DNA of 49,045 nt from Pseudomonadota bacterium (GTDB lineage Bacteria; Pseudomonadota; Gammaproteobacteria; Burkholderiales; Burkholderiaceae_C), in assembly GCA_031119395.1 (NCBI GenBank), contig JAVHYA010000036.1, positions 1 to 49,045 of the forward strand, written 5' to 3'. The stretch's first letter is position 1, and every line of letters begins with the position of its first letter. The notes under the pieces were generated by a model. That model had not been told where the DNA came from, made no database searches, and saw only the letters and a program-made list of their open reading frames with translations. Positions 1 to 49,045 of this stretch are shown piece by piece. A program made the translations under genes and the position numbers.

Positions 1-1
1 G

Positions 2-529
2 CTGGCCTACAAGCGCGGCACCGGCGGCTTCGGCGCCAGGCCGGCGCCGGAAGAGCAATACGACGAGGGCACTTCGCGCATGAAGCTCTACATGGCCGAG
101 CTGAGTGCCAACGTCCCCTTCAAGCTGGGCGAGCAGAAGTTTCGCTACAGCGGGCTGATCCGCGCCCAGTGGAACCGCACGCCGCTGACCCCGCAGGACC
201 GCTTCGCCATCGGGGGCCGCTACACCGTGCGCGGCTTCGATGGCGAGACGAGCCTGATGGCCGAGCGCGGCTGGCTGATCCGCAACGACGTCGGCTGGGG
301 CATCGGGCAGAGCGGCGCCGAGCTGTACACCGGCCTGGACTACGGCCATGTGGGCGGCCCCAGCACCAAGTACCTGCTTGGCAATCACCTGGCCGGCGCC
401 GTGGTGGGCGTGCGCGGCGCCTGGAAGAACCTGAACTACGACGTGTTCGTCGGCGCGCCGGTGTGGAAGCCCGAGGGCTATCGCACGGCCCGGGTGACGG
501 CGGGGTTCAACGCCAACTACAGCTTCTAG
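2..529 (+). CDS. TpsB/FhaC-type outer-membrane transporter, C-terminal end (partial)
   Basis: The frame is open from the window edge, so only the last 175 or so residues are visible. They look like the end of the beta-barrel of a two-partner-secretion transporter (ShlB/FhaC/HecB family, Omp85 superfamily), which exports a large partner protein across the outer membrane. The best marker is RYTVRGFDGE near nt 220-250, the VRGF motif of the family's lid loop. Alternating hydrophobic strands follow (LYTGLDYGHV) and the protein ends in aromatic F (NANYSF), as barrel proteins recognised by BAM usually do. No TpsA-like exoprotein follows; it must be upstream if present. An internal ATG at nt 80 is not the start because conserved barrel sequence reads through it. 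Confidence 0.85.
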   Translation: MAYKRGTGGFGARPAPEEQYDEGTSRMKLYMAELSANVPFKLGEQKFRYSGLIRAQWNRTPLTPQDRFAIGGRYTVRGFDGETSLMAERGWLIRNDVGWGIGQSGAELYTGLDYGHVGGPSTKYLLGNHLAGAVVGVRGAWKNLNYDVFVGAPVWKPEGYRTARVTAGFNANYSF

Positions 530-535
530 GCCGCC

Positions 536-901
536 ATGCATTCGCCAGCACCAGAAAAAGACTTCCGTACCGCTGACAGCGAAGCGGCTTCGACGGCCGA
601 TCGCACGCTGCCGGTCGATCGGCCTTCGACGCATGTCGCGTTCGTCGCTCGGCCTGCAGCAGCGGGTGAACTTGTGCGAGAGGGTGTGGCGTTGACTGCC
701 GAAGACTCGGGTGGCGCCGACCGCTTCGTCTTCCAACTGGTCGTCACCGACGCCTACGAGATCAGGTTCGAGCTGCAGCCGATCGAGAAGCCGCAGCACT
801 TGAGCTTCGACGTCCTGGCCGCCGTGGTGGAGCGGTCCCGCGTCCTGTTGATGCGTCACGTCCTCGACGACGAGTCCCTCGGTCCCCCTGTCGAATGTTG
901 A
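536..901 (+). CDS. hypothetical protein, 121 aa
   Basis: I do not recognise this protein. It begins 7 bp after the transporter stop and ends 10 bp before the next lipoprotein start, so it fits as a member of the same operon. It is soluble, with no signal peptide or membrane segment. The first 60 residues are low in hydrophobics and look disordered; residues 65-115 look folded (FVFQLVVTDAYEIRFELQP, then DVLAAVVERSRVLLMRHVLD), a strand pair followed by an amphipathic helix. The Shine-Dalgarno before ATG 536 is weak. The position and folded C-terminal half favour a real gene, but I have no family-level support. Confidence 0.45.
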   Translation: MHSPAPEKDFRTADSEAASTADRTLPVDRPSTHVAFVARPAAAGELVREGVALTAEDSGGADRFVFQLVVTDAYEIRFELQPIEKPQHLSFDVLAAVVERSRVLLMRHVLDDESLGPPVEC

Positions 902-910
902 AAGGCTTTC

Positions 911-1513
911 ATGATGACCACTTCAAAGCACTCCGCTCCCCGCGCTGCGCGCTATGCCCTTCTTGCGGCCACGCTGGGGCTCGGCGCCTGCGCCGTTTCG
1001 ATCAAGCCGCCGATCACCGGCTACACCTGCTGCAACCTGCATCCTTCCTACGACTGGGTGTCCAGCAACAACGTGCTGAGTTCGCAGTTCGTGGCGGCTG
1101 GCGAGCCGGCGACCTACGACTCGATCAAGCGCGGCTACTACGTGTACGGAACCATCGGCGGCCAGTACATCTCCTTGCGCGACGACAACGCCAGATCTTC
1201 GGAAGACACCATGCGATGGGTGCGCACGATCATCGTCGACAAGGACCCGCTCATCGAGCTGGCGACCTGGCCGGCGCGTACGCAGGCGGCCGTGCGCAGT
1301 GGCAAGGTCGTCCCCGGCATGACCCGGCAGCAGGTGCTGATGGCGCTGGGGCACCCCTCGCCCGCGGACACGCCGAACCTGGCCTCGGGCACCTGGCACT
1401 ACTGGAGCGCCATCGACGACACGCCGATCGACATCGGCTTCGACGCGGCGGGCCTTCTGCGCGACATCATGGGCAGTCAGCCATCCATCCGGATGGTTCG
1501 CTACGCGGACTGA
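911..1513 (+). CDS. lipoprotein with SmpA/BamE-like domain
   Basis: A 200-residue predicted lipoprotein. A hydrophobic signal segment ends in the lipobox LGAC with Cys27 as the lipidation site, so the protein should be membrane-anchored in the envelope. Residues about 138-170 carry the SmpA/OmlA (BamE-like) signature: GKVVPGMTRQQVLMALG followed by TWHYW, the 'G-M-T..qV...lG.P' turn then an aromatic strand. In BamE this fold supports outer-membrane protein assembly. Here the domain is C-terminal and preceded by about 100 residues with paired cysteines (CC at 39-40), so it is a BamE-domain relative rather than BamE. AAAGG lies upstream of two consecutive ATG codons at 911 and 914; I took the first. 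Its place behind a TpsB barrel and before another lipoprotein suggests an envelope operon. Confidence 0.75.
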   Translation: MMTTSKHSAPRAARYALLAATLGLGACAVSIKPPITGYTCCNLHPSYDWVSSNNVLSSQFVAAGEPATYDSIKRGYYVYGTIGGQYISLRDDNARSSEDTMRWVRTIIVDKDPLIELATWPARTQAAVRSGKVVPGMTRQQVLMALGHPSPADTPNLASGTWHYWSAIDDTPIDIGFDAAGLLRDIMGSQPSIRMVRYAD

Positions 1514-1565
1514 GTCGCGCGTCGCGCAGCAATACGTTCAACGACAAGAAAAAGGGAGCTCCTCC

Positions 1566-2243
1566 ATGTCCAGAGTCACCTTGTTGGCGCTGCTGGCGGC
1601 GGCCGCCGGCCTCGCAGCCTGCGTGTCACCGACGCCCTACCGGGCGGCGGACACCGATGGCATCCGCTTCGGCTACAGCAGCACGAAGCTGAGTGACCAG
1701 CTGTACCGCGTGCGCTTCATCGGCACCGGGCGCACGCCGGTGCGATGGGTCGACGCCTTCCTGCTGTATCGCGCTGCCGAAGTCGCCAAACAAGCCGACG
1801 CCCCGGCATTCAGGATCGTCGAGGGCAACATCGATACCTCGGTGCTTGCGGGCGAGGACCTCTTTGGCCATCGAGCGCTGGACCTCGAGGTCGCCGTGAC
1901 GGTGTCCCGAGTCTCGCGCCCATCGGTCCGGCACGGCGACGTCGTGGTGGGTCAGGCGGAATCGGCCGACGGCATGCAGCGCACCGCGGGCGCCATGCCC
2001 GTGTTTCGCATGCCCCCGCCCGCGCTGCCGAAGTACCAGCCGCCGGTCTACATCTACACGCCGGGTTACGCCCCGGCGCCGCTGCCGGACCGGACCCTCC
2101 TCATCGAACTGCGGCCGGACCTCCGGGGCATGGACGACAAGAGCTTCGTGACGGCCGACGTGCTGGACAGGCTCGGGCCGCGCATCAGACGCGCCGCCCC
2201 CAAGGACCAGGCCCCGAAACCCACGCCCTCCACGGCGTTGTGA
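1566..2243 (+). CDS. CC0125/CC1285-type lipoprotein
   Basis: A 225-residue lipoprotein with a short signal peptide and lipobox LAAC (Cys19). Residues 25-90 (YRAADTDGIRFGYSSTKLS ... DAFLLYRAAEVAK) match the pattern I know from a small alphaproteobacterial and betaproteobacterial lipoprotein family named CC0125/CC1285: 'G.gYs...l....y.V.F.GN....v.....lYRAAElt'. Function is not established. The C-terminal half is proline-rich (PPPALPKYQPPVYIYTP), typical of a periplasmic or surface linker. An AAAGGGAGCTCC Shine-Dalgarno precedes the ATG. It lies 52 bp after the BamE-like lipoprotein on the same strand and ends before the convergent M48 peptidase gene. Confidence 0.72.
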   Translation: MSRVTLLALLAAAAGLAACVSPTPYRAADTDGIRFGYSSTKLSDQLYRVRFIGTGRTPVRWVDAFLLYRAAEVAKQADAPAFRIVEGNIDTSVLAGEDLFGHRALDLEVAVTVSRVSRPSVRHGDVVVGQAESADGMQRTAGAMPVFRMPPPALPKYQPPVYIYTPGYAPAPLPDRTLLIELRPDLRGMDDKSFVTADVLDRLGPRIRRAAPKDQAPKPTPSTAL

Positions 2244-2334
2244 ACACGAACGGCGGGACCGACGCGTCATGGCGTCGTGTCGCTCGCAGCCGGGCCGCGC
2301 TATCGACGACGCAGCATGACATTCGTTGGTGGAG

Positions 2335-2358
2335 CGAACGAGCCTGAGGCGTCGTTCG
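2335..2358. terminator. candidate bidirectional hairpin terminator
   Basis: Between the convergent lipoprotein and M48 peptidase genes there is a perfect 7-bp stem, CGAACGA pairing with TCGTTCG, whose loop holds a further GCC/GGC pair. There is no T tract on either strand, so a classical Rho-independent role is only possible, not shown. Confidence 0.35.
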
Positions 2359-2364
2359 CGGCCC

Positions 2365-3537
2365 TCACGGCGCCGCGCAACCGCGGCCTTCTTTGAGCGC
2401 TTGGGCCCGGGCGGCGGTGTCGGGGTGGCTGCTGAGCCAGTCGGCGGCCGAGCGGGGGCGCGTGTCGTCGGCGCGCTTCGGCGCCTCACCGTCCTTCGAT
2501 GCGGGCGCTTCGTCCTTGCCGCCCGTGGGCGGGCCGTCGATGTGCATCAGCAGGTCGGCCATCGGCGCGACCGGGAGCCCGGCGCGCTGCATCAGCCGGG
2601 TGGCGAAACAGTCGGCCTCGCGCTCGTGGTTGCGGCGGTAGGCCAGGCCGGTGAGCACCGTGCTCGCCATGGACACCACGCTGGACACGTCGCCCAGCGC
2701 CAGCCCCAGTCCGACGTTGAGCACACCCTGCTCGACCACCAGCCGTGTGCCGTGGCGGTGCACCACGTGGCCCATCTCGTGTGCCAGCACGCCGACCAGG
2801 GCGTCGTCCGAAAGGCCGGCCTTGGCGGCCTCGTTGACCAGCGCGTCGGTCACCACGACCTGGCCGCCGGGCAGGGCGAAGGCGTTGGCCGGCATGCCGG
2901 AGCGAAACGCGAGCTCGAAGCGCGGCGCGTAGCCGCGGTAGCGGTGCAGGGACGACGCGTCGCCCGTGCCGAGCCGCGCGGCCAGCGCGTCGAAGCGCGC
3001 GCGCAGCGCGGCCTGGCGCTCGGCGGGCAGTTTGCTGGGTTTGAGGAAGCCGTCGTCCAGCTCGCGCATCGCTTCCTGGCTGATCGACTGCTCCCAACCC
3101 AGCGGCACGAAGCGCGTGAGCTGGGTGGCCGCCCAGGGCGTGCCGTAGCGGTAGAACAGGGCCAGCCCGAGCACGGCGGCCACCAGCACGCCGGCGAACA
3201 CACGCCAGCGCGTCTGCATGCGCTGGGCCAGGCCCGGGCGCGCGCCGGCTGCCTCCATTGCCGCGTGCCACTGCGCGCCGTCGTCGATCTCCAGGCTGCC
3301 GGCCTGACGCAGATCGACCACCACGGTGCGCTGGGCGCGGCTCGGGCGCCAGGCCTCGGGCCACTCGAGCTCGTCATGCGCGAAGGGCGGCGGCACGGCC
3401 GCGCCGGGCGCGAGCGGGTGCAGCCGCAGGCCGGGGCCGCGCGTCCCGGGCTCCAGGCCCACGAGGACCGGCTGCGGCTGGCTGCTGCGGCCGTCGTACC
3501 AGCGGGCGCGCAGCAGGGCGGGGGTCGATTCGGGCAT
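2365..3537 (-). CDS. M48-family zinc metalloprotease, membrane-anchored
   Basis: A 390-residue protein with the M48 zinc-protease motif HEMGH (in GVLAHEMGHVVHRHG), in which the two histidines bind zinc and Glu is catalytic. A third ligand is expected in the downstream NHEREADCFA segment, which matches the M48 'xExEAD' helix. One hydrophobic segment after residue 120 (VFAGVLVAAVLGLALFYRYG) anchors it in the inner membrane. About 100 N-terminal residues form a cytoplasmic domain starting MPESTPALLRARWYDG. M48 proteases of this class (HtpX, LoiP/BepA relatives) clear damaged envelope proteins. I chose ATG at 3537 over an in-frame TTG 39 nt upstream, because the conserved-looking sequence begins there. 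The gene is monocistronic and convergent with the lipoprotein gene. Confidence 0.85.
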   Translation of the reverse strand: MPESTPALLRARWYDGRSSQPQPVLVGLEPGTRGPGLRLHPLAPGAAVPPPFAHDELEWPEAWRPSRAQRTVVVDLRQAGSLEIDDGAQWHAAMEAAGARPGLAQRMQTRWRVFAGVLVAAVLGLALFYRYGTPWAATQLTRFVPLGWEQSISQEAMRELDDGFLKPSKLPAERQAALRARFDALAARLGTGDASSLHRYRGYAPRFELAFRSGMPANAFALPGGQVVVTDALVNEAAKAGLSDDALVGVLAHEMGHVVHRHGTRLVVEQGVLNVGLGLALGDVSSVVSMASTVLTGLAYRRNHEREADCFATRLMQRAGLPVAPMADLLMHIDGPPTGGKDEAPASKDGEAPKRADDTRPRSAADWLSSHPDTAARAQALKEGRGCAAP

Positions 3538-3683
3538 GGCGACGCTCAGAAAAGGGTCAAGACTTCGAAAGTGCAATCGGCCGCACGCGCCCGCGGAGCG
3601 GACGCTGCAGCCAAATTGGTAACGAATGTGACGATCTCATGGGAATGCAGGTCGGTTGGCGAGCGCAGAAGTCCTCAGGGCAC

Positions 3684-3778
3684 CCGCGGAACTGGCTTGG
3701 CCAGGCCGCTGGGTGCGCCCCCCTCCAAGCCGAAGGCGCCAGAGAGGGGGGAGCCGCGAAGCGGCTTGGGGGGTGTCA
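3684..3778. repeat. GC-rich palindromic intergenic repeat
   Basis: A run beginning GGAACTGGCTTGGCCAGGCC and ending in GGCTTGGGGGGTGTCA forms nested hairpins: CCAAGCCG pairs with CGGCTTGG, and GCCGCGAAGCGGC folds on itself between them. The style matches a repeat I have seen in many Comamonadaceae intergenic regions. On the minus strand its end supplies the TGA stop codon of the DUF898 gene. It could act as a terminator for that gene. Confidence 0.6.
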
Positions 3779-5227
3779 TCCAATCACATCGATGCCCAGC
3801 GCATCGGCCACGGCGTCGCCGAAGCCGTCCTTCTGCTGCGCCTCGAGCGTGCCGACCAAGCGGTCGAGCCCGCCCTTGACGTGCAAGGTGACCGACTCGG
3901 TCTTCATCTTGTACTCGGCCACCCGTGCGAAGGGCCGGTAGAAGCCGGCCGTGAGCATGTTCAGCAGGATGTTGCGGATGCGCAGCCACACGAAGCTGGC
4001 GGTGCGCAGGTCGGTCTTGAACCGGGCCATGTCGCTCACGCCGATGTTGTTCCACATCAGCTGGAACATGCGCGCTTCGCGGTACGCCATGGCGGGCGAG
4101 GCGGCGAAGAACGTCGCCATGATCAGCACGAACACCGCCACGATCGCGATCACGATGAAGGTGGCGCTGCCGCGCTGGGCGCCCAGCGCGGCCAGGCCGC
4201 CCGACACCAGCGCCGCCACGCCGACCAGCGCCGCGATCGCCGCGCCGATGCCCAGCAGCGTGGCCACGAAGAAGCCGAGGCTGGAGGCCCAGATCCGCAC
4301 GAAGTCGCCGAACACCGGCTTCCAGCGGCCGGTCTGCCCGCCGACCGCGGCGCGCATCACCAGCAGGCGCTTGTAGTTGAACTCCAGGCGGATCAGGCAC
4401 AGCAGGCTCAGCAGCACCGCCGCCAGCGCCACGCCGGCCATGGGCCAGGTCGGGCGCGGGAAGGGCGGCGCCTTGGCCGGGGTGGGCGCGCTGTCCTCCT
4501 CGTCCCCGGCGTCCATGTCGGGGTCGGACTCGCTCGCAGCAGCGGCGTCGCTCTCGCGCGCGGGCGCCGCGGCGTGCACCGGCGCCCACAGCGTGGCCGG
4601 GGCCTGCGCCGACGACGCGCCGGCCTTCGGCGCGTCGGGTGCCATGCGCGCGAACGCGAAGCCCGCCACCAGCCACACCGCGGCCAGCGCGAACACCGGC
4701 CAGCTCGCGCGGTACACCTCGCCCCAGCCGGCCGTGAAGCGCAGGCGCAGGCCGCGCCAGCGGGTGTGGCCCAGCCGGAAGCGCATCGCGCTGCCCCAGA
4801 GGAAGGGCGCCAGCACGGCGCCACCGATGACGATCGCGAAGTAGACGATGTGCTGGCCCGTTTCGGCCGCCACGTTCAGCGCGATGTAGAAGGCGGCCAG
4901 CAGCAGGAAGCCGAACACCATGCCGCGGATGCCGGCGGTGAACTCGAGCGGGCTGTCGGCCACCAGCGTGTGGCCGTAGAAGTACTTGATGGTGCGGCGC
5001 CGCGCCCAGGGCGTGAACAGGCCCAGCGTGACGATGGTGAGCAGCACGTTGACGATCCAGACGCCGAAGTACACGCCACCGTCGCCGGTGAAGGCCAGCG
5101 GCCAGGCCTCGATGTCGCGCGGGGGCCGGGCCCCTGAAGGCGGGGCGGCGGGCGGCCCCGGCGGCTCGCGTTCGAATTGCGAAAGGTCCGGTGCGAAGTC
5201 CGGGTGCTGAAATGTCGGTTCTGGCAT
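3776..5227 (-). CDS. YjgN-family (DUF898) inner-membrane protein
   Basis: A 483-residue polytopic membrane protein. The family signature is clear near the N terminus: GVWIVNVLLTIVTLGLFTPW, then ARRRTIKYFYGHT, the 'LG.Y.PWa..r...Y...hT' block of DUF898/YjgN. The ending (TESVTLHVKGGLDRLVG) also fits. I see about six hydrophobic segments and a low-complexity Ala/Asp/Glu stretch in the middle (ESDAAAASESDPDMDAGDEE) likely forming a loop. Molecular function of YjgN proteins is not established. The start at 5227 has GGAG 10-12 nt upstream; an in-frame upstream extension lacks family sequence. Family members often neighbour M48 peptidases, as here (the peptidase lies just downstream on the same strand), which suggests a shared envelope role. 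Confidence 0.85.
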   Translation of the reverse strand: MPEPTFQHPDFAPDLSQFEREPPGPPAAPPSGARPPRDIEAWPLAFTGDGGVYFGVWIVNVLLTIVTLGLFTPWARRRTIKYFYGHTLVADSPLEFTAGIRGMVFGFLLLAAFYIALNVAAETGQHIVYFAIVIGGAVLAPFLWGSAMRFRLGHTRWRGLRLRFTAGWGEVYRASWPVFALAAVWLVAGFAFARMAPDAPKAGASSAQAPATLWAPVHAAAPARESDAAAASESDPDMDAGDEEDSAPTPAKAPPFPRPTWPMAGVALAAVLLSLLCLIRLEFNYKRLLVMRAAVGGQTGRWKPVFGDFVRIWASSLGFFVATLLGIGAAIAALVGVAALVSGGLAALGAQRGSATFIVIAIVAVFVLIMATFFAASPAMAYREARMFQLMWNNIGVSDMARFKTDLRTASFVWLRIRNILLNMLTAGFYRPFARVAEYKMKTESVTLHVKGGLDRLVGTLEAQQKDGFGDAVADALGIDVIG

Positions 5228-5308
5228 GCGGCCCCTTCTCCTTTTTTTGCTCCTCGAGGGCCGCGAAAGTGTAGTGGCGTGAGCCTGCCCCGGCGCCCCC
5301 GGTGCGAA

Positions 5309-5364
5309 GGAAAAGTGCCCGCGACGCCCGCCCGGCAAGCGCTGCCAGCTATCGATTCAGGAGC
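5309..5364 (+). repeat. 56-bp GCTAT repeat, copy 1 (intergenic)
   Basis: A 56-bp unit starting near GGAAAAGTGCCCGC and ending in GCTATCGATTCAGGAGC. It aligns without gaps to the copies at 8339 and 24845, sharing the 5' AAAAGTG, a central GC-rich part and the 3' GCTAT-N7-GAGC end. It lies between the DUF898 gene and the hybrid kinase gene. Confidence 0.75.
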
Positions 5365-5382
5365 GCCACGCGGCGCCGTGCA

Positions 5383-7107
5383 TCAGGCGGCCGGCGCGCA
5401 GCCGCCGGCGAGGGCATCATCGATCGCGCTTCGCACCGCATCCAGCAGCAGCGGCTTGCGCAGCACCGTCGCGCCCGGCCACAGCAGGGGCAGCAGCCGG
5501 TCGACATCCGCGTAGCCGGTGAGGATGACCACCGGCAGCCCGGGGTGCAGGCGCCGCAGCTCGCCGGCCAGCGCGGCACCGTTCATGCCCACCATGCCGA
5601 AGTCCGCCAGCACGATGTCCGGCGCCGACGCGGCCACCGTCGCCAGCGCCTGGGCGCCCGCCGACGCGACGCTCACGCGGTAGCCGGATTCGGCCAGCAG
5701 CGCGCCGAGCGATTCGCGCACATGGCTGTCGTCGTCGACGAGCAGCACATGCGCATCCACGCGGCCGGGCGTCGGGCCGCAGGGCGTGGCCGCGCTGGCG
5801 GCCTCGGCCGGCGCCGCCGCGCTGTCGACCTCGCGCAGCCACAGCGTGACGGTCGTTCCCTGGCCAGGCGCACTCGTGATGCGCGCGGTGCCACCGGCGC
5901 GCAGCGCGAAGCCGCGCACCTGGGCGAGCCCGAGGCCCGTGCCCTGCGCCTCGCCCTTGGTGGTGAAGAAGGGCTCGAACGCGCGCGCCGCCACCTCCGG
6001 CGCCATGCCGGGGCCGTCGTCCTCGAGGGTCAGCACCAGGTAGGCGCCATCGGGCAGCTCGGCATCGCCGTGCACCCGGGCGCGCCGGGAACCGATGCGC
6101 AGCGCACCGACGCCGTGCTGCGCATCGCGTGCATTGATCGCCAGGTTGAGGATGGCCGCTTCCAGCTGGGTCGGGTCGGCGAGGGTCAGCACCTCGGTGT
6201 CCTGCAGCCGGAACTGCAACTGCATCTCGGGCCCGACGGCGCGCCGCAGCAGTTCGCGCATCTGCGCCACGCGCGCTGCGGCGGCCATGGGGCGGTACTC
6301 GGGCACCTGGTCCCGCGAGAAGTTGAGCAGCTGGCGCGTCAGGTCCGCGGCGCTGCGCACGGCGTCCAGGCCGCCCTGCGCGCGGCGGCGCACCACGTTC
6401 GGCTGGTCGGCCTTGCGCTCGATGAGCTGCAGGTTGCCGCTCACCGCCTGGAGCAGGTTGTTGAAGTCGTGCGCGATGCCGCTGGTCAGCTGGCCGACGG
6501 CCGCCAGCCGCTGGCGTTTGCGCAGCAAGGCGTTGTCGTCGTCGGCGCCGGTCAGGGCATCGGTCACCTCCTGGCGCAGGGCCGCGGCCTGGCGGTCCTT
6601 GCTGCGGTTGGCGGCGCGCAACTGCAGCAGCACGGCGGTCTGCCGTGCCAGCGCCTGCAGCGCCGCGGCCTGGCCGGCCGACAGCTCGCGCGGCTCGCGG
6701 TCGATCACGCAGACCGTGCCCAGCGCATCGCCGGCGGGCGTGACGATCGGCGCCCCCGCATAGAAGCGGATGCGCGGCTCGCCCTGCACCAGGGGGTTGT
6801 CGGTGAAGCGGGGGTCCAGCACCGCGTCGTGCACCTGCATCACGGTGTCGGGGGACAGGATGGCATGGGCGCAGAAGGCGTCGCTGCGCGGCGTTTCGCT
6901 GGCGTCGAGGCCGACGCGGGCCTTGAACCACTGGCGCTCGGCATCGATCAACGACACCAGCGCGATCGGCGTTCCGCACAGCTGCGAGGCCAGCAGCACC
7001 ACGTCGTCGAACACCGCCTCGGTGCCGGTGTCGAGCACCTGCAACTCGTCGAGGGCCGCCAGGCGGCGGTCTTCGTCGGGTGGCAGGGGAGCGCCGCGCC
7101 TGCTCAT
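5383..7107 (-). CDS. GAF-domain hybrid sensor histidine kinase
   Basis: A 574-residue soluble hybrid kinase. Domain order: GAF at about 15-165 (FDDVVLLASQLCGTPIALVS ... GAPIVTPAGDALGTVCVID), HisKA at about 220-285 with H-box GIAHDFNNLL, HATPase_c at about 330-440 (NLAINARDA; EDDGPGM; FFTTK; GTGLGLAQVRG), and a C-terminal receiver at about 455-570 (VLLVDDDSHVRESLG; acceptor Asp in VLADFGMVG; Lys in LRKPLLL). There are no membrane segments, so it senses a cytoplasmic signal through GAF. The HDFNN box places it with NtrB-like and hybrid kinases. I prefer ATG 7107 to an in-frame GTG 18 nt upstream. No DNA-binding partner is adjacent. The 230-bp gap to the divergent corA gene should hold both promoters; I see no clear motif in it. 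Confidence 0.88.
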   Translation of the reverse strand: MSRRGAPLPPDEDRRLAALDELQVLDTGTEAVFDDVVLLASQLCGTPIALVSLIDAERQWFKARVGLDASETPRSDAFCAHAILSPDTVMQVHDAVLDPRFTDNPLVQGEPRIRFYAGAPIVTPAGDALGTVCVIDREPRELSAGQAAALQALARQTAVLLQLRAANRSKDRQAAALRQEVTDALTGADDDNALLRKRQRLAAVGQLTSGIAHDFNNLLQAVSGNLQLIERKADQPNVVRRRAQGGLDAVRSAADLTRQLLNFSRDQVPEYRPMAAAARVAQMRELLRRAVGPEMQLQFRLQDTEVLTLADPTQLEAAILNLAINARDAQHGVGALRIGSRRARVHGDAELPDGAYLVLTLEDDGPGMAPEVAARAFEPFFTTKGEAQGTGLGLAQVRGFALRAGGTARITSAPGQGTTVTLWLREVDSAAAPAEAASAATPCGPTPGRVDAHVLLVDDDSHVRESLGALLAESGYRVSVASAGAQALATVAASAPDIVLADFGMVGMNGAALAGELRRLHPGLPVVILTGYADVDRLLPLLWPGATVLRKPLLLDAVRSAIDDALAGGCAPAA

Positions 7108-7337
7108 GCGCCGGGGCCCGCGCACCCACGCCGTCCCGGCGTTGTCTTCAGAGGCTGCTCGTGCGCGGACATGATCGAATCCATTCTATGCAGGCGGGGT
7201 GCGCGCACGAGTCGGACAACCGCTCCCGGTGCGAGCTGAATGCCGGCTGAACGCGCCGTGCCGTGCGCTGCGGCGGCGGCCTACGGACGCCCGCCAAGGG
7301 GTGGTGGCACGATGGCGCACCACCACCTGCGAACGCC

Positions 7338-8315
7338 ATGCTCATCAACTGCGCCGCCTACCGCGAGGGCCGCAAGCTCGCCGACATCGGGCTTGCAGAC
7401 ATCCCGCAGCACCTGGCCGACCCCGGCACCTTCGTCTGGGTGGCACTGCACGACGCGAGCGATGAGGAGCTGGCAACGCTGCAGCGCAGCTTCGAACTGC
7501 ACCCGCTGGCGGTGGAGGACGTGCAGCGCGGCCAGCAGCGGCCCAAGGTCGAGGAGTACGGCGAATCGCTCTTCGTCGTCATGCACCTGCTCGACATCGA
7601 AGGCGAGGGCGAACACCGGCGCATCCGTGTGGGCGAGGTCGACGTCTTCGCGGGACGCAACTACGTCGTCTCGGTGCGCAATCGCAGCGCGCAGAGCCTG
7701 GCGCGGGTGCGCGAACGCTGCGAGCGCGAGCCCGAACTGCTGAGGAACGGGCCCGGCTTCGTGCTGTACGCGCTGATGGACGAGGTGGTGGACCGCTACT
7801 TCCCCGTCATCGAGCACCTGGAGGACGAACTCGAGGCGATCGAGAAGCAGATCCTGACCGAGAAGGCGGGGCGCGAGAACATCCAGCGCCTCTACGGCCT
7901 CAAGCGCCGCCTGCGCGTGCTCAAGCACGCGGTGGCGCCGCTGCTCGAAGCCGCGGGCCGGCTGTACGGCGGCCGCGTGCCGTCGCTGTGCCTGGGCACG
8001 CAGGACTACTTCCGCGACGTGATCGACCACCTGGCGCGCATCAATGCGTCGGTCGATGCCATCCGCGACACCGTGGGCGTGGCGATCCAGGTCAACCTGT
8101 CGCTGGTCACCATCGCCGACAGCGAGGTGACGAAGCGGCTGGCCGCCTGGGCGGCGATCTTCGCGGTGTGCACCGCCTTCGTCGGCGTCTGGGGCATGAA
8201 CTTCGAATTCATGCCCGAGCTGAAGTGGCGCTACGGCTACCCGGCGGCGTTGGGCGTCATCGTCGCTGTGTGCGGCTACCTGTACTGGCGCTTCCGCAAG
8301 GCGGGCTGGGTGTGA
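7338..8315 (+). CDS. corA: CorA-family magnesium/cobalt transporter
   Basis: A 325-residue CorA-type channel that moves Mg2+ (and Co2+/Ni2+) through the inner membrane as a pentamer. The large N-terminal cytoplasmic domain is followed by the long helix (VVDRYFPVIEHLEDELEAIE) and two C-terminal transmembrane helices at about 265-320. The signature GMN is present in VWGMNFEFMPEL, directly after TM1, and the acidic loop (MPELKW) follows. The positively charged C terminus (WRFRKAGWV) fits. Start ATG 7338 was chosen because family sequence begins at MLINCAAY; earlier in-frame codons add unconserved sequence. The gene is divergent from the hybrid kinase gene. Confidence 0.92.
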   Translation: MLINCAAYREGRKLADIGLADIPQHLADPGTFVWVALHDASDEELATLQRSFELHPLAVEDVQRGQQRPKVEEYGESLFVVMHLLDIEGEGEHRRIRVGEVDVFAGRNYVVSVRNRSAQSLARVRERCEREPELLRNGPGFVLYALMDEVVDRYFPVIEHLEDELEAIEKQILTEKAGRENIQRLYGLKRRLRVLKHAVAPLLEAAGRLYGGRVPSLCLGTQDYFRDVIDHLARINASVDAIRDTVGVAIQVNLSLVTIADSEVTKRLAAWAAIFAVCTAFVGVWGMNFEFMPELKWRYGYPAALGVIVAVCGYLYWRFRKAGWV

Positions 8316-8338
8316 GCGCCGCGGGCCGGTCGTGTGAA

Positions 8339-8394
8339 CGAAAAGTGCCTGCAGCGCCCGTCCGGCGGGCGCGAGCAGCTATAAAAACAGGAGC
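8339..8394 (+). repeat. 56-bp GCTAT repeat, copy 2 (intergenic)
   Basis: This copy runs from CGAAAAGTGCCTGCAG to GCTATAAAAACAGGAGC, between corA and the amidohydrolase gene. Its centre folds into a perfect 7-bp stem, GCGCCCG with CGGGCGC, around a 5-nt loop. It aligns gaplessly with the copies at 5309 and 24845. Confidence 0.8.
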
Positions 8395-8467
8395 AAATGC
8401 CGCAGTGCGCCGTGGGGCCGACGGCGCTGCGCCATGATCCGTGCGCTGCCCACCACCGACGATTGCC

Positions 8468-9712
8468 GTGACCCTCGCTCCTTCCCCCGTTTCCGCCCTG
8501 CTGCTGCGTGAGGTGCGCCCGCTGGGTGCGGCGCCGGTCGACGTGCTGGTGCAGGGCGACCGCATCGCCGCCGTGGGGGCAGGCCTGCCGGTCCCGCCGG
8601 GCGCGGCGGTGGAGGAGGGCGGCGGCGCGCTGCTGCTGCCCGGCCTGGTCGAAGGCCACACGCACCTGGACAAGACGCTGTGGGGCCTGCCCTGGTACCG
8701 CAACGAGGTCGGCACGCGCCTGGTCGACCGCATCGACAACGAGCGCGCCTTCCGGCATGCGAGCGGGCACGATGCGGCGGCACAGTCGCTGGCGCTGGCG
8801 CGGGCCTTCCTGGCGACCGGCACCACGCGCATCCGCACGCACGTCGACATCGATACGCAGGCCGGCCTGAAGCACCTCGAGGGCGTGCTGCGCACGCGCG
8901 ACGCCATGGCGCCCTGGCAGCAGATCCAGACCGTGGCCTTCCCGCAGTCGGGCCTGCTCGTGCGGCCCGGCACGGCGGAACTGCTCGATGCCGCGCTGGC
9001 CGCCGGCGCCGACGTGCTGGGCGGCCTGGACCCCTGCGCCATCGACGGCGACCCGGTGCGCTCGCTGGACGTGCTCTTCGGCATCGCCGCGAAGCACGGC
9101 AAGCCCCTGGACATCCACCTGCACGAGCCCGGCGCGATGGGCGCCTTCTCGCTCGGCCTGATCCTCGAGCGCACCGAGGCGCTGGGCCTGCAGGGGCGCG
9201 TGGCGATCAGCCACGGCTTCTGCCTGGGCGACCTGGCCGCCGCGGAATGCAACGCCCTGCTGGCGCGCATGGCCGCGCTCGGGGTGGTGCTGGTCACCAG
9301 CGCGCCGCCCTCGCGCAGCGTGCCGCCGCTCATGGCCTGCCGCGCGGCCGGCGTCACGGTGCTGGGCGGCAACGACGGCATCCGCGACACCTGGACGCCC
9401 TACGGCACGCCCGACATGCTGGAACGCGCCATGCTCATCGGCCTGCGCTACAACCTGCGGCGCGACGACGAGATCGACATCGCGCTGGACTGCGTGACGC
9501 GTGCCGCCGCCCTGGGCTGCGGCTTCGCCGGGCACGGCCTCGTGCCCGGCAGCCGTGCCGAGCTCGTGCTGGTCGATGCGCAGAGCGTGGCGCATGCGGT
9601 GGTGGCCCGGCCGCCGCGGCGCCTGGTCGTCGCGGGGGGTGTGGTGGTGGCGCGGCACGGCGCGCTGCAGCCGGGCCTGCCGGGCGGCGAACGCGACCTC
9701 AGTCCAGCGTGA
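8468..9712 (+). CDS. cytosine-deaminase-like amidohydrolase
   Basis: A 414-residue metal-dependent amidohydrolase most like bacterial cytosine deaminase (CodA). Metal-site motifs lie in order: HTHLDK (HxH) at about residue 65, DIHLHEP for the next His, ISHGFCLG for the following His, and GGNDGIRDTWTPYGTPDMLE, matching the CodA 'DD.fDPW.PlGt.nML' region with its catalytic Asp. The likely reaction is hydrolytic deamination of cytosine or a related N-heterocycle, but substrate cannot be read reliably in this superfamily. No transporter (CodB) is adjacent. Start is uncertain: GTG 8468 keeps the family-like N terminus, GTG 8441 adds nine residues, and neither has a good Shine-Dalgarno. Confidence 0.82.
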   Translation: MTLAPSPVSALLLREVRPLGAAPVDVLVQGDRIAAVGAGLPVPPGAAVEEGGGALLLPGLVEGHTHLDKTLWGLPWYRNEVGTRLVDRIDNERAFRHASGHDAAAQSLALARAFLATGTTRIRTHVDIDTQAGLKHLEGVLRTRDAMAPWQQIQTVAFPQSGLLVRPGTAELLDAALAAGADVLGGLDPCAIDGDPVRSLDVLFGIAAKHGKPLDIHLHEPGAMGAFSLGLILERTEALGLQGRVAISHGFCLGDLAAAECNALLARMAALGVVLVTSAPPSRSVPPLMACRAAGVTVLGGNDGIRDTWTPYGTPDMLERAMLIGLRYNLRRDDEIDIALDCVTRAAALGCGFAGHGLVPGSRAELVLVDAQSVAHAVVARPPRRLVVAGGVVVARHGALQPGLPGGERDLSPA

Positions 9713-9797
9713 CCCACCGCACGAGCATCACGAACAGGAGCCATCCGCCCCCGAGTGCGAGTGCGGTGCACAGAGCGATCGCCAGCAGCCGTTGCAT
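9699..9797 (-). CDS. possible 32-aa single-span membrane peptide
   Basis: A tiny frame reads MQRLLAIALCTALALGGGWL and ends LVRWVTLD. It would be one hydrophobic helix with a positively charged start. It begins 15 bp after the stop of the YgaP-like gene on the same strand and overlaps the 3' end of the convergent amidohydrolase gene. The Shine-Dalgarno is poor, and nothing but position and hydrophobicity supports it. Confidence 0.35.
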   Translation of the reverse strand: MQRLLAIALCTALALGGGWLLFVMLVRWVTLD

Positions 9798-9812
9798 CGC
9801 CGCGCCGCCGTC

Positions 9813-10040
9813 TCAGGTCGACGAGCCCGGCGGCCGGGCGTCGGCCGGACGCGATCGCGTGCTGAAGCCGAACATCGCATACAGCGGGCAGTTGCCCGCC
9901 ACGCCCGTGAGCAGCGGCACGACACCCAGGTAGCCCCAGAGGCCGATCGCGCCCTGGATGGCGAGCCCGATGAGCAGCAGGCCCACCACGATCCGCAAGG
10001 CGCGGTCGAGGAGTCCGATGTTGGTGTGGATCCATGCCAT
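9813..10040 (-). CDS. YgaP-like small inner-membrane protein (DUF2892)
   Basis: A 75-residue membrane protein. The start MAWIHTNIGLLDRALRIVVG and the central GLWGYLGVVPLLTGVAGNCP with LYAMFGFST match the DUF2892/YgaP transmembrane module: 'N.g..dR.lR...G', two helices, then 'G.CPly...G'. YgaP in E. coli fuses this module to a rhodanese domain; here the membrane part stands alone. AGGAGAA sits about 7 nt before ATG 10040, which decides the start over a long upstream extension. A symmetric TTGCG-AAAG-CGCAA dyad lies about 60 bp upstream, suggesting control by an FNR-type regulator. Confidence 0.82.
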   Translation of the reverse strand: MAWIHTNIGLLDRALRIVVGLLLIGLAIQGAIGLWGYLGVVPLLTGVAGNCPLYAMFGFSTRSRPADARPPGSST

Positions 10041-10100
10041 GGCGAAGTTCTCCTGACGAGCAAGGGCCATCCATGGTGCGCGCACATGCCGCCGCCGGGG

Positions 10101-10114
10101 TTGCGAAAGCGCAA
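10101..10114. promoter_or_regulatory. FNR/Anr-type box upstream of the YgaP-like gene
   Basis: TTGCG-AAAG-CGCAA is a perfect dyad of the relaxed FNR/Anr form. Its centre is 41.5 bp from the start expected for a -10 CACCAT at 10073-10078 (minus strand), the class II activator position. The -10 is weak (3/6), as expected of an activated promoter. Confidence 0.55.
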
Positions 10115-10280
10115 GGACCTGCGGACGCGAGGCCCCACCGAGCAGCGACGGCGCCTCATGAGCCCCGCAGCCCGCGTGTTGAGCCGCGCTCATGAAGCTT
10201 CCCATTCGACCTGCCGGCGTCTATGGTCTGGCCCTCCACGGCCGGCCACAGGCCGGCGCACTTGCCCCGAAGAAGTCTTC

Positions 10281-10700
10281 ATGCCCTTTTCCAAGCTCCG
10301 CATCGTCCGGCCCACCCATGACCTCGGTGCACTGCTTCCCTTCTACCGCGACGGATTGGGCATGCAGATCCTCGGCGTGTTCGACGATCTCGCCGGTTTC
10401 GACGGCATGGTCCTGGGGCGCAAGGACACGCCCTACCACCTCGAGTTCGTCCGCCGTCGGCGCCACCGCCCGGCCCTGGCCGCCCTGCAGGAGCAACTCC
10501 TGGTGTTCTACCTGGCCGAGCGCGCCGATTGGCAGGCCGCGGTCGACGGCATGCGTGCCGCCGGCGCCCCGGCGGTCAAGTCCGCCTTGCCGTTCTGGGA
10601 CGCCCGGGGGCTGACCTTCGAGGACCCGGACGGCTACCGTGTCGTTCTGCAGCAGGGCGCATGGCGCATCTCCAGCGACGAGGGCCCGCCTCAGGGGTGA
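10281..10700 (+). CDS. VOC-family (glyoxalase-like) protein
   Basis: A 139-residue vicinal-oxygen-chelate protein. The beta-alpha-beta-beta-beta pattern is visible twice: LRIVRPTHDLGALLPFYRDG with MQILG, and the C-terminal half with GLTFEDPDGYRVVLQQG, the typical 'f.DPdG..i.l' ending. VOC proteins bind a metal and act in glyoxalase, dioxygenase or resistance chemistry; the substrate cannot be told. The metal-ligand positions would include HLEF (about residue 54). ATG 10281 begins the family sequence. The gene overlaps the convergent LysR gene by 10 bp at its 3' end. Confidence 0.82.
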   Translation: MPFSKLRIVRPTHDLGALLPFYRDGLGMQILGVFDDLAGFDGMVLGRKDTPYHLEFVRRRRHRPALAALQEQLLVFYLAERADWQAAVDGMRAAGAPAVKSALPFWDARGLTFEDPDGYRVVLQQGAWRISSDEGPPQG

Positions 10701-11662
10701 GGCGCAGGGCCCTTGTTCTGCTCGGGCCCGCGTGAGGCCGCGGCGACCTGGCGGCCGACCCGCACCAGCGCCCGGCAGGCCGCCTGGAGCAGCGGGTCGG
10801 TCGCCGATCGCGCAGGCGCCACGGCCACGACGTCGGCCTTGCGCAAGGGCAGCGGCGGCTTGAAGAAGCGAAGGTGGCCGACCAGGTCCTCGCGTGCGCG
10901 TGCCACGCTCGACGGCACGGTCAGCAGCAGCTGCGTGCCGACGAGCAGATCGGGCGCCTGCATGAAGGAGGGCTCGATCACATCGACGCGCCGGTGCAGG
11001 CCGCGGGCGGCCAGTTGCTCGTCGACGGCGTCGTCCTCCCCCACGCGCAGGTGCGGAAGGTCGAGAAAGGCATCCAGCGGCAGCGCGCCGGCCGGCAGCC
11101 GCGTGTTCCCGAGCCACGCCACGGTCACGAAAGGGTCCTGGTAGAGCGGGATCCGCTTGAGTCGCGACGGGACGGTCGCACCGAAGTCGCCCACCGCCAG
11201 GTCGAGGCCCCGGCCGTGGATCGCCTGGAGGCCCTCGGTGTCGCCGGGGATGGATGTGACGCGCAGCATCGCCTGGCTCGACTCGGCCGCCAGCGCCCGG
11301 CAGAAGCCTGGCAGGAGCGCGGGCCGGCTGCTGGGCGTCATGCCGATCGAGAGGCTGCGCGACAGCGCGGAGCCGGGGCTGCCCGCGTAGTGCTCGAACA
11401 CCGCTTCGGCGGCCTGGACGGCCGGAACGATCCGGTGCGCGAGCGCCCTGGCCAACCGGGTGGGGCGAAGCTGGGCGGCCCCCCGTTCGAACAGCGGATC
11501 GTTGAAGCGCTGGCGCAGCGCCTTGAGGGAATGGCTCACGGCCGACTGGGTGACGCCCAGCTTCTGCGCCGCGCGCGTTACCTGCAGTTCCGTGTACAGC
11601 GCCGCGAAGATGCTCAGGGCACGCAGGTCTCCCTTCGGCAGCGGCGGCTCGGCCCGGGTCAC
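10691..11662 (-). CDS. LysR-type transcriptional regulator
   Basis: A 323-residue LTTR. The N-terminal winged helix-turn-helix is intact: FAALYTELQVTRAAQKLG, TQSAVSHSLKALR, FNDPLFERG. The effector domain follows (RSLSIGMTPSSRPALLPGF ... DLAVGDFGATVP). The pattern resembles NodD/NahR-like LTTRs that bind small aromatic or organic ligands. I chose GTG 11662 with AGGTGA about 7 nt upstream; the frame upstream lacks family features. Its target is unknown. The convergent overlap with the VOC gene need not imply regulation of it. Confidence 0.87.
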   Translation of the reverse strand: MTRAEPPLPKGDLRALSIFAALYTELQVTRAAQKLGVTQSAVSHSLKALRQRFNDPLFERGAAQLRPTRLARALAHRIVPAVQAAEAVFEHYAGSPGSALSRSLSIGMTPSSRPALLPGFCRALAAESSQAMLRVTSIPGDTEGLQAIHGRGLDLAVGDFGATVPSRLKRIPLYQDPFVTVAWLGNTRLPAGALPLDAFLDLPHLRVGEDDAVDEQLAARGLHRRVDVIEPSFMQAPDLLVGTQLLLTVPSSVARAREDLVGHLRFFKPPLPLRKADVVAVAPARSATDPLLQAACRALVRVGRQVAAASRGPEQNKGPAPHP

Positions 11663-11708
11663 GTCCGGATCACCTGGAGGTCGTCGGGCCGCCAGCCACC
11701 TTGTGCGC

Positions 11709-11951
11709 TCAGCGCTGCGCCAGCTGCAGGGGGCCGGTCGAACCCTGGGCGGCCGAACCGGGCCGCGGCGGGGCAGGTGCATTGGACGAAGCCGGCGCGG
11801 ACAGGAGATCGAACGACAGGAAGGCGCAGACGACGCACATCAGCGCCCATTCCCATTGCATCGATCCGTCGTCCTTGTCCCGCCCCACCGTCCAGACCAG
11901 CAGTCCGACGATCACGAGCGCGACGCATGCCAGGTACCCAGTTGACAGCAT
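11709..11951 (-). CDS. small single-span membrane protein, 80 aa
   Basis: Unrecognised. It starts MLSTGYLACVALVIVGLLVW, a clear membrane helix, followed by a short charged loop (GRDKDDGSM), a second hydrophobic stretch (WALMCVVCAFLSFDLL) and a disordered Ala/Pro-rich tail. So it is probably a two-span hairpin in the inner membrane. AAAGG lies 8 nt before ATG 11951. An FNR-type box lies about 90 bp upstream, between it and the divergent 12128 gene. Confidence 0.6.
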   Translation of the reverse strand: MLSTGYLACVALVIVGLLVWTVGRDKDDGSMQWEWALMCVVCAFLSFDLLSAPASSNAPAPPRPGSAAQGSTGPLQLAQR

Positions 11952-12040
11952 GGCAGACCTTTCGTTGTCGAGCATTTCGTCTTCGCGTGCCAAGAGCGTA
12001 GCGCCGGATTTCACGGTTGCGTCGAGGCCCCGCCGAGTGT

Positions 12041-12054
12041 TTGAGTTTTGTCAA
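12041..12054. promoter_or_regulatory. FNR/Anr-type box between divergent small genes
   Basis: TTGAG-TTTT-GTCAA is a near-consensus FNR-type dyad. For the rightward gene a weak -10 (GAGACT, 12077-12082) would put the box near -41. On the minus strand TACGCT at 11995-12000 would put it near -60, a class I position. It may serve one or both genes. Confidence 0.6.
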
Positions 12055-12127
12055 GCGGCATGGTCGCGCGTGCGCGGAGACTGCCCACGCTGCAACCCTC
12101 ATCCGCAAGAAGAAAGGAACCCTCCAG

Positions 12128-12517
12128 ATGGCCACGCACATCGTCGATCTGTCGGCGCGCTCCGAGGTGCTTCGAAACGAACCGTTCAGCGCGCATTTCT
12201 GGGAGTGCACGCCCAGCGAGTACAAGGCCTTCCTGGGCCGCCCCCGCGAGTTCCTTCGCGGCATCGGTGTCGAACTGGACCCGGGTTGCCGCATCGAGAC
12301 CCTGATCGAGAACCACGACCGCTTCAGCGACAGGGTGCCGGACTTCGACGGCGATTCCGACGAGGTGATCTGCAGCCTGGGCCGCAGCAACGCCGCGAAC
12401 GATGCCTACCGCGTGGTCAGCTATGCCCGCGACCGCAATCCCAAGAAGGTCAAGAAGCACCTGCTGCACAAGCCGGGCCGCGAGCGGGTGAAGGACAAGC
12501 ATGGGGACAAGGCGTGA
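12128..12517 (+). CDS. NHLP-leader-like protein of unknown function
   Basis: A 129-residue protein without a recognised full-length family. Residues 33-63 (FLGRPREFLRGIGVELDPG then CRIETLIENHD) match the nitrile-hydratase-like leader pattern 'l.dP...l...Gi.lp.g..v.v.en..d', found in nitrile hydratase alpha chains and in NHLP leader peptides of RiPP precursors. The remaining C-terminal 65 residues are polar and end in a strongly basic tail (KVKKHLLHKPGRERVKDKHG), unlike a usual RiPP core. No YcaO, lanthionine or radical-SAM enzyme is nearby. AAAGGAA precedes the ATG. It lies 10 bp before the universal stress gene and is probably co-transcribed with it from an FNR-controlled promoter. Confidence 0.6.
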   Translation: MATHIVDLSARSEVLRNEPFSAHFWECTPSEYKAFLGRPREFLRGIGVELDPGCRIETLIENHDRFSDRVPDFDGDSDEVICSLGRSNAANDAYRVVSYARDRNPKKVKKHLLHKPGRERVKDKHGDKA

Positions 12518-12527
12518 GGGGGCGGAC

Positions 12528-13349
12528 ATGACGCTGCGCCACATCCTCGTCCAGGCCGACAACTCGGCGCCATGCGGCGCCCGCGTGCGGACGGCCCGCG
12601 CGATCGCCGAGCGCTTCGACGCCACGGCGGTCGGCCTGCCCTGCATGACGACGGCCCTGATGCAGTATCCCTATTCCCTGGTGGCCCTCGGCGACACGCT
12701 GTCGGTGCTGCAGGATGTCGACAGGGAGGCGGCAGACAGGGCGCGCCGGACCTTCGAGGAGGGCGCTGCCGGCGCCGCCTGCATGGCCTGGGAACACCTG
12801 GTCGGACAGGGCCCGTGGGGATTCATCCGGCGGGCCTTCTATGCCGACCTGCTGGTTCTGGGGCAGCCCGATCCCGACGAACCCCTGGACGGCCGGTTGC
12901 CTGCCGATTTCCTGAGCAGCGTGTTGATGGAGAGCGGCAGGCCGGCGCTCGTGCTTCCCTACGTGGCCGGCCCGCTTCCCGACATCGGCCGGACCGTGCT
13001 GGTGGCATGGAAGGAGACGGCCGAGGCCGCACGAGCGCTGGCGGCTGCGTGGCCGTGGCTGGCCAGGGCCGCGGCGGTCCATGTCGTCAGCTACGGAGAC
13101 GGTGCGGCGCAGGCGCTCGGCCGTGTGCAGGCGCTCATGGCGGCCCACGGCGTGTCGGCCAAGGTCCACGACGGCGGGGTCGACGAGGCCGACGCGGGCG
13201 AACGTCTTCTCTCGCTGGCGGCGGACCTGGATGCGGGCCTGCTCGTGATGGGCTGCTACGGACACAGCAGGGCCCGGGAGTGGATGTTCGGCGGTGTGAC
13301 ACGCACCTTGCTGGCGTCCACGACCGTGCCCTTGCTCATGGCGAGCTGA
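12528..13349 (+). CDS. tandem universal stress protein (UspA family)
   Basis: A 273-residue protein with two Usp domains (about 1-145 and 155-270). The second ends with the ATP-binding motif G-x2-G-x9-G then S/T: MGCYGHSRAREWMFGG, then VTRTLLASTTVPLLM. The first is divergent and lacks that glycine pattern, so probably only one site binds nucleotide. Usp proteins support survival under starvation and oxygen limitation, and in Pseudomonas several are Anr targets. GAGGGGG lies just before ATG 12528. It forms an operon with the NHLP-like gene, whose promoter region carries an FNR-type box. Confidence 0.88.
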   Translation: MTLRHILVQADNSAPCGARVRTARAIAERFDATAVGLPCMTTALMQYPYSLVALGDTLSVLQDVDREAADRARRTFEEGAAGAACMAWEHLVGQGPWGFIRRAFYADLLVLGQPDPDEPLDGRLPADFLSSVLMESGRPALVLPYVAGPLPDIGRTVLVAWKETAEAARALAAAWPWLARAAAVHVVSYGDGAAQALGRVQALMAAHGVSAKVHDGGVDEADAGERLLSLAADLDAGLLVMGCYGHSRAREWMFGGVTRTLLASTTVPLLMAS

Positions 13350-13364
13350 CGACGTCCTCGGCAA

Positions 13365-13388
13365 GGCATGCGTTCCCTCGTGCATGCC
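13365..13388. terminator. candidate hairpin between convergent genes
   Basis: GGCATGC at 13365-13371 pairs perfectly with GCATGCC at 13382-13388 around a 10-nt loop, in the gap between the stress-protein gene and the convergent kinase gene. There is no T tract. Confidence 0.35.
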
Positions 13389-13444
13389 GGGCAGCGCGCC
13401 ACCCCCGCGCCGCTCCCGGCGCCAAAGGCCATGTGCCGGGCCGG

Positions 13445-14254
13445 CTAGTGGGTGGTCGGCGTCATCGCCGGTGGTGCCAGGGGCAACGTCACCACGAAGG
13501 TGGTGCCGCAGCCGGGGCCGGGGCTGTCGGCATGGACGCTGCCGCCGTGCTCGTTCACGATGCTGCGCACCAGCGCCAGCCCGATTCCCTGGCCCGGAAC
13601 AGCCGGGTCGGGCCGCACGCGCTGGAACATGCCGAAGATCAGGTCGCGGTCGCTGGCGTCGAGGCCGCGCCCGTTGTCGCGCACCGACATGCAGACGCGG
13701 TCGGGGCAGGGCCGCTCCACCGTCAGGGCGACGAGGCCGCCCGGCGGCGTGAACTTGGCGGCGTTCAGCAACAGGTTGGCGACCGCCTGCGCGAGGCGGA
13801 CGCAGTCACCGACGACATGGACCGGTTCGGCGGGAACGCGGCACTCGAAGCGGTGCTCGCGTCCCTCCAGGGTGGGGCGTGCCAGGTCGATGCCGCCCTC
13901 GATGGCCTCGCGCAGATCGAAGTCCTTACGCACGACGCTCAGCTGGCAACGCCGGATGCCGTCCACATCCCCCAGGTCGGCAATGAGTCGCGAAAGATGC
14001 CGCGCCGCGCGCGACGCGTGGGCGATGGCCCGTTCGCGCTGGGTGCCGGGGCCGCAGGTCTCGGCCAATCGAAGGGCCGAGAGCACCGGCGAGATCGCGT
14101 TCCTGAATTCGTGCGACAGCGTGGCCAGCGACTGCGCGCTGGCGACGTCCGGATCCCGGGCGGCGTCCCTGTCGCCGCCGAAGCCGGCGACCCCCCGGGT
14201 GTCGTGGCACGGCCGGGCGGACGGTGGAAGGGGGGTGGACGGGGTGGCGATCAT
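13445..14254 (-). CDS. orphan cytoplasmic sensor histidine kinase
   Basis: A 269-residue kinase with HisKA (SLATLSHEFRNAISPVLSAL; H-box His in HEFRN) and HATPase_c (LLLNAAKFTPPGG; RDNGRGL; GIGLALVRSIV; GTTFVVTLPL). There is no membrane span and the 60 N-terminal residues have no recognisable input domain, so the signal may come through a partner. No receiver gene is adjacent. ATG 14254 is the first good start; upstream the frame runs through a GGCCG tandem repeat, so that extension is not credible. It lies inside the FNR-box island, though I found no box directly before it. Confidence 0.82.
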   Translation of the reverse strand: MIATPSTPLPPSARPCHDTRGVAGFGGDRDAARDPDVASAQSLATLSHEFRNAISPVLSALRLAETCGPGTQRERAIAHASRAARHLSRLIADLGDVDGIRRCQLSVVRKDFDLREAIEGGIDLARPTLEGREHRFECRVPAEPVHVVGDCVRLAQAVANLLLNAAKFTPPGGLVALTVERPCPDRVCMSVRDNGRGLDASDRDLIFGMFQRVRPDPAVPGQGIGLALVRSIVNEHGGSVHADSPGPGCGTTFVVTLPLAPPAMTPTTH

Positions 14255-14270
14255 GGTCTGGATTCGTGTG

Positions 14271-14305
14271 GGCCGGGCCGGGCCGGGCCGGGCCGGGCCG
14301 GGCCG
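14271..14305. repeat. (GGCCG)7 simple sequence repeat
   Basis: Seven exact tandem copies of GGCCG, followed by a further partial GGG. It lies 17-51 bp upstream of the kinase start codon on the minus strand, in the likely promoter or leader. A 5-bp unit is prone to slippage. Confidence 0.9.
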
Positions 14306-14336
14306 GGGCCGTGCCCGCGGCCGCGACGTCGGCCGG

Positions 14337-14576
14337 TCAGCCGTCCAACGGGACACCGCCGCCGAAGCGGGCGATCCATTGGTCCAGCAACTCGCGTTGG
14401 GCCTGTGTGCAACCGCGATGCCATGCGGCCCAGAACTCGAACCACGGATGCACGAAGCTCAGCGCCGGCATGGCGGCCGTGGTGAGCAGCGGCGCCATGT
14501 CGAGCAGGGGCCACTGCACGGCAGGCGCCAGGCCGGCGTCCGGCCCGGGTGGCGAGGAGGACTCTCGCTTGCTCAC
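14337..14576 (-). CDS. hypothetical protein, 79 aa, coupled to the BON gene
   Basis: Not recognised. It starts at GTG 14576, which overlaps the BON gene stop as GTGA, so it is probably translationally coupled. The first 20 residues are polar; the rest looks helical and aromatic-rich (HPWFEFWAAWHRGCTQAQRE, then LLDQWIARFGGG). This aromatic amphipathic pattern recalls short phasin- or granule-associated helices, but that is only an impression. It shares its presumed FNR-type promoter with the BON gene. Confidence 0.6.
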   Translation of the reverse strand: MSKRESSSPPGPDAGLAPAVQWPLLDMAPLLTTAAMPALSFVHPWFEFWAAWHRGCTQAQRELLDQWIARFGGGVPLDG

Positions 14577-15229
14577 AGTGGCGCCACGTTCAGGTCGTTC
14601 TGCACACTCGTCACGCCGGGGGCCGACCAGGCGGCACGCTGGGCCACCGCGCGTTCCGCCCACGAATGCACCGAGCCGGACAGGGTGGCCTTGTTGCCGG
14701 TCACCGCCACGCGGATCTTGTTCGCCTCGTCGAGCGCCTGGCGCTCCAGGGCCTGGCGGATCAGGCCCGACACCTCGGCCGGCGTCGCCGCAGGCTTGAG
14801 CGTGAGGTTGTTCGACACGCCCAGGACGCCGGTCAGCGAGCGCACGGCGCGCAGGGCCACGCGGCGCTGGAAGTCCCAGTCCACCTGGCCGCTGAGCGTG
14901 ATCCAGCCGTTCTCGACGCGCACCTTCACCGTGTCGGCGGGCAGCTCCGACTGCCAGGCCAGCGCCCGGTCGGCCGCCTCCGCGATCTCCGTGTCGCTGC
15001 GCTTGTGGCCCGGGGCGAGCCGGACGTCGAGCTCGATGGCGACGGCCCGCACGCCGCGCACCTGCTGGACCGCCCGCTCGATGGCGAACTTCTCCGCGTA
15101 GGTGGCCAAGTGGCCGGACAGCGTGACCACGCCCTCCGTGACGGCGATGCCCACATGGTTGGCGTTGATCGACGGGTCCCAGGCCAGTTCGGCTTCCACG
15201 TCGGCCTTGAGCTGCGCATCTGTCTTCAT
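14573..15229 (-). CDS. triple BON-domain protein
   Basis: A 218-residue protein made of three BON domains at about 3-70, 78-145 and 150-215. Each carries the module signature: an initial 'D..l...v...L..dp', then an 'i.v.v..g.vtLsG.v' strand such as VTEGVVTLSGHL, VENGWITLSGQVDW and VTGNKATLSGSVHSW. BON proteins (OsmY, Kbp) bind membranes or potassium and respond to stress. No signal peptide is visible, so it is probably cytoplasmic, unlike OsmY. AAGGAAAGGA precedes ATG 15229. A TTGAT-GAAC-CGCAA box about 90 bp upstream suggests low-oxygen control. Confidence 0.87.
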   Translation of the reverse strand: MKTDAQLKADVEAELAWDPSINANHVGIAVTEGVVTLSGHLATYAEKFAIERAVQQVRGVRAVAIELDVRLAPGHKRSDTEIAEAADRALAWQSELPADTVKVRVENGWITLSGQVDWDFQRRVALRAVRSLTGVLGVSNNLTLKPAATPAEVSGLIRQALERQALDEANKIRVAVTGNKATLSGSVHSWAERAVAQRAAWSAPGVTSVQNDLNVAPL

Positions 15230-15651
15230 CTCTGCGTCCTTTCCTTGCAATGGTTCGGGGGGAGTCACGGCTCGCAACCCACCGGAGGCCATCGTCGGCG
15301 CGGGGGAGCAGCCGGCCTTTGCGGTTCATCAATTCATGCGCATGTCCCCGGGCGCACGGTGACGCCCTTCAGCGCCGGTGCCTGCGGACCGGCGGGGCGC
15401 CGTGCGGCACAGTGGCGGGCAGCGGCAACTGCGACACCTGCGCGAGGACATCGATCTGTCGGGGCGCCTGCGCACGCCAGAGGGAGGTCGTGCCCACCGC
15501 AGGCGAGGGCGCCGTCGGCGGGCGGGCGCCGCCGTTCTGTTCCGTCAGCGCAGGATCACGGCCGGTGTCGGGCCGCGGCAGGCGAGGCGTGCGGCGCGGG
15601 GCCATGGACAGTCCGGTCAGCGGCGGCGCGGAAGGCGGACCCGCGGGGTGC
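15230..15651. other. 422-bp gap holding one FNR box and no secure gene
   Basis: This gap separates the BON gene from the alanine-rich gene, both on the minus strand. It contains the FNR-type box described separately. A minus-strand frame from ATG 15605 to 15369 could encode 78 residues ending in basic PVRRHRR, but it has no Shine-Dalgarno, no family resemblance and an Arg/Pro-rich composition typical of chance frames in GC-rich DNA. I do not call it. Confidence 0.5.
15319..15332 (-). promoter_or_regulatory. FNR/Anr-type box upstream of the BON gene
   Basis: On the minus strand the site reads TTGAT-GAAC-CGCAA. A weak -10 (GACGAT, 15291-15296) would place its centre near -41.5. The left half is full consensus. 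Confidence 0.6.
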
Positions 15652-16278
15652 TCATTTGGGTGCGCCCTGGGAGGCAGGCGGGCTGCCGTCGTCCTGCCGC
15701 CTGCCTGCCCGTGCGGCCGCCTGGTCCAGGGCACGCGCGGCGGAAGCCGCGGCCTGCTCCGCGCGCTGCAAGGCGCGCTGGGTCGCCGCCAGCGCCTCGC
15801 GCGCCTGCTCCGCGCTGAGCTCGCGGTAGCGGTTCGCCAGCGACTCCGCCCGATCCAGCGCGTCGCGGGATGCCCGGGCCGCGTCGGCGCTGGCGTCGGC
15901 CGCGGCACGTGCGGCATCGCGGCCTTCTTCGCGTGCGGACGCGGCCGATCGCTCCGCCGCCTCGCGCAGGCGCGTGGCGGACTGCGCCGCCTCCCGGCTG
16001 GCCTTGCGGATCACCTCGACCATCGCCTGCGACAGCCGGCCGGCCTCGACGTCGGCCGCCGCGACCGCCTTCCGCGCGGACTGGACGGACGCTGCTGCAG
16101 CGGCCTTCGCCTCCCTGGCAGCGGACCTGGCGGCTTCGATCGCAGGGTCCGGCGGCGGGCTGAGCAGGCCCGGCGGGTCGGCCGCCAGAGCGGCGCCGAC
16201 GGGTGCGAGCGCGAGCAGGAGGGCACACGCGAGACGGGCATGCCGATGCCACTCCCGGTGCAGGAACGGCAGGGGCAT
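15652..16278 (-). CDS. alanine-rich periplasmic coiled-coil protein
   Basis: A 208-residue protein with a signal peptide (basic HREWHRHARLA, hydrophobic CALLLALAPVGAALA, cleavage near ALA-ADPP). The mature part is almost entirely alpha-helical with Ala-rich heptads (ARSAAREAKAAAAASVQSAR ... EQAREALAATQRALQRAEQA), so it should form long coiled coils in the periplasm. I know of no specific family. An in-frame ATG at 16380 would add 34 residues before the signal, so 16278 is preferred. The upstream region has one of the best FNR-type promoters in the window. Confidence 0.7.
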   Translation of the reverse strand: MPLPFLHREWHRHARLACALLLALAPVGAALAADPPGLLSPPPDPAIEAARSAAREAKAAAAASVQSARKAVAAADVEAGRLSQAMVEVIRKASREAAQSATRLREAAERSAASAREEGRDAARAAADASADAARASRDALDRAESLANRYRELSAEQAREALAATQRALQRAEQAAASAARALDQAAARAGRRQDDGSPPASQGAPK

Positions 16279-16410
16279 AGGCCGCGGCGCCAGCCCGGGG
16301 GCCGTGGCGTGCCCGCCCGGTGCGCGAGGTGCGGCGGTGCTCGGGCGTGTGGGGCGGATGGGCTGCAGGGTCGGGCGCATGGCGAGTTCGAAGGACGGAT
16401 GACGCACTTC

Positions 16411-16451
16411 AATGTAGGCCGCCGGCCGTGGCGGGCCTTGAGCCCCGTCAA
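16411..16451 (-). promoter_or_regulatory. class II FNR-type promoter of the alanine-rich gene
   Basis: The box TTGAC-GGGG-CTCAA (minus strand, 16438-16451) is followed by a -10 TACATT at 16411-16416. The box centre lies about 40.5 bp before the predicted start of transcription, the classical class II FNR geometry. The same TACATT at the same distance occurs at 20991. Confidence 0.68.
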
Positions 16452-16528
16452 GTGCTGGCCTCGCAGCCAGCAAGGCCCCGGCTGCCGTCCCGGCGCCGCG
16501 CGCGGCCTCGTTGCCGCCGCACCGCGGA

Positions 16529-17032
16529 TCAGGCCAGGGCGTGCAGCAGCAACGCCTGCAGGACCAGCGTCCGGCCCTGCCGTGTGGGGAGATCGGCCTG
16601 CACGCGCCGCGCCAGCAGATCCAGCGTGGCCACGCGCACGGCAGCGTCGTCGAGCACCGGGATGCCGGCGTGCTCGGCGATGCGCCCGACCACGACCGGC
16701 TCGACGCCCTGGCATTCGATCGCTTCGTAGAGGCGCCCGAGCATGCGCGCCGTGCTCGACACCTCCTGGGGCGGATCGTCGACGCGCAGTTGCAGCGGCA
16801 TGACGGCCACCTGCGCGCCCAGCGCGTGCGCCGCATCGCAGAACAGGGCTTGCGACGGGCCCGACGCGACAGCGTAGATCAGCCCCAGATGCCGCCCCTG
16901 CAAGGGCTGCGGCGAACGCCCTTCCTGCTGGGCCGTCCACAGCCGCCGGGCGCGTACGACGATGTCCCCGGTCGCCTGCTCGACGGCCAGGGGGTCGTCG
17001 AAGACGCGCCCGGAGGATGGTGAGGGACTCAT
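16529..17032 (-). CDS. OTCase-like N-terminal-domain protein, probably non-catalytic
   Basis: A 167-residue protein resembling only the carbamoyl-phosphate-binding half of ornithine/aspartate transcarbamylases. Residues 45-82 (GRHLGLIYAVASGPSQALFC) line up with 'k.lalIFeK.STRTR.sFe.a', and 88-127 (SSTARMLGRLYEAIECQGVE ... AEHAGIPVLDD) with 'DTArVLgRmyDaI..Rg......LA.ya.vPV.n'. The catalytic STRTR is replaced by ASGPS and the ornithine-binding C-terminal half is absent, so transcarbamylase activity is unlikely. It may be a binding or regulatory protein, or a relic. GCAGGA precedes ATG 17032. An FNR-type box sits 55-68 bp upstream. Confidence 0.68.
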   Translation of the reverse strand: MSPSPSSGRVFDDPLAVEQATGDIVVRARRLWTAQQEGRSPQPLQGRHLGLIYAVASGPSQALFCDAAHALGAQVAVMPLQLRVDDPPQEVSSTARMLGRLYEAIECQGVEPVVVGRIAEHAGIPVLDDAAVRVATLDLLARRVQADLPTRQGRTLVLQALLLHALA

Positions 17033-17086
17033 GGTTCCTGCAATGTGTGACTGCGCGAGGCTAGACCCCCTCCAGGCCGCACGCGC

Positions 17087-17100
17087 TTGACGAATATCAA
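17087..17100. promoter_or_regulatory. FNR/Anr-type box between OTCase-like and CRP-family genes
   Basis: TTGAC-GAAT-ATCAA (minus strand TTGAT-ATTC-GTCAA) is the closest match here to the FNR consensus. Leftward, TAGCCT at 17058-17063 would put the box near -42. Rightward I see no good -10 at class II distance, but the box lies about 170 bp before the regulator's ATG and could act on it too. Confidence 0.68.
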
Positions 17101-17264
17101 CGCCGCGCGCCCGCATCTGCCAACTTTTGCACGGTATGAGGCCGTGTAACGAGCCTGATGCACACCGTTCACCGAGCGTTACCGAACGACATGCGGTGTT
17201 GTCCGTGGCGTTCCTTGCCGGGCAGAGGATCGGTGCACCGAATCGACGAAACATCCTCACCACC

Positions 17265-18035
17265 ATGAACCCACTGCATCTCCAGGCGCCCGCGCCGCGC
17301 CCCGCCGCCTTCCTGCACCAGGCCGGTGTGCCTTCGAGCATGGAGGTCGGCGATCCGATCGGCTCGCGCCTGCGCCGGCTGCGCGAACAGCTCGACCCCG
17401 TGCGCCGGGTCGTCCACGCGGGCGAGACGATCTTCCAGGCGGGCGAGCGCTTCGCCCACCTCCACGTCGTCAACGCCGGGCTGTTCAAGTTGATCAACAC
17501 GTCGGCCGACGGCCGGGAGCAGGTGGTGGGTTTCAAGTTCAGGGGCGACTGGATCGGATTCGACGGCATCGCCGACGGCCGTCACAAGAGCGATGCGGTG
17601 GCGATGGACACCAGCGAGGTCTGGGTCCTGCCCTACGAGCAGCTGCTGGCCCGTTCGGTGCAGCAACCGGGCTTGCTGGGCGAACTCCACGCCGCGATGA
17701 GCCGCGAAATCGCCCACGACCGGGAGTCGATGATGGCGCTGTGCACCCTGCCCGCCGATGCCCGCGTGGCGGACTTCCTGCGCTACTGGGCGGAGAGCCT
17801 GGCGATGCGGGGCATGCGCACGGACGAGATCGCGCTTCGCCTGACGCGGGCCGAGATCGGCAACTACCTCGGCATGACGCTGGAGAGCGTGAGCCGGGCG
17901 CTGTCGAAGCTGGTGCGTGCCGGCGTGATCGCCTTCTGCAGCAAGGGGCGCCGCGACGTGCGCATTCCGGATGTCGAGGCGCTCGGCCGCTTCGTCCAGC
18001 GCTACCTCGTGCCCGCCTCGGCGACGCTGCAGTAG
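17265..18035 (+). CDS. CRP/FNR-family regulator lacking the Fe-S cysteines
   Basis: A 256-residue regulator. The cNMP-type sensory domain (about 40-160: VVHAGETIFQAGERFAHLHV, FRGDWIGFDGIADG) and C-terminal helix-turn-helix (LTRAEIGNYLGMTLESVSRA) are clear. The recognition helix has the E..SR residues of FNR, so it should read TTGAT half-sites. The N-terminal tail has no cysteines, unlike FNR, so it cannot carry the 4Fe-4S cluster; it is closer to Dnr/FixK-type proteins. ATG 17265 begins after leader sequence with no family features. With the Cys-containing FNR at 23443 it makes a two-regulator set around the FNR boxes. Confidence 0.87.
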   Translation: MNPLHLQAPAPRPAAFLHQAGVPSSMEVGDPIGSRLRRLREQLDPVRRVVHAGETIFQAGERFAHLHVVNAGLFKLINTSADGREQVVGFKFRGDWIGFDGIADGRHKSDAVAMDTSEVWVLPYEQLLARSVQQPGLLGELHAAMSREIAHDRESMMALCTLPADARVADFLRYWAESLAMRGMRTDEIALRLTRAEIGNYLGMTLESVSRALSKLVRAGVIAFCSKGRRDVRIPDVEALGRFVQRYLVPASATLQ

Positions 18036-18063
18036 CACGGCACCGGCTGCGCCGGGGGCGATG

Positions 18064-20154
18064 TCAGCGGCGCGGGTCTACGCGGGCCAGGGCATCGGCG
18101 AGGTCGGCGCGCGAGAACGGCTTTTGCAGCAGCTCGCAACCCGCGGGAAGCTGGCGGTCCGCTTCCATCAATTCGGCCGAGTAGCCCGACATCAGCACGA
18201 TGGGAAGGCCGGGCACCCTCTGCAGGGCCTGCACGGCCAGCGTGGTGCCCTGGATGCCCGGGCCCAGCGAGACGTCGCTCAGCAGCAGGTCGAAGCGGAG
18301 TGCGCCGGCTTGAAGCAGGGCCAGCGCCTCCTCGCCGCTGGCGGCTTCCCGGACGTCGTAGTCCAGGGAGCGCAGGAGTCGGCAGGCGACCTTGCGCACC
18401 TCCGGATCGTCCTCGACGAGCAGCGCGCGCGCGCCGGCACGGCGAACGAAGGCGGGCGGCTCGGCCCGCACGCCATCGGCGGCGGCATGTTCGTCGTCGC
18501 TCGGCAGGCAAAGCGTCACCGTGGTGCCCGCGCCGGGCGCGGACTCGACCACGACATGGCCGTGCGACTGGGAGGCGAAGCCGTAGACCGTGCTCAGCCC
18601 CAGGCCGGTTCCCCGGCCGGGCGGCTTGGTGGTGAAGAAGGGCTCGAACGCGCGCTTCTTCGTCTGCTCGTCCATGCCCGCGCCGGTGTCGGTGACGGCG
18701 ATCGCCACCAGCGGCCGGCGCCCGGCGTCCGGCGCACCGGCCGCCTGCGTCATCGGGTAGGCCCGGAAGCTCAGGTCGCCTCCGCCGGGCATCGCGTCGC
18801 GGGCATTGATGGCGAGGTTCAGGAGTGCGGACTCCAGCTGGCTGGCGTCGACCCACGCGGCCGGGCAGCCCGGCGCGACGTGCAGTGCGACGTGGATCCG
18901 CCGGTCCAGCGTGCGGCCCAGCATGTCGCACAGCGACTCGAGGAGCACGCGCAGGTCGACCCGCTCCGTCTGGAGTCTCTGGCGCCGCGAGAACGCCAGC
19001 AGCTTGCCGGTCAGCGCGGCACCGCGTCCCGCGGCGCGCGTGGCGGCCTGCAGGAGTCGCCCGGCCTCGGGGTCGCGGGCCACGGCGGGCAGGTCCTCCA
19101 GGACCTGCAGGTTGCCCTGGACGATCGTCAGGAGGTTGTTGAAATCGTGGGCGACGCCGCCGGTGAGCTGGCCGATGCTCTCGAGCCGCTGCGCGTGGTC
19201 GAGCTGTTCCTCGGACTGCAGGCGCTGGTGGGTGGTGGCGAGCAGGTTGGCGGCCGACTCGAGGAAGCGCAGTTCGTCGTCGCCGAAGCGATGCGGCTGC
19301 CGGCTCCTGACCGACAGGATGCCGATGACCTGCCCCCGGTCGGCCAGCGGCACGGCGAGTGCGCTTCGCAGGCCCGCATCCAGCCAGGGCCGCGGCACGG
19401 GAAAGCGCGTCTCGGTCCGCAAGTCCGTCACCAGCACGGCGGACGCTTGCCGGGCGACGATGCCGGGGAGGGAGTCCGGCCGGTTCGCCAACTGGAGTCC
19501 GACGTATTCGCCCGCAGGCATGCCCACGCCGCCGACCAGCCGGAAGTCGCTGCCCGAGCGATCGAGCAGCCAGGCGATCGCCACCTCCACCTCCTGGGCG
19601 GAGGCCACGATCTCAGGCACGCGCTGGACGATCTGCGGCAGGTCACGGCTCTCGACCGTCAGCCGCGCCAGTTGGGCGAGGTGGTCGCTGTACCGGGCAC
19701 GCTTCAGGGCCTGCTTGACGCGCGGGTACTCCGCGATGTCGCGGATGGCGGCCAGGACGAAGTGCGATCCGGGGCGCTCCATGGGGCTGAGGGCGATCTC
19801 GACGACGACTTCGGTGCCGTCCTTGCGCCGGGCGGCCAGCTCGGTGCGGGTGCCCATGGGCCTGCGCTGCGGCGCCCGCGCGTAGGCCGCCCGGTAGCTC
19901 GCGTGGCGCGCCCGGCTCGCATCGGGCACCAGGTTCTCGATCGGCATGCCGGACAGTTCGGCCACCGTGTACTGCAGGAGCGATGCGGCCGCCGGATTGG
20001 CCGCGGCGATCGCGCCGCCCGGCCCGACCACGAGCAAGGCGTCGGGGTGGGCCTCGAAGATCGATTCGAACACCTGCGCGGCCACGCTCGAGGCGGCCGC
20101 CGGCCCGGCCGGCGCGGCGCCGTCGAGGGCCTGGCCTCGTGCCGGTTCAGCCAT
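18064..20154 (-). CDS. PAS-GAF hybrid sensor histidine kinase
   Basis: A 696-residue soluble hybrid kinase: PAS at about 25-145 (FESIFEAHPDALLVVGPGGA; GMPIENLVP), GAF at about 170-310 (LRSALAVPLADRGQVIGILS), HisKA at about 325-390 (GGVAHDFNNLLTI), HATPase_c at about 430-560 (LNLAINARDAMPGG; DTGAGMD; FFTTKPPGRGTGLGLSTVYG), and a receiver at about 580-690 (ARALLVEDDPEVRKVA; acceptor Asp in LLLSDVSLG; Lys in LLQKPFS). ATG 20154 overlaps the end of the response regulator gene by 8 nt (ATGGCTGA), so the two are translationally coupled. PAS/GAF input without membrane spans suggests a cytoplasmic redox, gas or energy signal. Confidence 0.88.
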   Translation of the reverse strand: MAEPARGQALDGAAPAGPAAASSVAAQVFESIFEAHPDALLVVGPGGAIAAANPAAASLLQYTVAELSGMPIENLVPDASRARHASYRAAYARAPQRRPMGTRTELAARRKDGTEVVVEIALSPMERPGSHFVLAAIRDIAEYPRVKQALKRARYSDHLAQLARLTVESRDLPQIVQRVPEIVASAQEVEVAIAWLLDRSGSDFRLVGGVGMPAGEYVGLQLANRPDSLPGIVARQASAVLVTDLRTETRFPVPRPWLDAGLRSALAVPLADRGQVIGILSVRSRQPHRFGDDELRFLESAANLLATTHQRLQSEEQLDHAQRLESIGQLTGGVAHDFNNLLTIVQGNLQVLEDLPAVARDPEAGRLLQAATRAAGRGAALTGKLLAFSRRQRLQTERVDLRVLLESLCDMLGRTLDRRIHVALHVAPGCPAAWVDASQLESALLNLAINARDAMPGGGDLSFRAYPMTQAAGAPDAGRRPLVAIAVTDTGAGMDEQTKKRAFEPFFTTKPPGRGTGLGLSTVYGFASQSHGHVVVESAPGAGTTVTLCLPSDDEHAAADGVRAEPPAFVRRAGARALLVEDDPEVRKVACRLLRSLDYDVREAASGEEALALLQAGALRFDLLLSDVSLGPGIQGTTLAVQALQRVPGLPIVLMSGYSAELMEADRQLPAGCELLQKPFSRADLADALARVDPRR

Positions 20155-20878
20155 CGGCCACCGACCCGACGAAGATGTACCCGGCACCGCGCACCGACTT
20201 GATCAGCTGCGGGTCGTCGGGGTTCGCCTCGATCTTGCGCCGCAGGCGCCCCACCTGCACGTCGATCGTGCGGTCGAAGGGCGCGGCGTCGCGCCCGCGC
20301 GTACAGCCGAGCAGGAAGTCGCGCGAAAGCACGCGTCCGGGGTTGCGGGCGAAGGCCTGCAGCAGTTCGAACTCGCCGCGGGTCAGGGGAACGTCCTCGC
20401 GCGCCGCGTTCCTCAGGCTGCGCGCCGCGGTGTCGAGTGTCCAGCCGGAGAAACGCAGCAGGCCAGCCTGCTGCGGTGCGCCGGCGGCCGCCGCGGCGTC
20501 GGCGCGCGGGGCGGTGCGCCGCAGCACGGCCTTGACCCGGGCCACGAGCTCGCGCAGGTCGAAAGGCTTGGTCACGTAGTCGTCGGCACCGACCTCCAGC
20601 CCCACCACCCGGTCCACCGCGTCGCCCCGGCCCGTGACGATGATCAGCCCGCAGCTGTGGTGTTCCCGCAGGCTGCGTGCGATGGAGAAGCCGTCCTCGC
20701 CCGGCAGGCCGAGGTCCAGCAGCACCAGGTCCGCCGGATCGGCCCGCATGGTGCTCAGCAGCGAGCCGCCGTCCTGGTGGGTGGACACCCGGAAGCCATG
20801 GCTTCGCAGGTAGTGCTCCACCAGCGCGGTGATCTCCGCCTCGTCGTCCAGGACTGCAACGTGGAAGCCGGTCTTCAT
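20147..20878 (-). CDS. OmpR-type response regulator
   Basis: A 243-residue response regulator. The receiver (VAVLDDEAEITALVEHYL; acceptor Asp in LVLLDLGLPGEDG; Thr/Lys in TGRGD and VTKPFDLREL) is followed by a winged-helix domain (PLTRGEFELLQAFARNPG; RTIDVQVGRLRRKIEANPDD; IKSVRGAGYIFVG). It is the first gene of a two-gene operon with the hybrid kinase. A good sigma70 promoter lies just upstream, and an FNR-type box further out. Confidence 0.92.
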   Translation of the reverse strand: MKTGFHVAVLDDEAEITALVEHYLRSHGFRVSTHQDGGSLLSTMRADPADLVLLDLGLPGEDGFSIARSLREHHSCGLIIVTGRGDAVDRVVGLEVGADDYVTKPFDLRELVARVKAVLRRTAPRADAAAAAGAPQQAGLLRFSGWTLDTAARSLRNAAREDVPLTRGEFELLQAFARNPGRVLSRDFLLGCTRGRDAAPFDRTIDVQVGRLRRKIEANPDDPQLIKSVRGAGYIFVGSVADG

Positions 20879-20901
20879 GTCGCACAGGTCTTTCTGCGGT
20901 G

Positions 20902-20930
20902 ATTAGACCTCTGCCGGACGGCCGTGCCAA
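20902..20930 (-). promoter_or_regulatory. sigma70-type promoter of the response regulator operon
   Basis: On the minus strand TTGGCA (20925-20930) is separated by exactly 17 bp from TCTAAT (20902-20907); both match consensus at 5 of 6 positions. The predicted transcript starts near 20895, 17 nt before the ATG. The FNR-type box centre at 20962.5 is about 67 bp upstream of it. Confidence 0.65.
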
Positions 20931-20955
20931 TGCCCTGGCCGGAGGAGCCCGCCGC

Positions 20956-20996
20956 TTGATCTGGCGCAAGGCTGCGCGACAGGGGCCGCCTACATT
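20956..20996 (+). promoter_or_regulatory. class II FNR-type promoter of the flavodoxin-like gene
   Basis: The box TTGAT-CTGG-CGCAA (20956-20969) is followed by a -10 TACATT (20991-20996). The centre lies about 40.5 bp before the expected start. This is the same box/-10 geometry as at 16411-16451 on the other strand. Confidence 0.7.
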
Positions 20997-21019
20997 GGGG
21001 CGTCCATCGGAGATGCCCC

Positions 21020-21547
21020 ATGAGCAAGGTGTTGGTCGTTGTGTATTCGTACACCGGTACGTCGCGGCGGGTGGCGCAGCTGCTGTGCAGCCAGCAGGGC
21101 TGGCCCCTGGGCACGGTGGCCGACGTGCGGCCGCGCCGGGGCGTCGAAGGCAATCTGCGCTGCATCCTCGATTCGCTGCTCCGGCGGCGGCCACCGGTGC
21201 GCTACGACGGGCCGCCGCCCGAGACCTTCGACCTCGTGGTCCTCGTCGCACCGGTGTGGTTGCTGCGCCTGGCCGGCCCCATGCGCAGCTTTGTCGGGCG
21301 TTCGGGGCGGTCGCTGCAGCGCGTGGCCGTGCTGTCGGTGATGGGCGGGCAGGGGGCGCCCAATGCCGCCGCCGAGATCGCCGCCCTCTGCGGGTCGACG
21401 CCGGTGCTGGCCGCCGCCGTGACCCAGCGCGAGGCGGACGACGGGAGCTGCGCCGGCCTGCTGCAGTCCTTCGGCACCGCGATCCAGGGCGCGCTGGGCC
21501 CCGCGGCGCCGGTGCGCGCCGCCGAGCTCTCCACGCAGGCCGTCTAG
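21020..21547 (+). CDS. flavodoxin-like protein
   Basis: A 175-residue flavodoxin-fold protein. The N-terminal FMN phosphate-binding loop is clear: VLVVVYSYTGTSRRVAQLL, matching 'iv.YsstG.T...A', followed by the FDLVVLVAPVWLLRLAGPMR segment, equivalent to 'D.ii.g.PvW....p.p...fl'. It probably binds FMN and serves in electron transfer or as a quinone/oxidative-stress reductase. GGAGAT precedes the ATG. It leads a two-gene unit with the HtrA-like protease (14 bp apart). Confidence 0.82.
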   Translation: MSKVLVVVYSYTGTSRRVAQLLCSQQGWPLGTVADVRPRRGVEGNLRCILDSLLRRRPPVRYDGPPPETFDLVVLVAPVWLLRLAGPMRSFVGRSGRSLQRVAVLSVMGGQGAPNAAAEIAALCGSTPVLAAAVTQREADDGSCAGLLQSFGTAIQGALGPAAPVRAAELSTQAV

Positions 21548-21561
21548 GCGCGAGGGGCGCG

Positions 21562-23004
21562 ATGGTGCAAGCACGTCGCGCAGGGCGCGGGGCGCGCGTC
21601 GCCGGGGCGGTGCTTGCGGGCGCGCTGCTCGCGGGCTGCGCGGCCGCAGGACGCGCGGAGCCCGGGGCCGCCGAATCCCCCGCCGCCATCCGGCCGGATG
21701 CGTCCGGCTTTTCGGCTCTGGCCGGGCAGCTCGCGCATTCGGTGGTCGACATCCGCACCTTGCGCATCGGCCGCGACGAAGCCGCCGAAGACCAGAGCCC
21801 CGACCTTTCGCCCGACTTCGACTTCGCGGATCGGCTGGCGCAGCCCCTGGCCACGCAGGTGCAGGTGAGCCAGGTCCGGGACCTCGCATCGGGGCTCGTC
21901 CTGCGCGAGGACGGGCTCATCCTCACGAGTGCGCACGTGGTGGCGGGTGTGGACGACGTCCAGGTCCAGCTCGACGACGGGCGCCGCTTCACCGCGCGCG
22001 TGCTCGGGCTGGACCGGCGCACGGATGTCGGTCTGCTGAAGATCGAGACGAAGGGCCTCCCGGTGGCGCTCCTGGGCGATCCGGCCGGCACCCGGGCGGG
22101 GGACTGGGTGGCCGCGATCAGTTCTCCCTTCGGCTTCCATTCGAGCGTGACGGCCGGTGTCGTCAGTGCCGTGGGGCGCTTTCTCAACGGCGCGGGCGAG
22201 ATCCCGTTCATCCAGACCGACGTCGCCATCAACCCCGGCAGTTCGGGCAGCCCGCTGTTCAACGCGCGAGGCGAAGTCGTGGGCATCAATTCCCTGATCT
22301 ACAGCGCCAACGGCGGCTACATGGGCCTGTCCTTCGCGGTGCCGATCGATGTGGCGATGCGTGTGGTCCGGCAACTGGAGCGCGAGGGCGCCGTGCGTCG
22401 CCCGCAGCTGGGCGTCGCGACGCAGTCCCTGACGCCCGCGCTCGCCGACGCATTCCAGCTGCCGCGCGCCGAAGGCGCGCTGGTGGTGCGGGTGACGGCG
22501 GGCAGTGCGGCCCAGCGCGGCGGGCTGGCGCCGGGCGATGTGGTGCTCGTCGCCAACGGCATCGCGATCCGCCAGCCGCTGGACCTCGTGAACGTCGTCG
22601 GCGGGCAGCCCGAACGGGCGCCGCTGCTGTTGCAGGTGTCGCGGGCGGGGCGGGCACTGGCCTTGCGTGTCGTGCCGGGACCCACGCCAGCGCCTGCGCC
22701 GATCGACTTCAGGCCCGTCGACATGCCCTGGCGCGACGGCATGGGCCTGAGCCTGGCCGAGCTGTCGCCGCGTCTGCGCGCCCAGGCGGGCGTGGACACC
22801 GGCGTGCTGGTGCGCGAGGTCGAGGGCGCCGCACGGCGCGATGGCGTCCAGCGCGGCGACGTGATCGTCGGTCTCAATGCGGAGAAGGTGTCGGGCGTCG
22901 ACGAGTTCAAGCGCGCCCTGGCCAGGGCGGCCGCCCGCCCCGCCGTCGCCCTGCTCGTGGTCCGCGAGCGGCGCACGGCCTACGTGCCCGTGCAGCTGCG
23001 TTGA
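21562..23004 (+). CDS. HtrA/Deg-type serine protease with lipobox and two PDZ domains
   Basis: A 480-residue S1C protease. The catalytic triad is His in LTSAHVVAG, Asp in RRTDVGLLKI and Ser in NPGSSGSPLF. Two PDZ domains follow at about 290-370 and 395-475 (GLAPGDVVLVANG; GVQRGDVIVGLN). The N terminus has a signal sequence ending LLAGC, a lipobox with Cys26, so it may be a membrane-anchored lipoprotein rather than a soluble periplasmic DegP/DegQ. HtrA proteases refold or degrade damaged envelope proteins. GAGGGG precedes ATG 21562. It probably shares the FNR-type promoter of the flavodoxin-like gene. Confidence 0.88.
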   Translation: MVQARRAGRGARVAGAVLAGALLAGCAAAGRAEPGAAESPAAIRPDASGFSALAGQLAHSVVDIRTLRIGRDEAAEDQSPDLSPDFDFADRLAQPLATQVQVSQVRDLASGLVLREDGLILTSAHVVAGVDDVQVQLDDGRRFTARVLGLDRRTDVGLLKIETKGLPVALLGDPAGTRAGDWVAAISSPFGFHSSVTAGVVSAVGRFLNGAGEIPFIQTDVAINPGSSGSPLFNARGEVVGINSLIYSANGGYMGLSFAVPIDVAMRVVRQLEREGAVRRPQLGVATQSLTPALADAFQLPRAEGALVVRVTAGSAAQRGGLAPGDVVLVANGIAIRQPLDLVNVVGGQPERAPLLLQVSRAGRALALRVVPGPTPAPAPIDFRPVDMPWRDGMGLSLAELSPRLRAQAGVDTGVLVREVEGAARRDGVQRGDVIVGLNAEKVSGVDEFKRALARAAARPAVALLVVRERRTAYVPVQLR

Positions 23005-23065
23005 GGACGCGTTCGTGATCTTTCACCGGACCTGACCCGAGCCGGCCCCGCTCGGTGCACTGGCC

Positions 23066-23107
23066 TTGACGTGCCGCAAGATCGGACCGGGGCCTGCGTC
23101 CTACGCT
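23066..23107 (+). promoter_or_regulatory. FNR-type promoter of the dksA-like/fnr pair
   Basis: Box TTGAC-GTGC-CGCAA (23066-23079) with a -10 TACGCT (23102-23107). The centre lies about 41.5 bp before the predicted start. If right, FNR would control its own synthesis through the upstream dksA-like gene. Confidence 0.6.
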
Positions 23108-23146
23108 GCGGGCACCGCTCGCATCGTGGCGGCATGAAAGGGCGGG

Positions 23147-23467
23147 ATGCCTACATCTGATTCGTGGAGACAGGCGCACGCGCGCCTGAACGCGTGGCGC
23201 GATCGGGCGCTGGACGAGCTCGTCCAGGGTGCCGGCGTGCGGGAGCCGGGGGCCGTACGGGGTGCCGGTCCACGGCCGGCGCAGGCGCGCTGCGCGCGGT
23301 GCCTCTCGCGGGAGATCGACCTCGCCTTGATCCGGCTCGATCACGGCCGCTATGGCCTGTGCGAGGACTGTGGCGCCGCCATCGCGCACGAGCATCTGGA
23401 CATCCAGCCCGCGGCAACCCGGTGCGCCGCGTGCCAGGTGGCATGGGACCGAGCAGCACGCCATTGA
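23147..23467 (+). CDS. short DksA/TraR-family zinc-finger protein
   Basis: A 106-residue DksA/TraR-type protein. The C4 zinc finger is intact: GRYGLCEDCGAAIAHEHLD ... ATRCAACQ, preceded by a helical segment with an extra CARC. It is shorter than DksA and closer to TraR in size. TraR and DksA bind the RNA polymerase secondary channel and change promoter choice. The acidic tip typical of DksA is not obvious, so its potency is uncertain. It overlaps the start of the FNR gene by 25 nt, so the two are probably co-translated. Confidence 0.8.
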   Translation: MPTSDSWRQAHARLNAWRDRALDELVQGAGVREPGAVRGAGPRPAQARCARCLSREIDLALIRLDHGRYGLCEDCGAAIAHEHLDIQPAATRCAACQVAWDRAARH

Positions 23468-24207
23468 GCGCCGCCCCGGCGGTGGCGGCGCGGGAGGGGC
23501 TGTCCTGCCTCGGCTGCCCCCATCTGGGCATCTGCATGCCGGCGCAGGCCGTGCCCGGCGCGGGCCGGCCCGTCCGGCTGGTGTCGCGCCGCCTGCTGCT
23601 GCAGCGCCGCGAGCCGCTGCTCGCGCCGGGGGACCGTTTCACGGCCGTCTACGGCGTGCGCCGGGGTCTGCTCAAGGGCGTGCTGGCGACCGATGCATCC
23701 AGCGGCCTCGTCACCGGCTTCTTCTTCCCCGGCGACGTGGCGGGGCTGGACGGCATCGCGATGGACCGGCATCCGACCGGCGTGCTGGCGGTGACCGATG
23801 CCGAAGTCTGCGTCATTCCATTCGGGCGGCTGGAGGCCTGGGCCGCGCGCTCCCCGGCGGCGCAGCGTCATCTGCACCGCCTGCTGTCGCGGGAGATCGG
23901 GCGCGGCTGCATGGCCTTGCTGCCGCTGGCGCGGCTCACGGCGGTTCAGCGGGTCGCCGACTTCCTGCTGCGCTTCGCCGCCGCGCAGTCGCACGGCAGC
24001 GGCAACCCGTCCGATTTCGTGCTGTCCCTCACCCTGGAAGAGATGGGCAGCCACCTGGGCCTGAAGATGGAGACGGTGTCGCGCGTGCTGTCGCAGCTGG
24101 TGTCGCAGCGGCTGATCGCGCGGGAGGGCCGCAGCCTGCGGATTCTCGAGCAGGGCGACCTCGACCGCCTGGCGCGCGCCCAGCACGCCGGCCCCGAGGC
24201 GCCCTGA
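23443..24207 (+). CDS. fnr: FNR-type oxygen-sensing regulator
   Basis: A 254-residue FNR. The N-terminal cluster is C22-x2-C25-x5-C31 (SCLGCPHLGIC), the same spacing as E. coli FNR, and the fourth cysteine is C123 in AEVCVIPFGRLE, matching the Cys122 region. It should therefore hold an oxygen-labile 4Fe-4S cluster. The recognition helix (MGSHLGLKMETVSRVLSQL) keeps E..SR for TTGAT sites. AGGTGG just precedes ATG 23443. It is the best candidate to act on the seven boxes between 10.1 and 23.1 kb. The Anr/Fnr naming varies between genera. Confidence 0.9.
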   Translation: MGPSSTPLSAAPAVAAREGLSCLGCPHLGICMPAQAVPGAGRPVRLVSRRLLLQRREPLLAPGDRFTAVYGVRRGLLKGVLATDASSGLVTGFFFPGDVAGLDGIAMDRHPTGVLAVTDAEVCVIPFGRLEAWAARSPAAQRHLHRLLSREIGRGCMALLPLARLTAVQRVADFLLRFAAAQSHGSGNPSDFVLSLTLEEMGSHLGLKMETVSRVLSQLVSQRLIAREGRSLRILEQGDLDRLARAQHAGPEAP

Positions 24208-24322
24208 CCCCAGGCACCGGATCCTGTTCGTGGCCCTCGCCCACGCCAGGTCGTCGGCCGCGGGTGATGACACACTGCAGGCGCCTCCTCGCCGGAGTTC
24301 CCTCCTTTCGCCGACCTGTCCC

Positions 24323-24832
24323 ATGACGACCTCTTCCTCCAGCACCTACCGCGACGAATTCATGCAGCGCGCCCTGGCCCTGTCGGCCCGGGCGCTCGAC
24401 ACGCCCGGCACCGAGCCCTTCGGCGCGGTGGTGGTGAAGGACGGCCGCATCGTCGGCGAGGGCTTCAACCATTCCGTCGCCCATTGGGACCCGACCTCGC
24501 ACGGCGAGACCGAGGCCATCCGCGATGCCTGCCGGCGGCTGCAGACGGTGGACCTCTCGGGCGCCGAGCTGTATTCCTCCTGCGAGCCCTGCGCGCTGTG
24601 CGTGGCGGCGATGCACATCGCGGGCATCGGCCGGCTCTACTACGCCGCCTCGCTCGCCCAGTCGGGCGAAGCCTTCGAGGGCGTGCCCGCGTCGGCGCGC
24701 CACCCGATCGACGTCGACGTGCTGCGCAGCGAGGCCGGCGCGCCGCTGCAGTCGCGGCTGATGCGCGCGGAGCAGCACGCGGACACCGCCGCCGTCGAGA
24801 TCCTGCGGCGCTGGGCTGCGAGCCGTCGTTGA
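24323..24832 (+). CDS. nucleoside/guanine deaminase family protein
   Basis: A 169-residue CDA-fold deaminase. Zinc motifs: HGETEA (HxE, with His ligand and Glu proton shuttle) and SSCEPCALC (PCxxC with two Cys ligands). The arrangement (DPTSHGETEAIRDACR) matches guanine deaminase (GuaD-like) and related nucleoside deaminases, and the tRNA adenosine deaminase TadA more distantly. Substrate cannot be decided by eye. ATG 24323 was chosen because family sequence starts near RDEFMQRALALS. It is convergent with dkgB. Confidence 0.85.
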   Translation: MTTSSSSTYRDEFMQRALALSARALDTPGTEPFGAVVVKDGRIVGEGFNHSVAHWDPTSHGETEAIRDACRRLQTVDLSGAELYSSCEPCALCVAAMHIAGIGRLYYAASLAQSGEAFEGVPASARHPIDVDVLRSEAGAPLQSRLMRAEQHADTAAVEILRRWAASRR

Positions 24833-24844
24833 GGAGGTCTTGAA

Positions 24845-24900
24845 GAAAAAGTGGCTGCAGCGCCCGTGGGACGGGCGCAAGCCGCTATGGTTTCGATAGC
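24845..24900 (+). repeat. 56-bp GCTAT repeat, copy 3 (between convergent genes)
   Basis: Runs from GAAAAAGTGGCTGCAGC to GCTATGGTTTCGATAGC. The centre folds into an 8-bp stem (GCGCCCGT/ACGGGCGC) with a 3-nt loop. It sits exactly between the convergent deaminase and dkgB genes, where it could serve as a two-way terminator. Confidence 0.8.
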
Positions 24901-24920
24901 GGATCGAGGGGTCGAGCCCC

Positions 24921-25733
24921 TCAGTCCCAGGCCGGCGCCAGGCCGTCGGGGCTGACCAGCCGCTCGCCGCGATCGAGCGCGGCGATGCGGGCCATCTCCG
25001 CGTCGGTGAGCCACAGCGCGCGCGCCTGCAGGTTGCTCGCCAGGTTTTCGCGACGGGTCGAGGAGGGGATCACCGCGTAGCCCGATTGCATCGCCCAGGC
25101 CAGGACCACCTGCGCCGGCGTGGCGCCGCGCGCCTGCGCGATCTGCCCGACCACCGGGTCGCCCAGCACCTTGCCGTAGGCCAGCGTCATGTACGAAGTC
25201 GTCGGAATGCCCTGCGCCGCGGTGAAGGCCGTCACGGTGCGGTTGCGCAGGTACGGGTGCAGCTCGATCTGGTGCGTGGCGATCTGCGCCGCCCCGACGG
25301 CGGCGATGGCCTCCTTCAGCAGCGCGATGTTGAAGTTCGAGACGCCGATCTGCCGCGTCAGCCCCTGCGCGCGGGCCTCGGCCAGCGCACCCATGGACTC
25401 GGCCACCGGCACGGCGCCGCCGGGCGAGGGCCAGTGGATCAGCGCCAGGTCGACCTGCTCGAGGCGCAGCTTGTGCAGGCTGTCCTTGAGGCTGGCGGCC
25501 AGCCGGTCGGCGCCGAGCTGCTCGGTCCAGACCTTGGTGGTGACGAAGAGTTCGTGACGTGGCACGCCGCTGTCGGCGATGGCCTGGCCGATCTCGGCCT
25601 CGTTGCCGTAGATCTGGGCCGTGTCGATGGCGCGGTAGCCCAGCTCGAGGGCGTTGCGCACCGAGTCGATGACGACCTGGTCCTTCAGGCGGAAGGTGCC
25701 GAGGCCGAAGGCGGGGACGGAGGGGGCGTTCAT
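24921..25733 (-). CDS. dkgB: aldo/keto reductase, 2,5-diketo-D-gluconate reductase B-like
   Basis: A 270-residue aldo/keto reductase very close in pattern to E. coli DkgB (267 aa): [98 protein letters not shown], ending [13 protein letters not shown]. The catalytic Asp/Tyr/Lys/His tetrad is intact (D in IDTAQ, Y in QIYGN, K in TTKVW, H in LIHW). It reduces 2,5-diketo-gluconate and reactive aldehydes such as methylglyoxal with NADPH. Start ATG 25733 gives the conserved N terminus. Confidence 0.93.
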
Positions 25734-25842
25734 GGGTGGGTCCTGGGAAGGCGTTGACAGGCCGCAGTGTGGCCGCGATTCCTTTGCGGAAAAACACCGG
25801 GATCGGCCAAAGATATTTGCCGTCGAATCAATAATCGGCGCC

Positions 25843-26748
25843 ATGAAGACGACGCTGGACGAACTGCAGGCCTTCACCGCCGTGGTCGACACCGGCTCCC
25901 TCAGCGCCGCGGCCGAACAGCTGGGCCAGACCGTCTCGGGCGTGAGCCGGGCGTTGGGCCGGCTGGAGCGCAAGCTCGCGACCACGCTGCTGCGCCGGAC
26001 CACGCGCCGCATCGCGCTGACCGAGGAAGGCCAGGCCTTCGTGGCGCGGGCGCGGGCGATCCTGCTGTCGGTCGACGAGGCCGAGGAGCTGATGGCCGCG
26101 CGCCGCCAGCAGCCCGCGGGCCGGCTGCGCGTGAACGCCGCCACGCCCTTCATGCTGCATGCCATCGCGCCGCTGGCCGCGGATTTCCGGGCCGCCTACC
26201 CGCAGATCGCGCTGGAGCTCGACACCGACGAGATGAACATCGACCTGCTGGCCCGGCGCACCGACATCGCCATCCGCATCGGCGCCCTGCGCGACTCGAC
26301 GCTGCATGCGCGGCCGCTGGCCAGCAGCCGCATCCGCGTGCTCGCCAGCCCGGCCTACCTGGCGGCGGCGGGCCGGCCGACCACGGTGGCGGCGCTGGCG
26401 CGCCACACGCTGCTGGGCTTCACCCAGCCCGAGTCGCTCAACCGCTGGCCGCTGCGCGGCGCGCATGGCGACGAATGGGCGGCCACGCCGGCCATCACCG
26501 CCTCCAGCGGCGAGACGCTGCGCCGCCTGGCGCTGGCGGGCGCCGGCATTGCCTGCCTGTCGGACTTCATGACGGCCGCCGACCGCCAGGCCGGCGACCT
26601 GGTGCAGGTGCTGGTCCGCGACACGGTCGACGTGCGCCAGGGCGTGCACGCCGTGTACTACCGCAACACGGCCCTGGCGGCGCGCATCGAGTGCTTCCTG
26701 GCCTTCGTCGAGGCGAGGCTGCGCACTATGTCGTGGAACGCGCGCTGA
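25843..26748 (+). CDS. LysR-type regulator, YafC-like, divergent from dkgB
   Basis: A 301-residue LTTR. Helix-turn-helix: [48 protein letters not shown], then an effector domain ([20 protein letters not shown]). It is transcribed divergently from dkgB with a 109-bp gap. In E. coli the dkgB neighbour yafC is also a LysR gene, so this looks like conserved synteny and suggests control of dkgB. An AT-rich stretch with ATTTGCCGTCGAAT in the gap is a candidate T-N11-A LTTR site. Confidence 0.88.
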
Positions 26749-26826
26749 AGGCGTGCGCCATTGGGTCTCGCGCCCGGGCGGCTGGGTAGCATCCGCAGTC
26801 CTGTCCTTCGCCCGCCGAGCCGTGCC

Positions 26827-27183
26827 ATGACGTCCATCGCCTCTTCCCTGGCCGCCTGCCGCCGTCTTCCCCTGTTCGCCGGCGTGCTGGCCGCTGCGCT
26901 GGCCGCGGGCTGCCAGATGCGCGGCGACGTGCGGCCGCTGTCGTCCGAGGCCCCGCCGCCGCCCGTGTTCGCCCCGCCGCCGGACAGCTGCCAGGCCGCG
27001 GGCGCGCGCTTCGCACTGGGCCGCCAGATCACGGCGCCGCTGCTCGAGGAGATGCGCTCGCGCGCCGGCGCCCGCTCGGCGCGCACCGCGGTGGCGACCG
27101 ATCCGGCGCTGGCCATCGACCTGCAGCGGCTGATCGTCGACCTCGACCCCTCCGGCCGCATCCTGGGTCTTCGCTGCGGTTGA
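26827..27183 (+). CDS. lipoprotein, I78 peptidase-inhibitor-like
   Basis: A 118-residue lipoprotein: signal peptide with lipobox LAAGC, a proline-rich linker, then a C-terminal domain of about 65 residues beginning [14 protein letters not shown] and ending GRILGLRCG. This matches the I78 inhibitor layout: Cys, 'lvGq', 'R...p....T.D....RL...D..G.I..v.CG', with the two cysteines probably bonded. The usual 'D.RlnV' is QRLIVDLD here. Family members inhibit serine proteases; the role here may be to protect envelope proteins. Confidence 0.72.
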
Positions 27184-27229
27184 CGGATGCGGCCTCACCG
27201 GCCGCCCGGGCGCGCCGGATAATCGGCGG

Positions 27230-28105
27230 ATGCGCATTCGCTTCACCAAGATGCAAGGGGCCGGCAACGACTTCGTCGTGCTGGACGAAACGCGGGGCCA
27301 GCTGGGCCTCACGCCCGGGCAGTACCAGTTCCTGGCCGACCGGCATTTCGGCGTCGGCGCCGACCAGATCCTGACGGTGCGGCCCGCGCCCGCGTCGGGC
27401 GTGGATTTCCAGTACGTGATCCACAACGCCGACGGCGGCGAGGTCGAACAGTGCGGCAACGGCGCGCGCTGCTTCCTGCGCTTCGTGCGCGAGCAGGGCC
27501 TGACCGACAAGGACGAGGTGCGCGTGCAGACGCTCTCGGGCGTCATCGCCCCGCGCATGAACCCGGACGGGCGCGTGACGGTCGACATGGGGCCGCCGGT
27601 CTTCGAGCCGGCGCGCGTCCCCTTCGACACCGCAGGGCTCGACCCGCAGCCCGACGGTTCATGGGAAAAATGGCACCTGGCGCTTTCCACGCATGCGGAG
27701 GGCGCTATCGTTTCCGTAGCAATCCTGTCGATGGGCAACCCGCATGCGGTGCAGGTGGTCGACGACGTGGACAACGCCCCGGTCGAGACGCAAGGCCCGC
27801 TGATCGAACACCATCCGCGCTTTCCGCAGCGCGTGAACGCCGGCTTCCTGCAGGTCGTCGACCGCACCCATGCGCGGCTGCGCGTGTACGAGCGCGGCGC
27901 CGGCGAAACCCTGGCCTGCGGCACCGGCGCCTGCGCGGCGGTGGTGGCGGGCATCCGGCTGGGCCTGTTCGAGCGCCGCGTCGACGTCGAGACGCGCGGC
28001 GGCATCCTGACCATCGAATGGGACGGCCTCGGCGCCCCGGTGCGCATGACCGGGCCGGCCGTCACCGTGTTCTCCGGCGAAATCGACGTGCCGGACGGCA
28101 TCTGA
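27230..28105 (+). CDS. dapF: diaminopimelate epimerase
   Basis: A 291-residue DapF converting LL- to meso-diaminopimelate for peptidoglycan and lysine. The two catalytic cysteines are C75 ([11 protein letters not shown]) and C230 ([12 protein letters not shown]). Other conserved blocks: [41 protein letters not shown]. Residues about 145-164 ([20 protein letters not shown]) are encoded by a copy of the 56-bp repeat, in a loop-strand segment before SMGNPH. It leads the dapF-DUF484-xerC block. Together with MurE of the DAP type further right, it shows that the wall uses meso-DAP. Confidence 0.95.
27664..27720 (+). repeat. 56-bp GCTAT repeat, copy 4, inside dapF
   Basis: Runs from GGAAAAATGGC to GCTATCGTTTCCGTAGC. 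It keeps the 5' A-run plus TGGC and the 3' GCTAT..TAGC end, with one extra base against copy 3, and is read in the sense direction as dapF residues about 145-164. Confidence 0.68.
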
Positions 28106-28148
28106 ACCGCCCTTCGCCCAGCCCCCTTTCACGACCTTCCACGACGCC

Positions 28149-28814
28149 ATGAATCCCATCACCGAGGACGACATCGCCAACTACCTCGCGAACACGCCGG
28201 ACTTCTTCGAGCGCCATGCGCAGCTGCTGGCGCACGTGCAGCTCAGCAGCCCGCACGGCAACCGTGCCGTGAGCCTGCAGGAACGCCAGGCCGAGATGCT
28301 GCGCGAGAAGATCAAGGCGCTGGAGCACCGCATCATGGACATGGTGCGCGCGGGTACCGAGAACGCCGTCACCGCCGACCGGCTCCAGCGCTGGACGCAG
28401 AGCCTGCTGACCTGGCGCGACCCGCGCGGCCTGCCGTGGGAAATCATCAACGGCCTGCACAGCCAGTTCATGGTGCCGCAGACCGGCATCAAGCTCTGGG
28501 ACCTCGATCCCGCCTATGCCCAGGAGACCTACGCCCAGCAGGTGAGCGAGGACCTCAAGGCGCTGGCCACCTCGCTGACCACACCCTACGTGGGCCTGAA
28601 CTCCGGCTTCGAGGCCGCGTCCTGGCTCAACGACCCGCAGCAGGCGGTGTCGCTGGCGCTGATCCCGCTGCGCGCCGAGCCCGAGCTGCCGGCCTTCGGC
28701 CTGCTGGTGCTGGCCTCGCCCGACGCGCAGCGCTACAGCGCCGAGATGGGCACCGACTTCCTGGAGCGCATCGCACAGCTCGCTTCGGCGGCCCTGTCGC
28801 GCCTGCGCGCTTGA
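28149..28814 (+). CDS. DUF484 family protein
   Basis: A 221-residue protein. The start ITEDDIANYLANTPDFFERH then AQLLAHVQLSSPHG is the DUF484 signature ('V..yL...PdFF..h..lL..l.lph..g.avSL.erQ'), and VSLQERQAEMLREKIKALE follows as a helix. The C-terminal half has a GAF-like fold (AVSLALIPLRAEPELPAFGL, LLVLASPDAQRYSAEMGTDF). Function is not established; the gene sits between dapF and xerC in many proteobacteria, as here. Confidence 0.9.
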   Translation: MNPITEDDIANYLANTPDFFERHAQLLAHVQLSSPHGNRAVSLQERQAEMLREKIKALEHRIMDMVRAGTENAVTADRLQRWTQSLLTWRDPRGLPWEIINGLHSQFMVPQTGIKLWDLDPAYAQETYAQQVSEDLKALATSLTTPYVGLNSGFEAASWLNDPQQAVSLALIPLRAEPELPAFGLLVLASPDAQRYSAEMGTDFLERIAQLASAALSRLRA

Positions 28815-29434
28815 CGCGCCCGGGCCGTCGGCGCTGGGTCCGCGGGCTGTTCGCCGCCGCGGGCCTGGGCCTGGCGGCGGGCGCGGCCATCCACCTCATG
28901 GTGACGCGCCACGGCGCGCACGTCGTGGCGAACCCGCCGGCACGCGAGGCCGATGCCGCGCTGGTGCTGGGCAACCGCGTCTGGCTCGACGGTGCCCCCA
29001 ATCCCTGCCTGGCGGCGCGCGTCGATGCGGCGGTGGCGCTGGCCCGTGCCGGGCGTGTGCCGCTGCTGTTGATGAGCGGCGGCGTGGACCAGGAGGACGG
29101 CCGCATCGAGGCCGAGGCGATGGAAGGCCTGGCACGCGCCGCGGGCTACGCCGGCCCCGTGCTGCGCGAGCCGGCCTCGCAGTCGACGCGCGAGAACCTG
29201 CTGCTGTCGCGGCCCGTGCTGGAAGGCGCGGGCGTGCGGCGCGTGATCGTCGTCACCGAGCCCTCGCACCTGTGGCGCACGCGGCAGCTCGCGGCCGGCA
29301 GCGGCTTCGACCGCGCCTTCGACGTGCAGTACGCGGCCGCAACGGCGCCCTGCAGGCGCTGGGACCGCGCGGCCCGCGCCGCATTGCGGGAGGTCGCCGC
29401 GGTCGTGAACAATGCCATCCGTGGTGACTACTGA
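28811..29434 (+). CDS. YdcF/SanA-family (DUF218) membrane-anchored protein
   Basis: A 207-residue protein with an N-terminal membrane anchor (VRGLFAAAGLGLAAGAAIHL) and a DUF218 domain: ADAALVLGNRV, LLLMSGGVD, EAEAMEGLA, EPASQSTRENL, VIVVTEPSHLWRT. The family (SanA, ElyC, YdcF) is linked to envelope integrity; the fold binds a nucleotide-like ligand. Start is TTG 28811, overlapping the DUF484 stop (TTGA). The 3' end overlaps xerC by 23 nt. It is inserted into the usually direct DUF484-xerC pair and is probably translated by coupling. Confidence 0.82.
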   Translation: MTRPGRRRWVRGLFAAAGLGLAAGAAIHLMVTRHGAHVVANPPAREADAALVLGNRVWLDGAPNPCLAARVDAAVALARAGRVPLLLMSGGVDQEDGRIEAEAMEGLARAAGYAGPVLREPASQSTRENLLLSRPVLEGAGVRRVIVVTEPSHLWRTRQLAAGSGFDRAFDVQYAAATAPCRRWDRAARAALREVAAVVNNAIRGDY

Positions 29435-30437
29435 TCGCGCCCGAGGCGCCGACGCCGACCGCGATCCGTGGATCGAGGCCTACCTGGCGTACGTGCGCGT
29501 GGAGCGCCGCCTGGCCGCCCGCACCGTCGAGCTCTATGCGACGCATCTGCAGGCGCTGCAGGCTCGGGCCGCCGAATCCGGGCTGACGCTGACGCAGGTG
29601 CAGCCCGCGCACATCCGGCGCTGGATGGCGCAGATGCACGGTGCCGGCCATGCGCCGCGCGGCATCGCGCTCGTCCTGTCGTGCTGGCGCAGCTTCTACC
29701 GCTGGCTGGGGCAGGGCGGCCACGTGCCCGCCAACCCGGTGCAGGACGTCAAGGCGCCCAAGGCCGCGCGCCCGCTGCCCAAGGCGCTGGGCGTGGACGA
29801 CGCCGTGCGCCTGGCCGACCACCGCGATGCCGACGCCGACCCCTGGACCGAGGCACGCGACCGCGCCATCGTCGAGCTGCTGTATGGCTGCGGTCTGCGC
29901 GTGGGCGAACTGGTCGGCCTCGACGCCCGGCCGGGCAAGGATGCGCGCGGCTGGATCGACCTGGACGCCATGGAAGCCAGCGTGCTCGGCAAGGGCAGCA
30001 AGCGCCGCAGCGTGCCCCTGGGCGCCAAGGCGGCCGAAGCCCTGCGCGCCTGGATGGACTGCCGCGATGCATGCACCGCGCTGGCCGATGCGACGCAGCA
30101 CGACCCGGCCTCGGCCGCGGCCCTCTTCATCGGTGCGAAGGGCATGCGCCTGACGGCCCAGGCGGTGTGGAAGCTGTTGCGCGCGCGCGGCGCGCAGGCC
30201 GGCCTGTCGGCGCCGGTGCACCCGCACATGCTGCGCCACTCCTTCGCCAGCCACGTGCTGCAGTCCAGCGGCGACCTGCGCGCGGTGCAGGAACTGCTGG
30301 GCCACGCCAGCATCGCCACCACCCAGGTCTACACGCGGCTGGACTTCCAGCACCTGGCCAAGGCGTATGACGCGGCACATCCGCGGGCGAAGGCCCGCCC
30401 CGAATTCGCGCCGGCGAAACCGAAGAAAGACACATGA
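29412..30437 (+). CDS. xerC: tyrosine recombinase XerC
   Basis: A 341-residue site-specific recombinase that resolves chromosome dimers at dif with XerD. Catalytic residues are visible: R163 (GCGLRVGELVGLD), K194 (GKGSKRRSVPLG), H272-x2-R275 (HPHMLRHSFASH), H298 (LGHASIATTQ) and nucleophile Y307 (VYTRLD). The N-terminal SAM-like domain is present (YLAYVRVERRLAARTVELY). It is somewhat longer than E. coli XerC (298 aa), mainly through an insertion before the HxxR motif (about residues 216-235). It overlaps its neighbours on both sides. Confidence 0.93.
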   Translation: MPSVVTTDRARGADADRDPWIEAYLAYVRVERRLAARTVELYATHLQALQARAAESGLTLTQVQPAHIRRWMAQMHGAGHAPRGIALVLSCWRSFYRWLGQGGHVPANPVQDVKAPKAARPLPKALGVDDAVRLADHRDADADPWTEARDRAIVELLYGCGLRVGELVGLDARPGKDARGWIDLDAMEASVLGKGSKRRSVPLGAKAAEALRAWMDCRDACTALADATQHDPASAAALFIGAKGMRLTAQAVWKLLRARGAQAGLSAPVHPHMLRHSFASHVLQSSGDLRAVQELLGHASIATTQVYTRLDFQHLAKAYDAAHPRAKARPEFAPAKPKKDT

Positions 30438-31639
30438 AGACGCTGCGCCTCAAGCCCGGCAAGGAGCGCTCGCTCCTGCGCCGCCATCCCTGGATCTTCG
30501 ACGCCGCCATCGCCAAGGGGGGCGGCGATGCGGGCGAGACGGTGCGCGTGGAGTCGCACGACGGGCGCTTCCTGGCCTGGGCGGCGTACAGCCCGGCGTC
30601 CAAGATCCGCGCGCGCGCCTGGAGCTTCGACGAGAAGCAGCGCATCGATGCTCCTTTTTTCATAGCGCGTTGCGCAGCTGCGGTGGGCGCCAGAGCCCTT
30701 TTTGGCATCGAAAGCGACGGCGTGCGGCTGGTGCACGGCGAGGCCGACGGGTTGCCCGGGCTGATCGTGGACCGCTATGGCGACACGCTGGTGGCCCAGT
30801 TCGGTTCCGCCGGCGTCGAGCGCTGGAAGGGCGTGCTCGCGGATGCGCTGCTGCAGGCGAGCGGCCTCGCGCGGTTGTACGAGCGCTCGGACGCCAGCGG
30901 GCGCGAGCGCGAGGGCCTGCCGCCTGTCACCGGCTGGCTGCGCGGCGAGGGGCCGACCGAACTGGCGATCCACGAGCACGGCTGGCAGCTGACGCTGGAC
31001 ATCGCCACCGGCCACAAGACCGGCTACTACCTCGACCAGCGCGACAGCCGCGGCCGTTTCGCCCGGCTGGCCGCGCAGCGGCGCTTCGCCCGCGTGCTGA
31101 ACTGCTACTGCTACACCGGCGGCTTCACCGTCGCGGCGGCGAGCGGGCTGGCGTCGGTGGGGGCGCTGGCCGGTGCCGAGCTGGTGTCGGTCGACTCGTC
31201 GCTGCCGGCGCTGGAGCGCGCGCGGTCGCATCTGGCGCTCAATGGCCTGGACGGCGCGCGCACCGAGTTCCTCGACGCGGACGTGAACGCGACGCTGCGC
31301 CGCTTCATCGACGAGGGCCGGCAGTTCGACGCCATCGTGCTCGACCCGCCCAAGTTCGCGCCCACCGTGGCCCATGCGGAACGGGCCGCCCGCGCCTACA
31401 AGGACATCAACCGCCTGGCCTTCAAGCTGCTGCCGCCGGGCGGCGTGCTGCTCACCTTCTCGTGCTCCGGCGGCATCTCGGCCGACCTCTTCCACAAGAT
31501 CGTCGCCTCGGCCGGCCTGGACGCCGGCGTCGACGGCTACATCGCCGAGCGCCTCGGCGCGGCGCCGGACCACCCCATGACCATCGAATTCCCGGAAGGC
31601 GAGTACCTCAAGGGGCTGGTGGTGGTGCGCAAGCCCTGA
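30434..31639 (+). CDS. rlmI: 23S rRNA m5C methyltransferase RlmI-like
   Basis: A 401-residue class I SAM methyltransferase with N-terminal PUA domain (LRLKPGKERSLLRRHPWIFD). RlmI markers: RLVHGEADGLPGLIVDRYGD, GHKTGYYLDQRDSRG, VLNCYCYTGGFTVAAA (SAM loop), DAIVLDPPKFAP (motif IV) and LTFSCSGGIS with catalytic Cys. It would methylate C1962 of 23S rRNA. ATGA overlap with xerC. Residues about 73-91 (APFFIARCAAAVGARALFG) are encoded by an inverted copy of the 56-bp repeat, at the place where E. coli RlmI has 'IDIAFFTRR'. Confidence 0.9.
   Translation: MKTLRLKPGKERSLLRRHPWIFDAAIAKGGGDAGETVRVESHDGRFLAWAAYSPASKIRARAWSFDEKQRIDAPFFIARCAAAVGARALFGIESDGVRLVHGEADGLPGLIVDRYGDTLVAQFGSAGVERWKGVLADALLQASGLARLYERSDASGREREGLPPVTGWLRGEGPTELAIHEHGWQLTLDIATGHKTGYYLDQRDSRGRFARLAAQRRFARVLNCYCYTGGFTVAAASGLASVGALAGAELVSVDSSLPALERARSHLALNGLDGARTEFLDADVNATLRRFIDEGRQFDAIVLDPPKFAPTVAHAERAARAYKDINRLAFKLLPPGGVLLTFSCSGGISADLFHKIVASAGLDAGVDGYIAERLGAAPDHPMTIEFPEGEYLKGLVVVRKP
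30650..30705 (-). repeat. 56-bp GCTAT repeat, copy 5, inverted inside rlmI
   Basis: On the minus strand it reads CCAAAAAGGGCTCTGGC to GCTATGAAAAAAGGAGC. By hand, 35 of 56 positions match copy 2 without gaps, including the whole 3' end except two bases. It is translated antisense as part of RlmI. Confidence 0.7.
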
Positions 31640-31640
31640 A

Positions 31641-31773
31641 ATACGGGCAAAAGGCGGACATCCATACGCGAAGGGCGCCAAGGTCTCGCGAAGAACGCGA
31701 AAGAATTTCCTTGATGTCTTCCTTTTGCGACCTTCGCGGAACTTTCGCGCCCTTCGCGTACGGATGTCCGTAT
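31641..31773. repeat. large imperfect palindrome (GCGAAGG repeat, copy A)
   Basis: CGGACATCCATACGCGAAGG near 31655 and CCTTCGCGTACGGATGTCCG near 31751 are near-perfect inverses, and the inner CGCGAA/TTCGCG tracts pair further. It fills the gap between rlmI and the GTPase gene. A related element lies between hslV and hslU. Confidence 0.75.
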
Positions 31774-31840
31774 TCCCTGCGCCCCACGCCCCATTGCCGC
31801 TCGTCCTAAACTTTCTCCCCTTTTCCCCCGGAGCTTCCCC

Positions 31841-32896
31841 ATGGCCCTCATTCCCGCCACCATCCTCACCGGCTTCCTCGGCTCCGGCAAGACGACCCTG
31901 CTCAAGCGCATCCTGACCGAGGCGCACGGCCAGAAGATCGCCGTGATCGAGAACGAGTTCGGCGAGGAGAACATCGACTCCGACATCCTCGTGACCGAGA
32001 GCAAGGAGCAGATCGTGCAGATGAGCAACGGCTGCGTCTGCTGCACCATCCGCGAGGACCTGCGCGAGGCGCTGCAGCTGCTGGCGGCCAAGAAGCGCCA
32101 GGGCCTGCTCGACTTCGACCGCGTGGTGATCGAGACCACCGGCCTGGCCGACCCCGGCCCGGTGGCGCAGACCTTCTTCATGGACGACGAGATCGCCGAG
32201 AGCTATCTGCTCGACTCGATCCTCACGCTGGTCGATGCCAAGCACGCGGCCCAGCAGCTCAACGACCGCCAGGAAGCGCGCCGCCAGGTGGGCTTCGCCG
32301 ACCAGATCTTCCTGTCCAAGACCGACCTGGTGAGCGCCGAGGAGGCCGACGCGCTGATCCACCGCGTGAAGCACATGAACCCGCGTGCGCCGATCCAGAA
32401 GGTGCATTTCGGCGAAGTGCCGCTGGCCCAGGTCTTCGACCTGCGCGGCTTCAACCTCAACGCCAAGCTCGACATCGATCCGGACTTCCTGAAGGAAGAC
32501 GGCCACGACCACCACCATGACCACGACCATGCGCACGGCGAGCATTGCGACCATCCCTCGCACGCGCACGAAGGCCACGGGCACCACCACCACGTCGACG
32601 ACGACGTCAAGAGCTTCGTCTACAAGGCCGACCGGCCCTTCGACCCGGCCAAGCTCGAGGACTTCCTGGGCGCCATCGTCAACATCTACGGCCCGCGCAT
32701 GCTGCGCTACAAGGGCGTGCTCGACATGAGGGGCACGGCGCGCAAGGTGATCTTCCAGGGCGTGCACCAGCTCATGGGCAGCGACCTGGGCCCCGAATGG
32801 GCCGAGGGCGAGGCGCGCCAGAGCCGCATGGTGTTCATCGGCATCGAGCTGCCGCGCGAGATCCTGGAGCAGGGCCTGGACCAGTGCCTGGTCTGA
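31841..32896 (+). CDS. COG0523 (CobW/ZNG1-like) GTPase with histidine-rich segment
   Basis: A 351-residue metallochaperone GTPase. Walker A GFLGSGKTTLLKR (11-23), the invariant CxCC metal motif at C65-V-C67-C68 (NGCVCCTIRED), switch ETTGLADPGPV and NKxD-like SKTDLV are all present. Residues 222-251 form a metal-binding tract with about 16 histidines. The C-terminal CobW domain follows (FVYKADRPFDPAKLEDFLG). The pattern suggests zinc delivery or storage, as for ZigA/YeiR, rather than cobalamin synthesis; no cobalamin gene is near. It lies directly upstream of dksA. Confidence 0.9.
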   Translation: MALIPATILTGFLGSGKTTLLKRILTEAHGQKIAVIENEFGEENIDSDILVTESKEQIVQMSNGCVCCTIREDLREALQLLAAKKRQGLLDFDRVVIETTGLADPGPVAQTFFMDDEIAESYLLDSILTLVDAKHAAQQLNDRQEARRQVGFADQIFLSKTDLVSAEEADALIHRVKHMNPRAPIQKVHFGEVPLAQVFDLRGFNLNAKLDIDPDFLKEDGHDHHHDHDHAHGEHCDHPSHAHEGHGHHHHVDDDVKSFVYKADRPFDPAKLEDFLGAIVNIYGPRMLRYKGVLDMRGTARKVIFQGVHQLMGSDLGPEWAEGEARQSRMVFIGIELPREILEQGLDQCLV

Positions 32897-32934
32897 CGGC
32901 CTGACGCCCTCCCCAGACCGAGGTGCGCCCCGGT

Positions 32935-32963
32935 CTGGCGGCAGGAATCTTTCTCTATACAAT
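32935..32963 (+). promoter_or_regulatory. probable dksA promoter
   Basis: A -10 TACAAT (32958-32963, 5/6) lies 17 bp from a weak -35 CTGGCG (32935-32940). The predicted start is near 32970, giving a leader of about 185 nt before the dksA GTG. Confidence 0.5.
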
Positions 32964-32980
32964 CGCGCGCCTGTTCCGGG

Positions 32981-33068
32981 GCCGGTGCCCGCCACACACG
33001 TGGCGGGCACCGGCTTCCGGCACAGATTGGCGCACGTCCGTGGCCATGTTTCGGGGGTATAACCCCCG
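32981..33068 (+). promoter_or_regulatory. structured dksA leader with two strong hairpins
   Basis: Hairpin 1: a perfect 15-bp stem (GCCGGTGCCCGCCAC with its exact inverse, 32981-33014) and a 4-nt ACAC loop, extendable by CCGG/CCGG outside. Hairpin 2: CGGGGGT/ACCCCCG with a 3-nt loop (33052-33068). No T tract follows either, so these are more likely RNA stability or control elements than simple terminators. Confidence 0.7.
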
Positions 33069-33153
33069 TGAGCCGCCACTGGCACGCACCCTGACAACGT
33101 CGGCGACCGCGAGGCATCTGCCCGCCGGACGCCCTTGGGAGGAGACAGCACCA

Positions 33154-33957
33154 GTGACAGCGCGATCCAGCCAATCCAAGGAGCCAGCGACCGTGAAGAA
33201 ACCCGCCGCCAAGGCCACGCCCGCGACCGCCGCCAAGGCGCCGGTCCGCAAGCCGGCTGCGCCTGCCGCGGCCAAGGTGCAGGACGCGCCCAAGCCCGCG
33301 AAGGCCGCTGCCGCCCCGGCACCCGTGGTCGCTGCGGCGCCGGCACCTGCTCCCGGGATCCCTCCCCGCGCGCGTGCCTCGGCCCGCCTGACGCAGTTGA
33401 CCGTTCCATCCATGCCGCAGGCGGTGGCCTCCACCGCCGCCAAGTCCAGCTTCACTCAGACCATGTCCACCGCCCTCGTTCCGCCGCCGCCCGTGGCTGT
33501 CAAGAAAGATCCCAAGCTCGCGAACAACTGGAAGTCCAAGTCGGCCGAGGAATTGACCGACGCCGAGGTCATCGCGATGCCCGACAGCGAGTACATGAAC
33601 GACAAGCAGATGGCGTTCTTCCGCCTGAAGCTGCAGCAGCTCAAGCAGGGCATCCTCGACAACGCCGGCGAAACGACCGAGCACCTGCGCGAGGACACCG
33701 TCGTCGTGCCCGATCCGGCCGACCGCGCCACCATCGAGGAAGAGCACGCCCTGGAGCTGCGCACCCGCGACCGCGAGCGCAAGCTGCTCAAGAAGATCGA
33801 GCAATCCATCGCGCGCATCGACGCCGGCGACTACGGCTACTGCGACGAGACGGGCGAGCCCATCGGCGTCGGCCGCCTGCTGGCGCGGCCCACTGCCACG
33901 CTGTCGCTCGAGGCGCAGCAGCGCCGCGAGCTCAAGCAGAAGATGTTCGGGGACTGA
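33154..33957 (+). CDS. dksA: RNA polymerase-binding factor DksA, N-terminally extended
   Basis: A 267-residue DksA, against 151 in E. coli. The last 150 residues align well: PDSEYMNDKQMAFFRLKLQQ, VPDPADRATIEEEHALELRT (with the coiled-coil tip aspartates), RDRERKLLKKIEQSIARID. The zinc finger is degenerate: GYCDETGEPIG ... TATLSLEAQQ keeps one of four cysteines, as in other betaproteobacterial DksA. The first 115 residues are a Lys/Ala/Pro-rich, probably disordered extension. GTG 33154 was chosen because GGAGGAGA lies about 9 nt upstream and the frame above it holds the leader hairpins. Confidence 0.88.
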   Translation: MTARSSQSKEPATVKKPAAKATPATAAKAPVRKPAAPAAAKVQDAPKPAKAAAAPAPVVAAAPAPAPGIPPRARASARLTQLTVPSMPQAVASTAAKSSFTQTMSTALVPPPPVAVKKDPKLANNWKSKSAEELTDAEVIAMPDSEYMNDKQMAFFRLKLQQLKQGILDNAGETTEHLREDTVVVPDPADRATIEEEHALELRTRDRERKLLKKIEQSIARIDAGDYGYCDETGEPIGVGRLLARPTATLSLEAQQRRELKQKMFGD

Positions 33958-33987
33958 GGTCCCGAGCCTGATCCGACCGACCGCCCG

Positions 33988-35541
33988 ATGGCCAAGGAAG
34001 ACGGCAACCGCCTCCTTTCCAAGGTGGCGAAGTTCGTCCGCAATCCGCTGAAGGATTGGTCGGAGCTCGACGCTCGGGAAGGCCAGGAGGCGCCGGTCGA
34101 GGCCGGCTACAGCCGCGAGGCGCTCAAGGAGATGATCGAGCGCCGCCAGCGCAACGATTTCGTGCGTCGGCGAGAGTTCGACATGCTGCGCAAGCTGCGC
34201 CAGCGCGAGGCCGCCGGCGCCCGCGAGCAGGGCGGCTCCCCATCGACCTTCAACCTCAACACCTCCGGCAAGACCGACGGCCGGGCACTCACGCTCAAGA
34301 AGATCGACGAGATCGAGGAGCAGATGTCGCAGCAGTGGTGGAAGGGGCGTGCGCAGGGCGAAGGCGCGCCCGGCAGTGCGACCTCGCTGCCCGATCCGCT
34401 GGCGGCCCAGCACGCCCGCGCCTACGCCGACACGGCGCCCGGCATACCGCCGCCGCTGCAGGCCGATTCGGAGCCTGCTGCATCCCGTCCCGGTGCATCG
34501 CAGTTCGCTGCCGAGACGGCGCTGGACCAGGCGGCGATCCGCTTTGCGCACGGCGACGACGCAGGCGCCGAGGCCATCCTGCTGCAGGCCGTGTCCGGCA
34601 GCGGCCTCTATGCCGACCACGACGAGACCTGGCGGGCGCTGCTCGACCTGTACCGGGCCACGGGCGATGCGGAAAAGTTCGGCGCGGCCAGCACCCGCTA
34701 TGCGCAACGCTTCAAGCGCCCGGCGCCCGAGTGGGTGTCGCTGCGCCTGCTGGCCCGCCACGCGCAGGCGGGCGCCGAGGCGAGCGCCGAAGGCGGTGTC
34801 GATTGGTACTGCCCCGCCGAATTGAACCGCGACAGCCTGGTCGACCTGACGCAGGCCCTTTCGCGGGCCGGTGCCGTCTGGAGCATCGACTGGCGCGCGC
34901 TGGGGCGCATCGATCCCGCGGCGGTCGCGCCGCTGGCGACCCTGTTCGCGCACTGGGGCGATTCCCCCGTGCAGTTGCGCTTCGCAGGCGCCGAGCGGCT
35001 GATCGGCGTCCTGGCCGAGGCCACGCCGCTGACCGACCGCAGCACCGACCTCGTCTGGTGGCAGCTGTACCTGGCCGTGCTGCGTGCCATGCATCTGGGC
35101 GAGGACTTCGAGTTGGTCGCGCTCAACTACTGCATCACCTACGAGGTGTCGCCGCCTGCCTGGGAGGAGCCGGTGGGGCAGTACGCCTCGCTCGACGCCC
35201 CTCGGCAGAGCCGTCCGGGCGGGTTGCGCATGATGGACGATGCGCCGGTCGCCGATCGCCCGCAGTCCCAGCCGGCCCGGCTGTCGGGCGAACTCACGGG
35301 CGAGTCGACGGCGACCTGGCAGCGCCTCGATGCCGAACTGGCCGAGGCACCGGAGCCCGCCATTTCGTGCGCGGCCCTGGTGCGGGCCGATTTCGCCGGC
35401 GTCGGCGCCTTGCTGACCTGGGCGATGGCGCGTGACGCCCGGGGCCAGCGCGTCGAACTGGTGGACCTGCATCGCCTGCTGCTTGCCCTGTTCCGTCTGG
35501 CGGGCGTCGGGGACCATGCCCTGCTGAGTCCGCGCCACTGA
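33988..35541 (+). CDS. STAS-domain protein with conserved N-terminal helix block
   Basis: A 517-residue cytoplasmic protein. The N terminus ([20 protein letters not shown], then [20 protein letters not shown]) is a block I recognise from many Burkholderiales proteins encoded after dksA. The middle (about 170-270) is helical and TPR-like. The C-terminal 80 residues form a STAS domain ([38 protein letters not shown]). STAS domains act in anti-anti-sigma switching or as protein-protein modules; no anti-sigma kinase is adjacent. It follows dksA by 30 bp. Confidence 0.75.
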
Positions 35542-35609
35542 CCGGCCTCGTCGGCGCGTCCTTGGCGCCGGCCTCTTGCAACCGCTGCGCTCGGCCCCAT
35601 GTGGCTCCG

Positions 35610-36155
35610 ATGGAACAGTTTCACGGAACCACCATCGTCAGCGTCCGCCGCAAGACCCCGCAAGGCGACCAGGTCGCCATCGGCGGGGACGGGCAGGTCA
35701 CGCTCGGCAACATCGTCATCAAGGGGTCGGCGCGCAAGGTGCGTCGCCTCTACCACGGCAAGGTGCTGGCGGGCTTCGCAGGGGCGACGGCCGACGCCTT
35801 CACCCTCTTCGAACGCTTCGAGGCCAAGCTCGAGAAGCACCAGGGCCACCTGGCCCGCGCGGCGATCGAGCTGACCAAGGACTGGCGCACCGACCGCGTG
35901 CTGCGCCGGCTCGAGGCCATGCTGGCAGTGGCGGACGCGACCACGTCGCTCATCATCACCGGCAATGGCGACGTGCTGGAGCCCGAAGGGGGCATCGTGG
36001 CCATCGGCTCGGGCGGCGCCTACGCGCAGTCGGCGGCCAAGGCGCTGATCGACAACACCGAACTCCCGGCCCACGAGGTGGTGAAGAAGTCGCTCGAGAT
36101 CGCGGGCGAGCTGTGCATCTACACCAACATGCACCACACGGTCGAATCGCTGTAG
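35610..36155 (+). CDS. hslV: ATP-dependent protease subunit HslV
   Basis: A 181-residue HslV (ClpQ), the threonine peptidase of the HslUV complex. The catalytic N-terminal Thr is in GTTIVSVRR; here a six-residue propeptide MEQFHG precedes it and must be removed. Other conserved segments: [52 protein letters not shown] two- to three-residue insertion occurs after VRR (KTPQGDQ). It lies 160 bp upstream of hslU, the gap holding a large palindromic repeat. Confidence 0.95.
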
Positions 36156-36159
36156 CCCC

Positions 36160-36287
36160 TACGGGCGCCCGGACGCGAAGGACGCGAGAACCACGCGAAG
36201 TTCGGGCAAGAAAGCCATCTCGAATCTTTGGACTTCCCTTTCGCGCCCTTCGCGAAATCTTTGCGCCCCTCGCGTACGGAAGTCCGA
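36160..36287. repeat. GCGAAGG palindromic repeat, copy B, between hslV and hslU
   Basis: The left arm (CGGACGCGAAGGACGCGAG) and right arm (CTCGCGTACGGAAGTCCG) are imperfect inverses, with TTCGCGCCCTTCGCG inside. The right arm nearly repeats that of the element at 31641-31773. It separates two genes that normally form a tight operon. Confidence 0.72.
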
Positions 36288-36314
36288 ACCCGCCACGAAC
36301 TGACAGGCCCACCC

Positions 36315-37640
36315 ATGTCCATGACCCCCCAGGAAATCGTCTCCGAACTCGACAACCACATCGTCGGCCAGCCGCAGGCCAAGCGCGCGGTGGCCATCGC
36401 GCTGCGCAACCGCTGGCGCCGCCAGCAGGTCGACGACAAGCTGCGCCACGAGATCACGCCCAAGAACATCCTCATGATCGGTCCCACGGGGGTGGGCAAG
36501 ACCGAGATCGCGCGCCGCCTCGCCCGCCTGGCCGATGCGCCCTTCATCAAGGTCGAGGCCACCAAGTTCACCGAGGTCGGCTACGTCGGCAAGGACGTCG
36601 ATTCGATCATCCGCGACCTGGCCGAGATCTCGGTCAAGCAGACCCGCGAGGCCGAGAGCGCCAAGGTGCGCATGCGGGCCGAGGATGCGGCCGAGGAGCG
36701 CATCCTCGACGTGCTGCTGCCCGCGGCGCGCGACGCCGAAGGCCGTGCCACCGGCGACAGCGCCAATGCCACGCGCCAGGCCTTCCGCAAGAAGCTGCGC
36801 GAGAAGCAGCTCGACGACAAGGAGATCGAGATCGAGGTCGCCGACGTGCGCGCGCCGCTGGAGATCATGGGCCCGGCCGGCATGGAGGAGATGACCGAGC
36901 AGCTCAAGGGCATGTTCAGCCAGTTCGGCCAGGGCAAGCGCAAGACCCGCAAGCTCAAGATCGCCGAGGCGCTGCGGCTGCTGACCGACGAGGAGGCGGG
37001 CAAGCTCCTCAACGAGGACGACGTGCGCGCCCAGGCCATCGCCAACGCCGAACAGAACGGCATCGTCTTCATCGACGAGATCGACAAGGTGGCCACGCGC
37101 AGCGAGGCGCAGGGCGCCGACGTGTCGCGCCAGGGCGTGCAGCGCGACCTGCTGCCGCTGGTCGAGGGCACGGCCGTCACCACCAAGTACGGCGTGGTGC
37201 GCACCGACCACATCCTCTTCATCGCCAGCGGCGCCTTCCACCTGAGCAAGCCCAGCGACCTCATTCCGGAGCTGCAGGGGCGCTTCCCGATCCGCGTCGA
37301 GCTGCAGTCGCTGTCGGTGGCCGATTTCGAAAGCATCCTGACGCAGACGCGTGCCTCGCTCGTCAAGCAGTACCAGGCGCTCCTGGCGACCGAAGGCGTG
37401 ACGCTGGACTTCACGCCCGAGGGCATCACGCGCCTGGCCAGCATCGCCTTCGACGTCAACGAGCGCACGGAGAACATCGGCGCGCGGCGCCTGTCGACGG
37501 TGATGGAGCGTCTTCTGGACGAGGTGAGCTTCGATGCGACCCGCCTCCAGGGGCAGAGCGTGCGCATCGACGCCGCCTACGTCGATGCCCGGCTTGCGGA
37601 AGTAAGTCACGACGAGGACCTCTCGCGCTTCATCCTCTGA
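36315..37640 (+). CDS. hslU: ATP-dependent protease ATPase subunit HslU
   Basis: A 441-residue AAA+ unfoldase (ClpY) that feeds substrates to HslV. Walker A is GPTGVGKT at residues 56-63 and Walker B is [11 protein letters not shown]; the pore-region motif [20 protein letters not shown] then [10 protein letters not shown] is intact, and the C terminus ends SRFIL as needed for docking to HslV. The I domain spans about 110-240. ATG 36315 gives the family start [19 protein letters not shown]. Confidence 0.96.
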
Positions 37641-37787
37641 CATCGGCCGTTTTGCCGGCGCGCTTGAAGCATCACTTTCAGTGCGCCACCTAAGTGCTTA
37701 CTTTCAAACGACTTTTCGCTCGAAATCTTTTCGCGAAATCTTCGCTAAGTCGTTGATTCCATTACAAAAAATAGCGCGACCCACCCG

Positions 37788-37847
37788 TTGTGCGATAGGC
37801 GTTTCCTGCTACAGTGCAAAAAAGTGCAGTTAAGTGGGAAAAAGTGT
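37788..37847 (+). promoter_or_regulatory. mraZ promoter with AGTG operator array (10-bp period)
   Basis: Four AGTG units begin at 37813, 37823, 37833 and 37843, exactly 10 bp apart, the third being AGTGGGAAAA. E. coli MraZ represses its promoter by binding TGGGN repeats spaced with 10-bp period, so this fits a MraZ operator. A weak promoter (TTGTGC, 16 bp, TACAGT at 37810-37815) would start transcription within the array. The preceding 130 bp are AT-rich for this genome and contain a direct repeat of CGAAATCTT. Confidence 0.7.
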
Positions 37848-37899
37848 CGGCAAACCCCGTCCCGGGGCCCGGCGACTGCCGAATCGGGGTTTCTTGGTC

Positions 37900-38328
37900 G
37901 TGTTTCAGGGCGCTTCATCGCTGAGTCTGGATGCCAAGGGTCGGCTGTCCGTGCCGACCCGGCATCGTGACGTCCTGCTCGCCACGGCCGGCGGCCAGTT
38001 GACGATCACGCGCCATCCCCACGGCTGCCTGATGATCTTCCCGCGTCCCGAATGGGAGAAGTTCCGCGACAAGATCGCGGCGCTGCCCATGAACGCCCAG
38101 TGGTACAAGCGCCTGTTCCTGGGCAATGCCATGGACGTCGAGATGGACGGCACCGGCCGCGTGCTGGTGTCGCCCGAGTTGCGCGCCGCCGCCAACATCG
38201 CGCGCGACACCCTGCTGCTGGGCATGGGCACGCATTTCGAGCTGTGGGACAAGGCCACGCACGACGCCAAGGAAGCGGAGGCTCTCGCGGCCATGGACCC
38301 GCAGGCGCTGCAGGACCTCGCGTTCTGA
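37900..38328 (+). CDS. mraZ: transcriptional regulator MraZ
   Basis: A 142-residue MraZ with two AbrB-like/SpoVT repeats: [20 protein letters not shown] and [20 protein letters not shown]. It is a DNA-binding protein that controls its own dcw operon and affects division. I chose GTG 37900 because the family starts at VFQGA; an upstream in-frame ATG at 37834 would lie inside the AGTG operator region and adds unconserved residues. Confidence 0.92.
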
Positions 38329-38340
38329 TGGGGTCCGAGC

Positions 38341-39297
38341 TTGAGCCATCCTCTGACCCATACGACGGTGCTGCTGAACGAGACGGTCGACGCCGTCCTC
38401 GCAGCGGCGCCGAGCGCGCCCGGCGGCGGGTCGCTGGGCACCTTCGTGGATGCGACCTTCGGCCGCGGCGGGCACGCCCGGCTCCTGCTGTCGAGGCTGG
38501 CGCCCGAGGGCCGGCTGATCGCGTTCGACAAGGACGCGGAAGCGGTGGCCGAAGCAGCGCGCATCCCCGATGCGCGTTTTTCCATCCGGCACGAGGGCTT
38601 CGCGGCGCTGGGGGCGCTGCCGCCGGGCAGCGTGGCCGGCGTCCTGATGGACCTCGGTGTCAGCTCCCCGCAGATCGACAACCCCGCACGGGGTTTTTCT
38701 TTTCGTTTCGACGGCCCACTGGACATGCGCATGGACACCACGCGCGGCCAGAGCGTGGCCGACTGGCTGGCAACGGCCGAACCACAGCAGATTGCAGAGG
38801 TGATTCGTGACTATGGCGAAGAACGGTTTGCTGTTCAGATTGCAAAGGCGATTGCTGCTCGCCGACAGGAACGGGGCCCAATTTCAACCACCGCCGAACT
38901 GGCCGAGCTCGTGGCTGGCACGGTCAAAACCCGCGAGCCGGGCCAGAACCCTGCAACGCGCACATTTCAGGCTCTTCGGATTTTCATCAACGCCGAGCTT
39001 GAAGAGCTGCAACAGGCGCTAGAGGCGAGCCTGAGCGTGCTGCAACCCGGAGGCCGGCTGGCGGTGATCAGCTTCCATTCGCTGGAAGACCGCATCGTCA
39101 AGCAGTTCATCGCCGCGCATTCGCGCGAGGTCTACGACCGGCGCGCCCCGTTTGCGGCGCCCAAGGCGATGAAGCTGCGTGCCGTCGGCCGCATCAAGCC
39201 CTCGGAGGCCGAGGTGCAGGCCAACCCACGCGCACGCAGCGCCATCCTGCGCGTGGCCGAGCGCACCGAAGCCGAGCCGGCGGGAGGCGCCCGATGA
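38341..39297 (+). CDS. rsmH: 16S rRNA m4C1402 methyltransferase RsmH
   Basis: A 318-residue RsmH (MraW), SAM-dependent N4-methyltransferase of C1402. Conserved blocks: [103 protein letters not shown]. Start is TTG 38341, 12 bp after mraZ, preceded by GGGG. The stretch at about 38755-39010 is visibly richer in A/T codons than its surroundings. The 3' end overlaps ftsL. Confidence 0.95.
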
Positions 39298-39659
39298 TCA
39301 CCCGCCTGAACCTGCTGCTGCTGCTGGCCGTGCTCGGCACCGCGATGTTCCTGGTGCACACGCAGTACCAGTCGCGCCAGCTCTACACGCAGTACTACAA
39401 GGCGCAGAGCGAGGCGCGCGTGCTCGAGACCGAGTTCGAGCGCCTGCAGGTCGAGAAGCGCGCGCAGGCGACGCCCCTGCGCGTCGAGCGCCTGGCCAAG
39501 GAGCAGATCAAGATGCGGACCACCACGCCGGCGATGACGCTCTACGTGCGGCCCGACGGCAGCGTGATCCCGGCCGTGCCGCCGGCACCGCCCGCCGCGC
39601 CCGCGGCCACTGGCGCGGCAGGCGCACGCCCGCCGGCGCATTCGGGGAGGACGCGATGA
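39294..39659 (+). CDS. ftsL: cell division protein FtsL
   Basis: A 121-residue bitopic membrane protein: short cytoplasmic start, one transmembrane helix ([20 protein letters not shown]), then a periplasmic coiled coil ([20 protein letters not shown]). The C-terminal 30 residues are an Ala/Pro-rich tail not typical of FtsL. It links FtsB/FtsQ to FtsW/FtsI in the divisome. ATGA overlaps connect it with rsmH upstream and ftsI downstream. Confidence 0.92.
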
Positions 39660-41407
39660 GCACCGGCCGCAGCGTTCGCTACACCACCTCTCCGCTGCTG
39701 GCGAGCAAGACGCCCGTGTGGCGCAGCAAGTTCATCGTCGCGGCCATCGGCTTCGGCTTCTGCGTGTTGGCCGGCCGCGCGGTGTACGTGCAGGTGATCG
39801 GCAACGACTTCTTCCAGCGCCAGGGGACGGTGCGCTTCGAGCGCACGCTGGAGCTGCCCGCCAACCGCGGCCGCATCCTCGACCGCAACGGCCTGATCCT
39901 CGCCTCGAGCGTGATCGCGCCCAGCGTCTGGGCCATTCCCGAGGACATCGAGCGCGGCAACCCCGAGACCACGGCCAAGCTGCGCCAGGTCGCCAAGCTG
40001 CTGGGCATGCCGCAGAAGGACCTGGACAAGAAGCTGGCCGACGAGGACAAGACCTTCGTCTGGATCCAGCGCCAGGTCGACGAGCCCATCGCCAAGCAGA
40101 TCGCCGCGCTGGGCATCAAGGGCCTGTACCAGACGCGCGAATACAAGCGCCAGTACCCCGAGGGCGAGGCCGCCGCGCACGTGGTCGGCTTCACCAACGT
40201 GGAAGACCACGGACAGGAAGGCATCGAGCTGGCCTTCGACAAGGCGCTGGGCGGCAAGGCCGGCTCGCAGCGCGTCATCAAGGACCGGCTGGGCCGCGTG
40301 ATCGAGGGCGTGGGCGAGCAGATCCCGCCCGTCGACGGCAAGGACATCCAGCTGTCGATCGACAGCAAGGTGCAGTTCTTCGCCTACCAGAAGCTGCGCG
40401 ACGCCGTCACCGCGCGCAAGGCCAAGGCGGGCAGCGTGGTGGTGCTCGATGCGGTCACCGGCGAGCTGCTGGCGCTGGCCAACTACCCGAGCTACGTGCC
40501 CGACAAGCGGCAGAACCTCACCGGCGAGCAGCTGCGCAACCGCGCGCTCACCGACGTCTTCGAGCCCGGCTCGACGATGAAGCCGATCACCGTCGCGATG
40601 GCGCTGGAGGCGGGCCGCGTGAAGCCGCAGACCATCATCGAGACCTCGCCCGGCCGCTACCAGCTCGGCGGCTTCACCATCAGCGACACGCACAACTACG
40701 GCGCGCTCACGGTACAGGGCGTGATCCAGAAGTCCAGCAACATCGGTGCGCTGAAGATCGCGCAGAAGATGAGCCCGCAGGAGATGTGGGACACCTTCAC
40801 CTCGCTGGGTTACGGCCAGAAGCCGCAGATCCAGTTTCCCGGTGCCGTCACCGGCCGCCTGCGCCCCTGGAAGAGCTGGAAGCCGGTCGAGCAGGCCACC
40901 ATGGCCTACGGCTACGGCATCTCGGCCTCGCTGCTGCAGATGGTGCACTCGTACACCTCCTTCGCGCACGATGGCCAGCTGATTCCCATGACCATGCTCA
41001 AGTCGCCCGACATGGCGACAGGCGTGCGCGTGTTCTCGCCGAGCACCGCGCTGGAGGTGCGCCGCATGCTGCAGATGGCGGCCGGCCCCGGCGGCACCGG
41101 GCCACTGGCGCAGACCGTGGGCTATTCGGTGGGCGGCAAGTCGGGCACCGCGCACAAGCAGGTCGGCAAGGGCTACGCGAGCAACAAGTACCGCGCCTGG
41201 TTCACCGGCATGGCGCCGATCGAGAAGCCGCGCATCATCGTCGGCGTGATGATCGACGAGCCCGGCGACGGCCGCTACTTCGGTGGCCTGGCCGCCGCGC
41301 CTGTGTTCAGCGAAGTCGTGCAGCAGACGTTGCGCATGATGAACGTGCCGCCGGACCTGGCCGTGAAGCCGCTCATCGTCACCCAGGGCGTGGACGAAAG
41401 CTTCTGA
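39656..41407 (+). CDS. ftsI: peptidoglycan D,D-transpeptidase FtsI (PBP3)
   Basis: A 583-residue septal class B penicillin-binding protein. N-terminal transmembrane helix (FIVAAIGFGFCVLAGRAVYV), pedestal domain (LPANRGRILDRNGLILASS), and a transpeptidase domain with SxxK at S306-TM-K309, SxN at S360-S-N362 and KSGT at 495-498. It crosslinks septal peptidoglycan with FtsW. The start overlaps ftsL (ATGA) and its stop overlaps murE by one base (TGATG). Confidence 0.96.
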   Translation: MSTGRSVRYTTSPLLASKTPVWRSKFIVAAIGFGFCVLAGRAVYVQVIGNDFFQRQGTVRFERTLELPANRGRILDRNGLILASSVIAPSVWAIPEDIERGNPETTAKLRQVAKLLGMPQKDLDKKLADEDKTFVWIQRQVDEPIAKQIAALGIKGLYQTREYKRQYPEGEAAAHVVGFTNVEDHGQEGIELAFDKALGGKAGSQRVIKDRLGRVIEGVGEQIPPVDGKDIQLSIDSKVQFFAYQKLRDAVTARKAKAGSVVVLDAVTGELLALANYPSYVPDKRQNLTGEQLRNRALTDVFEPGSTMKPITVAMALEAGRVKPQTIIETSPGRYQLGGFTISDTHNYGALTVQGVIQKSSNIGALKIAQKMSPQEMWDTFTSLGYGQKPQIQFPGAVTGRLRPWKSWKPVEQATMAYGYGISASLLQMVHSYTSFAHDGQLIPMTMLKSPDMATGVRVFSPSTALEVRRMLQMAAGPGGTGPLAQTVGYSVGGKSGTAHKQVGKGYASNKYRAWFTGMAPIEKPRIIVGVMIDEPGDGRYFGGLAAAPVFSEVVQQTLRMMNVPPDLAVKPLIVTQGVDESF

Positions 41408-42915
41408 TGGCGCTGACGCAGTTCCTCGCTCCCGAAGACGCCGCCGCCTGGCTGCGTGCGCGCGTGCGCGGCGCACTGCAGGCCGACAGCCGCGCGGTGC
41501 GCGCCGGCGACGGCTTCATCGCCTGGCCCGGTGCGGCCACCGACGGGCGCCGGCACGTGGCGGATGCGCTGGCGCAGGGCGCCGCCGCCTGCCTGGTCGA
41601 GCACGAGGGCGTGGAGGCGTTTGCCTTCGGCGGCGAGGCCATCGCGACCTACGCCGGACTCAAGGCCGCGACCGGCCCGGTCGCTGCGGCCTACTACGAG
41701 CAGCCCTCGCAGTCGCTCGACGTGCTGGCCGTCACCGGCACCAACGGCAAGACCTCCACCGCCTGGTGGCTGGCCGAATCGCTATCGAAAACAGAGCGCT
41801 TCGCGCAGGCCCCATGCGCCCTGGTGGGCACTTTGGGCATTGGAGTCCCGCCCGCGCTGACCTACACCGGGCTCACCACGCCCGACCCCGTCACCTTGCA
41901 GAAGGCCCTGCGCGATTTCGTTGCGCAGGGTTTCGGCGCCTGCGCGATCGAGGCCTCGTCCATCGGCCTGGCCGAGCGCCGGCTCGACGGCACGCGCATC
42001 GCGGTCGCCGTCTTCACCAACTTCACCCAGGACCACCTCGACTACCACGGCAGCATGGACGCCTACTGGCAGGCCAAGGCCGAGCTGTTCCGCTGGCCCG
42101 GCCTGCGCGCGGCGGTGGTCAACATCGACGACGTGCACGGCGCCTCGCTGGTCAAGGGCCTGCTCGACCAGGGCGCCGGCAACGGCCTGGACATCTGGAC
42201 GCTGTCGGCCGGCGCCTGCGCCGCCCGCCTGATGGCGCAGGACGTCGGCTACGGCGCGCAGGGCCTGCAGTTCACGGTGGTCGAGCGCGGCATGTCGCCG
42301 GCCCGGCTGAGCACCGGCCTGATCGGCGAATACAACGTGGCGAACCTGCTGGGCGTGATCGGCACCCTGCGCGCCCTGGGCATTTCGCTGAACGACGCCG
42401 TGGCCGCCTGCCGCGACCTGTCGAGCGTGCCCGGCCGGATGGAGCGCGTCAGCGAAGAGGGCGCGCCCCTGGCCGTCATCGACTACGCCCACACGCCCGA
42501 CGCGCTCGACAAGGCGCTGGCCGGCCTGCGCGCCTTCGCCGACCAGCGCGGCGGGCGGCTGTGGTGCGTGTTCGGCTGCGGCGGCGATCGCGACCCGATC
42601 AAGCGCCCCATGATGGCGGCGGTGGCCGAGGCGCGGGCCGACGTGGTGATGGTCACCAGCGACAACCCGCGCAGCGAGTCGCCCGACGCCATCATCAGCC
42701 AGATCCTGCGCGGCCTGTCGCGTCCCGAGGCGGCCCAGGTGCAGCCCGAGCGCGCGGCCGCCATCGCCGACGTGCTGGCGCAGGCCGATGCACGCGACGT
42801 GGTGCTCATCGCCGGCAAGGGCCACGAGGCCTACCAGGAGATCGCGGGCGTGCGCACGCCGTTCTCCGACCGCGATCAGGCCCGGGCCGCACTCGCACGC
42901 CGGAGGATGTCATGA
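41407..42915 (+). CDS. murE: UDP-MurNAc-tripeptide synthetase MurE (meso-DAP type)
   Basis: A 502-residue Mur ligase adding meso-diaminopimelate to UDP-MurNAc-L-Ala-D-Glu. The ATP loop is TGTNGKTS (110-117). The DNPR motif (TSDNPRSESP), which reads the DAP side chain, shows DAP rather than lysine specificity. VIDYAHTPDAL and the carbamylated Lys region are present. Residues about 125-144 (SLSKTERFAQAPCALVGTLG) are encoded by an inverted copy of the 56-bp repeat, in the loop after the P-loop helix and running into the conserved VGTLG strand. Confidence 0.95.
   Translation: MALTQFLAPEDAAAWLRARVRGALQADSRAVRAGDGFIAWPGAATDGRRHVADALAQGAAACLVEHEGVEAFAFGGEAIATYAGLKAATGPVAAAYYEQPSQSLDVLAVTGTNGKTSTAWWLAESLSKTERFAQAPCALVGTLGIGVPPALTYTGLTTPDPVTLQKALRDFVAQGFGACAIEASSIGLAERRLDGTRIAVAVFTNFTQDHLDYHGSMDAYWQAKAELFRWPGLRAAVVNIDDVHGASLVKGLLDQGAGNGLDIWTLSAGACAARLMAQDVGYGAQGLQFTVVERGMSPARLSTGLIGEYNVANLLGVIGTLRALGISLNDAVAACRDLSSVPGRMERVSEEGAPLAVIDYAHTPDALDKALAGLRAFADQRGGRLWCVFGCGGDRDPIKRPMMAAVAEARADVVMVTSDNPRSESPDAIISQILRGLSRPEAAQVQPERAAAIADVLAQADARDVVLIAGKGHEAYQEIAGVRTPFSDRDQARAALARRRMS
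41781..41836 (-). repeat. 56-bp GCTAT repeat, copy 6, inverted inside murE
   Basis: On the minus strand it starts CCAAAGTGCCCACCAGGGCG and ends GCTCTGTTTTCGATAGC, almost the same end as copy 3 (GCTATGGTTTCGATAGC). The length is again 56. It is read antisense, in a different frame from the copy inside rlmI. Confidence 0.72.
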
Positions 42916-44360
42916 GCGACAGCGTCATGTTCACCCTGGCACAGGCCGCGGCCTGGGTGCCGGGTGCGCGCCTCGTCGGCGATGGCGCAACGCCCGTCGC
43001 GCGCGTGCACACCGACACGCGCACGCTGGCCGCGGGCGACCTCTTCGTCGCGCTGCGCGGCGAGCGCTTCGATGCCAACGACTTCCTGGCCGAGGCCAAG
43101 GCGCGCGGCGCCGTCGCTGCCGTGGCGCACCATGGCCTGGCACAGGCCGGCCTGCCGGGCCTGGAAGTGCCCGACTCGCTGGCCGCGCTGGGCGCCATCG
43201 CCCACGGCTGGCGTGCGCAGTTCGAGCTGCCGCTGATCGCCGTGACCGGCAGCAACGGCAAGACCACCGTGACGCAGATGATCGCCTCGGTGCTGCGCAC
43301 CGCCGCAGGCGAGCGCAGCCTGGCCACGGCCGGCAATTTCAACAACGAAGTCGGCGTGCCGCTCACCCTGCTGCGCCTGCGCGCCCGCCACAGCCTGGCG
43401 GTGGTCGAACTCGGGATGAACCACCCCGGCGAGATCGCCCGCCTGGCGGCGATGGCGCGGCCGACCATCGCCCTGGTCAACAACGCCCAGCGTGAACACC
43501 AGGAGTTCATGGCGACGGTCGAGGCCGTGGCCCGCGAGAACGGCTCCGTGTTCGTCGCGCTGCCCGAGAACGGCACGGCCGTCTTCCCGCACGGCGACGC
43601 CTACTCCCTGCTGTGGGAGGAACTGGCGCGCGAAGGCGGGCCACGCCGCTGCATGAGCTTCGGCAGCTCGCCCGACGCGGACGTGTCGCTGGCATCCGCC
43701 GAATGGCAGGGCGATGCCTGGCAGTTCGAGGCCCGCACCCCCATCGGCCACGTGCAGGCACGGCTGCGCATCGCCGGGCGCCACAACGTGCACAACGCGC
43801 TGGCGGTGGTGGCCTGTGCCATGGCCGCCGGCGTGTCGCTCGACGAGATCGGGCGCGGCCTCTCGGCCTTCGAGCCGGTCAAGGGCCGTTCGCGCAGCCA
43901 GCAGTTCGCTCGCGCCGGGATGGCGCCGCTCACCCTGGTCGACGACACCTACAACGCCAATCCCGACTCGGTTCGCGCCGCCATCGACGTGCTGGCCGAA
44001 CTGCCGGCGCCGCGCCTGCTGGTGCTCGGCGACATGGGCGAGGTGGGCGACCAGGGCCCGCGCTTCCATGCCGAGGTGGGCGACTGGGCACGCATCCGCG
44101 GGCTCGATGCCCTCTACGCGCTGGGCGATGCCACGCCGCACGCGGTCGACGTCTTCAACGCCGGCAGCCCGTCGTCCGAGGGACGGCATTTCGACAGCAT
44201 CGAGGCGCTCAATGCCGCGGTGCTCGCGCGCCTGCCCACCACCGCCAGCCTGGTGGTCAAGGGCTCGCGCTTCATGAAGATGGAGCGCGTCGTGCAGTCC
44301 GTGACCGCACAGCTCGCGCCGCCACCACAAGAACAGAAGGAGGCCGGCCATGCTGCATGA
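42912..44360 (+). CDS. murF: UDP-MurNAc-pentapeptide synthetase MurF
   Basis: A 482-residue Mur ligase that adds D-Ala-D-Ala to the tripeptide. ATP loop AVTGSNGKTTVTQMIAS; FNNEVGVPLTLLRL and ELGMNHPGEI typical of MurF; DDTYNANPDSVRAAIDVL and LGDMGEVG in the C-terminal domain. It overlaps murE by ATGA and is followed by mraY after 15 bp. Confidence 0.96.
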   Translation: MSDSVMFTLAQAAAWVPGARLVGDGATPVARVHTDTRTLAAGDLFVALRGERFDANDFLAEAKARGAVAAVAHHGLAQAGLPGLEVPDSLAALGAIAHGWRAQFELPLIAVTGSNGKTTVTQMIASVLRTAAGERSLATAGNFNNEVGVPLTLLRLRARHSLAVVELGMNHPGEIARLAAMARPTIALVNNAQREHQEFMATVEAVARENGSVFVALPENGTAVFPHGDAYSLLWEELAREGGPRRCMSFGSSPDADVSLASAEWQGDAWQFEARTPIGHVQARLRIAGRHNVHNALAVVACAMAAGVSLDEIGRGLSAFEPVKGRSRSQQFARAGMAPLTLVDDTYNANPDSVRAAIDVLAELPAPRLLVLGDMGEVGDQGPRFHAEVGDWARIRGLDALYALGDATPHAVDVFNAGSPSSEGRHFDSIEALNAAVLARLPTTASLVVKGSRFMKMERVVQSVTAQLAPPPQEQKEAGHAA

Positions 44361-44375
44361 CGACGGCACGCCCAC

Positions 44376-45554
44376 ATGCTGATGAGCCTGGCCCAATGGC
44401 TGCAGACGCTCTCGCCCGAGTTCGGGTTCCTGCGCGTGTTCCAGTACCTCACCTTCCGTGCCCTGATGGCGGCGCTCACGGCGCTGCTGATCGGGCTGGC
44501 GGTGGGGCCCTATGCGATCCGCCGGCTCACTGCGCTGAAGATCGGCCAGCCGGTGCGCGGCTACGGCATGGAGACGCACCTGACGAAGAGCGGCACGCCC
44601 ACCATGGGTGGCGTGCTCGTGCTGTTCTCGATCGCCTTCGCCACGCTGTTGTGGTTCGACCTGTCGAACCGCTTCGTCTGGATCGTGCTGTGGGTCACGC
44701 TGGGCTTCGGCGCCATCGGCTGGGTGGACGACTGGCGCAAGGTGGTGCGCAAGGATCCCGAGGGCATGCGCTCCCGCGAGAAGTACATGTGGCAGTCGAT
44801 CGTCGGCCTGGTCGCCGCCTTCTACCTGCTCTTCAGCATCTCCGAGAGCTCGAACTGGCGTGTGATGGAGTTGTTCGTGAACTGGGTGCGCTCGGGCTTC
44901 GCGCTGGACTTCCCGCCCAAGATCAACCTCATCGTGCCCTTCTTCAAGGAAGTGAGCTATCCGCTGGGCGGCATCGGCTTCGTCATCCTCACCTACCTGG
45001 TGATCGTGGGCGCCAGCAACGCCGTCAACCTCACCGATGGGCTGGACGGCCTGGCGATCATGCCGGTGGTGATGGTCGGCTCGGCGCTGGGCGTGTTCGC
45101 CTATGTCACGGGCAGCTCGGTCTACGCGCGCTACCTGCTGTTCCCGCACATCCCGGGATCGGGCGAACTGCTGGTGTTCTGCTCGGCCATGGCCGGCGCG
45201 GGCCTGGCCTTCCTGTGGTTCAACACGCACCCGGCGCAGGTGTTCATGGGCGACGTGGGCGCGCTGGCGCTGGGCGGCGCGCTGGGCACCATCGCCATCA
45301 TCGTGCGCCAGGAGATCGTGTTCTTCGTGATGGGCGGCATCTTCGTGGTCGAGGCCATCTCGGTGATGGCACAGGTCAGTTACTTCAAATACACGAAGAA
45401 GCGTTACGGCGAGGGCCGGCGGGTCCTGAAGATGGCACCCTTGCACCACCACTTCGAGAAGAGCGGCTGGCGCGAGACCCAGGTGGTCGTGCGCTTCTGG
45501 ATCATCACCATGCTGCTGTGCCTGGTCGGTCTGTCCACGCTGAAGCTGCGCTGA
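44376..45554 (+). CDS. mraY: phospho-MurNAc-pentapeptide transferase MraY
   Basis: A 392-residue polytopic enzyme making lipid I from UDP-MurNAc-pentapeptide and undecaprenyl phosphate. Signature segments: [20 protein letters not shown] (with the catalytic DD pair), [26 protein letters not shown] and [20 protein letters not shown]. About ten transmembrane helices. ATG 44376 is used; ATG 44382 is an alternative. Confidence 0.96.
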
Positions 45555-45558
45555 ACCG

Positions 45559-47595
45559 ATGAAGCATCTGCACGACCTCCCCGTCCTCATCCTGGGCCTC
45601 GGCGCGTCCGGCCTGGCGATGGCGCGCTGGTGCGCGCGGCACGGGGCGCAGGTCACCGTGGCCGACACGCGCGAGGCACCGCCGCAACTGGCCGTGCTGC
45701 GCGAGGAACTGCCGCAGGTGCGGTTCGTCGGCGGCCCGTTCACCGCCGCCCTGATCGATGGCACGGCCATCCGTGCCGTCTACCGTTCGCCGGGCCTGTC
45801 GCCGGCGACGGTGGCGCCGGTGGTCGATGCGGCCCGCGCCGTGGGCCTGGTGGTCGGCGGCGAACTCGACCTCTTCGCGCAGGCGCTGCGCGACCTGCAT
45901 GCGGCGCGCGTCGAAGCCGCGCAGGCGGCCGACCCGGCCGTCGTCGCGCACGACGCAGGCATCGAGCCCACAGGCCCTGCCGAGACGCCCGCCGCGCCAG
46001 CGGCCGAGCCGGACACCATCCCGGCCCCGTCCGCGTCGCAGGAAGAAGAAATCCCCGCCGCGGCGAAGACCGAGCCCTTGCCTGTGCAGGACGAACTCGC
46101 GCCGGGCGCTGCGGACGAATCTGCCGCGCCCACGGACGAGGCGCACGAGGCCGAGCGCGGCACGCAGGACGCCGATCCCCTCGTCGCCGCGCAGGCCGAA
46201 GCCGCTCGGCAGGATCCCGCGCTCGCCATCCCGGCGCCCGTGCCGGCGGCAGCCGCACCGGTCGAAGCGGCCACGTCCGGCGCCTACGTGCCCAGGGCCG
46301 CGCGCGAAGCGGCCGAATTCGTGGCGCGCATCGCCGAGCTGTCCACCCCGGCCGCGCTGGCGCAGGCAGAAGAAGAGCCTGCCCCGGCGCCGGCCGTGGT
46401 CGTCGCGGCGCCCCCGGCTCCGGTCGGTTACACGCCGGCCGTGCTCGCCATCACCGGCACCAACGGCAAGACCACCGTCACCTCGCTCACGGCCCAGTTG
46501 GTCGAGCACGCCGGCAAGTCCGTGGCCGTGGCCGGCAACATCGGCCCCACGCTGCTCGACACCCTGAGCGCGCACATCGATGCCGACACGCTGCCGCAGG
46601 TGTGGGTGCTCGAGCTCTCCAGCTTCCAGCTCGAGGGCGTGCAGGGCTTCGAACCCACGGCCGCCACCGTGCTCAACATCACGCAGGACCACCTCGACTG
46701 GCATGGCGACATGGCGAGCTATGCCGGCGCCAAGGCACGCATCTTCGGGCAGAAGGGCCTCATGGTGCTCAACCGCGACGATGCGGCGGTCATGGCCATG
46801 CTGCCGGCGCCGCTCAAGGCCAGGCTGCAGAAGCCGGTGGTGCGTGCGCACCTGACCTTCGGCGCCGACCTGCCGCAGCGCCCGGGCGACTTCGGCATCG
46901 AACGCATCAACGGCATGGCCTGGCTGGTGCGAGCCCACGAGGCCGACGAGACGCAGAAGCGCAAGCGCGGCGCCGTGCAGGAAGAGGACATCCATCTGCA
47001 GCGCCTGATGCCCGCCGACGCGCTGCGCATCCGTGGCCAGCACAACGCGCTCAACGCGCTGGCAGCGCTCGCCCTTGCGGTGTCCGCCGGCTGCCCGATG
47101 GGCCCGATGCTCTACGGCCTGCGCGAATACCGCGGCGAACCGCACCGCGTCGAGCCCGTCGCGATCATCGACGGCGTCGAGTTCTTCGACGACAGCAAGG
47201 GCACCAACGTGGGCGCGACCGCGGCGGCGCTGCTGGGCCTCGGGGTGGACCGGAAGGTCATCGTCATCCTGGGGGGCGAGGGCAAGGGGCAGGATTTCTC
47301 GCCGCTGGCCGATCCGGTTCGGCGCTTCGCGCGTGCCGTGGTGCTGATCGGCCGCGACGCACCGGTCATCGAGACCGCGCTCGCGGACGCCGGCGTGCCG
47401 CTGCTGCATGCGCCCGACATGGACGAGGCCGTGGCCACCGCCGCCCGCCGCGCGCACGCCGGCGACGCCGTGCTGCTCTCGCCGGCCTGCGCCAGCTTCG
47501 ACATGTTCAAGGACTACGCGCACCGCGCCGAAGTGTTCCGCGCCGCCGTCGAGGCACTGCAGGACGCGCCCGCCCGAGGAGTTCTCCAATCATGA
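45559..47595 (+). CDS. murD: UDP-MurNAc-alanine D-glutamate ligase MurD with long linker insert
   Basis: A 678-residue MurD, against about 440-460 usually. Domain 1 ([20 protein letters not shown] ... [10 protein letters not shown]) ends near residue 110. Residues 113-290 (nt 45895-46428) are an acidic Ala/Pro/Glu-rich, probably disordered linker, where E. coli MurD has about ten residues. Domain 2 then starts with [14 protein letters not shown] (298-309). The ligase parts are intact ([53 protein letters not shown]). A second small insertion (about 466-490, [18 protein letters not shown]) occurs later. It overlaps ftsW by ATGA. The catalytic parts suggest full activity. Confidence 0.95.
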
Positions 47596-48893
47596 GCAGT
47601 ACCCCCGCCGGCGCCACCCCCAACCCGACCGCCGGCCGATTCGGCGGCTGGTTCCGCCGTGCCGCCAAGAGCGGCATGGATGCGCTGCCCATGCACCTGC
47701 CGGTGCGCCTGGGCGGCGGCGACTTCACGCAGACCAAGGCCGCGCCGGTGCGCGTGCTCGGCTTCGACCAGGCCATGCTGTGGGTGGTCGTCGCGCTGCT
47801 GGCCTGGGGCTTCGTGATGGTGTATTCGGCCTCCATCGCGCTGGGCGACAACCCGCGCTTCGCGCGCGCCAACTACAGCCAGTTCTTCTTCGTCGTGCGG
47901 CACGGCGCCTTCATCGCCATCGCCTTCGTGGCCGGCCTGCTGGCCTTCCAGGTGCCCATGCGCATCTGGGAGCGCGTCGCGCCCTGGCTGTTCATCATCT
48001 CGATCCTGCTGCTGGTGCTGGTGCTCGTGCCGCACATCGGCCGCGTGGTCAACGGCGCGCGCCGCTGGCTGCCGCTGGGCATCATGAACTTCCAGCCGTC
48101 GGAACTGGCCAAGCTGGCGATGGTGCTCTACGCCGCCAGCTACATGGTGCGCAAGATGGAGATCAAGGAACGCTTCTTCCGCGCCGTCGCGCCGATGGGC
48201 ATCGCCGTGTTCGTGATCGGCATGCTGCTGCTGGCCGAGCCGGACATGGGCGCGTTCATGGTGATCGCCGTGATCGCCATGGGCATCCTCTTCCTGGGCG
48301 GCGTCAACGCGCGCATGTTCTTCGTGATCGCGACGCTGGTGGTGGCGGCTTTCGCGCTCATCATCGCGACCAGCCAGTTCCGGCGCGAGCGCATCTTCGC
48401 GTACCTCGACCCCTTCAGCGAGGAGCATGCGCTGGGCAAGGGCTACCAGCTCTCGCACGCGCTGATCGCCATCGGCCGCGGCGAGATCTTCGGCGTCGGC
48501 CTGGGCGGCAGCGTCGAGAAGCTGCACTGGCTGCCCGAGGCGCACACCGACTTCCTGCTGGCCGTGCTGGGCGAGGAGTTCGGGCTCGTCGGCGTGCTGC
48601 TCATCATCGTCCTCTTCCTCTGGCTCACGCGCCGCATCATGCACATCGGCCGCCAGGCGATCGCGCTGGACCGCGTGTTCGCCGGCCTCACGGCCCAGGG
48701 CGTGGGCATCTGGATCGGCTTCCAGGCCTTCATCAACGTGGGCGTGAACCTCGGTGCGCTCCCGACCAAGGGCCTGGGCCTGCCGCTCATGAGCTTCGGC
48801 GGCTCGGCGATGCTGATGGACCTGATCGCGCTCGCACTCGTGCTGCGGGTGGACTACGAGAACCGTGTGCTGATGCGCGGAGGTCGCGTATGA
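47592..48893 (+). CDS. ftsW: septal peptidoglycan glycosyltransferase FtsW
   Basis: A 433-residue SEDS-family polymerase of lipid II at the septum. Ten or so transmembrane helices after a 55-residue cytoplasmic N terminus. Markers: [78 protein letters not shown] and [16 protein letters not shown]. It works with FtsI. ATGA overlaps with murD upstream and murG downstream. Confidence 0.96.
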
Positions 48894-49045
48894 GCGCGAC
48901 CGTGGTGCTCGCGCAGGCTTCCCTCCCCCGGATGGGGGAGGGCCAGGGTGGGGGCGAGCCCATGTCGGCACGAAGTGCAGCGCCGAAGGCGACTGCCCTG
49001 GTCATGGCCGGTGGGACCGGCGGCCACATCTTCCCCGGCCTGGCC
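48890..49045 (+). CDS. murG: UDP-GlcNAc transferase MurG, N-terminal end (partial)
   Basis: Only 52 residues are visible before the window ends. [14 protein letters not shown] (39-52) is the MurG glycine loop that places lipid I. MurG makes lipid II. The ATG at 48890 overlaps ftsW (ATGA), but the first 24 residues ([16 protein letters not shown]) are translated from a hairpin repeat and do not look like MurG; a second in-frame ATG at 48962, preceded by a G-rich stretch, starts [18 protein letters not shown] and is a more usual N terminus. Confidence 0.9.
48919..48958. repeat. hairpin repeat in the 5' part of murG
   Basis: CCCTCCCCC (48921-48929) pairs perfectly with GGGGGAGGG (48934-48942) around GGAT, followed by CCAGGGTGGGGGCGAG. 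The unit resembles a C-rich/G-rich hairpin repeat common between genes in Comamonadaceae, as I recall them. Confidence 0.65.

Follow-up and report, generated by a model that had tools for sequence, protein, structure and literature searches.

A probable low-oxygen stress island of the lxa kind, with FNR-type promoter boxes and a second FNR paralog

The closest described counterpart of the locus analysed here is the lxa locus of Burkholderia cenocepacia. In the passages cited, lxa is accessory, being absent from strain H111, and its annotations include several universal stress proteins (USPs), a BON protein, an alpha-crystallin-type heat-shock protein and a 'flavin or nitro compound reduction' protein, all of which invite comparison with our locus (PMC6127331, PMC9104464, PMC3759415). 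According to the same passages, lxa proteins annotated as USP, BON, heat shock, PHB and phosphotransacetylase increase when oxygen is low or during chronic infection (PMC6127331, PMC9104464). In Herbaspirillum seropedicae, the promoters of two uspA genes are described as direct Fnr targets, and the box of fnr1 has its centre at -42 (PMC5934665). As far as that source describes it, the Fnr1/Fnr3 network resembles our case in its several FNR paralogs (likened by description), uspA control, class II site at -42 and hybrid half-sites, the half-site combination being different from the one found here (PMC5934665). The DosR dormancy regulon of Mycobacterium tuberculosis is, in the passages cited, a hypoxic set that likewise includes USPs and alpha-crystallin (PMC6127331).

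The window, that is, the whole stretch of DNA analysed, comprises 49,045 nucleotides (contig JAVHYA010000036.1) from a relative of Xenophilus. We give a probability of about 82% to the reading that it carries an accessory lxa-type low-oxygen stress island with FNR-activated class II promoters. DosR belongs to a different regulator class. The lxa locus has about 50 genes in one block, whereas here we find a 14-kb cluster and a separate cluster on contig C62. The latter encodes a nitroreductase, BON, Hsp20, USP, a P-type ATPase and an alcohol dehydrogenase, with the same kind of boxes before several genes. The lxa-like gene content proposed in the sequence-only reading is borne out for USP, BON and Hsp20 across the two clusters (Hsp20 only in the one on C62), as judged by family content and not by alignment to lxa. 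The island may also differ in holding an FNR paralog, HtrA, a DksA-like protein and kinases; lxa is known here by annotation, not sequence. PHB or phosphotransacetylase-type genes were not seen in these two clusters as far as they were read; PhaC is present in the cluster of Xenophilus aerolatus E41, and phbB and acetate kinase are annotated in V. boronicumulans. The genes of the island are as follows.

9813..10040, minus strand: YgaP-like/DUF2892 small membrane protein, 75 aa (PF11127, E 5.5e-19)
11709..11975, minus strand: small membrane protein, DUF7942/SCO4225-like (Pfam/NCBIfam scan)
12128..12517, plus strand: 129-aa protein, family-less (Pfam/NCBIfam scan, congener comparison)
12528..13349, plus strand: universal stress protein, 273 aa (PF00582)
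13445..14254, minus strand: histidine kinase, 269 aa, unmatched in the island of the congener G012 (domain scan)
14337..14576, minus strand: 79-aa protein, family-less; its start overlaps the BON gene end
14573..15229, minus strand: triple BON-domain protein, OsmY-like (PF04972, three stretches, E 2.2e-47)
15652..16380, minus strand: Ala-rich protein, family-less, start uncertain (Pfam/NCBIfam scan)
16529..17029, minus strand: ornithine-carbamoyltransferase (OTC) N-terminal domain alone, 166 aa (PF02729, 26.8 bits, below the cut-off of 29.9)
17265..18035, plus strand: CRP/FNR regulator without N-terminal cysteine cluster (FNR-type E..SR recognition helix)
18064..20187, minus strand: PAS-GAF-HisKA-HATPase-receiver hybrid kinase (domain scan, PAS alignment)
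20147..20878, minus strand: OmpR-type response regulator (domain scan)
21020..21547, plus strand: flavodoxin-like protein (relatives annotated flavodoxin in Variovorax)
21562..23004, plus strand: HtrA/DegP-type serine protease (domain scan)
23147..23467, plus strand: short TraR/DksA-type zinc-finger protein (PF01258)
23464..24207, plus strand: FNR2, C-X2-C-X5-C plus a fourth Cys; its TTG start overlaps the DksA stop

All the families named earlier from the letters alone (universal stress, BON, HtrA, flavodoxin-like, DksA-like and two CRP/FNR regulators) were found, the flavodoxin-like one by way of Variovorax annotation, since the 21020 protein matches no Pfam or NCBIfam model. Four small genes had also been called undescribed. 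This description fits 12128, 14337 and 15652, which match no Pfam or NCBIfam family though they have Variovorax relatives, and fails for 16529, a relative of the OTC N domain. The 129-aa protein is 94-96% conserved in congeners and 50-62% in Variovorax and a single MAG. AlphaFold2 models from five sequences had a mean pLDDT of 44, and a Pfam search of five members at E up to 1 returned a single match, for one member, at E 0.15. The 79-aa and Ala-rich proteins have relatives in V. boronicumulans at 49% and 38%, respectively. Ornithine carbamoyltransferase has two domains and an STRTR motif. The 16529 protein was rejected as a full enzyme of this kind: it has the N domain only, NCBIfam OTC models match it below their cut-offs, and SGPSQ replaces the active-site motif where STRTR of an OTC in the PDB aligns. 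The PAS domain of the hybrid kinase aligns with the FixL haem PAS, histidine included, but the FixL arginine lies one place off as we read the alignment, so that a FixL-like haem PAS is no more than a candidate. No Rfam family reached its gathering score in 8000-26000.

The promoter evidence comes from seven TTG-N8-CAA dyads, which lie between genes at exactly the positions first reported.

10101..10114, minus strand: candidate FNR-type box TTGCGCTTTCGCAA, facing the YgaP-like gene; -10-like CACCAT at 22 bp
12041..12054, plus strand: candidate FNR-type box TTGAGTTTTGTCAA, facing the 12128-13349 genes; -10-like GAGACT at 22 bp
15319..15332, minus strand: candidate FNR-type box TTGATGAACCGCAA, facing the BON gene; -10-like GACGAT at 22 bp
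16438..16451, minus strand: candidate FNR-type box TTGACGGGGCTCAA, facing the 15652-16380 gene; -10 TACATT at 21 bp
17087..17100, no single strand: candidate FNR-type box TTGACGAATATCAA, between divergent genes; AACTTT (plus, 21 bp) and TAGCCT (minus, 23 bp)
20956..20969, plus strand: candidate FNR-type box TTGATCTGGCGCAA, facing the flavodoxin-like/HtrA genes; -10 TACATT at 21 bp
23066..23079, plus strand: candidate FNR-type box TTGACGTGCCGCAA, facing the DksA-like/FNR2 genes; -10 TACGCT at 22 bp

Each of the seven is followed, towards a flanking gene, by an xAnnnT -10-like hexamer 21-23 bp downstream; the 40-43 bp given previously agrees with this when measured from box start to -10 end. The geometry supports candidate promoters of the class II FNR type, with the box centred near -41.5. 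The -10s CACCAT, GAGACT and GACGAT are weak, and only the box at 17087 fits the stricter TTGAY-N4-RTCAA (10 occurrences genome-wide), whereas the TTG/CAA arms fit in 7/7. The box at 12041 may also face the 11709..11975 gene, through AACCGT (GACCGT in the congener G012; none at the E41 position). Four gene units lack a box of their own (VOC, LysR, the 13445 kinase and the response regulator/hybrid-kinase operon), and further boxes linked to a -10 lie elsewhere, on contig C62 and at the fnr/cbb3 housekeeping locus, so the locus is not a single closed 14-kb regulon.

To judge these boxes against their background, the genome was scanned by fixed patterns, plus a 336-kb sample, and not by matrix. 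The loose dyad occurs 244 times in 5,136,398 bases, which is not an over-representation (the pattern read backwards occurs 460 times) and predicts 0.69 per 14.5 kb; the Poisson P for at least seven is 8e-6, or about 0.003 after multiplication by 354 windows. Our window contains 11 dyads, and none of the four outside the island has a -10 at 21/22 bp. The sample consists of 17 stretches of the same genome from 5 contigs, which are not random draws; none of its 11 dyads has xAnnnT 21-23 bp away, whichever strand is taken, against 7/7 in the island, the base rate of xAnnnT being 9.3% per position. Because the spacing was first spotted by eye in the island, other box sets weigh more. In these, xAnnnT at 21/22 bp accompanies 5/7 boxes of the C62 cluster (itself located by the box-plus--10 pattern), 12/15 in E41 (seven being orthologs of island boxes) and 17/28 and 18/19 in two Variovorax islands, compared with 0/10 background dyads after trimming of edges. 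A box with TAnnnT is found only eight times in 5.14 Mb: four in the island, three in the C62 cluster and one at the housekeeping fnr/cbb3 locus.

That short dyads cluster by chance or through base composition is, in our judgement, a negligible explanation. The dyad is indeed short, with six of its 14 bases fixed, and one in 100 dinucleotide-shuffled versions of the window likewise gave 11 matches; the spacing, the genome-wide rarity with a -10, the conservation of the arms and the recurrence in Variovorax all contradict it. E41 has all seven boxes, with 42/42 arm bases unchanged, and G012 agrees at 30/30, while the flanks of conserved boxes are only about 55-60% identical, the figure for E41 being 56-59%. 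In E41 the box at 10101 has an orthologous -10 (CACGAT), and the box at 17087 is conserved; GAGACT of the box at 12041 is identical and GACGAT of the box at 15319 is kept in both E41 and G012. The box at 23066 is conserved in E41, G012 and G013. Most of the DksA-like gene is gone from E41, and therefore not every island member is needed. G009 and G014 were rejected as two separate congeners and counted as one, because their islands show no difference across 19,900 bases.

Further afield, Variovorax megaplasmids carry islands (NZ_CP138497.1, about 134-176 kb; NZ_CP070344.1, about 196-245 kb) with BON, the OTC-domain protein, CRP/FNR, hybrid kinase and response regulator in the same order, together with the 129-aa protein, DksA, HtrA, flavodoxin and class II boxes. 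These islands are larger, with six annotated USPs in NZ_CP138497.1 (the NZ_CP070344.1 record is unannotated).

The boxes alone do not single out one CRP/FNR protein as their reader; at least three FNR-type proteins encoded in this genome could read them. The island does end in a cysteine-containing FNR, as first read: all four cluster cysteines, three in C-X2-C-X5-C and one internal, align with a solved 'FNR type regulator' and are present in all four FNR2 sequences aligned. The helix METVSR fits E..SR, which we take to be the FNR-type recognition helix. FNR2 scores 109 bits against the curated NCBIfam Fnr cut-off of 228 (NF008365) and by this measure is a diverged form of FNR; it is the second FNR paralog of this genome. 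In the samples searched it is limited to some members of this genus, including all four assemblies (three strains) that carry the 129-aa island gene.

That co-occurrence argues against a competing reading, to which we give somewhat less than even odds. In it, the main reader of the boxes is either the housekeeping FNR (C46:19212) or 17265, the Cys-less FixK-like regulator, and FNR2 acts elsewhere or only on its own promoter. This reading gains from the two Variovorax stretches read, where like boxes abound and FNR2 is lacking (the best match, about 30%, is of the 17265 type), from G013, which keeps FNR2 and its box without the island, and from the FNR-type recognition helix of 17265. As for 17265, however, the G012 island keeps all five boxes whose genes remain and lacks this regulator, with none of the matches listed in the FNR2 search falling in its score range. 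The same persistence speaks against a response in which a Dnr/NnrR-type regulator senses nitric oxide or nitrite in place of FNR sensing oxygen. Dnr-type and FNR boxes can hardly be told apart, and 17265 lacks the cysteine cluster; with a four-Cys FNR2 inside the island, itself boxed, and no denitrification family among the proteins scanned, we consider such a response very improbable.

The half-sites suggest a more specific reading, in which the island boxes would be polarised hybrids (a TTGAY half upstream and a TTGCG-reading half downstream) on which FNR2 and the housekeeping FNR would sit as a heterodimer in one fixed orientation. Of the 18 hybrid boxes that have a -10 on just one side, 17 place the TTGAY half upstream (p 1.4e-4), split 4:1 in the genome's own two clusters and 13:0 in the two Variovorax islands, with five further boxes having a -10 on both sides; the split is 6:2 in E41 and 4:0 in G012, partly for orthologs of the same boxes. 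Even so, hybrids make up only 3/7 island boxes, the Variovorax stretches read have them without FNR2, and across the family hybrid class II sites are common in either polarity (TTGAY upstream in 204/399 genomes, TTGCG upstream in 158/399). We therefore find the heterodimer improbable. The simple reading that FNR2 alone recognises the TTGCG half-site was rejected, because Variovorax stretches without FNR2 and many family genomes have such sites. If the heterodimer were real, the stress set would be an AND gate for two oxygen sensors.

Under the preferred reading of an FNR-activated island, we infer an oxygen response and activation rather than repression. As oxygen falls, an iron-sulphur FNR (FNR2, the housekeeping FNR or both) would dimerise, bind the TTG-N8-CAA boxes, whose centres would lie about 41.5 bp ahead of the transcription starts, and activate the class II promoters. 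The induced set would comprise the USP, BON, HtrA, flavodoxin-like and DksA-like proteins, the small proteins and the Cys-less regulator, and induction of FNR2 itself would provide positive feedback.

Judged by gene content and promoters, the cluster is a well-supported new case of a low-oxygen survival island, a kind already known. By sequence, it extends to Xenophilus and Variovorax the type of hypoxia island that has been studied in Burkholderia as lxa, with island promoters predicted to the base, and it offers a compact case of a second FNR beside a stress island. The uncharacterised proteins 12128, 14337 and 15652 are likely low-oxygen proteins.

The seven TTG-N8-CAA dyads (FNR-type boxes) that the sequence-only reading placed in the island are all present and all intergenic. 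Its claim of a plausible -10 at nearly all of them also holds: at 7 of 7, an xAnnnT hexamer lies 21-23 bp away towards a flanking gene.

Boxes of the island, with the genes they face and the -10-like hexamers
Box 10101: YgaP-like gene; CACCAT at 22 bp
Box 12041: 12128 gene and universal stress protein (USP); GAGACT at 22 bp
Box 15319: BON gene; GACGAT at 22 bp
Box 16438: 15652 gene; TACATT at 21 bp
Box 17087, one side: OTC-domain gene; TAGCCT at 23 bp
Box 17087, other side: 17265 regulator, divergent from the OTC-domain gene; AACTTT at 21 bp
Box 20956: flavodoxin-like/HtrA; TACATT at 21 bp
Box 23066: DksA/FNR2; TACGCT at 22 bp

At FNR class II promoters the site is centred near -41.5, and a -10 at 21-23 bp would put the box centres at a similar position. 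Start codons lie 57-97 bp from the box centres (171 bp for the 17265 gene). At some boxes xAnnnT is also found opposite the assigned gene (12041, minus side; 15319, plus side). For Herbaspirillum fnr1, a site at -42 is reported (PMC5934665).

The dyad occurs 244 times in the 5.14-Mb genome, so that 0.69 would be expected in the island, where 7 are observed (P 8e-6; about 0.003 over 354 windows of such size). Read backwards, the same pattern gives 460 matches, so across the genome the loose dyad shows no excess, and only its local density is odd. A -10 at 21-23 bp accompanies 7 of 7 boxes in the island; a 336-kb background sample contains 11 dyads, 0 of them with one. Over both strands of the whole genome, 8 sites fit the strict pattern TTGM-N6-KCAA-N21-23-TAnnnT (backwards control, 2): 4 in the island, 3 in a second stress cluster (C62:65566-77300) and 1 at C46:27698. 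The figure of 7/8 in two clusters is partly selected, since the strict pattern served to find the C62 cluster; the 4/8 in the island is free of that selection.

The Cys-containing FNR of the island is borne out: FNR2 (23464) aligns with solved FNR across four cysteines, which are kept in three orthologs. The housekeeping FNR (C46:19212) shares 40% identity with FNR2 and likewise carries C-X2-C-X5-C; its neighbours, by reading of translations, are hemN-like and cbb3-like genes. Contig C46 holds three TTGAY-N4-RTCAA boxes; five more are found at C14:29946, C68:86831, C93:15894, C135:9113 and C156:10915. The 17265 regulator has no cysteine cluster in the alignment. In the hybrid kinase (18064-20187), the PAS domain matches the haem PAS domains of FixL and DosP, and the window copy and those of three relatives all retain the aligned FixL histidine; the kinase is a possible second oxygen input. 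The 16529-17029 gene, taken earlier as undescribed, encodes an ornithine-carbamoyltransferase (OTC) N-domain alone, with the STRTR motif replaced and relatives in Variovorax. Its product is probably a non-catalytic OTC relative behind an FNR-type box.

FNR2 is found at 87-91% identity in 5 of 15 genus genomes, with the Xenophilus aerolatus relative E41 counted twice. In a sample of 399 family genomes, a search at E 1e-50 finds it in 4, every one from this genus. The window's genome lies in or near Xenophilus, which belongs to the Comamonadaceae. The two E41 genomes (G009, G014) are identical across the 19.9 kb compared and count as one. E41 has all seven boxes and -10s; G012, a further congener, has five, those adjoining genes that it keeps. 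Between the window and E41, arm bases agree at 42/42 positions and the inner eight at 48/56, against 79/140 and 82/140 for the two flanks; for G012 the values are 30/30, 33/40, 60/100 and 55/100. The G012 island gives no match for the YgaP-like gene, 13445 kinase, OTC-domain gene, 17265 regulator or response regulator (RR)/hybrid kinase; with the 17265 regulator as query, the sole match is FNR2. In E41 (L005 16456-16731), the DksA-like gene is mostly missing between box and FNR2. In another congener, G013 (L103 9190-11612), the island is absent, and FNR2 and its box are immediately bordered by the amidohydrolase and deaminase genes that in the window lie on either side of the island. Judging from these arrangements, the stress genes next to FNR2 are gained and lost. 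A perfect GGGCC x7.6 tandem repeat (14270-14307) immediately precedes the start of the kinase gene at 13445-14254; it may be a length-variable element, because the neighbouring genes nearly touch in E41.

The C62 cluster (about 65-78.5 kb) encodes nitroreductase, CarS-like, phosphoribosyltransferase, HATPase, BON, AMP-ligase, 17-kDa-antigen-like, AAA/CPT kinase, alcohol dehydrogenase, Hsp20, USP and P-type ATPase proteins. Its BON protein is 56% identical to the island's, and its ATPase 80% to a V. boronicumulans protein annotated as P-type ATPase. In E41, counterparts of C62 (BON gene onward) and of the island are found together on a single contig, in a stretch of about 41 kb. PhaC is encoded between the two parts and, by reading of a translation, acetate kinase in the cluster; the nitroreductase end has no match in the E41 stretches compared. 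The window's island thus appears to belong to a larger low-oxygen set. A phage-type integrase gene (L101 1346-2461) adjoins the E41 cluster, possibly a mobile element. Across the 15 genus genomes, C62 BON has strong matches in the same 5 as FNR2 and a weak one in G002. The G013 BON match is of the type of the third BON protein of the window's genome (C31, L105 7556-8227), whose gene has no boxes near; the only dyad of that stretch is 6 kb off, without a -10.

Beyond the genus, V. boronicumulans NZ_CP138497.1 has BON, OTC-domain, CRP/FNR, hybrid kinase and RR genes ordered as in the island and, about 24 kb further, the 129-aa protein, DksA, HtrA and flavodoxin, with six annotated USPs interspersed. 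Of its 28 dyads in 42.3 kb, 17 have a -10 at 21/22 bp; on the PDNC026 megaplasmid, 18 of 19 in 49 kb do. The 129-aa protein has relatives on three Variovorax megaplasmids, in Variovorax sp. CF079 (upstream box with GAAACT at 22 bp) and in a Rhodospirillaceae MAG, where the 4.1-kb contig carries no dyad; only 3 of 399 sampled family genomes have it, all from the window's own genus. A distant flavodoxin relative in C. metallidurans has the box TTGACGCACGTCAA in front, with TAGGCT at 21 bp.

The genome has 18 hybrid boxes, which combine a TTGAY half on one side with a TTGCG half on the opposite side; 7 lie in the two clusters, and the backwards control for the genome gives 5. Counting boxes with a -10 on one side only, TTGAY-upstream against TTGCG-upstream is 4:1 in these clusters (2 both ways, counted apart), 6:2 in E41, 4:0 in G012 and 13:0 in Variovorax (3 both ways). 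In the family sample, hybrid boxes with TAnnnT at 21-22 bp are TTGAY-upstream in 204 of 399 genomes and opposite in 158, so this polarity is a modest trend in general; the six genus genomes in the sample have 14 TTGAY-upstream sites and 1 opposite.

No description of the window's island was found in the literature searched, nor any publication combining Variovorax, FNR, low oxygen and universal stress. At the level of sequence, there is a real FNR-type class II regulon across a stress island like lxa, the low-oxygen island of Burkholderia cenocepacia. As far as searched, such an island is new in these genera, and its mechanism is ordinary; the points worth experiment are the island's own FNR paralog and the hybrid-box polarity.
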